Positions 1 to 64,000 of a DNA stretch of 64,000 nucleotides are shown piece by piece. Source of the stretch: Azorinus chamasolen (lineage: Eukaryota; Mollusca; Bivalvia; Cardiida; Solecurtidae); NCBI GenBank assembly GCA_963576725.1, contig OY755242.1, positions 9,205,132 to 9,269,131 on the forward strand. The letters are read 5' to 3'. The number at the start of each line of letters is the position of its first letter. Within the stretch, counting starts at the first letter, position 1. The notes under the pieces were generated by a model. It did not search any database and was not told where the DNA came from. It worked only from the letters and a program-made list of their open reading frames with translations. Made by a program: the position numbers and the translations under genes.

Positions 1-590
1 AAACATATAGTGAAAACTTTGAAAATCTTCTCCTATGGTATCTGCTTCAGAATTATTGTCTGTTCACACTGATTTTAACCCATTCTCTCATAGGCTATTT
101 TTAGATCCTACCTCTTTGAATAAATCTACCTAAAATGAGCATTAATTAGAGAAAAGGATAAAATCAGAATTGTGTAGATTTGAAACCATTGTGATATATA
201 GAGCATTTGCTCCTATGCACAATGGTTTCATAAATTGACTGTTACAGAGGCATAGAAAGGTGCATTTATGGAAGAAAGGGTTAATGCATATCAATCTTAC
301 TATTAACTCTCTTGTACAAACCACATAATTATAAAGTTCACATATGCATCAGATCAGAATCAAACTGTGTGCTAATTAGAAATTACTTCTTAAACTGGAA
401 GTTTCTCAGCTTTCATATTTGGCACATAGCATCATCTTGAGGTCCTCTACAAAACATGAATTATGCCCCTGGGTTCAAATGAAGCCCTGCACTAGAGGTG
501 GCCAGTTTTCTATAGAAACAGAGAAAACTTTGAAAATCTTCTCCTGATTGTCTGGTGAGCGACATCAGGGCCATCATTGCCCCTCTTGTT
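1..590 (+). repeat. Family A tandem-repeat element, 3' part
   Basis: This is the right end of an element that begins before the window. It carries the family's internal monomer (GAAAACTTTGAAAATCTTCTCC, CTACAAAA) and ends in GGTGAGCG followed by the imperfect GGGCCATCATTGCCC hairpin and CTCTTGTT. A foreign segment lies inside it at about 37-395. Confidence 0.7.
37..395. repeat. Nested interspersed repeat with hairpin
   Basis: The segment interrupts the family A monomer between TCTTCTCCT and AACTGGAAG. It contains a hairpin, GAAACCATTGTG...CACAATGGTTTC, around a TATAGAGCA core. Related sequence occurs at about 18838-18975 and 40190-40440. Confidence 0.6.
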
Positions 591-2855
591 TTGTCTGTAA
601 CTTTAACGCAACTTTAACATTGGTCATAACTTTTGAGCCAGTACAGATAGAGACTTGACATGTCAAGGTCAAGGTCATCCTTCAGGGTCAAAGGTCAAAT
701 TGTCTGTTTGTTTGTCTGTAACTTTAACATTGGTCATAACTTTTGAACCAGTACAGCTAGTGACTTGATATTTGGCATGCATATGTATCTCATAACGCCG
801 CACATTTTGAGGGGTGACATGTCAAGGTCATCCTTCAAGGTCAGAGGTCAAATATATGGGTCAAATCACAGACTAACATTGGCCATAACTTTTGGTCCAG
901 TAGAGATAGAGACTTGATATTTGGCATGCTCGTGTATCTCATGAAGCTGCACATTTTGAGGGGTGACATGTCAAGGTCATCCTTCAGGGTCAAAGGTCAA
1001 ATTGTCTGTTTCTTTGTCTGTAACTTTAACGCAACTTTAACATTGGTCATAACTTTTGAGCCAGTACAGCTGGTGACTTGATATTTGGCATGCATATGTA
1101 GCTCATAAAGCCGCACATTTTGAGGGGTGACATGTCAAGGTCATTCTTTAGGGTCAAAGATCAAATTGTCTGTTTGTTTGTCTGTAACTTTAACATTGGT
1201 CATAACTTTTGAGCCAGTACAGATAGAGACTTGATATTTGGCATACCTATATATCCTATAAAGCCACACATTTTGAGGGAGACATGTCAAGGTCATCCTT
1301 CAGGGTCAAAGGTCACCAACTTCAAATTGGCCATAACTTTTGAACCAATAGAGATAAAGTCTTGATATTTGTTATGCATGTGTATCTCATGAAGCTGCAC
1401 ATTTTGAGGGGCAACATGTCAAGGTGAAGGTCATCTTTCATGGTCAAAGGTCACCGACTTTAACATTGGCCATAACTTTTGAACCTTTAGATACAGACTT
1501 GACATTTGGTATGCATGTGTATCTCATGAAGCTGCACAGTTTGGGGGTGACATGTCATCTTTCAGGGTCAAAGGTCACCCACTTTAACATCAGCCTTAAC
1601 TTTTGAACCAGTAGAGATACAGACTTGATAGTTGGTATACATGTGTTTCTCATTTGGCTGCACAGTTTAAGGGGTGACATGTCAATGTCAAGGTCATCTT
1701 TGAAGGCCAAACGTCACCATCATTAACATTGGCCATAACGTTTGAACCAGTAGATATACAGCCTTGATACTGGTATGCATGTGTATCTCATGAAGCCGCA
1801 CAGGTTGAGGGGTGACATATCAAGATCAAGGTCATCCTTCATGGTCAAAGGTCACCAACTTTAACAATGGTCATAACTTTTGAACCAGTAGAGATACAGA
1901 CTTGATATTTGGTATGCATGTGTACCCCAAAAAGCTACACAGTTTGAGGAGTGGCATGTCAAGATCAAGGTCATCCTTCAGGGTCAAATATCATATGAAG
2001 GGGACAAAGTGTTTCACAAACACATTGTCAAACTTGCTGTGGTGGTTGGTTATGACCACTAGATGACCCCTATTGTTTTTGAGGTCACTAGGTCAAAGGT
2101 CAAGGTCACCATGACCTTAACTGGTTAAATGGTTTCCAATCAATATCTGCTCAAGGGTTCGGGTAGAATCTTCAAACTTGCTGTGGTAGTTGGTCATGAC
2201 CACTGTTTGACCCCTATTGTTTTTGATGTCACTAGGTCAAAGGTCAAGGTCACCATAACCTTAACTGGTAAAATGGTTTCCGATCAATAACTACTCAAGG
2301 GTTTGGCTTAGGATCTTCAAACTTGCTGTGGTGGTTGGTCATGACCACTAGATGAGTCCTATTGTTTTTGAGGTCACTAGGTCAAAGGTCAAGGTCACCA
2401 TGACCGTAACTGGTAAAACGGTTTCTGATCAATAACTGCTCAAGGGTTTGGCTTAGGCTCTTCAAACTTGCGTAGGTGGTCGGTCATGACAATTAGATGA
2501 GCCCTGTTGTGTTTGAGGTCACTAGGTCAAAGGTCAAGGTCAGCATGACCTTAACTGATGAAATGGTTTCCGATTAATAACTGCTTGTTTTGGTTTGGGA
2601 TCTTCAAACTTGCTGTTGGGGTTGGTGGTGACCACTAGATTACCCCTATAGTTGTTGAGGTCACTAGGTCAAAGGTTAAGGTCACCATGACTTTAACTTG
2701 TGAAATGTTTTCAGATCAATAAATGATCAGTGGTTTGCCTTAGAATCTTCAAAGTTGCTGTAGTCATGACCACTAGATGACCTCTATAGTTGAGGTCACT
2801 AGATCAAAGGTCAGGGGGTCTGGGGGGTATACATGTTTTACAAACATCTGTTGTT
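591..2855 (+). repeat. Satellite G array (two monomer types)
   Basis: At 591-1990 the monomers are about 120-150 bp and contain CATAACTTTTGAACC, CTTGATATTTGGCATGCA and GGGGTGACATGTCAAGG. At about 2005-2820 they are about 145 bp and contain ATCTTCAAACTTGCTGTGG and AGGTCAAAGGTCAAGG. The array ends in TATACATGTTTTACAAACAT and TTGTT. The second monomer type recurs at 25440-26815, so the two types travel together as one mobile unit. The short ORFs across it are fortuitous. Confidence 0.85.
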
Positions 2856-3771
2856 AAAGATTTCCATAGAAAGCAGTAATTTGGCCCTATATTCATAAAC
2901 ATGGTCAAAATATCTATTTATGTATCAAAGGCAAGAAAAACCTGGTTGACCGATCCAGGGCTGTCATAGCACTCATGTTTTAAATTGAATATCTAAAGAT
3001 CCCCCCCCCCCCCAATTGTTTGCCGTCTTACTAGGTAATATATTTGGCAAGGGATATCAATTCTATGAATCTGCTTGTTAAAATAGCACCTGGACATAGC
3101 AGTAACTGTAGAATCATATCTATATTACATCATCAGCGAACAGAGCAGAGCCTGATCAGATGGCTCTTACAGGTCAGGGTTCTACTCTATCTGCAAAAGC
3201 TTAGAAAGACATATCTGCAGAATTTGATTATCATATTGTATGTCTGGTTTGTTTTTGTCTGCATAATGGGGAAAATGCCAGAACCTAGCAGACTAACAGA
3301 CAGACATACAGATGGACTAAGGAAAAGTCTGCAAATATTTTCATTTCAAACATTATGAACCAAATTTGATGACCACTGGAAATAGTTAGATGCTGAGTAG
3401 CTTTGCATTTCATCATGATCCAAAATGTTTAATGCTACTTTTAGAATTGAGTTAGTTGATTGGTTTTGTAAACAAAAGTTACTAATCCCCAGTCACACCT
3501 AGCCTCATTGCCACTGAGATTGCATAGGATTGTTAAATTTTCCATAGCGCCGTGAGATCATAGCAAGAATTGATATTTATCGTGAAGATAGGGATGTCAT
3601 GGCAACCAAGACATTTCTACAGAGCTCCTATGACGTTTCTATGGAGCTCCTATGGCTTTCTACCATGTGACTTCAAGTTGTGATTATCTTTGCTCTCATG
3701 GCTCTCTCATGGATCTTCCACTGTGTGCATCGAGTTGTCACGATGCCTGCACTGTGCTTTCACGGCGCCTG
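2856..3771. other. Non-coding stretch
   Basis: I see no gene here. A poly-C tract lies at 3001-3013. At 3120-3190 there is a degenerate piece of the CAGAGCAGACC...GATCAGATGGCTC hairpin repeat. Confidence 0.5.
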
Positions 3772-3915
3772 TTTAGCCGGGTAGAGATTATGGTAAAATG
3801 GGTTGATAGGCTTTACTGAGTGGCTTGGTGGCTCAGTCGGTAGAGTGTTGGCATGGTAAGCCAGAGGCCCTGAGTTCGAGTCCCAGTCGAGTCACAACTT
3901 TTTCACCATGTTACA
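3772..3915 (+). repeat. 5' LTR containing tRNA-like sequence
   Basis: The LTR holds a 76-nt tRNA-like cloverleaf at 3820-3895. The acceptor stem is GTGGCTT/GAGTCAC (with wobbles). Box A is TGGCTCAGTCGG (3829-3840). The anticodon arm TTGGC-ATGGTAA-GCCAG gives a 7-nt loop with T33 and anticodon GGT. Box B is AGTTCGAGTCC. This is a strong internal Pol III promoter signature. Confidence 0.8.
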
Positions 3916-4073
3916 TTTGGCGCCCAACATAAATAACCCATAAGGTGATTTTAAAAACTGATTTATATGAAAATAATATGAAGATTATATGAATATAATG
4001 TGTAATAATAAGAAACTCGTGGAGTGTTCTTTGAGTAAGAATTCAGGACGAATTTTTGTGTAGAGGGGGTGTG
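3916..4073 (+). other. TRIM internal region with PBS and polypurine tract
   Basis: It begins TTTGGCGCCCAAC, where TGGCGCC would pair with a tRNA 3' end carrying GGCGCCA. It ends with AGAGGGGG just before the 3' LTR. It contains no ORF of note. Confidence 0.7.
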
Positions 4074-4217
4074 TGTAGCTGGGTAGAGATTATTGTGAAA
4101 TGGGTTGATAGGCTTCACGGTGTGGCTTGGTGGTTCAGTCGGTAGAGTGTTGGCATGATAAGCCAGAGGCCCTGGGATCGAGTCCCAGTCGAGTCACAAC
4201 TTTTTCACAATGTTACA
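4074..4217 (+). repeat. 3' LTR containing tRNA-like sequence
   Basis: It has exactly the length of the 5' LTR and the tRNA-like sequence at the same offset (4122-4197). The anticodon loop reads ATGATAA (anticodon GAT). Several substitutions separate the two LTRs, so the insertion is not very recent. Confidence 0.8.
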
Positions 4218-5128
4218 CCTGCATTGCAGAGACGGCACTTTAAAGAGGCTATGGTAGAACCCTTCTAGGCTTCTATGCCTTGGGGGCGCTCCTCCGTCGT
4301 CGTCTCAGAAAGAGATACACAATTTCTGCATCATCCTGGATCTGCTTACCTGCATATAGGCAAGCAGTAGCCCGCTTGCTGTCATGCATCAGTCATAATT
4401 AAATGAATGTTTTTTTGCATATCTGATTTACATAATCCAGTGTACTATTTTGTTGGTTTGGTTCATGCTGATGGATGTGATAGATTAACTAAGAAGCACA
4501 TTTTGTGTGCAATTCTTGCTGTGGTAGCTCCGTTTAGACATTGTAAGAGCACGGTAAAAATTACACTCCATGTAAGTGGAGTATAAACCCGATAGAGACA
4601 CAATGCCATCTCAGAGGACATTGTATGATAGCCATGCATGTGCCACGACGATGCGTGCAATCCCTCTGCATGCAACCCTGCATTCTGCATTTTTTTTTAT
4701 GCTGTGGGATCACTGTGAGAATGTGGCCCTTGTGTGACAGGGATGTTCAGAAAATTTAATCCTCTTCCTCATATAGATTACTTTGGATTGGCAACTTTGC
4801 AATCTTAGTGGACCCAGATCAAACCACTTCTACTGGAATCCTCTGGAGTCCTCTGATCTGCTTGATCTACCGGAGTCCTCTGATCTACTGGAGTCCTCTG
4901 ATCTACTGGAGTCCTCTGATCAAGACAAGGTCTCCTCTATTTTGTTCTTGATTCAACATTTTTAGCCTTTGTAAAAAAAATATTTTATTCATAATGCCAT
5001 TATAAGAATTCAACTTATGGATTCATTTTGTCAGCATTTCTAGCATTCAAAATATTAATACAAGGTATATAACTGTGGTTCAGTTATGGCAACATACTTT
5101 AAGATTTTGTATTTTGTGTCTCTTTCAG
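4218..5128. other. Non-coding stretch with an 18-bp minisatellite
   Basis: The only structure seen is at about 4840-4925, a run of GATCTACTGGAGTCCTCT units (some variant). The kinase exon follows. I could not recognise a kinase N-lobe exon here. Confidence 0.55.
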
Positions 5129-5289
5129 GACATACTATTTCATGCTGCCCTATTTAGAAAAAGGTAACTTGGGGAGAAAGCTACAAGAAGATCTTTACAA
5201 AATTGATAATAAAAAGAAACCACAGTTGGAGAAGGATACCAGAATGCGGATACTGCTACAAGTTGCATGTGCCATGGAGTTCCTGCACA
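5129..5289 (+). CDS. TKL (Pelle/IRAK-like) protein kinase, exon with subdomains V-VIa
   Basis: The exon follows a pyrimidine-rich acceptor (TCTCTTTCAG) and begins in phase 2. It encodes YYFMLPYLEKGNL, which is the hinge region, then RMRILLQVACAMEFLH, which is helix E of the kinase C-lobe. I end it at the GTGAAG donor at 5290 rather than at a later GT, because the leftover A plus GG of the next recognised exon gives an in-frame R and reads ...EFLH-RGSYIHRD, as kinases do. Earlier exons (glycine loop, VAIK lysine) are not visible in the window. It is probably an intracellular signalling Ser/Thr kinase; the exact family is uncertain. Confidence 0.8.
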
Positions 5290-5382
5290 GTGAAGTGAAA
5301 AACTTTAGGTTAAGAGCCTTTCCTTCTTTCTTATGCCCCCATTCTTATGCTATTTTAGCTCTCCAGAGCAGGGTGAGTTTTT

Positions 5383-6336
5383 AGCTCACCTGGCGCAAAG
5401 TGCCAAGGTGAGCTATTGGGATGATCCTATGTCCAGCGTCCGTCGTGGTGCGTATGTGCGTTGTGCTACGTGCGTACGTGCGGGCGTCGACAATTTACTT
5501 AAACATCTTCTTCTCTGGAACTACAAAGCCAAGAGCTTTGATATTTGGTATGTAGTATGATGTAATGGTCCTCTACAAAGATTGTGCAAATTATGTCCCC
5601 CGGGCCAAAAAAAGCCCCAGGGCTTATCAGTTTTTCATAGGAAAATCTTGAAAAATCTTCTTCTCTGAAACTGTCAGGCATAGACCTTTGGTATTTGGTA
5701 TGTAGCATCATCTAATGGTCCTCTACTAAGATTGTTCAAATTATGACCCCCAGGACAAAAATGGCCACGCCCAAGGGCTTATCAGTTTTTCATGGGAAAA
5801 TCTTTAAAAATCATCTTCTCTGAAACTGTAAGGCATAGACCTTTGATATTTGGTATGTAGCATGATCTAATGGTCCTCTACTAAGATTGTTCAAATTATG
5901 ACCCCTGGGCCAAATATGGCCACGCCCCGGGGCTTATCAGTTTTTCATAGGAAAATCTTTAAATATATTCTTCTCTAAAATTATAAGGTATAGACCTTTG
6001 ATATTTGGTATGTAGCATTATTTAATCGTCCTCTACCAAGATTAATCAAAATATGACCCCGGACCAAAAATGGCCCCGCCCAAGGGCTTATCAGTTTTTC
6101 ATAGGAAAATCTTTAAAAATCTTCTCCTCCAGAACTGTAAGGTCTAGGCCCTTGATATTTGGTATGTAGCATCATCAAATGGTTTTCTACCAAGATTATT
6201 CAAATTATTACCCCTGAGTCAAAGATGGCCCCGCCCTGGGGCTTATCAAGATTTTTCAAATTATGCAATCTGTCATTGAAATCATTAATCTGTTACGAAC
6301 AGGTGAGCGATTAAGGGCCGTCATGGCCCTCTTGTT
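5383..6336 (+). mobile_element. Family A tandem-repeat element, complete copy
   Basis: It starts AGCTCACCTGGCGCAAAGTGCC..GGTGAGCT (a 5' hairpin) directly after TT. It then carries about five monomers of 145-150 bp (CTTTGATATTTGGTATGTAGCAT, GGTCCTCTAC, GGGCTTATCAGTTTTTCATAGG). It ends GGTGAGCG, then the GGGCCGTCATGGCCC hairpin and TCTTGTT. It lies about 90 bp downstream of the kinase exon, inside its intron. A truncated second 5' end lies just before it (5355-5378). Confidence 0.8.
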
Positions 6337-6755
6337 GTGATTTCCTGATGTCCGTCATCCTTTAAAATCTCCTCCTCTGAATCTACATGGTTCTCATCTT
6401 TCATCTTTAGCAAATAGCATCATCTGTAGACCCTCTACAAAAGTTATAAAAAGCATGCCCCGCCCCAGGGATGGCCAGTTTTCCATAGAACAGGAATACT
6501 ACGCTTCAGGAAAATTGAAATTTTTTCAAGGTCAGGGAATTGTCAAGGAATTTTGAAAACATGAGAATGCAGGTCATATATTTTATAAATTTCATAAATT
6601 GTTACAGAAATTATGATAGAAAGACCAAATTTCGGGATGTAATGTGTTAGGGAAATTTGAAATTAAGTTGAGGAATTCTGTTTACTGTGGTTTGTGGCAA
6701 CCCTGTAGAAACATACAGTGAAAACTTTGAAAATCTTCTCCTCTTCTCAGTTTTT
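6337..6755 (+). repeat. Family A fragments
   Basis: Family A head sequence (CTGATGTCCGTCATCC) and monomer pieces are mixed with an unassigned block at about 6490-6700. There is no gene. Confidence 0.5.
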
Positions 6756-8150
6756 ATACGCCCACCTAATAAAGGTGGTCGTATATTGGCGTGGCCCTGT
6801 CCGTCCGTCCGTCCGTTCGTTCGTCCGTCAGCATTTTGTTTGTCCGCAGTTATCTCGGAAAACTTTTTGGCAGATATTAATGAATCTTCACACAATTGTT
6901 TAATGTATCAAGATCTGAAGCTGAGTTGATTCAGAGGTTCATTTGATTTTTCGTTTCAGAGTTATGGCCCTTGTCCTTAAAAAATGCAAATAGTTTGTCC
7001 GCTGTTTTCTGGGAAAACTATGTGAGAGATATTAATGAAACTTCACACAAATGTTTAATGCATCAAGATCTGAAGCTGAGTCGATTCTGAGGTTTATTTG
7101 ATTTGTCGTTTCCGAGTTATGGCCCTTTTCCTTAAAAACATAATGTAAATACATGCAAATAGTTTGTCCGCTGCTTTCTGGGAAAACTATTTGAGAGATA
7201 TTAATGAAACTTCACACAAATGTTTAATGTATCATGATCTGAAGCTGAGTTGATTTTGAGGATCATTTAATTTTTCGTTTCAGAGTTATGGCCCTTGTCC
7301 TTAAAAAATAATGCAAATACATGTAAATAGTCCGCTGTTTTCTGGGAAAACTATTTAAGAGATATTAATGAAACTAAATACAAATGTTAATGCATCAAGA
7401 TCTGAAGCTGAGTTGATTCTGAGGATCATTTGATTTTTCGTTTCAGAGTTATGGCCCTTGTCCTTAAAAAATAATGCAAATACATGTAAACAGTTTGTCC
7501 GCTGTTTTCTGGGAAAACTATTTAAGAGATATTAATGAAACTTCACACAAATGTTTAATGCGTCAAGATCTGAAGCTGATTTGATTCTGAGGATCATTTG
7601 ATTTTTCGTTTCAGAGTTATGGCCCTTGTCCTTAAAAAATTATGCAAATATATGCATATTGTTTGTCCGCTGTTTTCTGGGAAAACTATTTGAGAGTTAT
7701 TAATGAAACTTCACACAAATGTTAAATGCATCAAGATCTGAAGCTGCGTCGATTTTGAGGTTCATTTGATTTTTCGTTTCCGAGTTATGGCCCTTTTACT
7801 TAAAAAATAATGCAAATACATGCAAATAGTTTGTCCGCTGTTTTCTGGGAAAACTGTTTGACAGATATTAATGAAACTTCACACACATGTTTAATGCATC
7901 AAGACCTGAAGCTAAGTCAATTCTGAGGTTCATTTGATTTGCCGTTTCGGAGTTATGGCCCTTGCACTTAAAAGAGATAATGCAAATCTATGCAAATATA
8001 TATGAGGATGGCCATAATTTTTTCTTTTGAAATGATATTTACTTCAATTTTTTTATATGGTTAAACCTTAATATGAATTTTCACATATATTACGGGGTTT
8101 TTGGTAAGTCATTTTATTCTAAAGTTATGGTCCTTGAACTTTGTGTGTTC
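6756..8150 (+). mobile_element. Family D tandem-repeat element
   Basis: It starts with the hairpin ATACGCCCACCT..AGGTGGTCGTAT, then CCGTCCGTCCG. About eight monomers of 150-165 bp follow (TTTGTCCGCTGTTTTCTGGG, CATCAAGATCTGAAGCTGAG, GAGTTATGGCCCTTGTCC). It grades into family A sequence near 8150-8190. A complete copy with a clean insertion site is at 28346-31359. Confidence 0.75.
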
Positions 8151-11100
8151 GTTGCTATGTATCGGGCGAAAAACATGGCCGCCAGAGGGCGTGGTCAATA
8201 TTTCCATATATGGTAATATGGAATTTTCATAGGAAAATCTTTAAAAATCTTCTTCTTTGAAACTGTAAAGCCTAGACCTTTGATATTTGGTATGTAGCAT
8301 GATCTTATGGTCCTCTACAAATATTGTTCAAATTATGACCCCTGGGCCAAAAATGGCCCCGCCCAAGGGCTTATCAGTATTTCGTAGGAAAATCTTTAAA
8401 AATCTTCTTCTCTGAAACTGTAAGGCTTAAACCTTTGATATTATTTATGTAGCATGATCTTATGGTCCTCTACAAATATTGTTCAAATTATGACCCCCGG
8501 GCCAAAAATGGCCCGCCCAAGGGCTTATCAGTTTTTCATAGGAAAATCTTTAAAAATCTTCTTCTCTCAAACTGTAAGGCCTAGACCTTTGATATTTGGT
8601 ATGTAGCATGATCTTATGGTCCTCTACAAACATTGTTCAAATTATGACCCCGGGGCCAAAAATGGCCCCGCCCAAGGGCTTATCAGTTTTTCATAGGAAA
8701 ATCTTTAAAAATCTTCTTCTCTGAAACTGTAAGGCTTAAACCTTTGATATTAGGTATGTAGCATGATCTTATGGTCCTCTACAAATATTGTTCAAATTAT
8801 GACCCCTGGCCCAAAAATGGCCCCGCCCAAGGGCTTATCAGTTTTTCATAGGAAAATCTTTAAAAATCTACTGAAACTGTAAGGCCTAGACCATTGATAT
8901 TTGGTATGACTAACATGATCTACTGGTCCTCTATTAATATGTAGCTGTGACTTGTGGTCCTCTGCCAAGAATGTTTAACTTACGACCCTGACCACTGGGC
9001 GAAACTTGGCCCTACCTCAGGGCTTATCAGTTTTTTCGATGGGAAAAATATGAAACATTACTTTTCTCTGAAATCGTAAGGCTTAGACCTTTAATTAATG
9101 GCTTATTGCTTTGCCTTGTGGTTCTCTACCAAGGTTGTCCACATGATTTCTTGTGGTCAAAAAAGGCCCTTCCCCTGGTGTTATCTCAGGTGAGCGCTTC
9201 AGGGCCTCATAGCCCTCTTGTTCATAGGAAAATCTTTAAAAATCTTCTTCTCAGAAACCGTAAGGCCTAGACCTTTGGTATTTAGTATGTAGCATCATCT
9301 AATGGTCCTCTACCAAAATTGCTCAAATTATGACCCCCGGGCCAGAAATGGCCCCGCCCCGGGCTTATCAGTTTTTCTTAGGAAAATCTTTAAAAAATCT
9401 TCTCCACTGAAACCGTAAGGCCTAGACCTTTGATATTTGGTATGTAGCATTATCTAATAGACCTCTACGAAGATTGTTCAAATTATGACCCCCAGACCAA
9501 AAATGGCCCCGCCCCGGGGCTTATCAGTTTCTCATAGGAAAATCTTTAAAAATCTTCTTCTTTGAAACCGTAAGGCCTAGACCTTTGGTATTCATCTAAT
9601 GGTCCTCTACAAAGTTTGTTCAAATTATGACCCCCGGACTAAAAATGGCCCCACCCCGGGGCTTATCAGCTTTTCATAGGAAAATCTTTAAAAATCTTCT
9701 TCTCTGAAACTGTAAAGCCTAGACCTTTGATATTTGGTATGTAGCATGATCTTATGGTCCTCTACAAATATTGTTCAAATTATGATCCCTGGGCCAAAAA
9801 TGGCCCCGCCCAAGGGCTTATCAGTATTTGATAGGAAAATCTTTAAAAAATCTTCTTCTCTGAAACCGTAAGGCCTAGACAATTGATATTTGGTATGTAG
9901 CATCATCTATTGGTCCTCTACAAAGATTGTTCAAATTATGACCCCTTGATCAAAATGGCCCCGCCCGGGGGCTTATCAGTTTTTAGCTCACCAGAGCACA
10001 AAGTGCTCAAGGTGAGCTTTTGTGATACCCCTGTGTCCGGCGTCCATCTGTCCGCACTCACCAAAGGGTAGTTGTGTGACTTTTTCTAACTAGTCCCACA
10101 AGTAAAATCATTAACCTGGCCATCTCTTGTGACATTAACCTGGCCATTTCTTGTGACATTAACCTGGCCAGTTGTGGGACATAGGGTTAGGGTTAGCTTC
10201 CAGATCATTCTTTTCCAAAGTTAGAGCCAAAAATAGTTTTTCTTGTGGGACTAGTCACACAAGAAAAGATCAAAGGAAAAAGTCACACAACTACCCATTT
10301 GTTAGCATGTCCGTCTGTCTGTCCGTCAACAATTTCAAACGACTTCTTCTCTGAAACCGACTGCCCAATTGTAACCAAACTTGGTCAGATACACACTGTG
10401 GGTGGGGGCTTCAAAAGTTGTTAAAAGATAGTGGGCGGGGCCATCGGTCTTGTTGCCATGGCAACCAGACACAATATCTAGAAAAATCTTCTTCTCCAGA
10501 ATGACTTGTTGGATTTGAATATAGTTTTCACCAAAATGTTTCTCAGTTGATAGACTTTAAAAGTTGTTAAAAGAATTTTGATCGGGCAAAAAACATGGCC
10601 TCCAGAGGGCATGGTCATTTTTTCCATATATGGTAATATGGAATTTTCATTGGAAAATCTTTAAAAATCTTCTTCTCTGAAACTGTAAAGCCTAGACCTT
10701 TGATATTTGGTATGTAGCATGATCTTATGGTCCTCTACAAAGATTGTTCAAATTATGGCCCCCGGGCCAAAAATGGCCCGCCCAAGGGCTTATCAGTTTT
10801 TCATAGGAAAATCTTTAAAAATCTTCTTCTCTAAAACTGTAAGGCCTAGACCTTTGATATTCGGTATGTAGCATGATCTTATGGTCCTCTACAAATATAG
10901 TTCAAATTATGACCCCCGGGCCAATAATGGTCCCCGCCCATGGGCTTATCAGTTTTTCATAGGAAAATCTTTAAAAATCTTCTTCTCTGAAACTGTAAGG
11001 CCTAGATCTTTGATATTTGGTATGAAGCATGATCTTATGGTCCTCTACAAATATTGTTCAAATTATGATCCCCGGGACAAAAATGGCCCGCCCAAGGGCT

Positions 11101-12479
11101 TATCAGTTTTTCATAGGAAAATCTTTAAAAATCTTCTTCTCTGAAGGTGTAAGGCCTAGACCTTTGATATTCGGTATGTAGCATGATCTTATGGTCCTCT
11201 ACAAATATTGTTCAAATTATGACCCCCGGGCCAAAAATGGCCCCGCCCAAGGGCTTATCAGTTTTTCATTGGACTTTTTTTAAAAATCTTCTTCTCTAAA
11301 GCTGTAAGGCCTAGACCCTTGATATTTAATATGTAGCATGATCTTATGGTCCTCTACAAATAGTGTACAAATTATGATCCCCCTGGCCAAAAATGGCCCC
11401 GCCCAAGGTCTTATCAGTTTTTCATAGGAAATTCTTTAAAAATCTTCTTCTCTGAAATTGTATGGCCTAGACCTTTGATATTTGGTATGTAGCATGAACT
11501 TATGATCCTCGACAAATATTGTTCAAATAATGACCCCCAGGCCAAAAATGACCCCGCCGAAGGGCTTATAAGTTTTTCATTGGAAAATCTACTGAAACTG
11601 TAAGGCCTAGACCATTGATATTTGGTATGACTAACATGATCTACTGGTCCTCTATAAATATGTAGCTGTGGCTTGTAGTCCTCTGCCAAGAATGTTTAAC
11701 TTACGACCCTGACCACTGGGCGAAACTTGGCCCTGCCTCAGGGCTTATCAGTTTTTCATGGGAAAAATATGAAATATTATTTTTCTCTGAAATCATAAGG
11801 CTTAGACCTTTTATTAATTGCATACTGCTTTGCCTTATGGTTCTCTACCAAGGTTGTCCACATTATTTCTTGTGGTAAAAAAAGGCCCCGCCCCTGGGGT
11901 TATCTCAGGTGAGCGCTTCAGAGCCTCATGGCCCTCTTGTTCATAAAAAGCTTCTTCTCTGAAACAGTAAGGCCTAGACCTTTGATATTTGGTATGTAGC
12001 ATCGTCTAATGGTCCTCTACAAAGATTGTTCAAACTATGACCCCTGTACCGAAAATGGCCCCGCCCAAGGGCTTATCAGTTTTTCATAGGAAAATCTTTA
12101 AAAATCTTCTCCTAAACAGTAAGGCCTAGACCTTTGAAATATAGTATTTATTATCATCTAATGGTTTTCTACCAAAATTGTTCAAATTATGACCCCTGGA
12201 TCAAAATGGCCCCGCCCCTGGCTTATCAGTTTTTCATAGGAAAATCTTTAAAATCGCCTGTGAAATTGTAAGACCCGGAACTTTGAAGCTTATATGAAGC
12301 ATCATCTAATGTTCCTTTATTTAGATTGTTCAGATTTGAAACTCAAGGCCTAAAATTATGGCCCTTGGTTTCATATTGGCCCCAATCTGAAGCTTACTTA
12401 TTTTTACATAGAAATACAGTGTATGCATATGTCTATAGTAACCAGGTGAGCGATTTAGGGCCATCATGGCCCTCTTGTT
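8151..12479 (+). repeat. Nested cluster of family A arrays
   Basis: It holds more than twenty monomers of about 148 bp (AAATCTTCTTCTCTGAAACTG, AAGGCCTAGACCTTTGATAT, ATGGCCCCGCCC). Three family-type 3' ends with hairpin plus CTCTTGTT occur at about 9186-9222, 11907-11941 and 12443-12479. A new 5' end (AGCTCACCAGAGCACAAAGT) begins at 9985, so at least one element (9985-11941) is nested in another. Confidence 0.8.
10064..10298. mobile_element. MITE-like inverted-repeat insert in family A
   Basis: The terminal inverted repeats share GGTAGTTGTGTGACTTTTTC (left about 10067-10086, right about 10276-10295). A second internal inverted pair is ACTAGTCCCACAAG / CTTGTGGGACTAGT. Between them are three copies of ATTAACCTGGCCA and one short GGGTTAGGGTTAG run. 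It interrupts the head of the element starting at 9985. Confidence 0.7.
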
Positions 12480-14830
12480 TGAATTGTCTCCCCCTGATAA
12501 CTTTGGAGTTATTGCCCCTGATTACTCAAAATTAGAAAAACTTTGTGCCGCGCGTATATCTGAATCCGCTAGTACTGGAGTCACCAAACTTCACAGGAAT
12601 GTTCACCAGCATGAGTTCATGTGCACCTATGTTTTAAGCTCAACGGAGCCAAAGGCTCAGGTGAGTTATTGTGACCGCGATCCGTCCGTCGTCCGGCGTC
12701 CGGTGTCCGTCGTCCGTCGACATTTTCAAACGACATCTCCTCAGAAACTACAGACCCGATTTTAACCAAATTTTGTCAGAAGCATCAGTGGTTAGGGGGA
12801 ACGAAATATTGTTAACATTATGACCCCCGGGCCAAAAATGGCCCCACCCTAGGGCTTATCAGTTTGGTATGTATTATGATCTAATGGTCCTCTACAAAGA
12901 ATGTTCAAATTATGACCCCGGGCCAAAAATGGCCCCGCTGAAGGGCTTATCAGTTTTTCATAGGAAAATCTTTAAAAATCTTCTTCTCTGATACTGTAAG
13001 GCCTAGACCTTGGATATTTGGTATGTAGCATGATCTAATGGTCCTCTACTAAGATTGTTCAAATTATGACCCCCGGGCCAAAAATGGCCCCGCCCTAGGG
13101 CTTATCAGTTTTTCATAGGAAAATCTTTAAAAATCTACTTCTCTGAAACTGTAAGGCCTAGACTTTTGATATATGGCATGTAGCATGATCTTATGGTCCT
13201 CTACAAAGATTGTTCAAATTATGACCAACGGGCCAAAAATGGCCCCGCCCAAGGGCTTATCAGTTTTTCATAGGAAAATCTTTAAAAATCTACTTCTCTG
13301 AAACTGTAAGGGCTAGACCTTTGATATTTGGTATGTATTATGATCTAATGGTCCTCTACAAAGATTGTTTAAATTATGACCCACGGGCCAAAAATGGCCC
13401 CGCCCAAGGGCTTATCAGTTTTTCATAGGAAATTTTTTTTAAAATCTTCTTCTCTGAAAATGTAAGGCCTAGACCTTTGATATTTGGCATGTAGCATGGT
13501 CTAATGGTCCTCTACAAAGATTGTTCAAATTATGACCCTGGACGGAAAATGGCCCCGCCCAAGGGCTTATCAGTTTTTCATAGGAAAATCTTTAAAAATC
13601 TTTTGGTCTTAAACTGTTTGGCCTATACCTTTGATATTTGGAATGTTGCATGATGTAATGGTTCTCTACAAAGATTGTTCAAATTATGACCCCTGGGCCA
13701 ATATGGCCCGCCCAAGGGCTTATCAGTTTTTTATAGGAAAATCTTTAAAAATCTTCTGAAACTGTAAGGCCTAATTTTGATGTTTGGTATGTAACATGAT
13801 CTAATGGTCCTATACAAATATGTAGCTTGGCTTGTGGTCCTCTGCCAAGAATGTTCAACTAACAACCCTGGCCTCTGGGCAAAACTGGGCCCTGCCTTGG
13901 GGCTTATCAGTTTTTCATGGGAAAAATATGAAATATTATTTTTCTCTGAAACCATTAGGCTTAGACCTTTAATTAATGGCATACTGCTTTGCCTTGTGGT
14001 TCTCTACCAATGTTGTACAAATGATGACTTCTTGGTCAAAAATGGCCCCGCCCCTTGGGTTATCTCAGGTGAGCGCTTCAGGGCCTCATGGCCCTCTTGT
14101 TTTAATTGTCTCCTCCTGATAATTCTTGAGTTATTGCCCCTGATATGAACACTTAAATTTATACAAACTTTGTGTCGTGTGTATCTCTGAAACCAGTAGG
14201 GCTAGTCACCAAACTTCACAGGATTGTTCACTAGCATGAGTTGTTGTGCACCTGGGATTTTTTTGAATTGTCTCCCCCCTGTTAATTTTAGAGTTACTGC
14301 CCCTGATGACTTAAACTTAGACAAACTTTACTTAGTGTGGTGCATATTTCTGAAACCACTAGGAATAGAGTTACCAAACTTCACCGGAATGTTGACCAGC
14401 ATGAGTTGTTGTGCACCTGGGATTTTTGAATTGTCTCCCCCTGATAATTCTTGAGTTATTGCCCCTGATATGATAACTTAAAATTAGAGAAACTTTGTGC
14501 TGCACATATCTCTGAAACCAGTAGGGCTAGAGTCACCAAACTTCACAGGAATGTTCGCCTGCATGAGTTGTTGTGCACCTGGGATTTTTTAATTGTTTCC
14601 TCCTGATAACTTTGAAGTTACTGCCCCTTATGACTTAAAATAAAAGAAACTTTTCTTTGTGTCATGCGTATCTCTGAAACCACTAGTACTAGAGTCACCA
14701 AACTTCACACGAATGTTGCCCAGCATGTGTTGTTGTGTACCCTGGGTTTTTGAATTGTCTCCCCCTGATAATGTTGGAGTTATTGCCCCTGATGACTTAA
14801 AATTAAATCCTGATATGGGTTACAGACATT
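12480..14830 (+). repeat. Tandem array E with an inserted family A element
   Basis: At 12480-12635 and 14103-14830 there are about 140-bp monomers with TTGTCTCCCCCTGATAA, TTATTGCCCCTGAT, TCTGAAACCACTAG and CACCAAACTTCACAGGAATG. A family A element occupies 12636-14102. It starts AAGCTCAACGGAGCC..GGTGAGTT and ends GGTGAGCGCTTCAGGGCC..CTCTTGTT, splitting the E array. Confidence 0.75.
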
Positions 14831-15142
14831 ACACTTGTGTATTGGAAAGAGAACGGGAGGGGGAGACATCTGTTTTTGTGACAAAAACAAACCTATAGTT
14901 GTTTTTGAAAATCGCAGTTAATTCAACAGTTTTGAGTTTATTGATTTTTTGGAAGCTAAACCTTGTACATTTAACAGCGGGCAACGTAACCTTCTCCGCT
15001 ACATACTAAGCTGACACCTTTTCCTAATCCTGTGATGCATGTAAATAAGCTGGGGGAAACCCACTAGCATCATGACGTACTTCATTATCACTATGACGTA
15101 ACTCACTTTCTCGCGCGTCAGTTTTACCTGATTCCTGATTAG
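14831..15142. other. Unassigned spacer
   Basis: No gene or repeat is recognised. It could be the region downstream of the ORF1 remnant on the - strand, but no reverse-transcriptase sequence is visible. Confidence 0.4.
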
Positions 15143-16444
15143 TCAATTTTGCGCGCACGTCCTTGGTGACATTACTACGCGAATTTGAAGATTCCCGGGA
15201 ATCACCATGTCGGTTTCGAGAATAATTAAATTCCTCTTGTTGTATGGAACAGCCGAGCTAGAACGACGGCAACCAGATCTTGCCTTTGCACGAGAAAAAT
15301 GACTCCTACCACGCTCCTCTGTATTCTGTTGACATTCACTTTCTGTTAGTTGTGAATGGGAATTTTGAGACTCTGATAAAGTAGGAGACATAGATCTACC
15401 AGTAATGTACGCCAGCCGTTGAAAACAGTGGGGTTGCATTATTATTATTATTATTATTATTAGACCCAGTTGGTGTTTGTGAAAGCTGTGTAGAACTCCC
15501 ATTATCCCCACTAACTAGTAGATGCTCTAAAGTGAAGCAGTTTTGTGATGGTAGTATTTGGTCATCACTGCACTTCTGTGAATTATTCTGTGAATTGTTT
15601 GCTACTGTATTGTGGTCTTCAGCTTGCTCTACATTGTCCGTTACTTTGACAGGGGACATATTCACTTTTGTGGAGGTAGATCTAGATTGTAAAACAGATG
15701 TGTCCATGTGTTCCGCTTGGGTGCATTTGTCTGTGTGAAAATCCTCCTGGTATTTCGGTGACAAACTTTTGGAACTTCCTATATGGTTCATTTCGGGTAA
15801 ACAGGTTGCTTGTATGTACCTATTCCACTCTGGCATTTCACCACAGACTAACTTACCGTCAACAACCAACTTTGCTGGATAAACAAATTGCATCTTAGCT
15901 CTTGGGCGCTCCACCTTTATTTGCTTGAATTTTGGCCATAAACGTTTGAGTGCAGATTGTATTTCCTTTGGCATATCATAGTTAACTGAAAAAGGCCTAT
16001 TTTTAAGTTTATATGCTTGACTCATGACTGCCTGAGTGTCACAAGTAGTCTCTGAAATTGACCATGATTGTGCGTTTTTGGTGATGCCTATCCGGTGATG
16101 CGTTTACGACCTAATCTATGAGCTCTGGACAAATACATATCGTCAAGATCTAGATTGTTTGAGATAAAGTTCCGTATCAGTATGAAACAGTTCTCGCCAT
16201 AATTTTCAACAAATCTCCAAAATATCAGATTGTTTCTTCATGAGCGGGCTTCAATATCAATAGATTTGTACGCAAGTGTTTTTAAAAGATCAGACTGTGT
16301 ATTCGTAACTTCAATGACCTTGCTCACCTTGTCCGCCATTTTATGCAGAGATTGTTCAAGGTTAACCATAGATCGGCTGCAGATTGCCTGTTCCACATTC
16401 ATATTTGTCAGCTTATTGTACACAATAAACATCTTATTATCCAT
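15143..16444 (-). pseudogene. LINE ORF1 protein remnant
   Basis: Reading leftward from 16444: an N-terminal heptad-like stretch (NKLTNMNVEQAICSRSMVN, LHKMADKVSKVIE); then EARS, a TGA where an Arg is expected, and RNNLIFWRF...GENCFILIRNFI...YLSRAHRLGR, the RRM-like domain typical of LINE ORF1. A frameshift follows near GKRITG. Then comes RTIMVNFRDYL, a second frameshift, and the 209-codon open stretch 16025-15396 (KNRPFSVNYDMPKEIQSALK; Ser/Asn-rich tail). An AAT microsatellite (15438-15462) and another frame change separate the last block (to 15143). ORF1 normally coats LINE RNA. With at least one stop and two frameshifts it is dead. No ORF2 follows, so the copy is truncated or disrupted. Confidence 0.75.
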
Positions 16445-16681
16445 TGAACTGTTAGCAAACTCTTGTCATGTTGCATGCTTGTGATTTTCATTCACGTAAT
16501 TCGTCACATTGTTTATATTTGACAGTTCGGTCGCATCACCTCCACCCACCCACTGGTTGCTTCTAGTCGCATTGAAATTTTAAGTTTTCCGTCCTTTTGT
16601 CCACATAAATTGTCCACAAAACACGCGGTTATATTGTATAAACGATTAACTCTAAATTCTAATATAATGTTTCTTCGTTTT
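16445..16681. other. Possible LINE 5' flank
   Basis: This lies upstream of the ORF1 remnant on the - strand and may be its 5' UTR. No other feature is seen. A family A element begins at 16682. Confidence 0.35.
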
Positions 16682-17680
16682 AGCTCACCAGAGCACAAAG
16701 TGCTCAGGGTGAGCTTTTGTGATCGCCTGATGTCCGTTGTCCATCGGCGTGCATCGTCCGTTGTCCGTCGTCAGTCGTCAACAATTTGAACCTTTAAAAA
16801 TATTCTCCTCTGAATCTACAGGGTTCTTAGCCTTCATCTTTGGCACGTAGCATTATCTTTAGGTCCTCTACAAAAGTTATATAAATTATGTCCCTGGGGT
16901 CAAAATTGGCCCCGCCCCAGGGGTACATTGTTTTCTATAGGAACATATAGTGGAAACTTTGAAAATCTTCTCCTGAAACTGGAAGGTTCTCAGCTTCATA
17001 TTTGGCACATAGCATCATGTTCAGGTACTCTACACAAGTTATATAAATTATGCCCCTTGGGCCAAAATTGGCCCCGCCCCAGGCATGGCCAGTTTTCAAT
17101 AGAAACATATAGTGAAAACTTTGAAAATCTTCTCCTCTGAATCTACAAGGTTCTCAGCCCCCATCTTTGGTACATAGCATCATGTTCAGGTCCTCTACAA
17201 AAGTTATATAAATAAAGCCCCTGGCATCAGAATTGGCCCCGCCCCAGGGGTGTCTTCTTTCCTATAGAAGCATATAGTAAAACTTTGAAAATCTTCTCCT
17301 CTGAAACTTGAAGGTTCTCAGCTTTCATATTTAGCACATAGCATCATGTTCAGGTCCTCTTCAAATTTTTTATAAATTATGCCCCTAGGGTCAAAATTGG
17401 CCCCGCCCCAGGGGTAGCCAGTTTTCAATAGAAACATATAGTGCAAACTTTGAAAATCTCCTCCTCTGAAACTGGAAGGTTCTCAGCTTTCATATTTGGC
17501 ACATAGCATCATGTTCAGGTCCTCTACAAAAGTTGAATAAATTGTGCCCATTGGGTCAAAATTTGTCCTGCCCTGCCCCAGGACGGGCTAGTTTTCAATA
17601 GAAACATATAGTGCAAACTTTGAAAATCTTCCCCTCTGATTGTCTGGTGAGCGCTTCAGGGCCATTCTGGCCCTCTTGTT
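16682..17680 (+). mobile_element. Family A element, complete 999-bp copy
   Basis: The 5' hairpin is AGCTCACCAGAGCACAAAGT..GGTGAGCT, followed by a CGTCCGTTGTCCGTCG head. About five monomers of the GAAAACTTTGAAAATCTTCTCC / CACATAGCATCATGTTCAGG subtype follow. The 3' end is GGTGAGCGCTTCAGGGCCATTCTGGCCCTCTTGTT (split here: GGTGAGCG, GGGCCATTCTGGCCC, TCTTGTT). Confidence 0.85.
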
Positions 17681-18292
17681 TACTTAAGAAGTAGTAAATT
17701 TCTCAAATTTATCACCACTTTTTTAAAACATGGCACACTGTCAGCAATGACACCATTTATCTAGATATAATGATACATGTAATCAGGTCAAGGTCACTAT
17801 TTCCAAAACTTTGCCGTCATTAACAAAACTTTAACATTGCTATAACTTCTGAATTACTTAAGCTAGACCATTCATATTTGGTATACATATAGCTTGGATG
17901 AAGGCCTTTCACTTGATACAAGGATACATGAACTCAGGTCAAGGTCACTATTTCCAAAACTTTGACATTTTTAACAAACTTTAACATTGCTATAACTTCT
18001 GAACTACAAATGATAGGCAATTCATATTTGGTATATAGATAGCTTGGGTAAATGCCTTTTACTTGATACAAGGATGCATGAAATCAGGTCAACGTCACTA
18101 TTTCCAAAACTTTACCGTTTTTTAACAAATTTTAACATTTCTATAACTTCTGAACTGCAATTGCTAGGCAATTCATCTTCAGTATACAAATGGCTTTGGT
18201 AAAGGCCTTTCTGTTGATATAAAGATATTTGAAATTAGGTCAAGGTCACTATTTTGACAAGTTGGCCATCATTGAAAAACTTCAATATTTTT
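17681..18292 (+). repeat. Tandem array F
   Basis: About four monomers of roughly 140 bp with TTTAACATTGCTATAACTTC, TTCATATTTGGTATAC, AAGGCCTTTCACTTGATACA and AGGTCAAGGTCACTATTT. A shorter F array lies at 21681-22075. Confidence 0.75.
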
Positions 18293-18740
18293 AGCTCACC
18301 AGAGCACAAAGTGCTCAGGGTGAGCTTTTGTGATTGCCTGATGTCCGTCGTCCGTCGTCAGTCGTCAACAATTTGAACCTTTAAAAGTCTTCTCCTCTGA
18401 ATCTACAGGGTTCTCAGCTTTCATCTTTGGCAAATAGCATCACCTATAGGTCCTCTACAAAAGTTATATAAATTATGTCCCTGGAGTCAAAATTGGCCCC
18501 GCTACGGTCCCAGGGGTGGCCAGTTTTCTCTAGCTGACTGTTGTTTTCTGTACAAGTAGCAGAATGCTGGGCTCACTTAGGTTATGCATGGGGAAAACTT
18601 CAAAAAAATTCTTGTCAAAAACTACATGTCACAGAGCTTAGATATTTGGTGAATAGATTAACTTAGTAGACCTTATTGACAGTGATTAATATCATAGTTC
18701 TGAGGTTAAAATTGGCCCTGCCCTGTTGGTTATAATTTAA
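18293..18740 (+). repeat. Family A element, 3'-truncated variant
   Basis: It has a standard 5' hairpin and head. It diverges after AGTTTTCTCTAGCTGACTG into a tail (CTACATGTCACAGAGCTTAG) shared with the copy at 22718. Confidence 0.65.
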
Positions 18741-19405
18741 AATTGACTTACACTATAAAGGTTCCTCTGAACTAGCACTCCATCTGTTATGCAATCACTT
18801 GAGAGGGCAAGTTCCTGGTCAAAACTCTATGAAGTTGTCTGCTTCAGAATTAGTGTCTGTTTGTTCACACTGTTTTAACCCATTCCCTCATAGGCTATTT
18901 TTAGATCCTGTTTCTTTGAAAATTTCAGAATTGTGTAGATTTGAAGCCATTGTGATAAATAGAGCTGCAAAAGTTGTTTCCTTCCATATCTTTTAAAAAA
19001 CAAATGTCATAGTGAAAGACAGTTTGGACCCTGATGAGATGCCAAGTTACTTTGTATCTCATCTTGATCCAGACTTGATCCAGACTGTTTGCAAAGGTTA
19101 TTATAAATGCAAAAAAAAACCCAAAGCAAGTAGCTTGTGTAATATTAGCAGGCTTAAGGTATAGGACCTTTGAAGAGTGAGTGATCAGCCATAAGCATAT
19201 TGACTAGGGATAATTGCAGATCACTTATGCATATGGATGGTTTTTCTTGGTTCACTAAACTTGTATATAACCAGGGCTAAATGCTAGCTAATCCAAACCT
19301 AAATCGCAAGCTCATTAAAAAAAATTGGCTAGGATTAAGTTTGCAACAAGCTTGCAGTTGCAAGCCAATTAAGGGAGACAGGCATTTCTCTAGTTAGACA
19401 TTTAC
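18741..19405. other. Non-coding spacer with repeat pieces
   Basis: At 18838-18975 there is sequence like the insert at 37-395. Nothing else is recognised. Confidence 0.4.
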
Positions 19406-19409
19406 TGGT

Positions 19410-20724
19410 GCATGCTTCCCAACTTTTTTTGACTCTCAAGAGGGGTTTTCATGATTTCTAATAGGGAGATTTGGGGTTTCAAGAGGGAGATTTTCGCGTC
19501 GCGACATTTTTCATTGATTTTGTTATACTACATTTATTTCTAGTGTTGTAAATGAAGGAAACAGCACAGCTTCTTTTTTTAATATTGTTTAAATTTGTTA
19601 CATAATTTTGTTTCTCCAAACCAGGCACCAAAGAATAATTATAATATTTTTTATTTTAATATAACAAAACAAAAGATATACTGACTTAATCCATTGAACC
19701 CCAGTGAGGCATATGCAGAGTACCTGTGAATAAAAAGTATACTTATGGAAACAGAGTTGAACCACACCAAATGACAAATACATAAGCCCCCTGGATATGG
19801 GTCTGCACTGTTTGTAATTATGCAATTCATTATCAAACACACACAAAATGACTAGGCTAATTGGGAACTTGCATTGTCCTTTTGAACATTCAGGGGGTTA
19901 TGAGTTAGTAGTTAAACTTTAGTCAGTTCAAGTTAGTTACTGCAAACATTTAGCAGTCAAAGAAATGTTAAAATCCGAAAAGGTCAAGGGTCCGTGTTTT
20001 AGCCCATATCAACAATCTTCGCGAAAACCAATGACATTTCAAATTTATATTGTGATTATTTTTCTAGGGTATGAAATGGTAGAAAATATTTCATGGTGTT
20101 TTTAATTACATCTTTAGTGTCCTTATCATTAATTATATTCATAAAAAAGCAACTTTGTGCACAAATTAACTCCATGAAGATCAGTCAAGTGGGCTTTGAT
20201 TTCGAAGTGTTTCTGCCCATTGAAACAACGAGGCCAAGCACAGCAGTCAGTAACATGGAAGCAGAGAAGCATTTTTCTATGTCTTATATCTTAATTATGA
20301 AAATAGAATTTCTGTTATAATTGAATAAAGTCTTTGTCCAAGTTACCAAACAATGTTGGAATGTGCATCACTAGGATAGCCAATTACGACATCATGACCG
20401 ATTACGACATCATGACCAATTTCTGGTATAAACAAATGGCTGTTTGTTATCAAACGTTTACGGTTGAGTGGCTATCTGTGAAAACTCTAATAGTAGGGAT
20501 ACCATCTGGACCACCTGGGGCTAATCCTTTGACACGTTCATGAGGGTAATTCTGAAGAGCAAACAAGATATTTTCTGACCTCTGCTAAAGATTTCAAATT
20601 TTCAATACACCCAATTTCGATTATTTTTTTCAAATCGGGTTTTTAGTCAAATGATCGGGTTGATCGGGATTTGTCTTCTGAATCGGGAGACTCCCGACGA
20701 AATCGTGAGAGTTGGGAAGCATGC
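19410..20724. mobile_element. 1.3-kb DNA element with 15-bp TIRs
   Basis: It is bounded by GCATGCTTCCCAACT (19410-19424) and its exact reverse complement (20710-20724). TGGT is duplicated on both sides (19406-19409, 20725-20728). The paralogous segment at about 27670-27700 reads ACATTTGCTGGTGTCTATTT without the insert, an apparent empty site. No transposase ORF is seen, so it is non-autonomous. Its interior at 19915-20330 matches 55690-56130. Confidence 0.8.
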
Positions 20725-21500
20725 TGGTGTCTATTTTTAGCATACATTTAAAGGTAGGTTATCTCCCTTTTTGATAACAACTGGATTGCCTCCTTTGTTG
20801 TTAGTAGATCTGCAGTAATATTGCAGACCCATGCAAACAAAGAAAATTGTTATTGTTAGATGTCGCCTGTTGCACATTAAGTAGGACAATTAACCCTTTA
20901 CTCCATTATAGGCCTTTCTACACCTTTGCAAACAGAGTAGACCCTGATTAGATGGCTTATGTAGTAGCCATCTGTTCAATCTGCTGTTTGCTTATGATAT
21001 GATATAGTGCAAATTGCATTACATTATTTTCATTTTGTGTACAATATCTTTATAATATGTTTACTAACCCTTTCCCTCATGTTAACACCTTTTCACACAT
21101 TTGCAAACAGAGCAGACCCAGATCAGATGGCTCCTATAGCAGCTGTCTGATCAGGGTCCGCTCTGTTTGTTAATGGAATATTAAAGATGTTTCTTTACTT
21201 TCTAAAATGGCTACACCGTCCCACCTTCCATATTTCATTATAACTATTTTGTCCATGAATATTCAGTAGATATTTAAATTTTGAATAAACATAGAACAGG
21301 GGAAGGGTTGAAAATAATTTAAGATATGAATAATAATAACTCATGAAGGTGTGATGAAAATATCTGAAATTTTGAATATCATAAGTACATGTATAGATTA
21401 ATTTATTCTTTCTGAAATTCAACCAATTTGCCCAGGGAGAGGGTTTACATACTTTTGTACATGCCCTTCTTTAGATTGACATTTTAATATGTTTTCATTT
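20725..21500. repeat. Duplicated segment, copy 1
   Basis: It shares long similarity with 27680-28345 and continues at 31360-31440 (TGGTGTCTATTTTTAGCATA ... TTTGCCCAGGGA(G/A)AGGGT). It contains hairpin repeats of the H family, including 21065-21310. Confidence 0.75.
21065..21310. mobile_element. H-family hairpin MITE
   Basis: It runs from TAACCCTTTCCCTCATGTTA to GGGGAAGGGTT. The core is a long imperfect palindrome, ACAGAGCAGACCCAGATCAG ... CTGATCAGGGTCCGCTCTGT. Confidence 0.75.
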
Positions 21501-22362
21501 TCTTAAAAAAATTTCATGTGAGGTCCTCTACAAAAGTTACATAAATTATGCCCCTTGGGTCAAAATTTGCCTGCCCCAGGGCCGGGTAGTTTTCTATAGA
21601 AACACATAGTGAAAACTTTGAAAATCTTCTCCTCTGATTGTCTGGTGAGCGATGTCAGGGCCTTTCAGGCCCTCTTGTTTCTTAACTGCTGAACCTCATA
21701 TGCTAGACAATTCAGATATGGTATGGAGATAGCTTTGGTGAAGGCATTTCAGTTGATACAATGATACTTGAAATTGGGTCAAGGTCACTATTTTGAAAAC
21801 TTGACTGTTTTTAACAAACTTTAACATTCTGATCCACGAGTGCTAGGCAATTCACCTTTGGTATTCAGATAGCTTTGGTAAGGACCTTACGGATGACATA
21901 AAGATACCTGAAATCAGGTCAAGGTCACTATTTTAAAACATTGGCTGTCATTAAAATGTTGTTATAACTTCTGAACTACATGGGCTAGACAAATTATATT
22001 TGATATGCAGATAGCTTGGGTGAAGGCCTTTCAGTTGATACAAGGATTTATGAAATTGTGTCAAGGTCAACACAAAAAATCCGGCAGAAATGCGGTTTCC
22101 GCATTTTTTTGCTTGTTACATAGTAATACAGTGTATGCATAAGTCTATAGTAACCAGGTGAGCGATTAAGGGCCATCATGGCCCTCTTGTCTTATGATAT
22201 AATATAGGTATGATTCTACAGTTTCTACCATGGCCAAAACTTCATGTGTCCATGTGCTTTTATAGAAAATTAATCACATTAATATGTATGATGTCATTAT
22301 TTAGTACATGAATATTCATGGAGAAAAGGGTTAAACAAACCTAAAGTTTCTCTCTACTTGTA
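21501..22362 (+). repeat. Family A 3' end, F array and second A-type 3' end
   Basis: GGTGAGCGATGTCAGGGCCTTTCAGGCCCTCTTGTT (as separate pieces) ends one element at about 21679. An F array covers 21681-22075. A second end, GGTGAGCGATTAAGGGCCATCATGGCCCTCTTGT (in pieces), closes at about 22190. Simple intron sequence leads to the kinase exon. Confidence 0.65.
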
Positions 22363-22581
22363 GGGGGAGCTATATACACAGGGATATCACTTCTAACAAT
22401 ATAGTATTGGACAAGAAATTCAATGCAAGACTTTTGGACTTTGGCCTTGCCAGGGAGTACACACCAGGAAAACAGGGAGTGACGATGAGACCATCAGATG
22501 CCAGGGGTACCCTGGGTTATGTCAGAACAATGCAAGAGTCCAAGCTTACAGTTGGAACAGACTGTATCAACTTTGGAATAG
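22363..22581 (+). CDS. TKL protein kinase, catalytic and activation-loop exon
   Basis: The acceptor is CTACTTGTAG and the donor GGTAAAG. Joined to the 5129-5289 exon it reads HRGSYIHRDITSNNIVLD, the catalytic loop (HRD and metal-binding N), then ARLLDFGLAREY with the DFG motif, then GTLGYVRTMQESKL and DCINFGI (subdomains VIII-IX). Two residues are unusual. The lysine normally two positions after the HRD Asp is Thr. The APE motif after GTLGYV is missing (RTMQES instead of APE). The kinase may be weak or a pseudokinase, or this copy may be decaying. It ends in phase 1, which fits the next exon. Confidence 0.85.
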
Positions 22582-22717
22582 GTAAAGATCTTGTCACAAA
22601 TATGATTTGTGTGATTGGAAGTAATTTATCAGATCGACCAATATTAAGTTTTAGCTTGGCAGTTGTGAAATATTAATGATTTTTGTTGCATTTGATTCAA
22701 CCACTGGTTCCATTTTT

Positions 22718-24243
22718 AGCTCACCAGAGCACAAAGTGCTCAGGGTGAGCTTTTGTGATCGCCTGATGTCCGTCGTCAGTCGGCGTGTGTCATCCGTCGT
22801 TTGTCGTCAACAATTTGAACCTTTAGAGTTCTTCTCCTCTAAATCTACAGGGGTCTCAGCTTTCATCTTTGGCACATAGCATCATCTGTAGGTCCTCTAC
22901 AAAAGTTATATAAATTATACTCCTTGGGTCAAAATTGGTCCTGCCACAGGGGTTTTCAGTTTTCAATAGAAACAAATAGTGAAAACTTTGAACATCATCT
23001 CCTCTAAAACTAGAAGGTCCTCAGCTTTCATATTTGGCACATAGCTTTAACTTCAGGACTTCTACAAAAGTTATATAAATTATGCCCCTAGGGTCAAAAT
23101 TGGTCCCACCCCAGGGATTGCCAGTTTTTTGTAGCTGACTGCTTAAACAGCCCATTGGATCACTAGTTATGCATAGGAAAAACTTTAAAAAATATTCTTG
23201 TCAGAAACTACATGTCCCAGAGCTTAGATATTTGGTGTATAGATTTACTTAGCATAACTTTATGAGTTAGAGATTTATAAGTATCATAGTTCTGGGGTTA
23301 AAATTGGCCCTATCCTGTGTGTATAGATTTCTTCACATCAGAAACTACAGTCTAAAGGTTTCTCCTTAATATATCAGCCTGCAGAGGTGAGACCAGTCAG
23401 TGTGAGTTCTTATATAATCACCCTTAGCCTGATCAGTAGAGTAGAAATTGTGTTTAGACAAATAACACACACTCATTTAAGATTGAGAAAACTGTGGATA
23501 GTTCTCAATATGCAGAACACTCTTATTGAGAAAACTGTGGATAGTTCTCAATATGCAGAACACTCTTAAAGCTTTTTTTCATACCTATGCCCTGCATTAA
23601 GCTACAAGATATCAATATAGAGCATATCTGTTGTGAATTTCAGCTTAACTCTTTGCATGCTGGGTAATTTTGTCATCTGCTAAATTGTTGTCTGCAGCAT
23701 ATTCATAAGTTATCCTAACTACACACTTTCTTTCTAAGTTTTTCAGAAGTTCAGTCTCATTGACAAACAGTTTGGATATCAGATCAGGTCCCACATTATG
23801 TTGGCCCTGATCTGGATCCAAACTGTTTGTGTAGGTCATTAGTGGTGGGAGAATCCCACTACACACATTCTTTCTAAGTTTTTTTCAGAAGTTCAGTCTC
23901 ATTTACAAACAATTTGGATATCAGATCAGGCCCCACATTATGTGGGGCCTGATCTGGATCCAAACTGTTTGCATAGGTCATTAGTGGTGGGAGAATCCCC
24001 TTCTAGCATCCAAAGAATTAATACAAGTTCCAGTGGTCTATGCTCTATCCATTCTTTCACTACATTCTTTCAGCATCATGTTCAGGTCCTCTACAAAAGT
24101 TATATAAATTGTGTCCCTGGGGTCAAAATTGGCACTGCCCCTGGGGTGTTAAGTTGTCATTAGAAACATATAGTGAAAACTTTGTAAATCTTCTCCTCTG
24201 ATTGTCTGGTGAGCGATGTCAGGGCCATTCTGGCCCTCTTGTT
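22718..24243 (+). mobile_element. Family A element with nested inserts
   Basis: The 5' hairpin is at 22718 (AGCTCACCAGAGCACAAAGT) and the 3' end (GGTGAGCGATGTCAGGGCC, CTCTTGTT) at 24243. The middle (about 23360-24070) is foreign and includes two tandem copies of a GATCTGGATCCAAACTGTTT hairpin repeat. Confidence 0.65.
23740..24000. repeat. Two tandem hairpin repeats
   Basis: Two copies of CAGAAGTTCAGTCTCATT...TTTGGATATCAGATCAGG...CTGATCTGGATCCAAACTGT. The second copy holds a near-perfect palindrome, GGCCCCACATTATGTGGGGCC flanked by GATCA/TGATC (about 23915-23956). Confidence 0.75.
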
Positions 24244-24339
24244 ACAGTAAAAATCCAACAGAATCCCTCCCCAAAAAATCGATTTTGTAATTTTTACTGG
24301 GCATTTATAGAATTCTTTTTGAACATCATAATTCTGTAT

Positions 24340-26849
24340 CAAGGAGGGGAGGGCATGTTGTTTTTGCCCTGTCTGTTGGTCTGTATGTTCCAAACTGACA
24401 TTGGCGATAATTTTGTCGCCATTCAACATACATACTTGAAACTTGGCATGCATGTGCAACTTATGCAGGCAAATGTTTTTGGGGTGACTTATTAAGATCA
24501 AGGTCAAAGGTCATATCGAGGGCATAATGGTGTAGGGTGGTCTAGTGGTAACGTGCTTGACTACAAATCCGGGGTTCCGGGTTCACTCGCACCTCCTCTC
24601 CACCCAGGGGTTAAAATGGGTACCTGTGAGGGTCACTAGCAGGTACTGCGGCTGCATGATTGCACCATATGTTAGTAGTGCTCAATATTGAAGGCGAATG
24701 ACTCAATGACCAGGGGAGTAAATGTACAGTCAGCTGAGTGGCCCTTCAGACTGAAAGTAGACTATAACTAGGTATACATAGTGTTTCATAAACACATCTT
24801 GTAACATCTTGTTACAAATGTTTATGGAGATACAAGAATATTAGTTCACAGAATCAGTCCTTGACTTGCACAATGGTTAGATTTCCTACATGACAAGATT
24901 ATGACAAATTAGAGTTGGGTATCGCCCCTGGGAAATGTATTGTGATATATCATGATATTCAGTGCCATATCACGAAATATATCACAATATTTTTTAATAG
25001 GATTTTCTGTATGCTATTCTTGGATAAGAATGCAATAATATCTTTATAATGCAATATAATTTCCACGTTGACCTTTTTGTTTGTGTTAGTTATAGCCAAA
25101 GTATAACACCTACAGTAACCAAACTTGGCATGTGGGTTCCGAATGGGGGTCTCATTACATGTCATAGGTTAGCAGGTAACTATGACCCCTTTTTGACCTA
25201 GTTTTTACGCTTCATTGACATAGAGAATTTCCAGGTTGACCTTTTTGTTTGTGTTAGTTATAGCCAAAGTATAACACCTACAGTAGCCAAACTTGGCATG
25301 TGGGTTCATAATGAGGGTCACATTACATGTCATAGGTTAGTACATTATTATGACCCCTTTTTGACCTAGTTTTTACGCTTCATTGACTTAGAGAATTTCC
25401 AGGTTGACCTTTTTGTTTCCGATCGATAACTAATAAACGACTTAGCCCAATATCTTCAAACTTGCTGTGGTGGTTGGTCATGACAACTAGATGACCCCTA
25501 TTGTTTTTGAGATCTCTAGGTCAATGGTTAAGGTCACAATGACCTTAACTGGTGAAATAGTTTCCGATCAATAACTGCTCAAGGGTTTGGCTTGGGATCT
25601 TCAAACTTGCTGTGATGGTTCGTCATGACAACTAGATGACCCCTATAGTTTTTTAGGTCACAGGTCAAGGTCACCATGACCTTAACTAGTAAAATAGTTT
25701 TTGATCAATAACTGTTCAAGGGTTTAGCTTAGGATCTTCAAATTTGCTGTGGTGGTTGGTCATGACAACTAGATGAACCCTCTTGTTTTTGAGGTCACTA
25801 GGTCAAAGGTCAAGCTAACCATGACCTTAACTGGTGAAATGGTTTCAGATGGATAACTGCTCTAGGATGTGGCTTAGGATCTTCAAACTTGCTGTGGTGT
25901 TTTGTGATGACCACTAAATGACCCCTAAAGTTTTTGAGGTCATTAGGTCAAACCTCAATTGGTAAAATGGTTTCCGATCAATAACTGCTGAAGGGTTTGG
26001 CTTAGAATCTTCAAACTTGCTGTGGTAGTTGGTAATGACCACTGGATGATTCCTATTGTTTTTGAGGTCACTAGGTCAAAGGTCAAGGTCACCATGACCG
26101 TAACTGGTAAAATTGTTTCTGATCAATAACTGCTCAAGGGTTTGGCTTAGGATCTTCAAATTTGCTGTGGTGGTTGGTCATGACAACTATATGAGCCCTC
26201 TTGTTTTTGAGGTCACTAGGTCTAAGGTCAAGGTCACCATGACCTTAACTGGTGAAATGGTTTCCAGTCAATAACTGCTCAAGGGTTTGGCTTAGGATCT
26301 TCAAACTTGCTGTGGTGGTTTGTCATGACCACTAGATGACCCCTAATGTGTTTTAGGTCACTAGGTTAAAGGTCAAGGTCATCATGACATTAACAGGTGA
26401 AATGGTTTCCAATCAATAACTGCTCAAGGGTTTGGCTTAGGATCTTCAAACTTACTGTGGTGGTTGGTCAGGACAACTAGATGACCCGTATGGTTTTTTA
26501 GGTCACTAGGTCAAAGATTAAGGTCACCATGACCTTAACTGATGAAATGGTTTCTGATTAATAACTGCTCAATGGTTTGGTTGGGGATCTTCAAACTTTC
26601 TGTGGTGGTTTGTCGTAACCACTAGATGACCCCTATAGTTGTTGAGGTCACTAGGTCAAAGGTCAAGGTCACCATTACCTTAACTTGTGAAATGTTTTCA
26701 GATCAATAAATGATTAGTGGTTTGGCTTAGGATCGTCAAAGTTGCTGTGGTGATTAGTCATGACCAGTAGATGACCTCTATAGTTGAGGTCACTAGATCA
26801 AAGGTCAGGAGGTCTGGGGGTATACATGTTTTACAAATATCACTTGTTT
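24340..26849 (+). repeat. Satellite G array, second copy
   Basis: It begins with GAGGGCATGTTGTTTTTGCC and 'CTTGGCATGCATGTGCA' monomers. It passes through two GACCTTTTTGTTTGTGTTAG units (25070-25390). Then come about ten 145-bp monomers (CTTAGGATCTTCAAACTTGC, AGGTCAAAGGTCAAGG, TGGTTTCCGATCAATAACTG). It ends TATACATGTTTTACAAATAT and CTTGTT, as at 2855. A SINE is inserted near its start. Confidence 0.85.
24530..24830 (+). mobile_element. tRNA-derived SINE
   Basis: The head GGGTGGTCTAGTGGTAACG resembles a tRNA D-arm/box A, and GGTTCCGGGTTCACTCGC a box B region. An unrelated body follows (GCAGGTACTGCGGCTGCATG, GACTCAATGACCAGGGGAG). It interrupts the G repeat after GGTCATATCGAGGGCA. Confidence 0.65.
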
Positions 26850-27065
26850 AACATGTGGAGTCATAATGAGGACCTCATTACATGCAAATGGAATATGTTT
26901 AACTATTTATTATGCCATCAGCATCTGCTGATACAGAAATTTATAATGATTGAATTTTCATCTATATCACTTTAATCGGCAATCCGGCCATACCTACATT
27001 GGCGGTTTCTTGTTAACTTCATATTTTGTCTCTCTGGGAGGTATTATTTTGGACATGCCATTTTT
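26850..27065. other. Short unassigned spacer
   Basis: No gene or repeat recognised. Confidence 0.4.
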
Positions 27066-27660
27066 AGCTCACCAGAGCATGAAATACTCAGGGTGAGCTT
27101 TTGTTATCACCTGATGTCCTTCGTCCGTCGGCGTGCGTCGTCCGTCGTCAGTCGTCAACAATTTGAACCTTTAAAAATCTTCTTCTCTGAATCTACAGGG
27201 TTCTCAGCTTTCATCTTTAGCACATAGCATCATCTTTAGGTCCTCTACAAAAGTTACATAAATTATACCCCTGGGGTCAAAATTGGCCCCGCCCCAGGGG
27301 TGTCTTATTTTCAATAGAAACATGTAGTAAAACTTTGAAAATCTTCTTCTCTGAAACTGAAAGGCTCACAGCTTTCATATTTGGCACATAGCATCATGTT
27401 CAGGTCCTCTACAAAAGTTATATAAATTATGGCCCTGGGGTGAAAATTGGCTGCGCCCCAGGGGTGGGGAGTTTTCAATAGAAACATATAATGAACTTTG
27501 AAAATCTTTTTCCTTTGAAACTGAAATGCTTCATAGCTTTCATATTTGGCATATAGCATCATATTCAGGTCTTCTACAAGTTATATAAATCATGCCACCA
27601 GGGTCAAAATTGGCCCCACCCCAGGGATAGCAAGTTTTTCAAAGCTGACTTACATATAGC
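27066..27660 (+). repeat. Family A element, truncated
   Basis: The 5' hairpin variant is AGCTCACCAGAGCATGAAAT..GGTGAGCT, followed by about three monomers. It diverges after AAGTTTTTCAAAGCTGACTT without the 3' hairpin. Confidence 0.7.
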
Positions 27661-27669
27661 TATTTATAA

Positions 27670-28345
27670 ACATTTGCTGGTGTCTATTTTTAGCATACAT
27701 TTAAAGGGAGATTATCTCCCTTTGCCCCTTTTTATAACAACTGGATTGTCTCCCTTGTTGGTAGTAACTCTGCAGAAATATTGCAGATCTACCCAAACAA
27801 TGAAAATTTTTGCACAGTTAATCAGACAATTAACCCTTTACTCCATAAATATGCCTTTCTACACCTTTGCAAACAGAGTAGACCCAGATCAGATGGCTCA
27901 TGTAGTAGCCATCTGATCAGTCTGCTGTTTGCTTATGCTATAATATAGTGCAAAGTGCATTACATTATTTTCATTTTGTGTACAATATACTTATAATATG
28001 TTTGCTAACGCTTTCGCTCATGTTAACACTTTTTTCAAACATTTGCAAACAGAACAGACCCAGATCAGACGGCTCCTAAAGCAGCTGTCTGACCAGGGTT
28101 TGCTCTGTTAGTTAATGGAATTTGAAAGATGTTTCTTTACTTTCTAAAATGGCTACACTGTCCCACTTTCCATATTTCATTATAACTATTTTGTCCATGA
28201 ATATTCAGTTTTTAAATTTTGAATAAACATAGAACAGGGGAAGGGTTGAAAATAAATTAAGATATGAATAATAATAACTCATGAAGGTGTAATGAAAATA
28301 TCTGAAATTTTGGATATTATTTATAAGTACATGTATAGATTAATT
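27670..28345. repeat. Duplicated segment, copy 2
   Basis: This is the partner of 20725-21460. It lacks the 1.3-kb element found at 19410-20724 and instead is interrupted on its right by the family D element. H-family repeats lie at 27834-27950 and 28006-28248. Confidence 0.75.
28006..28248. mobile_element. H-family hairpin MITE
   Basis: Ends TAACGCTTTCGCTC...GGGGAAGGGTT and a palindromic core (CAGAACAGACCCAGATCAGA / TGACCAGGGTTTGCTCTGTT). It is the paralogue of the copy at 21065. Confidence 0.7.
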
Positions 28346-31300
28346 ATACGCCCACCTAATAAAGGTGGTCGTATATTGTCGTGGCCCTGTCCGTCCGTCC
28401 GTTCGTTCGTTCGTTCATTCGTTCGTTCGTTCGTTCGTTCGTCCGTCAACATTTTGTTTGTCCACTGTTTTCTGGGAAAACTATTTGACAGATATTAATG
28501 AAACTTCACTCAAATGTTAAATGCATCAAGATCTAAAGCTGAGTTGATTCTGAGATTCATTTGATATTTCATTTCAGAGTTATGGCCCTTGTCCTTAAAA
28601 AATATGCAAAGTTTGTCCGCTGTTTTCTGGGAAAACTATTTGAGAGATATTAATGAAACTTCACACAAATGTATAATGCATCAAGATCTGAAGCTGAGTC
28701 GATTCTGAGGTTCATTTGATTTTTCGTTTCGGAGTTATGGCCCTTTTACTTAAAAAATAATACAAATACATGCAAATAGTTTGTCCGCTGTTTTCTGGGA
28801 AAACTATTTGAGAGATATTGTCGTTGGTTGTACCAAAAAGTCGTAAGGTAAAATACGGTGAGAAAAGTTTCATGAATGCAGCTCCAAAACTCTGGAATGC
28901 TCTGCCATCAGGCATTAGAGATGCAATAAATAATCATGTGGTTCCTACCAGTTGGTGACTTTATACTTATTGTATATTTATTGCATATCTTTCATTGACT
29001 GGGTGGATAATCATGTGGTTCCTACCGGTTAGTGGTTATACATTTATTGTATATCTATTCCATATCTTTCATTGACCGGGTGGATAATCATGTGGTTCCT
29101 ACCGGTTAGTGATTTTATATTTATTGTATATATATTGCATACATTTCATTGACTGGATGGACGATCATGCCGTTCCTTCCGGTTTATGATTTCATATCTA
29201 TTTTATATCTTTTGTATATCCTTCACTAACCCTCCGGCTAGTGACTTTATATAGCTGATAGATAGGCATTATATACCTGATATGTTTTATGTCTCAAACT
29301 TGTCAGTTATCCAGCCGGTCGGTTTATATAGCTGATAAGAAATGTCCATATGTTCTATGTTTAATGTTCTTTCTTTATCATCTATCCAGCCGGTCGGTTT
29401 CAAGTAGTTGATGGAAAGATGTAATGTCTTCTGTTCCATGTTTCTTTCTTATCATCCATCCAGCCGGTCGGTTCATGTGGCTGATAGAAATGCATAATGT
29501 TTTTTTAACATTGTTTCATGTTTCATTTTTGTCGGTTAACCAGCCGGTCGGTTTATTTATTTAGCCGATAGATATGGATTGTAATAATCACTGACTTTAT
29601 ATTTATTGCATATCTATTGTAAATCTTTCATTGTCTGGATAGATAATCATGCGGTTCGTTCCGATTATTGATTTCATCCATGTACAGCGCTTTTGAACGC
29701 ACATATCCCGTGTGAAAAGAGCGCTATATAAATGTGGTATAATAATAATAATAATAATAATATTAATGAAACTTCACACACATGTTTAATGCATCAAGAT
29801 CTGAAGCTGAGTTGATTCTGAGGTTCATTTGATTTGTCGTTTCGGAGTTATTGCCCTTGTTCTTAAAAAATATGCAAATAGTTTGTCTGCTGTTTTCTGG
29901 GAAAACTATTTGAGAGATATTAATGAAACTTCACACAAATGTTTAATGCATCAAGGTCTGAAGCTGAGTCGATTCTGAGGTTCATTTAATTTTTCGTTTT
30001 GGAGTTATAGCCCTTTTACTTAAAAAATACTGCAAATACATGCAAATAGTTTGTCCGCTGTTTTCTGGCAAAACTGTTTGACAAATATTAATGAAACTTC
30101 ACACACATGTTAAATGCATCAAGATCTGAAGCTGAGTTGATTCTGAGGTTCATTTGATTTGTCGTTTCAGAGTTATTGCCCTTGTTCTTAAAAAATATGC
30201 AAATAGTTTGTCTGCTGTTTTCTGAGAAAACTATTTGAGAGATATTAATGAAACTTCACACAAATGTTTAATGCATCAAGATCTGAAGCTGAGTTGATTC
30301 TGAGGTTCATTTGATTTGTCTTTTCAGAGTTATGGCCCTTGTCCTTAAAAAATATGCAAATAGTTTGTCCGCTGTTTTCTGGGAAAACTATTTGAGAGAT
30401 ATTAATGAAACTTCACTTAAATGTTTAATGCATCAAGATCTGAAGCTGAGTCGATTCTGAGGTTCATTTGATTTGTCGTTTCGGAGTTATGGCCCTTTTA
30501 CTTAAAAAATAATGCAAATACATGCAAATAGTTTGTCCGCTGTTTTTTGGGAAAACTATTTGACAGATATTAATGAAACTTCATACAAATGTTTAATGCA
30601 TCAAGATCTGAAGCTGAGTTGATTCTGAGGTTCATTTGATTTCTCATTTCAGAGTTATGGCCCTTGTCCTTAAAAAATATGCAAATAGTTTGTCCGCTGT
30701 TTTCTGGGAAAACTATTTGAGAGATATTAATGAAACTTCACACAAATGTGTAATGTATCAAGATCTGAAACTGAATTGATTGTGAGGATCATTTGATTTT
30801 TCGTTTCAGAGTTATGGCCCTTGTCCTTAAAAAATAATGCAAATAGTTTGTCGGCTGTTTTCTGGGAAAACTATTTGAGAAATATTAATGAAACTTCACA
30901 AAAATGTTTAATGCATCAAGATCTGATGCTGAGTCAATTTTGAGGTTTATTTGATTTTTCGTTTCGGAGTTATTGCCCTTTTACTTTAAAAAAAAATGCA
31001 AATATGTGCAAATAGTTTGTCCGCTGTTTTCTGGCAAAACTGTTTGACAGATATTAATGAAACTTCATCCACATGTTTAATGCATCAAGACCTGAAGCTA
31101 AGTCGATTCTGAGGATCATTTGATTTGTTGTTTCGGAGTTATGGCCGTTGCACTTTACAAAAATCTGCAAAAATGAGGATTAGCTGTAACTTTTTTATTT
31201 AAAAAGATATTCACTTCATTTTTTTAAAAAATAGTATCACCTTAATATGGAAATCAAGATCTGAAGCACAGATTAGAAAATGTCAACACTTATAAGGCAT

Positions 31301-31359
31301 GTTGAATCAGAGAAAGTTTGCAAGTGGGGGTATTATGTACCGTATGCGGTACTCTTGTT
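28346..31359 (+). mobile_element. Family D element, complete, Helentron-like
   Basis: The 5' hairpin is ATACGCCCACCT..AGGTGGTCGTAT, followed by a CGTT/CGTC microsatellite. About fifteen monomers of 110-160 bp follow (TTTGTCCGCTGTTTTCTGGG, GCATCAAGATCTGAAGCTGA). The 3' end is the hairpin GTACCG-TAT-GCGGTAC followed by TCTTGTT. The duplicated segment at 21400 gives the unoccupied sequence AGATTAATTTATTCTTTC. The element lies between two T residues with no target-site duplication, as expected for Helentron-type elements. A LINE fragment is inserted at 28820-29757. Confidence 0.8.
28820..29757 (+). mobile_element. 5'-truncated LINE copy nested in family D
   Basis: It starts in the last coding part of the ORF2 family seen at 42173-45577 (VVPKSRKVKYGEKSFMNAAP, LWNALPSGIRDA). 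It then jumps to the 3' UTR, so it carries an internal deletion. It runs through the ATCATGTGGTTCCTACCGGT repeats to GCGCTATATAAATGTGGTAT and an (AAT)n tail. It splits a D monomer at GAGAGATATT/ATTAATGAAAC. Confidence 0.85.
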
Positions 31360-31500
31360 TATTCTTTCTATAATTCAACCAATTTGCCCAGGGAAAGGGT
31401 ATACATACTTTTGTACATGCCCTTCTTTAGATTTGCATTGTTATATATTTTCTTTTACATTTTCTGGTGAGCGATGTCAGGGCCTTTCAGGCCCTCTTTT
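31360..31500 (+). repeat. Right end of duplicated segment and an A-type 3' end
   Basis: The duplicated segment resumes (TATTCTTTCT, CAATTTGCCCAGGGAAAGGG). An A-type end (GGTGAGCGATGTCAGGGCC, GGCCCTC) follows at 31462-31500. Confidence 0.6.
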
Positions 31501-31990
31501 CTTGAAACCTGTTTATGATATTGTCTTCAAACTTGGTACACATTATAAGGGTGATGAGAGGATGTTCAGTCAAACAAGGGTTATAACTCTAAATTCATTT
31601 TTGAGGGAGTTATTCCCCTCAGTTACTTTTCAGAAGCAATTTTCTGTCCAGAGCATAACTTCTCAAGTAGTGTAGGCACAACTGTGAAACTTTACATATG
31701 GATAGAGGGTTATGAGAGGATGTGCAGTCAACAAGGGTTGTAACTCTAAATTCATTTTTGAGGGATTTTTCCCCTTTGCTGCTTTTCAGAAGCAATATTT
31801 TGTCCCGAGCATAACTTCTCAAGTATTGTAGGCACAAAGTTGAAACTTTATGTACGGATAGAGGGTGATGACTGGATGTGCAGTCAACAAGGACTGTAAC
31901 TCTAAATTCATTTTTTAGGGATTTATTCCCCTTTTTTAAAAAAAGTATTTTTTTGTCCAGAGCATAACTTCTCAAGTACTACTTCTACAT
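31501..31990 (+). repeat. Tandem array I
   Basis: About three and a half monomers of roughly 133 bp with AACTCTAAATTCATTTTTGA, CAGAGCATAACTTCTCAAGT and GTGCAGTCAACAAGG. The ORFs on both strands across it are repeat shadows. Confidence 0.75.
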
Positions 31991-32896
31991 TTTTTTCACC
32001 ATTGAACCTCAAACTTTGCATATGCATTTATAATGATCTGTAGATGTGTGTGACATAAATTGTGATGTGAGTCATTCCTTGATTGGACTTTAAAAACTTT
32101 CTTTCCACAAGTGTGGATGAAAGGATTATTGAGCTATTTCCTTTTGTTTTGAAGTCATATTGGATCTTTTGACAAGATCATGGGTGGGGGTATCAATCAC
32201 CTTTAGTGATAGTTCTAGTTATCACTTGGTTTGTAGGGGAGTATAATTTGTTTGAAATTTGCTGCATATAAATACATCTGGATACACTACATGATATACA
32301 AGCAAGGTTTTACGCAAGCGTTAAATGGCTGCGTAACATGTATTTAAGCAGGATAGAAGAAAAAGAGGGAGCATTATTGGGAAAACATGACTGTTATGTA
32401 TGAATTAATACATGTAGCAGAAACGGGGGAATGTTTTAATGAGCCATGATGCATAATACCTGTGTTTGACACCATTAATACACATTACGTCACAGATCAA
32501 TGTTATTCATTTGCTGAAACACACTGACGTAGAAACCATTATCATATTAAGCGATGTTCACAAGGCATACAAACTCCCATACTTACAGTCTACATGAAAT
32601 TATTCCAATAGGTCCACTCAATGCCCATTAACTTTTTCACTTATATTGTCCCCAAATTAAGAACAGGTTAGTACATGTATAAGATAATTATACATTTAAG
32701 TTGAAGCAAATTCATGCACAATGGTGAAATATGCAAAACGGTCAACAAAACCACGAGTAAACGGTCTTAGCTAAATAACTTTAACAAAGCCAAAATGCAC
32801 ACAAAGGACGTATATTTTTATGTACAAAATGGTTTTAAACCAAAAGCACGTATACTAAGGGTGCTAAGAAAATATGAGAGAAAAAAAATAAATTCA
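31991..32896. other. Non-coding stretch
   Basis: A repeat end, ATCACCTTTAGTGATAGTTC followed by TAGTT, lies at 32193-32219 and resembles one at 34210-34240. Otherwise nothing is recognised. Confidence 0.45.
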
Positions 32897-32975
32897 GCTT
32901 CCACCGAGGATCGAACCCACGACCTCACGTTTCCTAGTCCACCGTTATAACCCTTAGACCACGCTAACAGCTATG
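32897..32975 (-). mobile_element. tRNA-like sequence, probable SINE head
   Basis: On the - strand it has a perfect box B, GGGTTCGATCC (+ 32908-32918), and a box-A-like TAGCGTGGTCTAAGG. The acceptor stem pairs poorly, so a functional tRNA gene is unlikely. Confidence 0.55.
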
Positions 32976-33500
32976 CTTGGGAATGTGATTTTAATAAGTT
33001 ATACCTAATTCACTAGCATTTTCACTGAAACTGGATCATGGCAGAAAAGAAAGAAATAACCCCGACAAAAATATGCTGAGAAAAATATATGAATGAAAAT
33101 AAAAAAAATAAATTAATGTATATAAATAAAAACTTGTCTCACAGTAAACCATATTTATTAAAAAGATTGGCTTTTATAGAAACACAGGACTGCAGAAACG
33201 CATGGTCAAAATTCAAAGCCGTATAAGTTTGGGCTGCTTTCGCAGCCCAATAACACAAGAAATATCGGTTTGTAAAAAAAATATCGTGATATGTATTTCC
33301 CCCGTGAGTATCGCGATATACCAATAAACTGATAATACCTCCCAGCTCTATGACACATGTATAAAGTTATGTGGCAGTCACAAAATACTGGCTTAATTAT
33401 AAAATATTTTTGTCTTTAGATCTGTTTATTTAGGTGAAAACATGTCAGGTGGTGAGTGGAATAGTGCCATCATGGTCTAATTATAACATTTGTTTTTCAG
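32976..33500. other. Kinase intron sequence
   Basis: No coding sequence. At about 33270-33320 there is a CGTGATATGTATTTCCCCCG..GTATCGCGATAT motif related to 24915-24990 (GGTATCGCCCCTGGGAAATG..). Confidence 0.45.
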
Positions 33501-33610
33501 TTATACTTGAAGTATTAACTAGCAAACCTCCAATCGACACAAGGAATGACAGAAAACTTTTACCTGAAAACTTTGATGATTTCTATGAAGATCATGATGA
33601 CTATATAAAG
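33501..33610 (+). CDS. TKL protein kinase, C-lobe exon
   Basis: The acceptor is TTTGTTTTTCAG and the donor AAGGTAAGC. Its first two bases complete the phase-1 codon of the 22363-22581 exon to give FGI-VILEVLTSKPPIDTRND, which is subdomain IX-X of Pelle/IRAK-like kinases (SFGVVLLELLTGKPP type). It continues NFDDFYEDHDDYIK and ends in phase 0. No further exon is visible before the giant transposon at 36119 or after 63393, so the end of the gene lies beyond the window or has been lost. Confidence 0.85.
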
Positions 33611-33616
33611 GTAAGC

Positions 33617-33702
33617 AAAGGGGTTATTATCCCCCGCCAAAGGGTTATTATCCCCCGCCAAAGGGTTATTATCCCCTGCCAAATAGTTATTATCCCCCGC
33701 CA
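33617..33702 (+). repeat. Minisatellite beside the kinase exon
   Basis: Four units of about 20 bp (GGGTTATTATCCCCCGCCAA) start 7 bp after the exon's splice donor. Confidence 0.85.
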
Positions 33703-34258
33703 AAGGTGGACGGATGTAGTTTTGGCATTGTTTGTCCATTTGTGCATCCCGGAGTGATATCTCAGAAACAGTTCGGAGCTTTTCATTGAAACTTTGTGGA
33801 AATGTTAAGTATTATAGCAGAATATCTGCTTGTAAGTATCCCTCACATCAGCCTTGGAACATCAGAGTTATGGCCCTTTGTTTGCCGAAAAATAACATTT
33901 TTGCATATCTGGAGAAAATTTTCAGAAATTGTATGGAGTTTTTCTATGAAACTTTGAGTAATTGTTAAGTAGCATAAGGACATACAGATCTGCAAGTATC
34001 ATTATCAATTTTCATGTGTTTAGCACTGGGCATTGCAGAATTATCTCTCCTTGAACTTTGAGTATTTTTTGTCATTTTTGCATGAAACGGGAAGCTGATG
34101 TCTCGAACTTCTCCTTCATTTTGAGTTATTTAGTTTATATTTGGTCCTGTTACATGAGTAGTTGCTTTCACAAACTTTGATTTGCAATCAAAGCTGCAGT
34201 GCGGTATTCATCACTTTTAGTGATACATGTAGTTCTAGTTTCTCAGATTATGTTTTTA
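33703..34258 (+). repeat. Tandem-repeat element remnant
   Basis: Two to three diverged monomers (GTTATGGCCCTTTGTTTGCC, TCTATGAAACTTTG). It ends with hairpin ATCACTTTTAGTGAT and then TTCTAGTT. Confidence 0.5.
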
Positions 34259-34565
34259 GCTAACCTGAGCTAAAGGCTCATGGTGAGCTATTGTTACCGT
34301 CCATCATCCGTCTGTGCATTCACCTTTATTGTGTCACCTGCCATGAGGCAGTGTGTCACTTAGGGATCACTTTTCCGTCGTCTGTCTGTCCTGTCTGTCT
34401 GTCTGTCTGTCTGTCACAATTTATTTTTTGGCTGTTATATCTAAACTAATCATTATAGAGCTTTCAAATTTCACACATAGAACAAGCATGATGAGAGGAA
34501 GTGTCATGCACAAGGGCCACAACTCTAGCTTCAATATTTTTTTAGTTATTCCCTTTTTAGCGCGC
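34259..34565 (+). repeat. Family A head joined to family L head
   Basis: An A-type 5' hairpin (AGCTAACCTGAGC..GGTGAGCT) is followed at about 34331 by the L-family start GTGTCACCTGCCATGAGGCA and a CTGT microsatellite. A complete L element is at 53834-54166. Confidence 0.6.
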
Positions 34566-36118
34566 CTGTTCGTAGACCAGTAGAGCTTATGCTATACCCC
34601 CGGCGTGGGCGTGAGCGTGGGCATGAGCGTGGCCAAGGTTAAAGTTTTTTGGACGGGTTGTTTTAAAGCTTAATATTTGTACTAGGATGCTGAAATTTTG
34701 TATGGAAGTTAGAGGTCAAATATTGCTGTTATGAAGTTAAACATTAAAAATATCTTTCAATTTTATCAATTTTTGACATGTTTTGGACTTAGTCCTTTTG
34801 GCCACAAATCACCAGGTTAACGTTTTTTGGACGGGTTGTTTTAAAGCTTAATATTTGAACTAGGATGCTGAAATTTTGTATGGAAGTTCATTTGAGGTCG
34901 AATATTGCTGCTATGAAGTTAAACATTAAAAATATTTTTCGATTTTATCAATTTTTGACATGTTTTGGACTTAAATTTTTGTGGGGCCAAATATCACCAG
35001 GTTAAAGTTTTTTGGACGGGTTGGTATAAAGCTTAATATTTGTACTATGATGCTGAAATTTGGTGAGAAGGTTCATATTGTCGAGACCCTTCCGACCATG
35101 CCAACATTTTTGCCCTGCTGACCTTGACCTTTGACCTACTTTTGCAAAAATCTTTAAATACCTATATTAATGGAGCCATTTTGGCCTAGGGCTTCCATAC
35201 TTGGTATGACCATGCCAGTATTTTTGCCCTTCTGACCTTGACCTTGGCCTTTGACCTACTTTTTCAAAAATCTTTAAATGCCTATAGTATTTGAACCAAT
35301 AGACCTAGGGCTTCCATACTTTGTATGCAACTTTCTTCTGTTAAGACTTTTCCAACAATATTATTGTTTGCCCTTCTGACATCGGCCATGACCTTTGACC
35401 TACTTTTGAAAAAATCTTTAAATGCCTATATAATTGGAACTAATAGGCCTAGGACTTCAATACTTGGTTTGATCATGCCCACTTTTTTGCCCTCCTGACC
35501 TTGACCTTTGACCTGCTTTTGCAAAAATCTTTAAATGCCTATAGTATTTGAGCCAATAGACATAGGGCTTCCATATTTGGTATGATCATGTCAACTTTTT
35601 TGCCCTCCTGACCTTGACATTTGACCTACTTTTGCACAAAAATTTAAATGTCTATAACATCCAACAATATTATTTTTTGCCCTTCTGACCTTGACCTTCG
35701 ATCTACTTTTGAAAAAAATCTTTAAATGCCTATATTATTGGAACCAATAGGCCTAGGAGTTCCATATTTGGTATGATCATGCCAACTTTTTTGCCCTCCT
35801 CAGACCTGACTTTGACCTTGACCTACTTTTGCAAAAATCTTTAAATGCCTATAACATTTGAACCAATGGGCCAAAGGCTTCCATACTTGGTATGCAACTT
35901 TCTTGTGTTAAGGCCTTTCCAGCAATATTGTTTTGCCATGTTACTTTGACCTTTGACCTAGTTTTGCAAACTTCTTTAAATGCCTATAAAATTTGAACTG
36001 GTAGGCCAAGGGCTTCCATACTTGGTATGCAACTTTTTTGTCTTAAGACTTTTCTAACCATACCATTGTTTTTACCATGTGACCTTGACCTTTGACTTAG
36101 GTTTGCAAAAGTCTTTAA
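34566..36118 (+). repeat. Satellite M array, left part
   Basis: A GTGGGCGTGAGCGTGG microsatellite is followed by three units with TTTTTTGGACGGGTTG and AGGATGCTGAAATTT. Then come about eight monomers of roughly 115-150 bp (TGACCTTTGACCTACTTTTG, AAAATCTTTAAATGCCTATA, GGGCTTCCATACTTGGTATG). The array breaks at TCTTTAA|A at 36118 and resumes at 63394. Confidence 0.85.
36115..36118. other. TTAA target-site duplication, left
   Basis: TTAA within the satellite sequence AAGTCTTTAAA, matched by TTAA at 63394-63397. Confidence 0.9.
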
Positions 36119-36142
36119 AGGGGAGGTCCCTACAATCGACAT
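36119..36142 (+). repeat. Left terminal inverted repeat
   Basis: It aligns with the reverse complement of 63370-63393 at 19 of 24 positions, including an uninterrupted GTCCCTACAAT. TTTCAGAAA follows within 30 bp at both ends. Confidence 0.9.
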
Positions 36143-36380
36143 GTTTCAGAAAGGCCTAAAATATACAAAATTTGTTTGTTTATATGCTGAAAAGAAGTAT
36201 ACCACAAGAAAACCGCTCGAAAAAAACGTTGAAAATGACAAATTTTGATATCGAAGACCCCGATGTTCTTCGCCGATGTGTCAGTTATATTCGGGTTGGG
36301 TTTTAGTTTCGTAGTTGTTCGCGCTACTTCGCGTCACCCCGGCCACTTCCGAGAAAACCCGTAAAAGTGTTATGTAAACA
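36143..36380 (+). promoter_or_regulatory. Left subterminal region / promoter of the ballast gene
   Basis: This is the only sequence between the TIR and the first ATG, so it must hold the gene's promoter unless a 5' exon lies outside the element. It becomes CpG-rich near 36325-36360 (TTCGCGCTACTTCGCGTCAC). A GATATCGAAGACCCC block weakly resembles TATATCGAAAAATGCCCC near the right end. Confidence 0.5.
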
Positions 36381-39300
36381 ATGGAGGAGGGATCCAGCGA
36401 ACTGGTGAGTAACTTCAAAAACAAACGCAAATGCGACTGAAACTATATAAGCTGAACAGCGAAATAGTATAGAATATTCAAATAATATCGCAGCTTGCAT
36501 TTTCATGTTTAATTAAGATGCTTTGTACAGTTTGTGTTGTATTCATGAGAGTTAAAGAGGTGACGATGTAGACGATGTGTACATCGTCATCGAGGATAAT
36601 TGTATACACGTTATTGTTCAAGCAGAAAGTTCATAACGCGTGTTTAAATCACAAGTTCAAAATGTGCATATCTCTAGAGAAATGTTTATTTTTCGAGAAT
36701 TTGCTTTTGATTAGTTCCCATCTGCACTGGTGCTTTGACGATTCGTACGATTTAGCCTACAGTAAATTTACCGTTTAACCCTTTCCCTCATATAAACGTG
36801 TTTTCACGCATTTGCAAACAGAGTAGACACAGATCAGACGACTCCTAGAGGAGCGGTCTGATCAGGGTCTGCTCTGTTTGCTAACATAATTTGAAAATTC
36901 TGTTTCTTTACTTTCTAAAATGGCTACAATGTTCTACTTTCCATATTTCATAATAACCTTTTTGTCATGGATGAATATTCAGTTGGTATTGAAATTTGGG
37001 AATGGGTTCAGGATGTTTTGCAGTGTATGAAATCAATAGGGATTTTATTTCTCTTGTGAAGATTTGATAAATAGCTTGAAGGGACGCATAAAAGATCTGC
37101 ATCGTAAGTATAAAAATTACCGTGTTTATTGTAATTACAACAGTTAGTGAGTTACTACCATAGTTACAGAAATGCATATGGCCCTAAGACGTATGATAAG
37201 GCATGTGTTATTATAGGTCTTTGTATGGCCCGGCCATTTTACTGTACAAGATATTGCCACTCATTGATGTAAAATGTTTTCTATTATGTTATAGAGTACA
37301 TCAGATACTGCATCAGCAGTTTCAGCAAGCCCAGTGAGGAGGCGTCCCACTAGACGTGGTAGAGCCAGAGGACGTGGCACAAGAGGAGGCAGAGGTGGTG
37401 CAAGAGGTGCAACTCATGTTCGTGGCACTAGAGGGGGCAGAGGAGGTGTGAGAGGTGCAACTCGTGCACAGGGACAACTTGGGGCAGTTCGGGGAGAATC
37501 GGAGAGTGAGAGGAAGGAAAGGATGAAGGTTATTATTGTTTCAATAATTTATTAGCATAGTAGAACCCTTTACTCTATGAATAATCATGTTAGAAATAAT
37601 GACATCATGCATATAAATAAGATTAATTTGTTATAATAGCACATGGACACATGAGTTTTGGGCTGTAACAGAAATTTTATTAACATACCTTTATTATATC
37701 ATCAGCGTTCTGATCAGACAGCTCCTATAGGAGCCGTCTGATCTAGGTGTACTCTGTTTGCAAAGGTGTATATAATATGGCGGAGATGCAATTTCTTAAT
37801 AGTACATGAAAACATTTAGGCTTTGACAAAAACTGTAATCTATATTTTTCATTAAGCAAAAAACAGACCATGATCAGACGACTCTTATAGGAGCAGTCTG
37901 ATCTGGGTCAATTTTTTTGCCAAGGCATATTAATGAAGTAAAGGGTTATACAATTTAACCCTTTCCCTGTTCTATGTTTGTTCCAAATTTCAATACCTAT
38001 TGAATATTCATTAACAAAAATAGCTATAAAGAAATATGAAAGGTTGAATATTGTAGACATTTTAGAAGACAAAGAAACAGATTTATCAAATCATATTACC
38101 AGAGCAGACCCTGATCAGACGGTTCCTCTAGGAAAAAGCTTTGACAGTATAATGTGATCATAAGTAAAATCTAGTCATCAGTTCATCCAAAGAGATTGGA
38201 CTAGAAAATGACTTAACCCCTTTCCGTTTTAAAAACGCCTGTCATGCATTTGCAAACAGAGTAGACCCAGATCAGGTTGCTCCTGTAGGATATGATGTAT
38301 ATTTGATTGTACAGTTTCATTCAATGCAAACAATTCCCTTGAAAAAGTTTACCTTGCAGAAATTGAGCTCATGTTCATGATGTCATTTATATTTCTTACA
38401 CGAATCTCGTTCTTGACAAGGGTAAAATTATTCTTCTGATCAGGGTCTACACTATTTGTGGTACTTTAGAGTTAATCGATAACCAGTACATCATACAATA
38501 TATTGTAACCCGTTGTCTCTCCAAGAGTTCATTCGATTCCATAATTTGTGCATGTAAATATTGTGGTTTCCACAAGACAACGTTGCTGATAAGAATGTTT
38601 TTTTTATTGACAACTGCTAATTTCGAAGACTAGGGAAGACTGACAGCCAGTTTTCATTTAATGTGATTTATTTTATAATTTAGTTGCCAGTTAATGTATA
38701 CTTATGAATAAAACTTATTTTTCTGTGCAGGGTATAATCGCAGAGATGAATGAAGACAGGGCAAAAGGTGTGCTCTTGATGGTCGTGGAGAAGCAGCCAG
38801 CCATCATGTTTGAAATTCTCGACAGGGTGGACCCCCAAGACCCCAGCAGATTTCATCCACAACCTGGGTCTAGTGCACCACCATGGTGTAGGTGTGGAAA
38901 CTGCAGGGAAATGCCAAGCATTCCGGAACGTATCTGCTGTGGTCGCAGTCCACAACACTGCATTTCAACACACGAGGTAATGAATCTTCTAACAGGCGTC
39001 ATAAGAACATGTTTTGTAATAGTACCAAGTAAATCCAATTTTCCCTTGAGGCAGATGACATGTGACTACATGTAGTAGCGAGTACTCATGTATGTTATGA
39101 AATTTATCCTTGAAATATTGATGCCTGGTGGCTCAGAACCCGTACTTCATTCTGAGTGTTGTTATACCTTCTGATCCTTTGAGATCATGAGTTTCAGTAC
39201 TTCTTGTTCTGAAAATTGAATACCGTCTAAGCCGGTGCAAGGGGGCATGAGCAGTGTTGCACTTTCAATTACTGTTCATGAACAGACTAAAAAAAACCGA

Positions 39301-40184
39301 GTCTGCAATGTTCTCTTTTTTGTGTTGCAATTTTTGCTCTCGGGGGATCATCTCCCTTTAGAATTTACTCTATTATAGTACACAAATTATACTAGCCATG
39401 TGCTAGCTCTGCTGTAAAAAGACAGTGATCCTTGGCTCTATGAAATGCAGAATTTTAAACTAAGTCCTATAAATATCTCAACATTTTTACCCCATTAAAA
39501 TGGTTGAGATGGTAAGATCATGCAACTATAGAAGTCCTCTGATCAGAGTCTGCTCTGTTTGTTATGAAATAATATAGACTCTACAGTTTCAGCCAATACC
39601 AAAATGTTGTGTGTACATATGTCATTATAAAAGTTCAGCTAATTAATATTCACCATGTCATTATTTCTTACATGAATATTCAAGAGAGAAAGGATTAAAA
39701 ATAAATAAGTAAATGATGGAAACACATGCAACTGTTTTTCTAGTATCCTGAAACTTGTAGTTATTTTAACAGAACTTGACATTATATTCTTTGATTTCAC
39801 TATGAAGCATCAGTACACTAGGCTATGTATATGTGGTATAAATTCTGTCTAGATTTATTTTTTTCTTATTTATATTTGTGCTCATCAGAACATGGTCATC
39901 AAAACATATTATCATTGTAGGACATGGATCGCTACATTCTGGATGAAGGCATGCTATCTATAGCACGCCTTTACAGACAGGAGGTGCTGGTGTACCCAGA
40001 AGAGGCAGACCTCAACAAGGCTAACCGGCATACTGCCTACAGACAGTTCACCTTGTGGTACCGTGGCCGCCTGGGTGCCGGAGTGAGAGTTGTTATCCCC
40101 AGCTGTTGTGTGTGGACAATAAGGGATAAATTCCCAGACCCCTTCAGCCAGTATACAGGCTTTATTGCAAATAGAGTAGGATAG
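36381..40184 (+). CDS. P2X7-type ballast-domain protein with RG-rich region (4 exons)
   Basis: Exons are 36381-36404, 37295-37528, 38731-38976 and 39921-40184. All junctions are phase 0 with GT-AG borders, giving 255 residues and a TAG stop. Residues 1-8 are exon 1. Residues about 22-75 are RG/RGG repeats (RGRARGRGTRGGRGG), typical of RNA- or DNA-binding tails. Residues about 87-255 match the cytoplasmic ballast domain of P2X7: PWCRCGNC (Cys139, 141, 144), Cys155/156, Cys163, and VVIPSCCVWTIRDKFPD (Cys230/231) then QYTGF. In P2X7 such Cys bind zinc. No P2X transmembrane or ligand-binding part is present. It lies inside the giant transposon, convergent with its transposase. The role is unknown; a nucleic-acid-binding accessory protein is my inference. 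Confidence 0.88.
36776..37012. mobile_element. H-family hairpin MITE in ballast intron 1
   Basis: TAACCCTTTCCCTCATATAA start, palindromic CAGAGTAGACACAGATCAGA...TGATCAGGGTCTGCTCTGTT core, and a degraded right end. Confidence 0.7.
37295..37528 (+). CDS. Ballast gene exon 2 (RG-rich)
   Basis: The acceptor is TTATAG and the donor AAG|GTTATT. It encodes STSDTASAVSASPVRRRPTR, then the RG/RGG repeats and a charged SESERKERMK end. The GTG at 37334 is internal and not a start. Confidence 0.85.
37556..38730. repeat. Ballast intron 2: degraded hairpin repeats
   Basis: At least four H-related pieces are recognised by the GATCAGAC..CTCCTATAGGAG..TCTGATC palindrome at about 37700-37760, 37865-37925, 38100-38135 and 38255-38290. 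No coding sequence is seen apart from the flanking exons. Confidence 0.6.
38731..38976 (+). CDS. Ballast gene exon 3 (zinc-site half)
   Basis: Acceptor TTCTGTGCAG, donor GAG|GTAATG. It begins with a helix (AEMNEDRAKGVLLMVVEKQP) and ends with the Cys cluster PWCRCGNCREMPSIPERICC and HCIST, the P2X7 C-terminal signature. Confidence 0.9.
38977..39920. other. Ballast intron 3
   Basis: It is mostly unassigned, with an H-like piece at about 39535-39690 (CTGATCAGAGTCTGCTCTGT). Confidence 0.5.
39921..40184 (+). CDS. Ballast gene exon 4 (terminal)
   Basis: The acceptor is ATTGTAG. It encodes DMDRYILDEGMLSIARLYRQ, then HTAYRQFTLWYRGRLG and VVIPSCCVWTIRDKFPD..QYTGF, corresponding to the end of the P2X7 ballast domain, then a TAG. 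Confidence 0.9.
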   Translation, partial: DMDRYILDEGMLSIARLYRQEVLVYPEEADLNKANRHTAYRQFTLWYRGRLGAGVRVVIPSCCVWTIRDKFPDPFSQYTGFIANRVG

Positions 40185-41149
40185 ATAACATTGTATGTTT
40201 AATCATTTCTCTCATAGATTATGGGTCCCATGGTGGCTGTTTTTAAAACTATTCCTTCATATTGACACCTCTGTAAATGTAACATGTTGAAACCATTGTG
40301 ATAAATAGAGCATTTGTTCCATAATAGCTCTATTTATCATAATTATTTCAAAACTACACATATAAAAATGATACTTTTCTCTAGCAAATACTCTTTTTTT
40401 GGTAGATTTATTCAAAGATACTTGGTCTAATAAAGCCTATAAGAGAATTGGACAAATATTACAAATATTTTTTCTAGCTTATATAATGTCCGGTCAATTT
40501 TCTAGTCAACAGATTCTGTAATGGATATTTGTAAGATGATATTTTGAATAAAAAATGTTAGGGAAGGGGTTAATTATAGCCATAAATCAATCGGCTGAAT
40601 TTCACGGCTTAAAAAACCTGTTTCTGTCTAACTCTTTACTCCATGAATAATCATCATTTTATGTGTTAAAGAAATTATGGCCTTGTGAATATGTGTTAAG
40701 ATAATTGATATAATTACACATGGACACAAGCTCTATTATATCATAAGCAAACAGAGCAGACCCTGATAGGATAGCTCCTATAGAAGTCGTCTAATCTTTG
40801 ACTACTCTGTTTGTAAAGGCGATAAATATGCATATTTATATAATAAACGGTTAAGCTGAAATCATACATTTATTCCCACTGTCTAATTCTTTGTATAAAA
40901 TCTTGCTCAAACAGATTTTCAATTGTTTTATTCATAGCTTGCAATTATTTTCAGGCATAAGCATGTCATTTGAATTCGACACTTCAAGTAAACATCTGTT
41001 TTAGCAGGAATTTATACTCAGACACTAAAGTATTAGGTGTACAATCTGATGGCTTGACCAAATCTTGAATGAATGAATGAAGAATGAATGAATGAATGAA
41101 TGAATGAAATACTTTATTTCACATTCACATACAATATGACAGTCATATG
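40185..41149. repeat. 3' flank of ballast gene with repeats
   Basis: A hairpin, GATAAATAGAGCATTTGTTC.../..GCTCTATTTATCATAA, at 40290-40352 matches the insert at 37-395. An H-like piece is at 40735-40830 and a (GAAT)n microsatellite at 41068-41108. Confidence 0.6.
40547..40552 (+). terminator. Possible polyadenylation signal
   Basis: AATAAA lies 363 bp after the ballast stop codon. It sits close to repeat sequence, so its use is uncertain. Confidence 0.35.
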
Positions 41150-41390
41150 TAACCCTTTCCTTCATATAAATGCCTTTTTACATTTTTGCAAACGGAGTAG
41201 ACCCAGATCTGACAGCTGCTTTATGAGCAGACTGACCGGTGTCTGCTCTGTTTGCTTTCAATATGATACAGATCTGATTCTGCAGTTTTTGCCAAACCAA
41301 CGGTTTCCTTGAAAAGTTAACATAAAATTCAGCTACGGAGTATTCATAATGCCATTACTTCTTACGTTGTATTTAACAGGGAAAGGGTTA
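41150..41390. mobile_element. H-family hairpin MITE
   Basis: Complete copy: TAACCCTTTCCTTCATATAA to CAGGGAAAGGGTTA, with the CAAACGGAGTAGACCCAGAT / GGTGTCTGCTCTGTTTGC hairpin. TA at both ends suggests a TA target site. Confidence 0.8.
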
Positions 41391-41483
41391 CAACCAAAGA
41401 ACAAAACTTAACAACAACAGCTTCTGTCAGGATTTTGTGTACAAACAATGAAACTTACAAACATTGAAACTGCTGCTCATACA

Positions 41484-44400
41484 ATTATTATTATTATTAT
41501 TATTATACCACATTTATATAGCGCTCTTTTCACACGGGATATGTGCGTTCAAAAGCGCTGTACATGGATGAAATCAATAATCGGAACGAACCGCATGATT
41601 ATCTATCCAGACAATGAAAGATTTACAATAGATGTGCAATAAATATAAAAATCACTAGCCGGACGGTTAGTGAAGGATATACAAAAAATATACAATAGAT
41701 ATGAAATCATAAACCGGAAGGAACTGCATGGTCGTCCATCCAGTCAATGAAATGTATGCAATATATATACAATAAATATAAAATCACTAACCGGTAGGAA
41801 CCACATGATTATCCACCCGGTCAATGAAAGATATGGAATAGATATACAATATATGTATAACCACTAACCGGTAGGAACCGCATGATTATCCACCCAGTCA
41901 ATGAAAGATATGCAATAAATATACAATAAGTATAAAGTCACCAACTGGTAGGAACCACATGATTATTTATACCAAGTCGGTGAATTATAAGCAATATATA
42001 TACAATAAATATGATATACAATAAATACGAAATCACTAACCGGTAGGAACCACATGATTATCTATTCGGTCAGTGAGAGATTGATTCCTACAGCATATCC
42101 CAAGGGCTGCAATGGCAAAGGAATCGTAAGGTATGAGAATTGATGATTATAAGCTACTTTCCCTAAACTGTCCTAGTAGTATATGTTGAAGAAATGTGTT
42201 TTCAGAGATCTTTTGAAACATGCCAGTGAGCTTGCATCTCTAATGCCTGATGGCAGAGCATTCCAGAGTTTTGGAGCTGCATTCATGAAACTTCTCTCAC
42301 CGTATTTTACCTTACGACTTTTTGGTACAACCAACGACAAGGAGCTACTTGCTGACCTTAATCCTCTGCGGGGCCGATACACGTCAAGCATGTCGACAAT
42401 GTACTTGGCGGATTCATTGTGCATGGCTTTATACGTAAGTGTCAGAATTTTGAATTCAATGCGATGTTGAACCGGAAGCCAATGAAGTTCTTTCAAAACA
42501 GGCGTGATATGATCATATCGAGGAGTCCTGGTTATGATGCGGGCTGCTGTGTTTTGAACTCTTTGGAGTTTCTGCAGTGTGCTTTTTGAAATTCCATGCA
42601 GCAATGAGTTGCAGTAGTCTATTTTCGATGTAACCAGAGAGTTCACCAAAGTCTTGGTAGCATCAGGTGAGAGGTACTTTCTTATATGACCTATTCGTCG
42701 GAGCTGTGCATAACTAGACCTACAGACCGAATTGATGTGTGATGCCATATCCATTTGTGAATCGAGCCATGTACCGAGATTCTTTATACACAAAGACGGT
42801 TTGATCTTAGAGGGGCCTACTTGCACATGAATGTCTTCAGGTACTACTGTGTTTTTTGCATGAAACAGGATGACCTCAGTTTTGTCAGTATTGAGCTTCA
42901 GCATGTTCTGGTGCATCCAAGAGACTATTTCGTTGAGACAGATCTCAATTCGTGATAAAGCTTCTTGTTGACAGGAAATGTCTTTGGGCTTAAAGGACAG
43001 GTATAATTGCGAATCATCGGCATAAAAATGGTGCTTTAGCCCATGGTTTCTGCAGATTGAGCCGACAGGTTTTGTGTACATGATGTAGTTTTTTGGTCCA
43101 AGGACCGATCCCTGTGGCACGCTATATTTCATATTTACTGGGGTGGACAACTCCCCATCTACTGACACTATTTGATAGCGGTCATTTAGATAGGAGGTCA
43201 TCCACTCAAGGGGTTTCCCAATGATTCCGAAGTCTTTTTCAAGGCGCTTTAGCAATGTTTCGTGATCGATAGTGTCAAATGCAGCCGATAAGTCAAGCAT
43301 CACCAGAACTGTTGTTTCATCTTTATCTAGGGATTGAAGGATGTCATTCTGAACTTTCAGAAGAGCAGTCTCTGTTGAGTGATGCTTTCGGTATGCTGAT
43401 TGATAGTGCTCATGTAGATTGTTTGAGTTCAGGTGGGACTCAATGCGTTTGTCAACCACTTTTTCTAACACTTTGGAGACAAATGGCAGATTTGATATAG
43501 GCCTATAATTCTTAAGTTCATTTGAATCGAGATCCGGTTTCTTTAAAATAGGTCTGACATGTGACCTTTTGAAACTTTTTGGAACATAGGCATTGTCTAA
43601 AGAGGAGTTTACAATGTTTGTCAAAACCGGTAGGAGTTCATCAAGGCATGACTTTAATAGCCATGTAGGTATTGGATCCAGTTCGCAAGACTTACAGGGG
43701 GATGCCTTAATGATCTGTCCTACTTCTTCTACTGTAGCTGTAGCAAACTTTTCTAATACGTTTGTTGAATGCTGCATCTCAGTGTCAATCGTCGCACTGG
43801 ATACAGTGCCTGATGCAATATCAGCACGTATTTTGTCCACTTTGTCAACGAAAAAGTCACTGAATTCTTGTGCAAGATGCTTCGAGGACGAAGTCTTAGG
43901 CAATGAGATGTCACTAGTTGAACCTAGCAGATGCTTAGTGACTCTGAAAAGACTTTTTGAGTCTGCCTGGCATGCTTCAACTTTCTCTGAGTAAAAATCA
44001 ATCTTTGACTTAATTAGTAGCCTGTTGACTTTGGCACACTGTTCTCTATATAGCTGATGGTCTATTGTGAGTTTGGACTTTTTCCAGTTCCGTTCCAACT
44101 TGCGCCTTACATGTTTAGCATCATGCAGTTCCTGGGTATACCAAGGGCATGATGGTCTGAGCGTTATGGTTTTTGTACACAGTGGTGCATGTTTATTGAC
44201 AAGTGCCGCCAGTGTTTGTGTATATGACTTAACCAGCTCATCAACATCTGTCGTCTGCATACTCGATTCGATGAGTTCCGAGTTTACGAGGTCTCTTTTG
44301 AATGATTCTATATTAATTGCCCTAAGTTTCCGAAATGAAACAGTTTTCCTCACAGTTGGGGGTTTCGCGGCCTTTGCCTCGAAAGTTACGGAAAAATGAT

Positions 44401-45577
44401 CTCGCGAAACTTTACCACTACTGTCGGACAGTCCAGGATCTGTGACTTCAATGTTCGACACACAGTCATCACCGTCCCGTGTAATAACAACATCAAGGGT
44501 ATGTCCCCCTATATGAGTGGCTTCACTCACATGTTGTTGCAGTCCAAACGATTCAAGTGTACTAACAAAGTTAGCAGTGTTTCTGTCATTTGGAATGTCA
44601 AGGTGGATGTTTAAATCCCCTACAATGACGACCGGTCTGTCGGTGGTGGCAAATTTAGATAAGAAAGATGGCCACTCATTCTCAAGAAAATCCCCAGTTT
44701 TTAGACCATTTGCACGTGATGGTGGCGGTCTGTAAACAACTACTAGACGCAGAGTGAAATATCGGATACTTAAAGTGCAGTCCATGTACTCAAAGTTTGA
44801 AAAATCATTATCTCTTGTTGATGTATGGATGCGGAGTCCTATTGAAGCCTTATATATGACTGCTACCCCACCGCCATGGTTGCCATTGCAGCGAGGGACA
44901 TGTTCGATTTTGTAATGAGTAGGAACCAGTTCGTTTAAACACGATTTGTCTACAGAACTACCGAGCCAGGTTTCCGTAATGGCTACCACATCAAAGTCAT
45001 TTGAAACGATATAGTCGCAAATAGAAAGGGCCTTGTTTTTGACTGACCTGGGGTTTAAACTGCATACCTTTACAAAAGTCTGAATTCTGACTGGCGCTGG
45101 AGCTTCGCGATTTACATGCACAAGAGTTTCCGTTTTCTTAGAAAAGGGCGCTGTTGAGAATTTACTCGTGTACCGGTGGGGTTTTGAAACAATGGGGATT
45201 ATCTGGGGAAACTGTTTCAAGTGACTGAGATTTACGCCATCAGATGAAACCCTAATTTCAGTTTGACGATTTCCAGAAACAGTTGGAATTGACTGAGGTA
45301 TTTCCCTTAATTTGTTTAAATGAACACCTTTATTTACATCCCAACTACGCCTTGATTTTGAGTTGCCCCCTTTAGAGCCTCTGAATTTAGCTAAGCCAGT
45401 TTGCCCAAAATCTAACAGCCCTAGCTGTCTCAACCTGGACAATACTAGCGTGTCGGGTTTTAAAATAGGCGATGATTGCCCTATAAAAGAAAGATCACAC
45501 CTTGTATACTGTATCTGTGTTGAACTAATCCGCTTCTTTCCTTCACCTGTATATCCTAATGCCTGAGGCACACACAT
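41484..45577 (-). mobile_element. CR1/L2-like non-LTR retrotransposon (LINE)
   Basis: Read on the - strand it has an intact ORF2 (45577-42173), a 3' UTR with repeated ATCATGTGGTTCCTACCGGT motifs, the terminal GCGCTATATAAATGTGGTAT and an (AAT)n tail at 41484-41506. No ORF1 is found upstream of 45577 and no clear target-site duplication was found, so the 5' end is not fixed. It inserted into the giant transposon after the latter arrived. A truncated sister lies at 28820-29757. Confidence 0.85.
42173..45577 (-). CDS. LINE ORF2: endonuclease and reverse transcriptase, intact
   Basis: This is a 1134-residue open frame without stops or frameshifts. From about residue 170 it has an APE-type endonuclease domain: VCSLNPRSVKNK, AITETWLG, GDLNIHLD near residue 319, and a late SRDHFSV histidine motif. 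From about residue 650 to 900 it has a reverse transcriptase: NYRPISNLPFVSKVLEK, LDLSAAFDTIDH, SVPQGSVLGP, and the catalytic YADD near residue 851. The C-terminus (RSASSSLSLVVPKSRKVKYG) is typical of CR1/L2-like elements. It nicks target DNA and copies the LINE RNA into it. An in-frame stop 9 nt upstream supports the chosen ATG. The open + strand frames here are shadows. Confidence 0.93.
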   Translation of the reverse strand: MCVPQALGYTGEGKKRISSTQIQYTRCDLSFIGQSSPILKPDTLVLSRLRQLGLLDFGQTGLAKFRGSKGGNSKSRRSWDVNKGVHLNKLREIPQSIPTVSGNRQTEIRVSSDGVNLSHLKQFPQIIPIVSKPHRYTSKFSTAPFSKKTETLVHVNREAPAPVRIQTFVKVCSLNPRSVKNKALSICDYIVSNDFDVVAITETWLGSSVDKSCLNELVPTHYKIEHVPRCNGNHGGGVAVIYKASIGLRIHTSTRDNDFSNFEYMDCTLSIRYFTLRLVVVYRPPPSRANGLKTGDFLENEWPSFLSKFATTDRPVVIVGDLNIHLDIPNDRNTANFVSTLESFGLQQHVSEATHIGGHTLDVVITRDGDDCVSNIEVTDPGLSDSSGKVSRDHFSVTFEAKAAKPPTVRKTVSFRKLRAINIESFKRDLVNSELIESSMQTTDVDELVKSYTQTLAALVNKHAPLCTKTITLRPSCPWYTQELHDAKHVRRKLERNWKKSKLTIDHQLYREQCAKVNRLLIKSKIDFYSEKVEACQADSKSLFRVTKHLLGSTSDISLPKTSSSKHLAQEFSDFFVDKVDKIRADIASGTVSSATIDTEMQHSTNVLEKFATATVEEVGQIIKASPCKSCELDPIPTWLLKSCLDELLPVLTNIVNSSLDNAYVPKSFKRSHVRPILKKPDLDSNELKNYRPISNLPFVSKVLEKVVDKRIESHLNSNNLHEHYQSAYRKHHSTETALLKVQNDILQSLDKDETTVLVMLDLSAAFDTIDHETLLKRLEKDFGIIGKPLEWMTSYLNDRYQIVSVDGELSTPVNMKYSVPQGSVLGPKNYIMYTKPVGSICRNHGLKHHFYADDSQLYLSFKPKDISCQQEALSRIEICLNEIVSWMHQNMLKLNTDKTEVILFHAKNTVVPEDIHVQVGPSKIKPSLCIKNLGTWLDSQMDMASHINSVCRSSYAQLRRIGHIRKYLSPDATKTLVNSLVTSKIDYCNSLLHGISKSTLQKLQRVQNTAARIITRTPRYDHITPVLKELHWLPVQHRIEFKILTLTYKAMHNESAKYIVDMLDVYRPRRGLRSASSSLSLVVPKSRKVKYGERSFMNAAPKLWNALPSGIRDASSLACFKRSLKTHFFNIYY

Positions 45578-46153
45578 TTGAATTTAAATATCCAGTATTG
45601 CACAAAATTGATTTATTTATTTCACTTTTTTAAGTCAAATCACAAAACAGAATCACTTAAAAAGTACACCATTCTATTAACACTTCCTTCATGCACTATT
45701 GTGTCACTTTTTTGGAAAGTTTTATATAGTATTTCCCTCTTAAAACTATGCAAAGCGTCAGAGCGCAATCAATGCAGCCTTCACACTTTGGTGCAGTATA
45801 GGCTGCAAAGAAAAATATGTGGATGCATATTTTGTTTTGTAATTTACACCATTGCCACTGATAGGCCTGTACATAACATATAAGACTGATGGACTTGGAT
45901 TGGGGTTTATATTGTAAAAAGATTTTACAAAATATAGATACTGTTCATACTGAATATCTTTTGGGCTATAACCCTTTCATTTATAGACACAAGTTTTCAA
46001 ACAGAGAAGATTCAGATTATACAAGTTGTGTAGGAGCTGTTTCTTCTTTGTGTGCTTTGTTTGCTAATTGTTAAGCTGCTACCATTGCTAAATATTCCCC
46101 AAGTCCATGTTTCATTAAAATATGTCAATGAATATGTACGAGGTCAGACAGTT
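45578..46153. other. Non-coding stretch
   Basis: Nothing is seen beyond a degraded H-like piece at about 45975-46060. Confidence 0.45.
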
Positions 46154-46154
46154 T

Positions 46155-46392
46155 TAACCCTTTCCTTCATATAAAATGTGTTCACGCATCTGCAAACAGA
46201 GTAGACCCAGATCAGACGGCTGTTATAGGAACCATCTGACCAGGGTATGCCCTGTTTGCTATTAGAATTTGAAATATTTTTTTCTAAAATGGCTACAATG
46301 TTCCACCTTCTATATTTTGTTAAAATTATTTTGTCAATGAAAATTCAGTAGGTATCACAACTTGGAATAAATATAGAACAGGGAAAGGGTTA
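46155..46392. mobile_element. H-family hairpin MITE
   Basis: TAACCCTTTCCTTCATATAA to GGGAAAGGGTTA, with core CAGAGTAGACCCAGATCAGA / CTGACCAGGGTATGCCCTGT. Confidence 0.8.
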
Positions 46393-47821
46393 GTGAAGTT
46401 AATACAGGATGAAAATGACCTCTTGTATAAAAGGTTTCACAAATGTACTTATTAAATGATTTCAAGATACAACATACATGGGCTCAGGTATCGTTCTAAT
46501 AATTTTTATGCAATGTTACCAAGAGAATTAGTGAGATTCATACTAAATTAAGTGTGAATCTTATTTAACCCTTAGTAACACCACCATAAAAGTTTTCACA
46601 ACTGAGACGAGTTGGCAGATCCATCCGTGTGCTATTTTTAATAACTAAAAGGTACTACTGCAAACTGAGAACATGCTTTATATCCAATACAGCATTTTAT
46701 CCAATCAACAGTTATGAATAATAATATATCAGTGAATTTCATTGTTTTATAGCTTTAGTGAATGCAATTGTATGGTTCACAAATTTAGAGGAACCAGGAA
46801 GGATAAAGAGTGTACTGTATATGCTGATCAGCTCGATAGCTTTGTCCATGAATGATTGTATCTCTTCTTAACCCATAGCCTGCCAGTCACAAATTTAGTT
46901 GCATTTGCAAACAGTGCAGACCCAGATGAGAGAGCTCCTAAACCATGATATATGCTTTTGCCTAGATAATCATTTCAACATATCCTGTATGTTTGTAAAT
47001 ATTTGCATAATTAATATTCCAAAGAGGGCAGAGTGGTAAAAATATGTGACGGGTTAGAGTTAATATGAGCTTTACTATGATAGCATAATTTGTAAACTGT
47101 ACATACATACATAGTTGGGTATAAAACCGCAATATTTCATACCATGCTGTCATTTGTTATTTATCTGTTGTTATTAATCTGACATACATGTATAAACTGT
47201 TACTGTTACACAGCTGGACCTAGTCATATCTATCAACCCTTTACTCCATAAATGTGCCTTTCAACGCCATTGCAAACAGAGTAGACCTAAATCAAACTGC
47301 TCCTGTAGAGTTGTCGGATCAGGATCTCTTCTGTTTGCTTATAAATAATAAAAAAATTCTGACTCTATAGTTCATATTATGGCAAAAACCCCGCATGTAT
47401 GTCGGCTTTTAAAAAAATTGATCTAATTCATGATGTTATTATTTCTTACAGGAATATTAATGGAGTAGACGGTTAGAATGTACTCAGCAGTGTATATTAT
47501 TTCATATTACTTCACATTGTCTTTTGCAAAATGTTTAGAAAACAATAAAGAGAATAGTTTGATATTATATTATCTTATCTTTTTATCTTCAATATGAGGT
47601 GGAAAATCAGTGGCTCGTGCCCGTTAATTTCAATGTATGTCACCATATTGGTTGTCTCATGAAGTATGAAATTTTTGCTAGCCAAGTGTCTAAATATAAT
47701 CAAGTCAAACACATTTTATGGTGCTAAAAATGTAATTGAATTAAATCTCATTTGGAAGCATGGAGTTTAGTAAATACTGAAAATTCAGCATTTACCATGA
47801 AGTAAATGTATTTGACAAGAT
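46393..47821. repeat. Intergenic region between the convergent genes
   Basis: H-type pieces at about 46870-47030 and 47235-47475 (TTTACTCCATAAATGTGCC variant). No gene. Confidence 0.5.
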
Positions 47822-48074
47822 CTACGGTACAAATCTTGATTTCTGTGTCCTTATGAGTTCTTCTTTTGATGGCGGAGGCACTGGGGCGATTGTTGCAGAA
47901 ATTCTGCGGGGATCATCCTCCCCCATTCTGATTGGTCCCGAATTTCCCACATTGTCCTCAGCCCTTTGGCAAAACACATTCCTCATCAGTGCATCAATGT
48001 ATGCATATTCTTTCTTCTCTTTTTCATTCCTTAGTGTCCATCTGTTACTTTTCTTATTAAATATTTTGCCCATT
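47822..48074 (-). CDS. Transposase last exon
   Basis: The acceptor is CATTCCAG. It encodes RMGKIFNKKSNRWTLRNEK, then a Pro-rich end (IAPVPPPSKEEL) and a TAG. It is a positively charged tail with little else to recognise. Confidence 0.8.
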
Positions 48075-51000
48075 CTGGAATGAATAGTTGTAGAGAGAAA
48101 CATTCAGAAATTATCAATGCAATGCATGTTCTTCGACATTTATTGTAAACAAGAATATCGTGTAAATGGAATGCAACTGTACCTCGTTTTCACATTAGTC
48201 AGTGTTTTCCATCGATTTGCTTAAACTGTGTAACATTTAGACAACGGAATCTAAGCAAGGAGAAATCAAGAGAATTTCAGGTATTTTTGCAATAGTTTAC
48301 TCCATACAAAAGCATGCCTATTGCACACCTGACAGTGATAGTTTAGACCAAGTTTTCAAGGGGTAACAAATAATTTCCAATAATATTGCTGTCTGTGTAA
48401 TGTCTGTATGGGTTATTATTCTTGACAGAGGCTAAAAGTCATATTTAGTGCACAAAGTTTGCAGATTTAACAAAGAAGAACATTTCGTTTCATATTCGTA
48501 ATTCAAATACAAATGTACAGCTCCGGGAATTGAGAAATTACAGCTCCTATAGACACATCAAGCAACACAAATATGTAAAAGTACAAAAATGAGTCATGCA
48601 GGAAACACCACATACAGAACAAACACTCGCCCGAACAGCAACACAAGGAAACAGCAAATGTACATAACTAGAAAAAAAAAACAAGAGACGCATAAAGACA
48701 AAACAAACATACAATAGGAGGAAGATGGAAGTACGGCCTTGGGACGGTCAGTGACAAAAGTCACTGGGGGGTTAAACCGGTTTATGGGCGCCCAACCTCA
48801 CTCTTATTCCACCCCCACCCTAAAAGACAAACAGTGTAAATAAACGTATCCCCTCTCCGACTAATCTACAACAACCGCGATGGCAAATACAATGGTAAAG
48901 TGCATGTATAACGAAAAAACATTTAATTGAACATACTGTATCCACCTATCGCTAGTGTACTCAATGATTGAGCTGCAAACAGAGTAACTGTAGAAAAGTA
49001 ATAAAGGGTACGACAAAAATGAAATAGTACAGATATCCGACGTTCTCCTTCCATTTCTAACAAATAGCAGTTCTTGTTACATTTATTCATATTGATCTGC
49101 TGTTTTCTGAACCTAATTTACAACTAGAAAATTGTGTCTGTAAGACACAGTGATGCCCCCATGCGCGTGCTTGCCTAGCTGTATGTAAAATTCCTAAGTC
49201 ATTTGACCTTGTCCTTGGGCTTGAGGGCAGCATGGGTCGGGTGCGTAATGAAAGTATTGATGGTATTTAATATGTATATGCAATTCCATGCCAATAGCGT
49301 TAATAGCGGTTAGTGACATAAAAGACAATGAAAAAACTGACAACCAACTGCACATAAAATTCCTAAGTCATTTGACCTTGACCTTGGGCTTGCGGGCAGC
49401 ATGGGCTGAGTGTGCAATGAAAGTATGGATGGTGTTTAATGTGTATATGCAATCCCATGGCAATAGCTACAGTGGTTAGGGAGATATACTTAGACAATGA
49501 AAAAACTTTGACAAAAATGCACGAAAATATGACAAGCAACTGCACGTAAAACTTCCACGGCATTTGACATTGACCTTGGGCTTGCCAGAAGCATGGGTGG
49601 GGTGCCAAATGTTAGCACAGATTGTAATTGATGTGTATGTGAACTTTCATGTGTATAAGTGTAGAAATTACTGACTTATAATACTTGAAAAACTGTGAAA
49701 TCCAACTACACCTAAAAGCTTGACACACGGACAGATGGGCGGACGGACATGTGAAAAACATAATGCCCCCTGACTATCGTCAATGGGGGCATAAAAATAT
49801 CTAATGTCAGGCACATGTATTACCTTGTGCTACCATCTTTATTTAGCTTCGGCTGTCTATCCAGGTGAGCGTTGTGATCAATTGCTGCTAGCAGGTTCCT
49901 AGCTCTGTATATTGGTGGAACATAGGAATATCTCTTTCCTGCGTACATGGTGATGAGGTTGTTGAAGCCCTCCAGATCCGCTGTGCTTGAAACTCAGTGA
50001 GCTCCACTGTGTTTATTATCATGAAACATGATCCTGCATAATACATAAATGTTTGATAAGTACATAACATATGATAAAAGTGTAGAGGGGTAAAAATTGT
50101 GGTGAAACAGTTGATAGGCCTAGACTTTTTTCTTGGTAGAGTGTTTGCATGGTACGACCTATGGTGCGACTCCCAGTCGAGTCACAACTTTTCACCATGT
50201 TACGAAAGGTCTTTACAAATCGTCTTGACTACAACAAGAAGAAAAACATAGATCAAACTTTTTGACAGGCTGTAGTGAATGTCCTGGTAGAATATGGAGC
50301 TTGCTTCAAAGATGACACATTTGCCCTGTATAAATGCTTATGATCCATTGCTAGGGTCAGAGCTTTTATTCATCAACAGGACAATTTAAAACAATTTTAG
50401 AAGAGAATCATGGACTTAAAACAGTATCATAAGTCATAATGATGAGCATATGATTGAATAGCACTTCTCTCCAATTATAATAATAATAACAAGGTTGCTA
50501 CTATCAAGTAAACCCAATGCTTTATAGTTTATACAACTACATGTATGTACCTTGCATTCAAGTAGTATGGAATGTTCTTCAAGAATCTCCTGTCTGCTAC
50601 CACTGTCCTTAGGGCATCATGTGATGGACTGCCCTTGGACATCCAGTCCAGTTCCCTCTGATCTGTTAGGGGCCCATGGCTACAACAGCCACTGTCAAGC
50701 ATCCATTCATGCTCATTCACTACATGGTGTAGCAGACCAAACCATATTTCCTGAAAATGTTTTACACAATTAAATAAAACAAGAGCAGGTGCAACGCTCG
50801 CATGTCGTCATTGTCAAGATGAACATGCATACCAAAAATGAAGGTTGTAAATGAAAAATTGAAGAAATTATGGTCACGAGTAGGATTTCAGACGACGATG
50901 CAGACAGTCAGACACCAGAGTTACGACAATAGCTCTTGATTTCTTCGATACAGACGAGCTAAAGTTATCAAATAAATCAATGTTGTAACATAACAAACTC

Positions 51001-54000
51001 GATGGCCCAGTGGTTATAGTCGCTTAGACCGTCTAATGTGGTCCGATTCTCGTTTTCGTGGATTATTCATGTGTGAGCATTCCAGCTGGCGTGCGGTAGG
51101 TCAGTGGTTCTATGCCTGAATCACTGCAATTTGTGCCATATACGAATGAAGCGATATAGTGCATACAAATTGTATATAACTCAATAACAAACAAGCAAGT
51201 AATCTCAAGTAATCCATTGTCCCCCATGTGGAAGTATGGAGGGATATAATTGAGTGCAAACCTATAATCACCCTCCAGTGGCCGATGCTGGACTAATTAA
51301 GCCTATATGAAAAAACATTTAATATAATCCATGTAGCTTTGATATTTGAGTAGGTGTATGTGCTTTAAACGCATTCAGTGCCAGCCAGTATCAAAAGCAT
51401 AAATATGATTCACATTATTGTACTTTTTACAAAACTAATCCATAATAATTACTGTAAACTCCTCCACTGAATGGGACACCTCACATGTGTGGTAGAAATG
51501 ATTCACGATATGCCTGCACCACTTTTTCAGCAAACCACAGTTTTTCTTTTGCAACGCCTGTGTAGAGACAAAATAATTAATAATAAAAATATCTATTTTC
51601 AAGTGATATCTGATAGTCCAAATATAATATTAGAGTGACATAAGCTCATATAAAATATATGATCGAAATAGAACACCTTTTGCAGACATACAGTTTTTCT
51701 TATAAAAACCGGACAAGACATCGCAACTAACACTTTTAAACTGGGATGCCAGTCTTGGTATTATTACAGCTACTAAACATGATAATATTTGTCTACAAAC
51801 ACACAATTTGTAACTAAATTTATCGTGAGAAAACCATTTTTTTCATAAATTACCTTTATCTCCACCACCCTGATCCCAAATGCAATCCCAACCCTTTTCT
51901 TCACGTAAGCAATATTCAAACTAAGTTCCTTTAGAATATTTCATTCCTTTAAATAAATTATCATTCAGAATGAAAGTCTGGTGCTGTTTGACCACCAACC
52001 AGCCTCCCGACATACACTATAATATAACCATAATTCTTATTCGACATTTTTTGTAAAAAAAACTAATAAAAGTTTTACTTTTACGATCTTCTTTGCCAAG
52101 TTCTTTGCTGCATGCCACACATCGAATGAATGCTTGATTCCTGGGTGCTCTTTTCCTGGAAAGAAATAAATGTGTTCCTAGATGCATCAGCCAATTTCTG
52201 CATTATGAAATCTTAATATTTATTATTCATGAATCATTGTGGCTTTAGACAGTGATAAATGTTTACATGATATTTAACAGGTGTAGCTTTCTCAGACTTA
52301 AATGTTTAGTTTGGTGATACGTTGGACCCTTGCTTTATATACTAATGAAGTAGAGAGAGAAATACGATCATAATTCGTACTCTAAGGTGATACAGTAAAA
52401 GCTAATCTGCACCGAACAAACAAATGATATTTCACAAAGTATAAGAGATATGTTCTAGACAAACATTGTGACATAAATCGGAAGGCAGTAACACTATATG
52501 CCAGTAGTATAACTAACAAGATGTGTTTGTGAGACACTATGCCCCGCCTAATTTGATCTTTGACACTGAAGGATGACCTTGACCTGTCAGCCCTCAAAAT
52601 GTGCAGCTTCATGGGATACGCATGCATGCCAAATATCAAGTCTATTTGTACTGGTTCAAAAGTTATGGCCAATGTTACAGTCATTGATTTTACCTATACA
52701 TGTATATGTGACCTTTGACTTTGAAGGGTGACCTTGATCTTAACATGTCACCCCTCAGCATGTGAGGCTTTATGAGATACATATGCATGCCAAAAATCAA
52801 GTCTCTATCTGTACAGGTCCAAAAGTTATGATCAATGTTAAAGTTGCTGACAGACACGGCAAAAAAAAAGGCCCAGATCCGGGGGGGGGGGGGGGGGACA
52901 ATATGCCCCTGGATCAGATCAGGGGGAGGGGGTTAAAGATACTTGTACTTGGTTTTCTTTTCAAAGTACATTATCAACTAACTATTATTGAATGTTTTAG
53001 GTTTAGTAAAAAATAATAAGATATTTCCCTAATAGCTACAGCTCTGAGATAAATGGAAAAGTAGTAAAGTCAAGCAGGCAAAGCCACATACAAGACGCAT
53101 CCACCACAAAAACATAGATAGACAGCATGACACACACAAACGCACACTCACACACGAGATGAACACAGAACACACCAACAGACACACAAGAACCTGAGAC
53201 AAACACTCCACACATGAACAAAATTACAATCACAAAGACGCAAGGCAAACAAAAGGAAGGGTGACAAAGAGAGTAGCTCCTTAGCACGGTCAGTTGCAAA
53301 AACACCACAGGGGTTTAAACCGGTTTACAAGCCTTACTTGAGACTGAGTCTGATTGCTTGCGACTGTGTATGATAATAAATTAATCCAAATTTCCCTAAG
53401 CCAAATTCTGACATATTGCGGTCTTGACAACTATTTAGACTTGGATTCAAAATCTGTTTGGCAGCAGAACCGGTTACATGAAATAATGATTGTCATCAAC
53501 ACAGTTTGATTCATTCAGTGTAGTAGTTTCAGGCAAAAGCATCATATACTTACTTAAGAGAGCAGCTATAGATGCATGTGCGTCTGCGACAACTTCTTTG
53601 ATGATGATGTCCTGCTCTTCGAAGAAGGCTAGAGTTCGCAGGAATCCCTCCTTCTCCATCCTTACACTAGATTTCCCAGTTTCCCTCTTGTCAATTGTAA
53701 GGACCGAAAGAACCTCATTGGAGTCAACGTCCATTGCTGTATATGTGCAATACTGCGCACAGTGACCAGGTGAATCCATGCGGCCATCACCTGTAAAATT
53801 TATAAAAGTTAGCTTTCAAAACATTCCACTGCTAACAAGAGCTGTCCGCAGACAGCCACTTCTTTAGTGGTGGATAGTATAGTGGAAGTCTAAGTCGTAA
53901 AGGGGAGATAACTATACCAAAATTGATATCCGGGTTTCCTGCCCTTGTGCAATGGGTCCCCTTGTAATAGTTAACATGCATACAAAATTTGGACAGTTTC

Positions 54001-57000
54001 TGAGACATTGACCTAACATAAAGCTTAACCAACAATGAAGTAACACATGTGTCGCCTGGGAGAAGTGTTACAATAAAGAAAAGGAAAAGAAAGAGTGACG
54101 GAGAGACGGACGGACAGACATACGGAAAAGTGATCCCTAAGTGACACACTGCCTCTCGGCAGGTGACAAAAAATATGTTTGTGAAACACTGTGCCCCCTT
54201 CCCAATTTGACCTTTGACATGACCTTGGCATGTGCCCCTTTAAAATGTGCAGCTAAATGAGATCCACATGCATGCCAAATATCAAGTATTTATCTCTACT
54301 GGTTCAAAAGTTATGGCTAATGTTAAAGTCCGTGAGTTGACCTATTTATTTGACCTCTCACCTTGAAGGATAACCTTGACATGTCACCCCTCAAAATGTG
54401 CGGCTTTGTTAGATACATATGCATGCCAAATATGAAATTTCTATCTGTACTGGATCAAAAGCTATGACCAATGTTAAAGTTGTCCTGAAACAGACAGACA
54501 GGGCAAAACAATATCAATATCTGATCTGGGGGCACAATAATAAGCTATACATATGTAAAACAAAAGATATAGAAGCTTTATCTACCTGCAATTACTATTT
54601 CACCAGACCCATCCCTAATTGCCTGCAATCGAAGCCTCTGGTGTTCTTTCCAAAGTCCTTCTACAGCTGGCACAAGGTAATTTGTCTGTATGCGGTGGAA
54701 ACTTGACCTGCTTACGACTGGCAACTTCATAAAAGCAGCCATTAGAGCGACCTTCTGGTAATTGTTCCCCGAGAATAAAATACTGGCACATACATGTGAT
54801 AATCTATTGAGGCATGTCAGGCAGATTTAGGAAATTTGTCAGGTAGATTTGACTTTTGTCAGGTAGATTTTACTGACGCGACAAAAGGAGGAAACAGAAA
54901 TTTGCTTGATACTTATGTTTGTTGTACTTTTTCACATATCATTCATACTTTACCATAAATGCATACCATACCATTATAAATCTTACATTACACTTATAAC
55001 ATTTACACACTTAACCCTTTCCCTCATATAAACACCTTTTTTACGCTTAAATTTGCAAAGAGAATAGACCCAGATCAGATGGCTCCAACAGGAGCTATCT
55101 GGTCAGGGTCTGCTCTGTTTGCTTATGATATAGGAATGATTCTACACTTTCTGGTTTGGCCAAAAAATCCAATGTGGTGTTAAAATTCCCATTAACCCTT
55201 TCCTTCATATAAACAAGTTTTCATGCATTTGCAAACAGAGTAGACCCAGATCAGACAGCTCCTATAGGAGCCATCTGATCAGGGTCTGCTCTGTTTGCTT
55301 TTGGAATTTTAAAAATGTTTCTGTACTTTCTAAAATGGCAATAAGGTTCCAATCTCCATATTTCTTTATAACTACTTTGTTTATGAATATTCAGTAGGGA
55401 CTGGAATTTGGAATGAAAATGGAACAGGGAAAGGGTTAAAAGGAAATACTAATAATTGGCATGCAGTAATAATTCTAGATTTGTTTTCATGGGTCAAAAG
55501 GACTCTTTGAAATCAATAGGTCTCAAGCCCAAAACACTGGCTTCCTTATTAAATAATGTCATGAAAAAATCAATATTTATTACTGTTTAATCATATAATG
55601 AAAAGGAAATTCTATTTTATTTTATTTTATAATAACATTTTTAGGGTTTTTTTTGCTTATTTTATAGCCCTTATATAGCTATACTCCCAATGACAACCTT
55701 TACTCAGTTCAAATCAGTTAAACCTTTACTCAGTTCAAATTATTTACTGCAAACATTGAGCAGTCACAGATATGTTGAAATCCCAACAGGGTCCAGAGTC
55801 CGTGTTTTAGCCCGTATCTACAATCGTCGCGAAAACTGATGACATTTCAACTTTATATAGTTCTTATTTTTTGAAGAGTTTTCAATCGTAGATAATATTT
55901 CAGGGTGTTTGCAATTACTTCTTTAGTGTCCCTACCACTAATTATATTAAAGAAAAAGTAATTTTGTGAACAAATCAAATGCATGATTATCAGTCCAAAC
56001 AGTCTTATTTTCGAAGTGTCTCGGCCCATTGCAACAACGAGGCCAAGCACAGCTGTCTTTGACAAGGAAGCAGAGAAGCATTTCTATGTCTTATAACTTA
56101 ATTATGAGAATATAATTCCTATTATAGGGTCATGACACTCCCATGTCGCCTTACTTGAGTAATAAACCTGCTGCATGTGATATTTGTGATAGACGTTTGC
56201 ATTTTGACATGACTGGTTCCCGAACAATTTATTTGGTAAAGTCCAGTAGAGTGAAAACCGGAACCACCTCATGATTATGTAATTCGGGTGTTCTCCATGG
56301 TCTCCAAAGGGGATTCCCTTGATTGGTCCCTACCAAAACAGACCAAGCGTGGATCACAGCATGATAGCAAGCTGTGTGGTCTGTGTGTGTACAGAACTAA
56401 CAGATAAACTCCACCAGGGAGGAAAATGTATGTCACTAAAAAAACTGCCTTCGTAAAATTTCAAAAACCGGTAGTTTTGCCTACCGTTCCGGTAGAACGG
56501 TAAACCACCTCTGAAAACGGTAGAATTCACCTACCATCGGTAGTTATCACATGTATGCTGGCAGATGTGAGGAGGTCACCTGCATGCAAACCCCTTCTTA
56601 GAACAGGCTGTAAACACGGGTGCTACTAAACAGAGTCTGGTAGAGTCTGGTAGAGTCCGGTAGAGTCTGGAGGCCTTTTAAGAAGTTTAAGTGCAATTTA
56701 AAGATTATAATGCTGTTATATAGCACTATTTTGTATGTTTGCAGCAGTAGTAATTGACATTCGTAAATGAATGAGCATATAATAGCTTGAAAATTCCCTG
56801 TAAATATTACCGGGGTCACACGGTAATGGTCGACCTACGTCGGATAGAGTCTGTTCTAGTTTTAGAAGTCTATATGGTATTAAATTTCCCCCTTTTTATC
56901 AGAAAACATTTTACATACATTAATAAGTGATTTTATTATAATTTCAAAGACAGTATGGACATGATATACATGTATTGTATGACAAGATTGTTGTTTCGAC

Positions 57001-60000
57001 TTTTTCATATTGGCGAAAAGTCGGAGGGTACCGGTAGTGTCTGGAGATGAAAACGGGGTTTTTAGGCCAACATTTGCAAAATTAAGCGAATTAATGTATT
57101 AATAACAAGGTAGAGATGTATCTGCAACAATATTTCACATAAAATTGTGTAGCAATTTGTGAATAATTGGACTCAAATTGTTAGCATCGAAACCTAAGTA
57201 TACGACTCTATCCGACGCAGGGCGGCCATTACTGCGTGACCCGGTAATATTTACCGGGTGTTTTCAAGCTAATATATACGATCATTTTTTAATGGATATT
57301 AACTACTATAGCTTCAAACATACAAAATAATGTTATATAACAGCATTATAATCTTTAAATTGCACTAAAAAGGCCTCCAGACTATACCGGACTCTACCAG
57401 ACTCTACCGGACTCTACCAGACTCTACCAGACTCTGTTTAGTAGCACCGGTAAACACCAGTTAAAGTTGACATGGCCAGATTCACATGCCTGAAAATGTA
57501 TATGACTTACTTTTACTCTATAATTATACATTTTATGCCTTTGCAAACATAGTAGACCCAGAACAACTGACTTCTGTAGGAACCATCTGATCACGATCTG
57601 CTGTGTTTTCCTTACAATGTTACAGAGACATCATTTTGCCATGGTAGCAATTGCCATTATCAAAATGCAGCTAATTTTTACAATTATAAATTAAAGAATT
57701 TTCATGGAGAAAAAGGGTAACTATATCCTTAACAATCACATTTCAAAGTGGACATGCTACAATGCATACATTTTCTGTATGGTATATCTCATCTTGTACC
57801 TTTTTTACAGTCTTGATTTATGACAATGCAGTAGGGTCCTCAGATATCAAAATAAATTTGTTATTATTCAATCCAATTGCTTTACAGGTACTTTTCTCCA
57901 TTCTGCTTACTACCATTTGTAAGTAGTGCGAACACAGCACTTTGGTAATTTTATGATGAAATCATTTTATAAAAAGTCCAGAATTAGTGTATAAATTCCG
58001 AGATACCAATGACTGTTAATTAGAACCAAGTTATGCAATTCTTTTATCTTATTATAAATATATGGTGACTTGCCCATTTGAAGTATAAAGCTGAACCAAC
58101 AGTTTTCTCGAACACCTTCACCAGGCTCTCACACTTAGCTTCTGTGCATCTCTGAGGAATATTGAGACTGGTCAGGGTTAGTAGAGATTTCTTGAAGCAA
58201 ATGTACACAGACTGGTCAACTGCTGTCTCTGAATCTGCTGCTGTCAGCAGTCTTTCAACACCGTTACTAATGTGCATCTCTTCAACCTGTTGTTCATCCT
58301 TATCTTCATCATCATCATCAGTAGCATCACCAAACAGCTCATCAGCTATGGAAATTTCTTTCACATCTTCAGGGATACTGGGACTGAAATGTGGAAGATC
58401 AAATACATCTGAAACACATTATTACCATAACAGATACAAAATTACAATAACTATAATTGCTAAAGATTGTTTAGATAACCCTTTCTTTCATACCAAAACC
58501 TTTTCATACCTTCGCAAAAACAATAACCATTTTTTAATCAGAGAAGACCTAGACCAGAGGGCTCCTTTAGAAGCTGTCTGATCAGGGTCTGCTCTGTTTA
58601 AGGCCATCAAAGTCCCTTATATAAGTGAACACCCCCCCCCCCCCCCCCCTATATATTGTAAGGTAACTATAACATAACAAAACGTATTTTCAGGTAGTGT
58701 TGACCAAGATTGAACTTTGAGTGGGTTTATGGTGAATTCGCCTAATGACCAACTCGCCTACAATTAGATATATAGTAACCCGAATGGTGAATTCGCCTAG
58801 AAAGCAATTATATAGTGATTGTATTTCGCACCTATCGTAAGGTATCGATAACATAACAAAACATGTTTTCAGGTAGTGTTGACCAAGATTGAACTTTGAA
58901 TGTAGCCCCTGATCATCATTTATATAAATTATATGCATTTGAAAGCACACAATGGAGTGACAATGGAAGAGTTTGTGAGGGGAGGGGGCGTTAATAGTTG
59001 TTTACTTTGTGCAAATGTTTAAATGATTCAGAATGAAATGATGAACAATTTGATTGATTTTGTCACATGATCTGTGTACTATCTATACAGTGTTGGACAT
59101 TAGTTATGCTTGTAGCAATAATCAAATGTTGAGCCCTTTGGGGTTGATGCAAACTGTCATCATATGGTGAACACTGATCAGTGCAATCAGTATAAATTGG
59201 TTGTTAAGATGCACTTGCGTGTGATTAGGGGTTACACTGATATTTCGGTTTATTTAAAAAACAACATTTGGACAAGAAAACAACAAGGCAAGTTGTTCTT
59301 GTTACAAACAGCTTTATTTCTTTCGTTATTTACTTGTAGATCTACCTGCAATATAAGGTGTGAAATACGATCACTATATAATTGCTTTCTAGGCGAATTC
59401 ACCATTTGGGTTACTATATATTTAATTGTAGGCGAGTTTGTCATTAGGCGAATTCACCAGCACCCCTTTGAGTGTAGCCCCTGATCATCATATGCATTTG
59501 AAAGCACACAATTGAAAGAGTTTGTGAACATTTTCATTGATTTTGTCAGATGAGCTGTGTACTATCTATAGTTTCTATACATTGTTTGATATTAGTTAAG
59601 CTTGTAGCAATAAATAAAAGTTGGGAAATCCCTTTGATGTTGATGCAAACTGGCATCATATGGTGCGTGTAGTGATTAGGGGCTACACTGATCTTTCTGT
59701 TTTATTAAAAAAAAGAATCTGGATAAGAAAACAACAAGGCAAGTTGTTCTTGTTACAAACAGCTTTATTTCATTCGTTATTTACTGGTAGATCAACCTGT
59801 AATATAAGGTGTGAAATACAATCTCTATATAATTGCTTTCTAGGCGAATTCACCATTTTGGTTACTATATATCTAATTGTAGGCGAGTTGGTCATTAGGC
59901 GAATTCACCAGCACCCGATGTACCCACCCTGGTCAAGATGTACCCATTTTTAAGTCAATATGTACCCAATTAAAAAAATATAAATTTGGATATTATAAAA

Positions 60001-63000
60001 TAGTTTAATGCCTTAGAAAAAGGTTTATAATGATATTAATGACTCTAATGAGTATGAATGTGAACTTTGATTTGAAAAAAAAGACCAAATAAGAGCAGAA
60101 ATTACCTTGAAATGACAATATTTTTTTATCCATTATTGGTCTTATTTCCATGTTACATTTTACATTTAAATTCACATTAATTGACATTTTAAACCATTAT
60201 AACCCATGTCAGTTTATTAATTGTACATTATTTTGGAGTTGAATGATTAACTGATCTCAAAGTGATTTACTAAATCATTGATTTATGTGGGTATTGAAAT
60301 GATCTTGATATGGATCTAAATTTTTATAAGATTGAAAAATTAAATTACTCACCTTCTAAATAAAAATAAGTCCATATAACATAAATGAACATACAAATCC
60401 ATTCTGATACACACCCTGATATCTACAATTAAAACCAACTAATGTGCCCAAAACGTTTTCCTTCAAGTTATCCCCATATTATGACACCTAACACACTCTA
60501 ATGTCCATACTAACTGACAAACACCTGGTCATCCAAATGGTGTGAGACAAACACCTGGTGGGCCCCACCTGGTCATGCAAATGGTGTGAGACAATTGCAT
60601 TAAGTGATCGCATTAGAGGGGTTCTACTGTATATCATTATGAAAATTCGTCTAATTAATATTCATGATTTCATTATTTCTCAGATGAATAATCATAAGAT
60701 AAACGGTAAGAACTATAATGAGCATGACAGCTTGGATCCATTTGAAATGATGATCTGGATCCCAGCTGTTTGGCACCTGTTCATTAATTTCTTAATAGTT
60801 TGAGAAATAAAACTGGAAAAAAAAATTCTCAAGATCAAATTTTCAGCAGACATATTTGTTTTCAGTCTGATTAGGGTTTACCCGTTACTTCATGAATATT
60901 CATGGAAGAAATAATGACACCATGAAAAATAAATAACATGAATACTTTTACAGAAACATTATCAATACAGGAATTTATTTTACCCTGGCAAAAATTGCAG
61001 ATTCAGATTTGTATTATTTCATAAACTAACAGAGCAGACCCTGATCAGACCAATGTACTAATCATATATGTCCAGTGTGCTATTTCCAATGTGCTATGTG
61101 TGTGAATTTCCGCTTCACTCTTCAATATGCCATTCTACGCCTTGCAAACAGAGTAGACCTAAATCAGACAACTCCTGTAATACTTTTAATTTATATTTAT
61201 GTCATCATTTTTCTTAGTTATATGAAGTTGTGATGTGTAAATCATATAATAACATGTCTAATGTACCATGTGTGTGAATTTAACCGTTTCCTATAAATGT
61301 TTTTGGCAAACAGATTAAACCCAGATCAAATGGCCCCTAGAGGAGCCGTCTGATCAGGGTCTGCTGTTTGCTAATGGAATTTGATGTGTTTTTTAGTTTC
61401 TAAATTGGGTGCATTTTTCCACCTTCCATATTTCATTATAACTTTTTAACCCATGAATATTCAGTCGGTACTGAAAATTGGATTAAACATAGAACAGGGA
61501 AAGGGTTAACTCTGCATATTCGTCTGATCAGTGCTATGTGTGAAATTTAAAGTTGTTATCTCACCAAAATAAATATAATCGTTTTAGTCTTTCAGATATA
61601 CATTATTTCCATTATAAATAGCTTTCTTAAGATGAAGGTGCTGGCATCTTAATATTCAATTTTGACATTCATTAGCAGCTTTAAATATGAACAAAATTAT
61701 GATTAATATGTTAACTTATTGTTTGTATGGTATTTTTCATGATGAGTTATATATGAAATAAAATTATTTTTATTATTTTATAGAGTGACGGTCTGTGCCC
61801 CATAACAGTTCTCTTTCACACTTTCACACTCCAATGCTTATGATTGAATCCCATAAGATTGTTCATACCTTTATTTTTACAGTTTGAGTAAAGATTCTTG
61901 GTATGTACCATACAAAGAATTCAGTTTCAGTTATAAATTCATAGGATAAGGATATAAGAATGCAATAAAGGTTAGAATTTAAATAAAAATTGTCATTAAT
62001 GATTTTGATGTGAACTTTAACATGGAAATAAGTCAAATGCAATGAAGGTTAGAAATTCCAATAGAAATGGTCATTAAAAATGAAATACCCGTAAAATCTG
62101 TAATAGAGGCCCATACCCTAATAAAGGCCCCACCCTTTTTTTGTGAAAAATATTTGTGTGAAAGTGGAAATTGAACTAGTCACTGAATCGGATATCCATT
62201 TTCCAATAATAGCAAATAGAATAATACTTCCAAATGTATCTTAACCTTCAAATTAAATCCAATTCACAGAGTACTCAGACTGTGTCAGGTCAACTGCACT
62301 CATATTTTGTACAGATGAGTTAAAGGGAAAATAGTACTCTAATTAAGGCCCCCACTTTACAAAATGTATTGCCCATGGGGGCCTCTATTACAGATTTTAC
62401 GGTAAGTCAATTTTTTCAAGTCAAAGTTCACAATCAAAGTCATTATAAATCTCAATATAATCTATTAAATTGCTTTATAATGTAATAAAATTACTTTTTT
62501 TTCATTGGGTACATCTTGACTTTAGAGTGGGTACATCTTGACTTTAGAGTGGGTACATCTTGACCGAAAAATAGTGGGTACATCTTGACCAGCTCCCGTT
62601 TAAGTTTGTTATTTGAAGTTGCGCTTTCAACTTTTATCAAGGTGTTCTGTATTCGTTTATTGTTCTGTTACTTTTAGAGAGTTATAATTGCTGTTACTAA
62701 TTTCATCTATATCTGGTGTATAAATCATCAATTTCACCATATATTTGGTGTTATGCTTTCACTTTATTTAGTTGAATGCGTTTGGCAGCTGTGCTCGCTT
62801 ATAGGCTGTGCCTATTTCATATTATCCTACTCAGTCGGAATTAATGGATATGTGCTACATACTATCAATTCAAGTGTTTTTGTCATCCACAAAATATCAC
62901 TATTTACTTACGTGTCGAGCAATGTCTGCGCAACATTCCCATGCGTTTTTAATCCAAGCAGATCCTTTATGGCCATCCAACGCTCTATCTCCTCGCCTAT

Positions 63001-63117
63001 ATAAATAGTGGCTCTGTTTTTAAGATCTGTTCGTTCCTTCTGGGTTTGTTTTTTAGCCGAAGCAGACAATTTCGGTCTGCCTGGTCTTTTCTTCTCCTTT
63101 TTCATGGGCGACGCCAT
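47822..63117 (-). CDS. Kolobok-like DDE transposase, multi-exon, probably incomplete
   Basis: Exons on the - strand are 63117-62912, 58383-58074, 54782-54586, 53790-53554, 52155-52085, 51557-51453, 50750-50551, 49985-49824 and 48074-47822. All junctions agree in phase except between exons 2 and 3. There, one exon (expected to carry a C..GH..W.SQP region in related proteins, from memory) was not found. The start has a basic AT-hook (KKRPGRPK). Catalytic candidates are Asp in IVIAGDGRMDSPGH, Asp in VVADAHASI and Glu in ADLEGFNN; HSFDVWHAAKNLAKK and FGLLHHVVNEHEW are family landmarks. Recognised exons encode at least 580 residues. It should bind the TIRs and catalyse excision and insertion at TTAA. 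Whether this copy is active is doubtful. Confidence 0.83.
48104..49124. other. Transposase last intron, unassigned part
   Basis: At about 48740-48800 the sequence GGTCAGTGACAAAAGTCACT, GGGTTAAACCGGTTTA recurs at 53288-53330, so both belong to an unclassified repeat. Confidence 0.45.
49125..49797. repeat. Tandem-repeat element K
   Basis: It runs from GTGATGCCCCCATG to CAATGGGGGCAT (short inverted ends). Inside are about three units of roughly 190 bp with CCTAAGTCATTTGACCTTG, CTTGGGCTTG and GCAGCATGGG. Confidence 0.65.
49824..49985 (-). CDS. Transposase exon with the candidate catalytic Glu
   Basis: It encodes STADLEGFNNLITMYAGKRY, then VPPIYRARNLLAAIDHNAHL. The chosen acceptor (CAAG|C) keeps the frame. 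The better-looking acceptor 7 bp upstream (TGAG|T) would restore the expected FKHS residues but then needs a 2-bp frame correction at CACAGCGGAT. The exon may therefore carry a small deletion. Confidence 0.75.
50081..50204 (+). repeat. Solo LTR of the tRNA-containing TRIM family
   Basis: It starts TGTAGAGGGGTAAAAATTG and ends CACAACTTTTCACCATGTTA, with a degraded tRNA-like core (box B remnant CGACTCCCAGTCGAG). About 20 bp shorter than the LTRs at 3772 and 4074. It lies in a transposase intron. Confidence 0.7.
50551..50750 (-). CDS. Transposase exon (HHVVNEHEW region)
   Basis: Acceptor TTTTCAG, donor AAG|GTACAT. It encodes EIWFGLLHHVVNEHEWM, CCSHGPLTD and DWMSKGSPSHDALRTVV, conserved landmarks of this transposase-like family as I remember it. 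Confidence 0.85.
50782..50999 (-). repeat. Small element with CTCTTGTT end
   Basis: On the - strand it ends CGTTGCACCTGCTCTTGTT, matching the 3' signal of the larger tandem-repeat families. Its 5' limit is unclear. Confidence 0.45.
51000..51190 (+). mobile_element. tRNA-derived SINE
   Basis: Box A TGGCCCAGTGG (51003-51013) and box B GGTCCGATTCT (51040-51050) are about 27 bp apart. An unrelated body follows (TATACGAATGAAGCGATATA) and then A-rich sequence. Confidence 0.6.
51453..51557 (-). CDS. Transposase exon (KKWCRHIVNHFYH region)
   Basis: A phase 0 exon, acceptor CTACACAG, donor ACA|GTAATT. It encodes ALQKKNCGLLKKWCRHIVNH and then HTCEVSHSVEEF. Confidence 0.85.
52085..52155 (-). CDS. Transposase exon (HSFDVWHAAKNL region)
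   Basis: A 71-nt exon, acceptor TTTCCAG, donor ATC|GTAAAAG. It encodes KEHPGIKHSFDVWHAAKNLA, a strongly conserved block just after the second catalytic Asp. Confidence 0.88.
52506..52898 (-). repeat. Satellite G fragment, inverted, plus poly-G
   Basis: Reverse orientation of the 591-1990 monomers (CTCAAAATGTGCAGCTTCAT). It starts at AACAAGATGTGTTTGTGA, the complement of the family 3' end. A G17 tract lies at about 52880-52897. Confidence 0.75.
53554..53790 (-). CDS. Transposase exon with two candidate catalytic Asp
   Basis: Acceptor TTTTACAG, donor TTAA|GTAAGT. Joined to the previous exon it reads AGDGRMDSPGHCAQYCTYTA (first Asp). It continues LTIDKRETGKSSVRMEKEGF and VKEVVADAHASI type sequence (KEVVADAHASIAALL), the second Asp. 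These are the most diagnostic motifs of the gene. Confidence 0.9.
53834..54166 (-). mobile_element. Family L element, complete short copy
   Basis: On the - strand it starts GTCACCTGCCGAGAGGCAGT, followed by GTGTCACTTAGGGATCAC and CGTCCGTCC. It ends with hairpin GCTGTC-TGC-GGACAGC and TCTTGTT. The same family head is at 34331. Confidence 0.7.
54168..54530 (-). repeat. Satellite G fragment, inverted
   Basis: Two to three reverse-oriented monomers (GGTTCAAAAGTTATGGCTAA, CCTCAAAATGTGCGGCTTTG). Confidence 0.7.
54586..54782 (-). CDS. Transposase exon (ILFSGNNY region)
   Basis: Acceptor ATGTGCCAG, donor GCAG|GTAGAT. It encodes ILFSGNNYQKVALMAAFMKL, SSFHRIQTNYLVPAVE and GSGEIVIA before the catalytic AGDGRMDSPG. 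It starts in a phase that the preceding recognised exon does not supply. Confidence 0.85.
55011..55191. repeat. H-family MITE, 3'-truncated
   Basis: TTAACCCTTTCCCTCATATA start and hairpin core, running directly into the next copy. Confidence 0.7.
55192..55439. mobile_element. H-family hairpin MITE, best-preserved copy
   Basis: TTAACCCTTTCCTTCATATA to CAGGGAAAGGGTTAA. The core is a nearly perfect palindrome centred on AGCTCCTATAGGAGC with arms CAGAGTAGACCCAGATCAGA / TGATCAGGGTCTGCTCTG. Confidence 0.85.
55690..56130. repeat. Copy of the interior of the 1.3-kb element
   Basis: Same order of blocks as 19915-20330 (GTCCGTGTTTTAGCCC, TTTAGTGTCC, ACAACGAGGCCAAGCACAGC, GAAGCAGAGAAGCATTT), but no GCATGCTTCCCAACT termini nearby. 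Confidence 0.75.
56617..57452. repeat. 836-bp palindrome with TAGAGTCTGG repeats
   Basis: The arms (about 56617-56851 and 57204-57452) are reverse complements around a 350-bp spacer. The outer ends are ACACGGGTGCTACTAAACAG / CTGTTTAGTAGCACCGG. Next comes a run of TAGAGTCTGG/TAGAGTCCGG units, then AGGCCTTTT. Further in are AAAGATTATAATGCTGTTAT and CCGGTAATATTTACCGG-type pieces, and TCGGATAGAGTC/GACTCTATCCGA at the inner edges. Confidence 0.85.
57453..58073. other. Transposase intron 2 sequence
   Basis: An H-like piece lies at about 57530-57720. No exon could be recognised. Confidence 0.45.
58074..58383 (-). CDS. Transposase exon 2 (acidic region)
   Basis: I place the start at CACATTTCAG|T, which completes the leftover AC of exon 1 as Thr. 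It encodes PSIPEDVKEISIADELFGDA, an acidic DDDDEDKDEQQVEE run, and a Cys-containing CTEAKCESLVKVFEKTV stretch ending at FKW. The donor appears to be a GC type (TGG|GCAAGT), which keeps phase 0; no GT donor fits. Confidence 0.75.
58410..58730. repeat. H-like piece and poly-C tract
   Basis: CCCTTTCTTTCATACC and the TCAGGGTCTGCTCTGTTT arm lie at 58478-58600. C-rich run at 58630-58649. Confidence 0.55.
58731..59911. repeat. GGCGAATTCACC repeats: one inverted, two direct
   Basis: Direct copies of about 240 bp at 59220-59460 and 59670-59911 share ACAACAAGGCAAGTTGTTCT, CTTTCTAGGCGAATTCACCA and GTCATTAGGCGAATTCACCA. The second half is inverted at 58731-58836. Short ORFs over these are repeat shadows. 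Confidence 0.75.
61281..61508. mobile_element. H-family hairpin MITE
   Basis: TAACCGTTTCCTATAAATG to CAGGGAAAGGGTTA with the GATCAAATGGCCCC..GGAGCCGTCTGATC core. Confidence 0.7.
62089..62403. mobile_element. 315-bp MITE with 24-bp TIRs
   Basis: The ends are CCGTAAAATCTGTAATAGAG and its complement CTCTATTACAGATTTTACGG. TAATAAAGGCCCC and TAATTAAGGCCCC occur internally near each end. Confidence 0.8.
62912..63117 (-). CDS. Transposase exon 1 (AT-hook)
   Basis: The ATG follows an AAGATGGCG context 276 bp from the right end. It encodes MKKEKKRPGRPKLSASAKKQ (AT-hook core GRP) and then ATIYIGEEIERWMAIKDLLG, a likely DNA-binding helix. Strong donor CAC|GTAAGT, phase 2. Confidence 0.85.
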
Positions 63118-63369
63118 CTTTTATTGACAGACTTTCCGTGTATATGATGTGCGCATGCGCGTGACCATCGGCAAAACCCGGAAAATTTGAAATGGAAAAG
63201 GCCGATAATAAAGTGTTGTAGAACAAAAATTATCAGTATTGATGAAAACGGTTTATTGTGTATTACAGGGGCATTTTTCGATATAAGTTCAAATTGACAA
63301 TCTTCATAATATTGATTGAACATAACAAATACCAAGTGTTCTGAAGTTTTCTGAAATTATTGAAAATAT
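63118..63369 (-). promoter_or_regulatory. Right subterminal region / transposase promoter
   Basis: This short region between the TIR and the ATG must hold the promoter. TGCGCATGCGC at 63150-63160 matches the NRF1 consensus, and AAGATGGCG at the start codon matches a YY1-type initiator. Both are inferred from motif match only. Confidence 0.5.
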
Positions 63370-63393
63370 ATGTCAATTGTAGGGACTACCTCT
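63370..63393 (-). repeat. Right terminal inverted repeat
   Basis: Its reverse complement begins AGAGGTAGTCCCTACAATTG. It pairs with 36119-36142. Confidence 0.9.
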
Positions 63394-63397
63394 TTAA
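63394..63397. other. TTAA target-site duplication, right
   Basis: TTAA followed directly by ATGCCTATAGC of satellite M. Confidence 0.9.
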
Positions 63398-64000
63398 ATG
63401 CCTATAGCATTGCAACAAATAGGCATAGGGCTTCTATACCTGGTATGACCATGCCAACATGTTTGCCTTTCTGACCTTGACCTTTGACCTACTGTTGCAA
63501 AAGTTTTTAAATGCATATACTTCCATACTTGATTTGTATCTTTTCTGTCTGAAGACTTTTTCAAACATACCAATGATTTTTACCATATAACCTTGACATT
63601 TCACCTATTTTTGCAAAAATCTGTAAGTGCCTATAACTTGGAACCAATATACCTTATAATATATAGGACTTCCATACTTGGTATGACCATGCAAACATAT
63701 TTGCCCTTCTGACATTGACCTTAACATTTGACCTACTTTTGCAAAAGTCTTTAAATGCATATAACATTGGAACCAATAGTCCTAGGGCTTCCATACTTTG
63801 GATATATATTTCCTGTCTTAAGACTTTCCAACCATACCAATGTTTTTTACCATGTGACCTTGACTTTGACCTTTGACCTTCTTTTGCAAAAATCTTTAAA
63901 TGCCTATGCTATTGGATGCGATGGGCACAGGACTTCTATACTTGGTATGACCATGCCAACAATTTTACCCTTCTGACCTTCACCTTTGACCTACTTTTGC
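63398..64000 (+). repeat. Satellite M array, right part
   Basis: It continues the array broken at 36118 with the same monomers (GGGCTTCTATACCTGGTATG, TGACCTTTGACCTACT(T/G)TTG) and runs off the window. Confidence 0.85.

Follow-up and report, generated by a model that had tools for sequence, protein, structure and literature searches.

The 64-kb window (the whole stretch of DNA analysed here) carries within a satellite array a probably Kol0-type transposon of about 27 kb (36119–63393), inserted at TTAA and containing two convergent genes: a broken transposase gene and an intact KolX gene, whose product likely helps the element to move. We give this reading a probability of roughly 0.78. Observed directly are the inverted ends, the target duplication, the empty site, the exon structure, the ballast homology, a second complete copy at C4:19.81–19.83 Mb (the C4 copy), the recurrence of the gene pair beside divergent transposases and the excess of silent changes. 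The features are as follows.

36115..36118, no strand: TTAA target site duplication, left (end comparison across copies)
36119..36142, + strand: left terminal inverted repeat, 24 bp (20/24 against the right end; same terminus in other copies)
36381..36404, + strand: KolX exon 1, MEEGSSEL (spliced frame, GT donor; kept in the C4 and C3 copies)
37295..37528, + strand: KolX exon 2, RG-rich tail (spliced frame; RG-rich tails in 9/9 long relatives)
38731..38976, + strand: KolX exon 3, helical part and first ballast half, WCRCGNC ... CC (PF20478)
39921..40184, + strand: KolX exon 4, second ballast half, IPSCC, and stop (PF20478; P2X7 at E 1e-21 with the spliced protein)
41487..45791 (approximate), - strand: nested LINE, not ancestral to the element (absent from the C4 and C3 copies; Pfam RVT_1)
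47822..48074, - strand: transposase exon 9 with stop (comparison with C4 copy)
49824..49990, limits approximate, - strand: transposase exon 8, ADLEGF, third catalytic residue E (comparison with C4 copy)
50551..50750, - strand: transposase exon 7 (comparison with C4 copy)
51453..51557, - strand: transposase exon 6 (comparison with C4 copy)
52079..52155, - strand: transposase exon 5, DVWH, the DxxH motif (comparison with C4 copy)
53554..53790, - strand: transposase exon 4, GDGRMD and VADAH, first two catalytic D (C4 copy; relatives)
54586..57489, - strand: transposase exon 3, split by two nested insertions (a single uninterrupted 289-bp exon in C4)
~54789-56557 and ~56613-57452: the two nested insertions in transposase exon 3 (exon uninterrupted in C4)
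58074..58383, - strand: transposase exon 2, donor GC (comparison with C4 copy)
62912..63117, - strand: transposase exon 1, ATG (comparison with C4 copy)
63370..63393, - strand: right terminal inverted repeat, 24 bp (pairs with the left end; recurs in other copies)
63394..63397, no strand: TTAA target site duplication, right (end comparison across copies)

The 24-bp ends AGGGGAGGTCCCTACAATCGACAT (left) and AGAGGTAGTCCCTACAATTGACAT (right, reversed) are identical at 20 of 24 positions and TTAA adjoins both, in agreement with the matching repeats and target sites claimed by the initial annotation. The termini read 5'-AG ... CT-3', the 5'-RR/YY-3' pattern of the Kolobok superfamily. With the flanks joined, alignment to other satellite units ran through the junction (best 256 columns, 80%); with the left flank unjoined, it stopped at the element edge. 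Both the insertion and the empty site are therefore genuine, and the satellite continues in register across the element as first described. A common satellite motif as the source of the inverted repeats was ruled out: the same termini recur at unrelated genomic places, nearly all beside TTAA. The only compared ends adjoining another sequence were the two ends of the C4 copy (TTCA at each) and the left ends of the elements L016 (CTAA) and L018 (TAAA). Comparison of the left 700 bp with the right 700 bp for long terminal direct repeats showed nothing beyond the inverted end and two matches of 13 bp.

KolX comprises four exons on the + strand, with its ATG at 36381 (262 bp inside the left end), its stop at 40184 and an intact reading frame of 255 aa. 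The spliced protein matched PF20478 (P2RX7_C ballast) at E 2.3e-32 and P2X7 chains at E 1e-21, with its cysteines aligned to those of P2X7, so the stand-alone ballast gene proposed inside the element is borne out. A zinc-coordinating ballast of the P2X7 type is predicted from these cysteines and from the fold modelled for the relative P0123. An RG-rich tail, present in all nine long relatives and shared by distant KolX proteins, lies beyond the part of KolX that is alignable to P2X7. In a ballast-domain tree the window KolX grouped with Ruditapes KolX (support 98/96), and most of the closest named protein matches were from bivalves, pointing to a clam as the host. Silent changes exceed amino-acid changes in both KolX and the transposase, and KolX is under constraint.

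The transposase gene comprises nine exons on the - strand, with its ATG at 63117 (276 bp inside the right end) and its stop at 47822, and converges with KolX. Two convergent multi-exon genes about 260–280 bp from the ends, one of them a DDE transposase, had been annotated initially; layout (262 and 276 bp) and identity held, but the window transposase is not intact. Its exon 3 is split, and the gene lacks the stretch upstream of exon 8 in which the C4 copy has the splice acceptor; the C4 transposase is open. The C4 protein contains GDGRMD, DAH, DVWH and LEGF, conserved across 32 relatives. DVWH supplies the C/DxxH motif found between the second D and the E in DDD/E Kolobok transposases. The relatives also conserve H390, H413, H414, C433 and H435 (P0012 numbering), candidates for the zinc finger that Kolobok transposases have between C/DxxH and the last E. 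At E up to 1, Pfam returned only PF20700 (Mutator-like), PF01610 and PF10551. An RNase-H fold is predicted from models of relatives.

Part of the 27 kb consists of later insertions such as the LINE, whose open frame of 1136 aa (42173–45583, - strand) encodes reverse transcriptase and endonuclease. A 77-bp tandem repeat adjoining the LINE (41671–42012) recurs in reverse orientation at 28930–29225. The insertion at 54789–56557 has inverted ends and is bordered on each side by CTGGCA.

The C4 copy is 21.7 kb long, with both ends and both genes. Its main collinear pieces are 93.8–97.2% identical to the window copy, and one 283-column piece is 88.3% identical. A copy at C3:93.89 Mb (the C3 copy) still has the left end, KolX and the final transposase exon, after which no strong match appears for 16 kb. 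A further copy at C7:76.79–76.84 Mb retains both genes and the right end; the left end was not found within the 2.8 kb examined. At C18:39.65 Mb a 2-kb derivative of both ends is flanked by TTAA on both sides. Of the 14 less similar copies (L015–L028), 11 consist of a left piece of ~270 bp with a right piece within some 550 bp; these elements (L016–L025 and L028) are ~500 bp long, two ends joined, and ~80% identical to the window element. Short end-only derivatives are abundant, and copy counts are lower bounds, the two end searches having scored 40 of 3188 and 40 of 2710 candidates.

Recurrence of the gene pair was assessed genome-wide. Matches to PF20478 formed 31 ballast clusters and transposase matches formed 34 clusters, 29 of them overlapping the catalytic core; 20 of the 29 reach at least 30% identity. 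A ballast cluster lay within 30 kb of 14 of the 20, a count to be read with the caveat that loci belonging to the same family do not count as independent. Thirteen of the pairs are convergent, the remaining one being at C7:71.89 Mb. The number of pairs expected by chance was 0.025 genome-wide, or 0.09 chromosome by chromosome with two chromosome sizes guessed. Paired transposases ranged from ~30 to 99% identity to that of the window. Six of the 20 had no partner within 30 kb. At C18:8.03 Mb, the one examined of these six, KolX intron sequence adjoins a deletion removing exons 3 and 4, and the locus therefore descends from an element with a ballast gene. Copies consistently lacking the ballast gene were thus not found, the only ballast-less copy examined being a deletion derivative. 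Together with the complete C4 copy and the 14/20 pairing, this derivative supports the earlier suggestion that a ballast gene regularly belongs to the element. For the oyster Saccostrea cucullata, the records of a transposase (P0031, LOC134243692) and of a ballast protein (P0123, LOC134243685) each name a contig of 169,089 bases. The nine core loci at 20–25% identity all lacked a nearby ballast cluster. These distant relatives (C5:8.83, C5:48.81, C13:74.72, C4:78.81, C3:84.46, C7:43.37, C15:54.88, C15:55.23 and C19:59.41 Mb) are single long open frames of 515–610 aa and possibly represent other Kolobok-like lineages. C7 holds 13 of the 31 ballast clusters and 5.7% of the genome (binomial p 5e-9), perhaps reflecting a low-recombination or sex-linked region.

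The Kolobok superfamily fits the TTAA target on both sides, the RR/YY termini, the presence of DxxH and the partner gene KolX. The element is likely a DNA transposon of the superfamily's Kol0 lineage, an assignment that rests on these features and on the KolX partner, with Kol0 known by description. Kolobok elements are known from bivalves (PMC10294476). Kolobok-1_XT, a Kol0 element, is described as encoding a transposase and KolX (Kapitonov and Jurka 2007, as cited; Kojima and Bao 2022, PMC9587614), and the Kol0 hallmark, a second gene KolX with a P2X7-type ballast, is present here. As described there, Kolobok-1_XT shares the TTAA target, the RR/YY ends, a DDE transposase with DxxH and a second gene of ballast fold; by the same description, the window element is much larger (27 kb; C4 copy 21.7 kb), with genes of nine and four exons. 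KolobokP, a Kolobok lineage reported as common in bivalves, likewise has a second gene on the opposite strand (PMC9587614). Unlike KolobokP as described, with its terminal direct repeats of about 450 or 660 bp, the window element has no long direct repeat at its ends. The CCHC finger that follows the first catalytic D in KolobokP is also absent from the C4 transposase, in which the interval from the first to the second D, read by eye, contains only two C. A piggyBac element carrying a KolX-like gene would share the TTAA target, and a KolX-like C-terminus is reported in a few piggyBac families (PMC9587614). The transposase nevertheless matches Mutator-like PF20700 and no piggyBac family domain in the Pfam search at E up to 1, and the ends are 5'-AG and CT-3' (RR/YY). 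Moreover, the piggyBac versions are described as being without most of the seven cysteines (PMC9587614), whereas those of the window KolX align with P2X7's. A piggyBac origin is thus extremely improbable.

For the preferred Kol0-type reading, the transposase would cut at the inverted ends and paste the element into TTAA. KolX would use its RG-rich tail and zinc ballast to bind nucleic acid, either element DNA or its transcripts, and would act together with the transposase to help the element move; the short end-only elements would be moved in trans. The putative DNA- or RNA-binding role, raised in the initial annotation, is a guess that the RG-rich tail favours. A nucleic-acid-binding transposition helper is the most likely role for KolX because of this tail and the frequent pairing. 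Many RNA-binding proteins have RG-rich tails. The same tail would suit the main rival to the helper role, in which KolX is the element's anti-silencing or regulatory factor, acting for instance against small-RNA silencing from convergent transcripts rather than in cut-and-paste. The convergence of the two genes also favours this rather unlikely alternative. A captured host gene, carried as a passenger idle in transposition, appears considerably less probable. Sixteen of the 31 ballast clusters have no transposase match within 30 kb (15 have one, in one case the last exon only), and ballast genes are described as stand-alone across animals (PMC7016195), both of which would suit a passenger. Against it, the pair recurs in the same convergent layout with transposases only 30–60% identical to that of the window, KolX is under constraint, and Kol0 elements are known to include KolX (PMC9587614).

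The pairing, which the initial annotation thought possibly undescribed, had in fact been reported: Kojima and Bao (2022, PMC9587614) describe Kol0-lineage Kolobok elements that encode KolX, with a ballast fold and its cysteines, and propose that the P2X7 C-terminal tail and Nanor arose from KolX. The suggestion that P2X7 captured its C-terminus from a mobile element thus coincides with theirs, but our ballast tree places P2X7 near no particular element. Both ideas are therefore already published, and the window element is a new, large, intron-rich Kol0-type member. New here are the recurrence count, the RG-rich tail of distant KolX proteins and the abundant short derivatives. The 14/20 pairing within this genome provides an independent, countable check on the published claim that the P2X7 tail came from a transposon. 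No other paper on the link between ballast, KolX or P2X7 and transposons was found in the literature searches, judged mostly from titles and abstract openings; a further candidate, PMC9319628, names Kolobok and P2X7 in unrelated places.

Stand-alone ballast (ZCD) genes were reported across animals by Rump et al. (2020, PMC7016195), who described their linkage to two markers in several phyla as 'ancestral synteny' across Metazoa; 'transpos' occurs 0 times in the main text. This linkage may simply reflect the second gene of the element itself. More broadly, KolX could tentatively be seen as the obligate partner of Kol0 transposases animal-wide, with its RG-rich tail and zinc ballast. The 2020 'ancestral synteny' would then be not the gene order of the host but the element's cassette of two genes, and P2X7's cytoplasmic ballast would be a transposon nucleic-acid-handling module, maybe keeping some of that activity. 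We consider this extended proposal possible, though on balance doubtful. In P2X7, unlike KolX, the ballast is fused to an ion channel (PMC7016195) and aligned here without the RG-rich tail. Since that tail lies outside the P2X7-alignable stretch, nucleic-acid binding is the first candidate activity for KolX and the P2X7 ballast.

Elsewhere in the window, two tRNA genes, Thr (GGT) at 3822–3895 (+) and Ile (GAT) at 4124–4197 (+), lie 302 bp apart.
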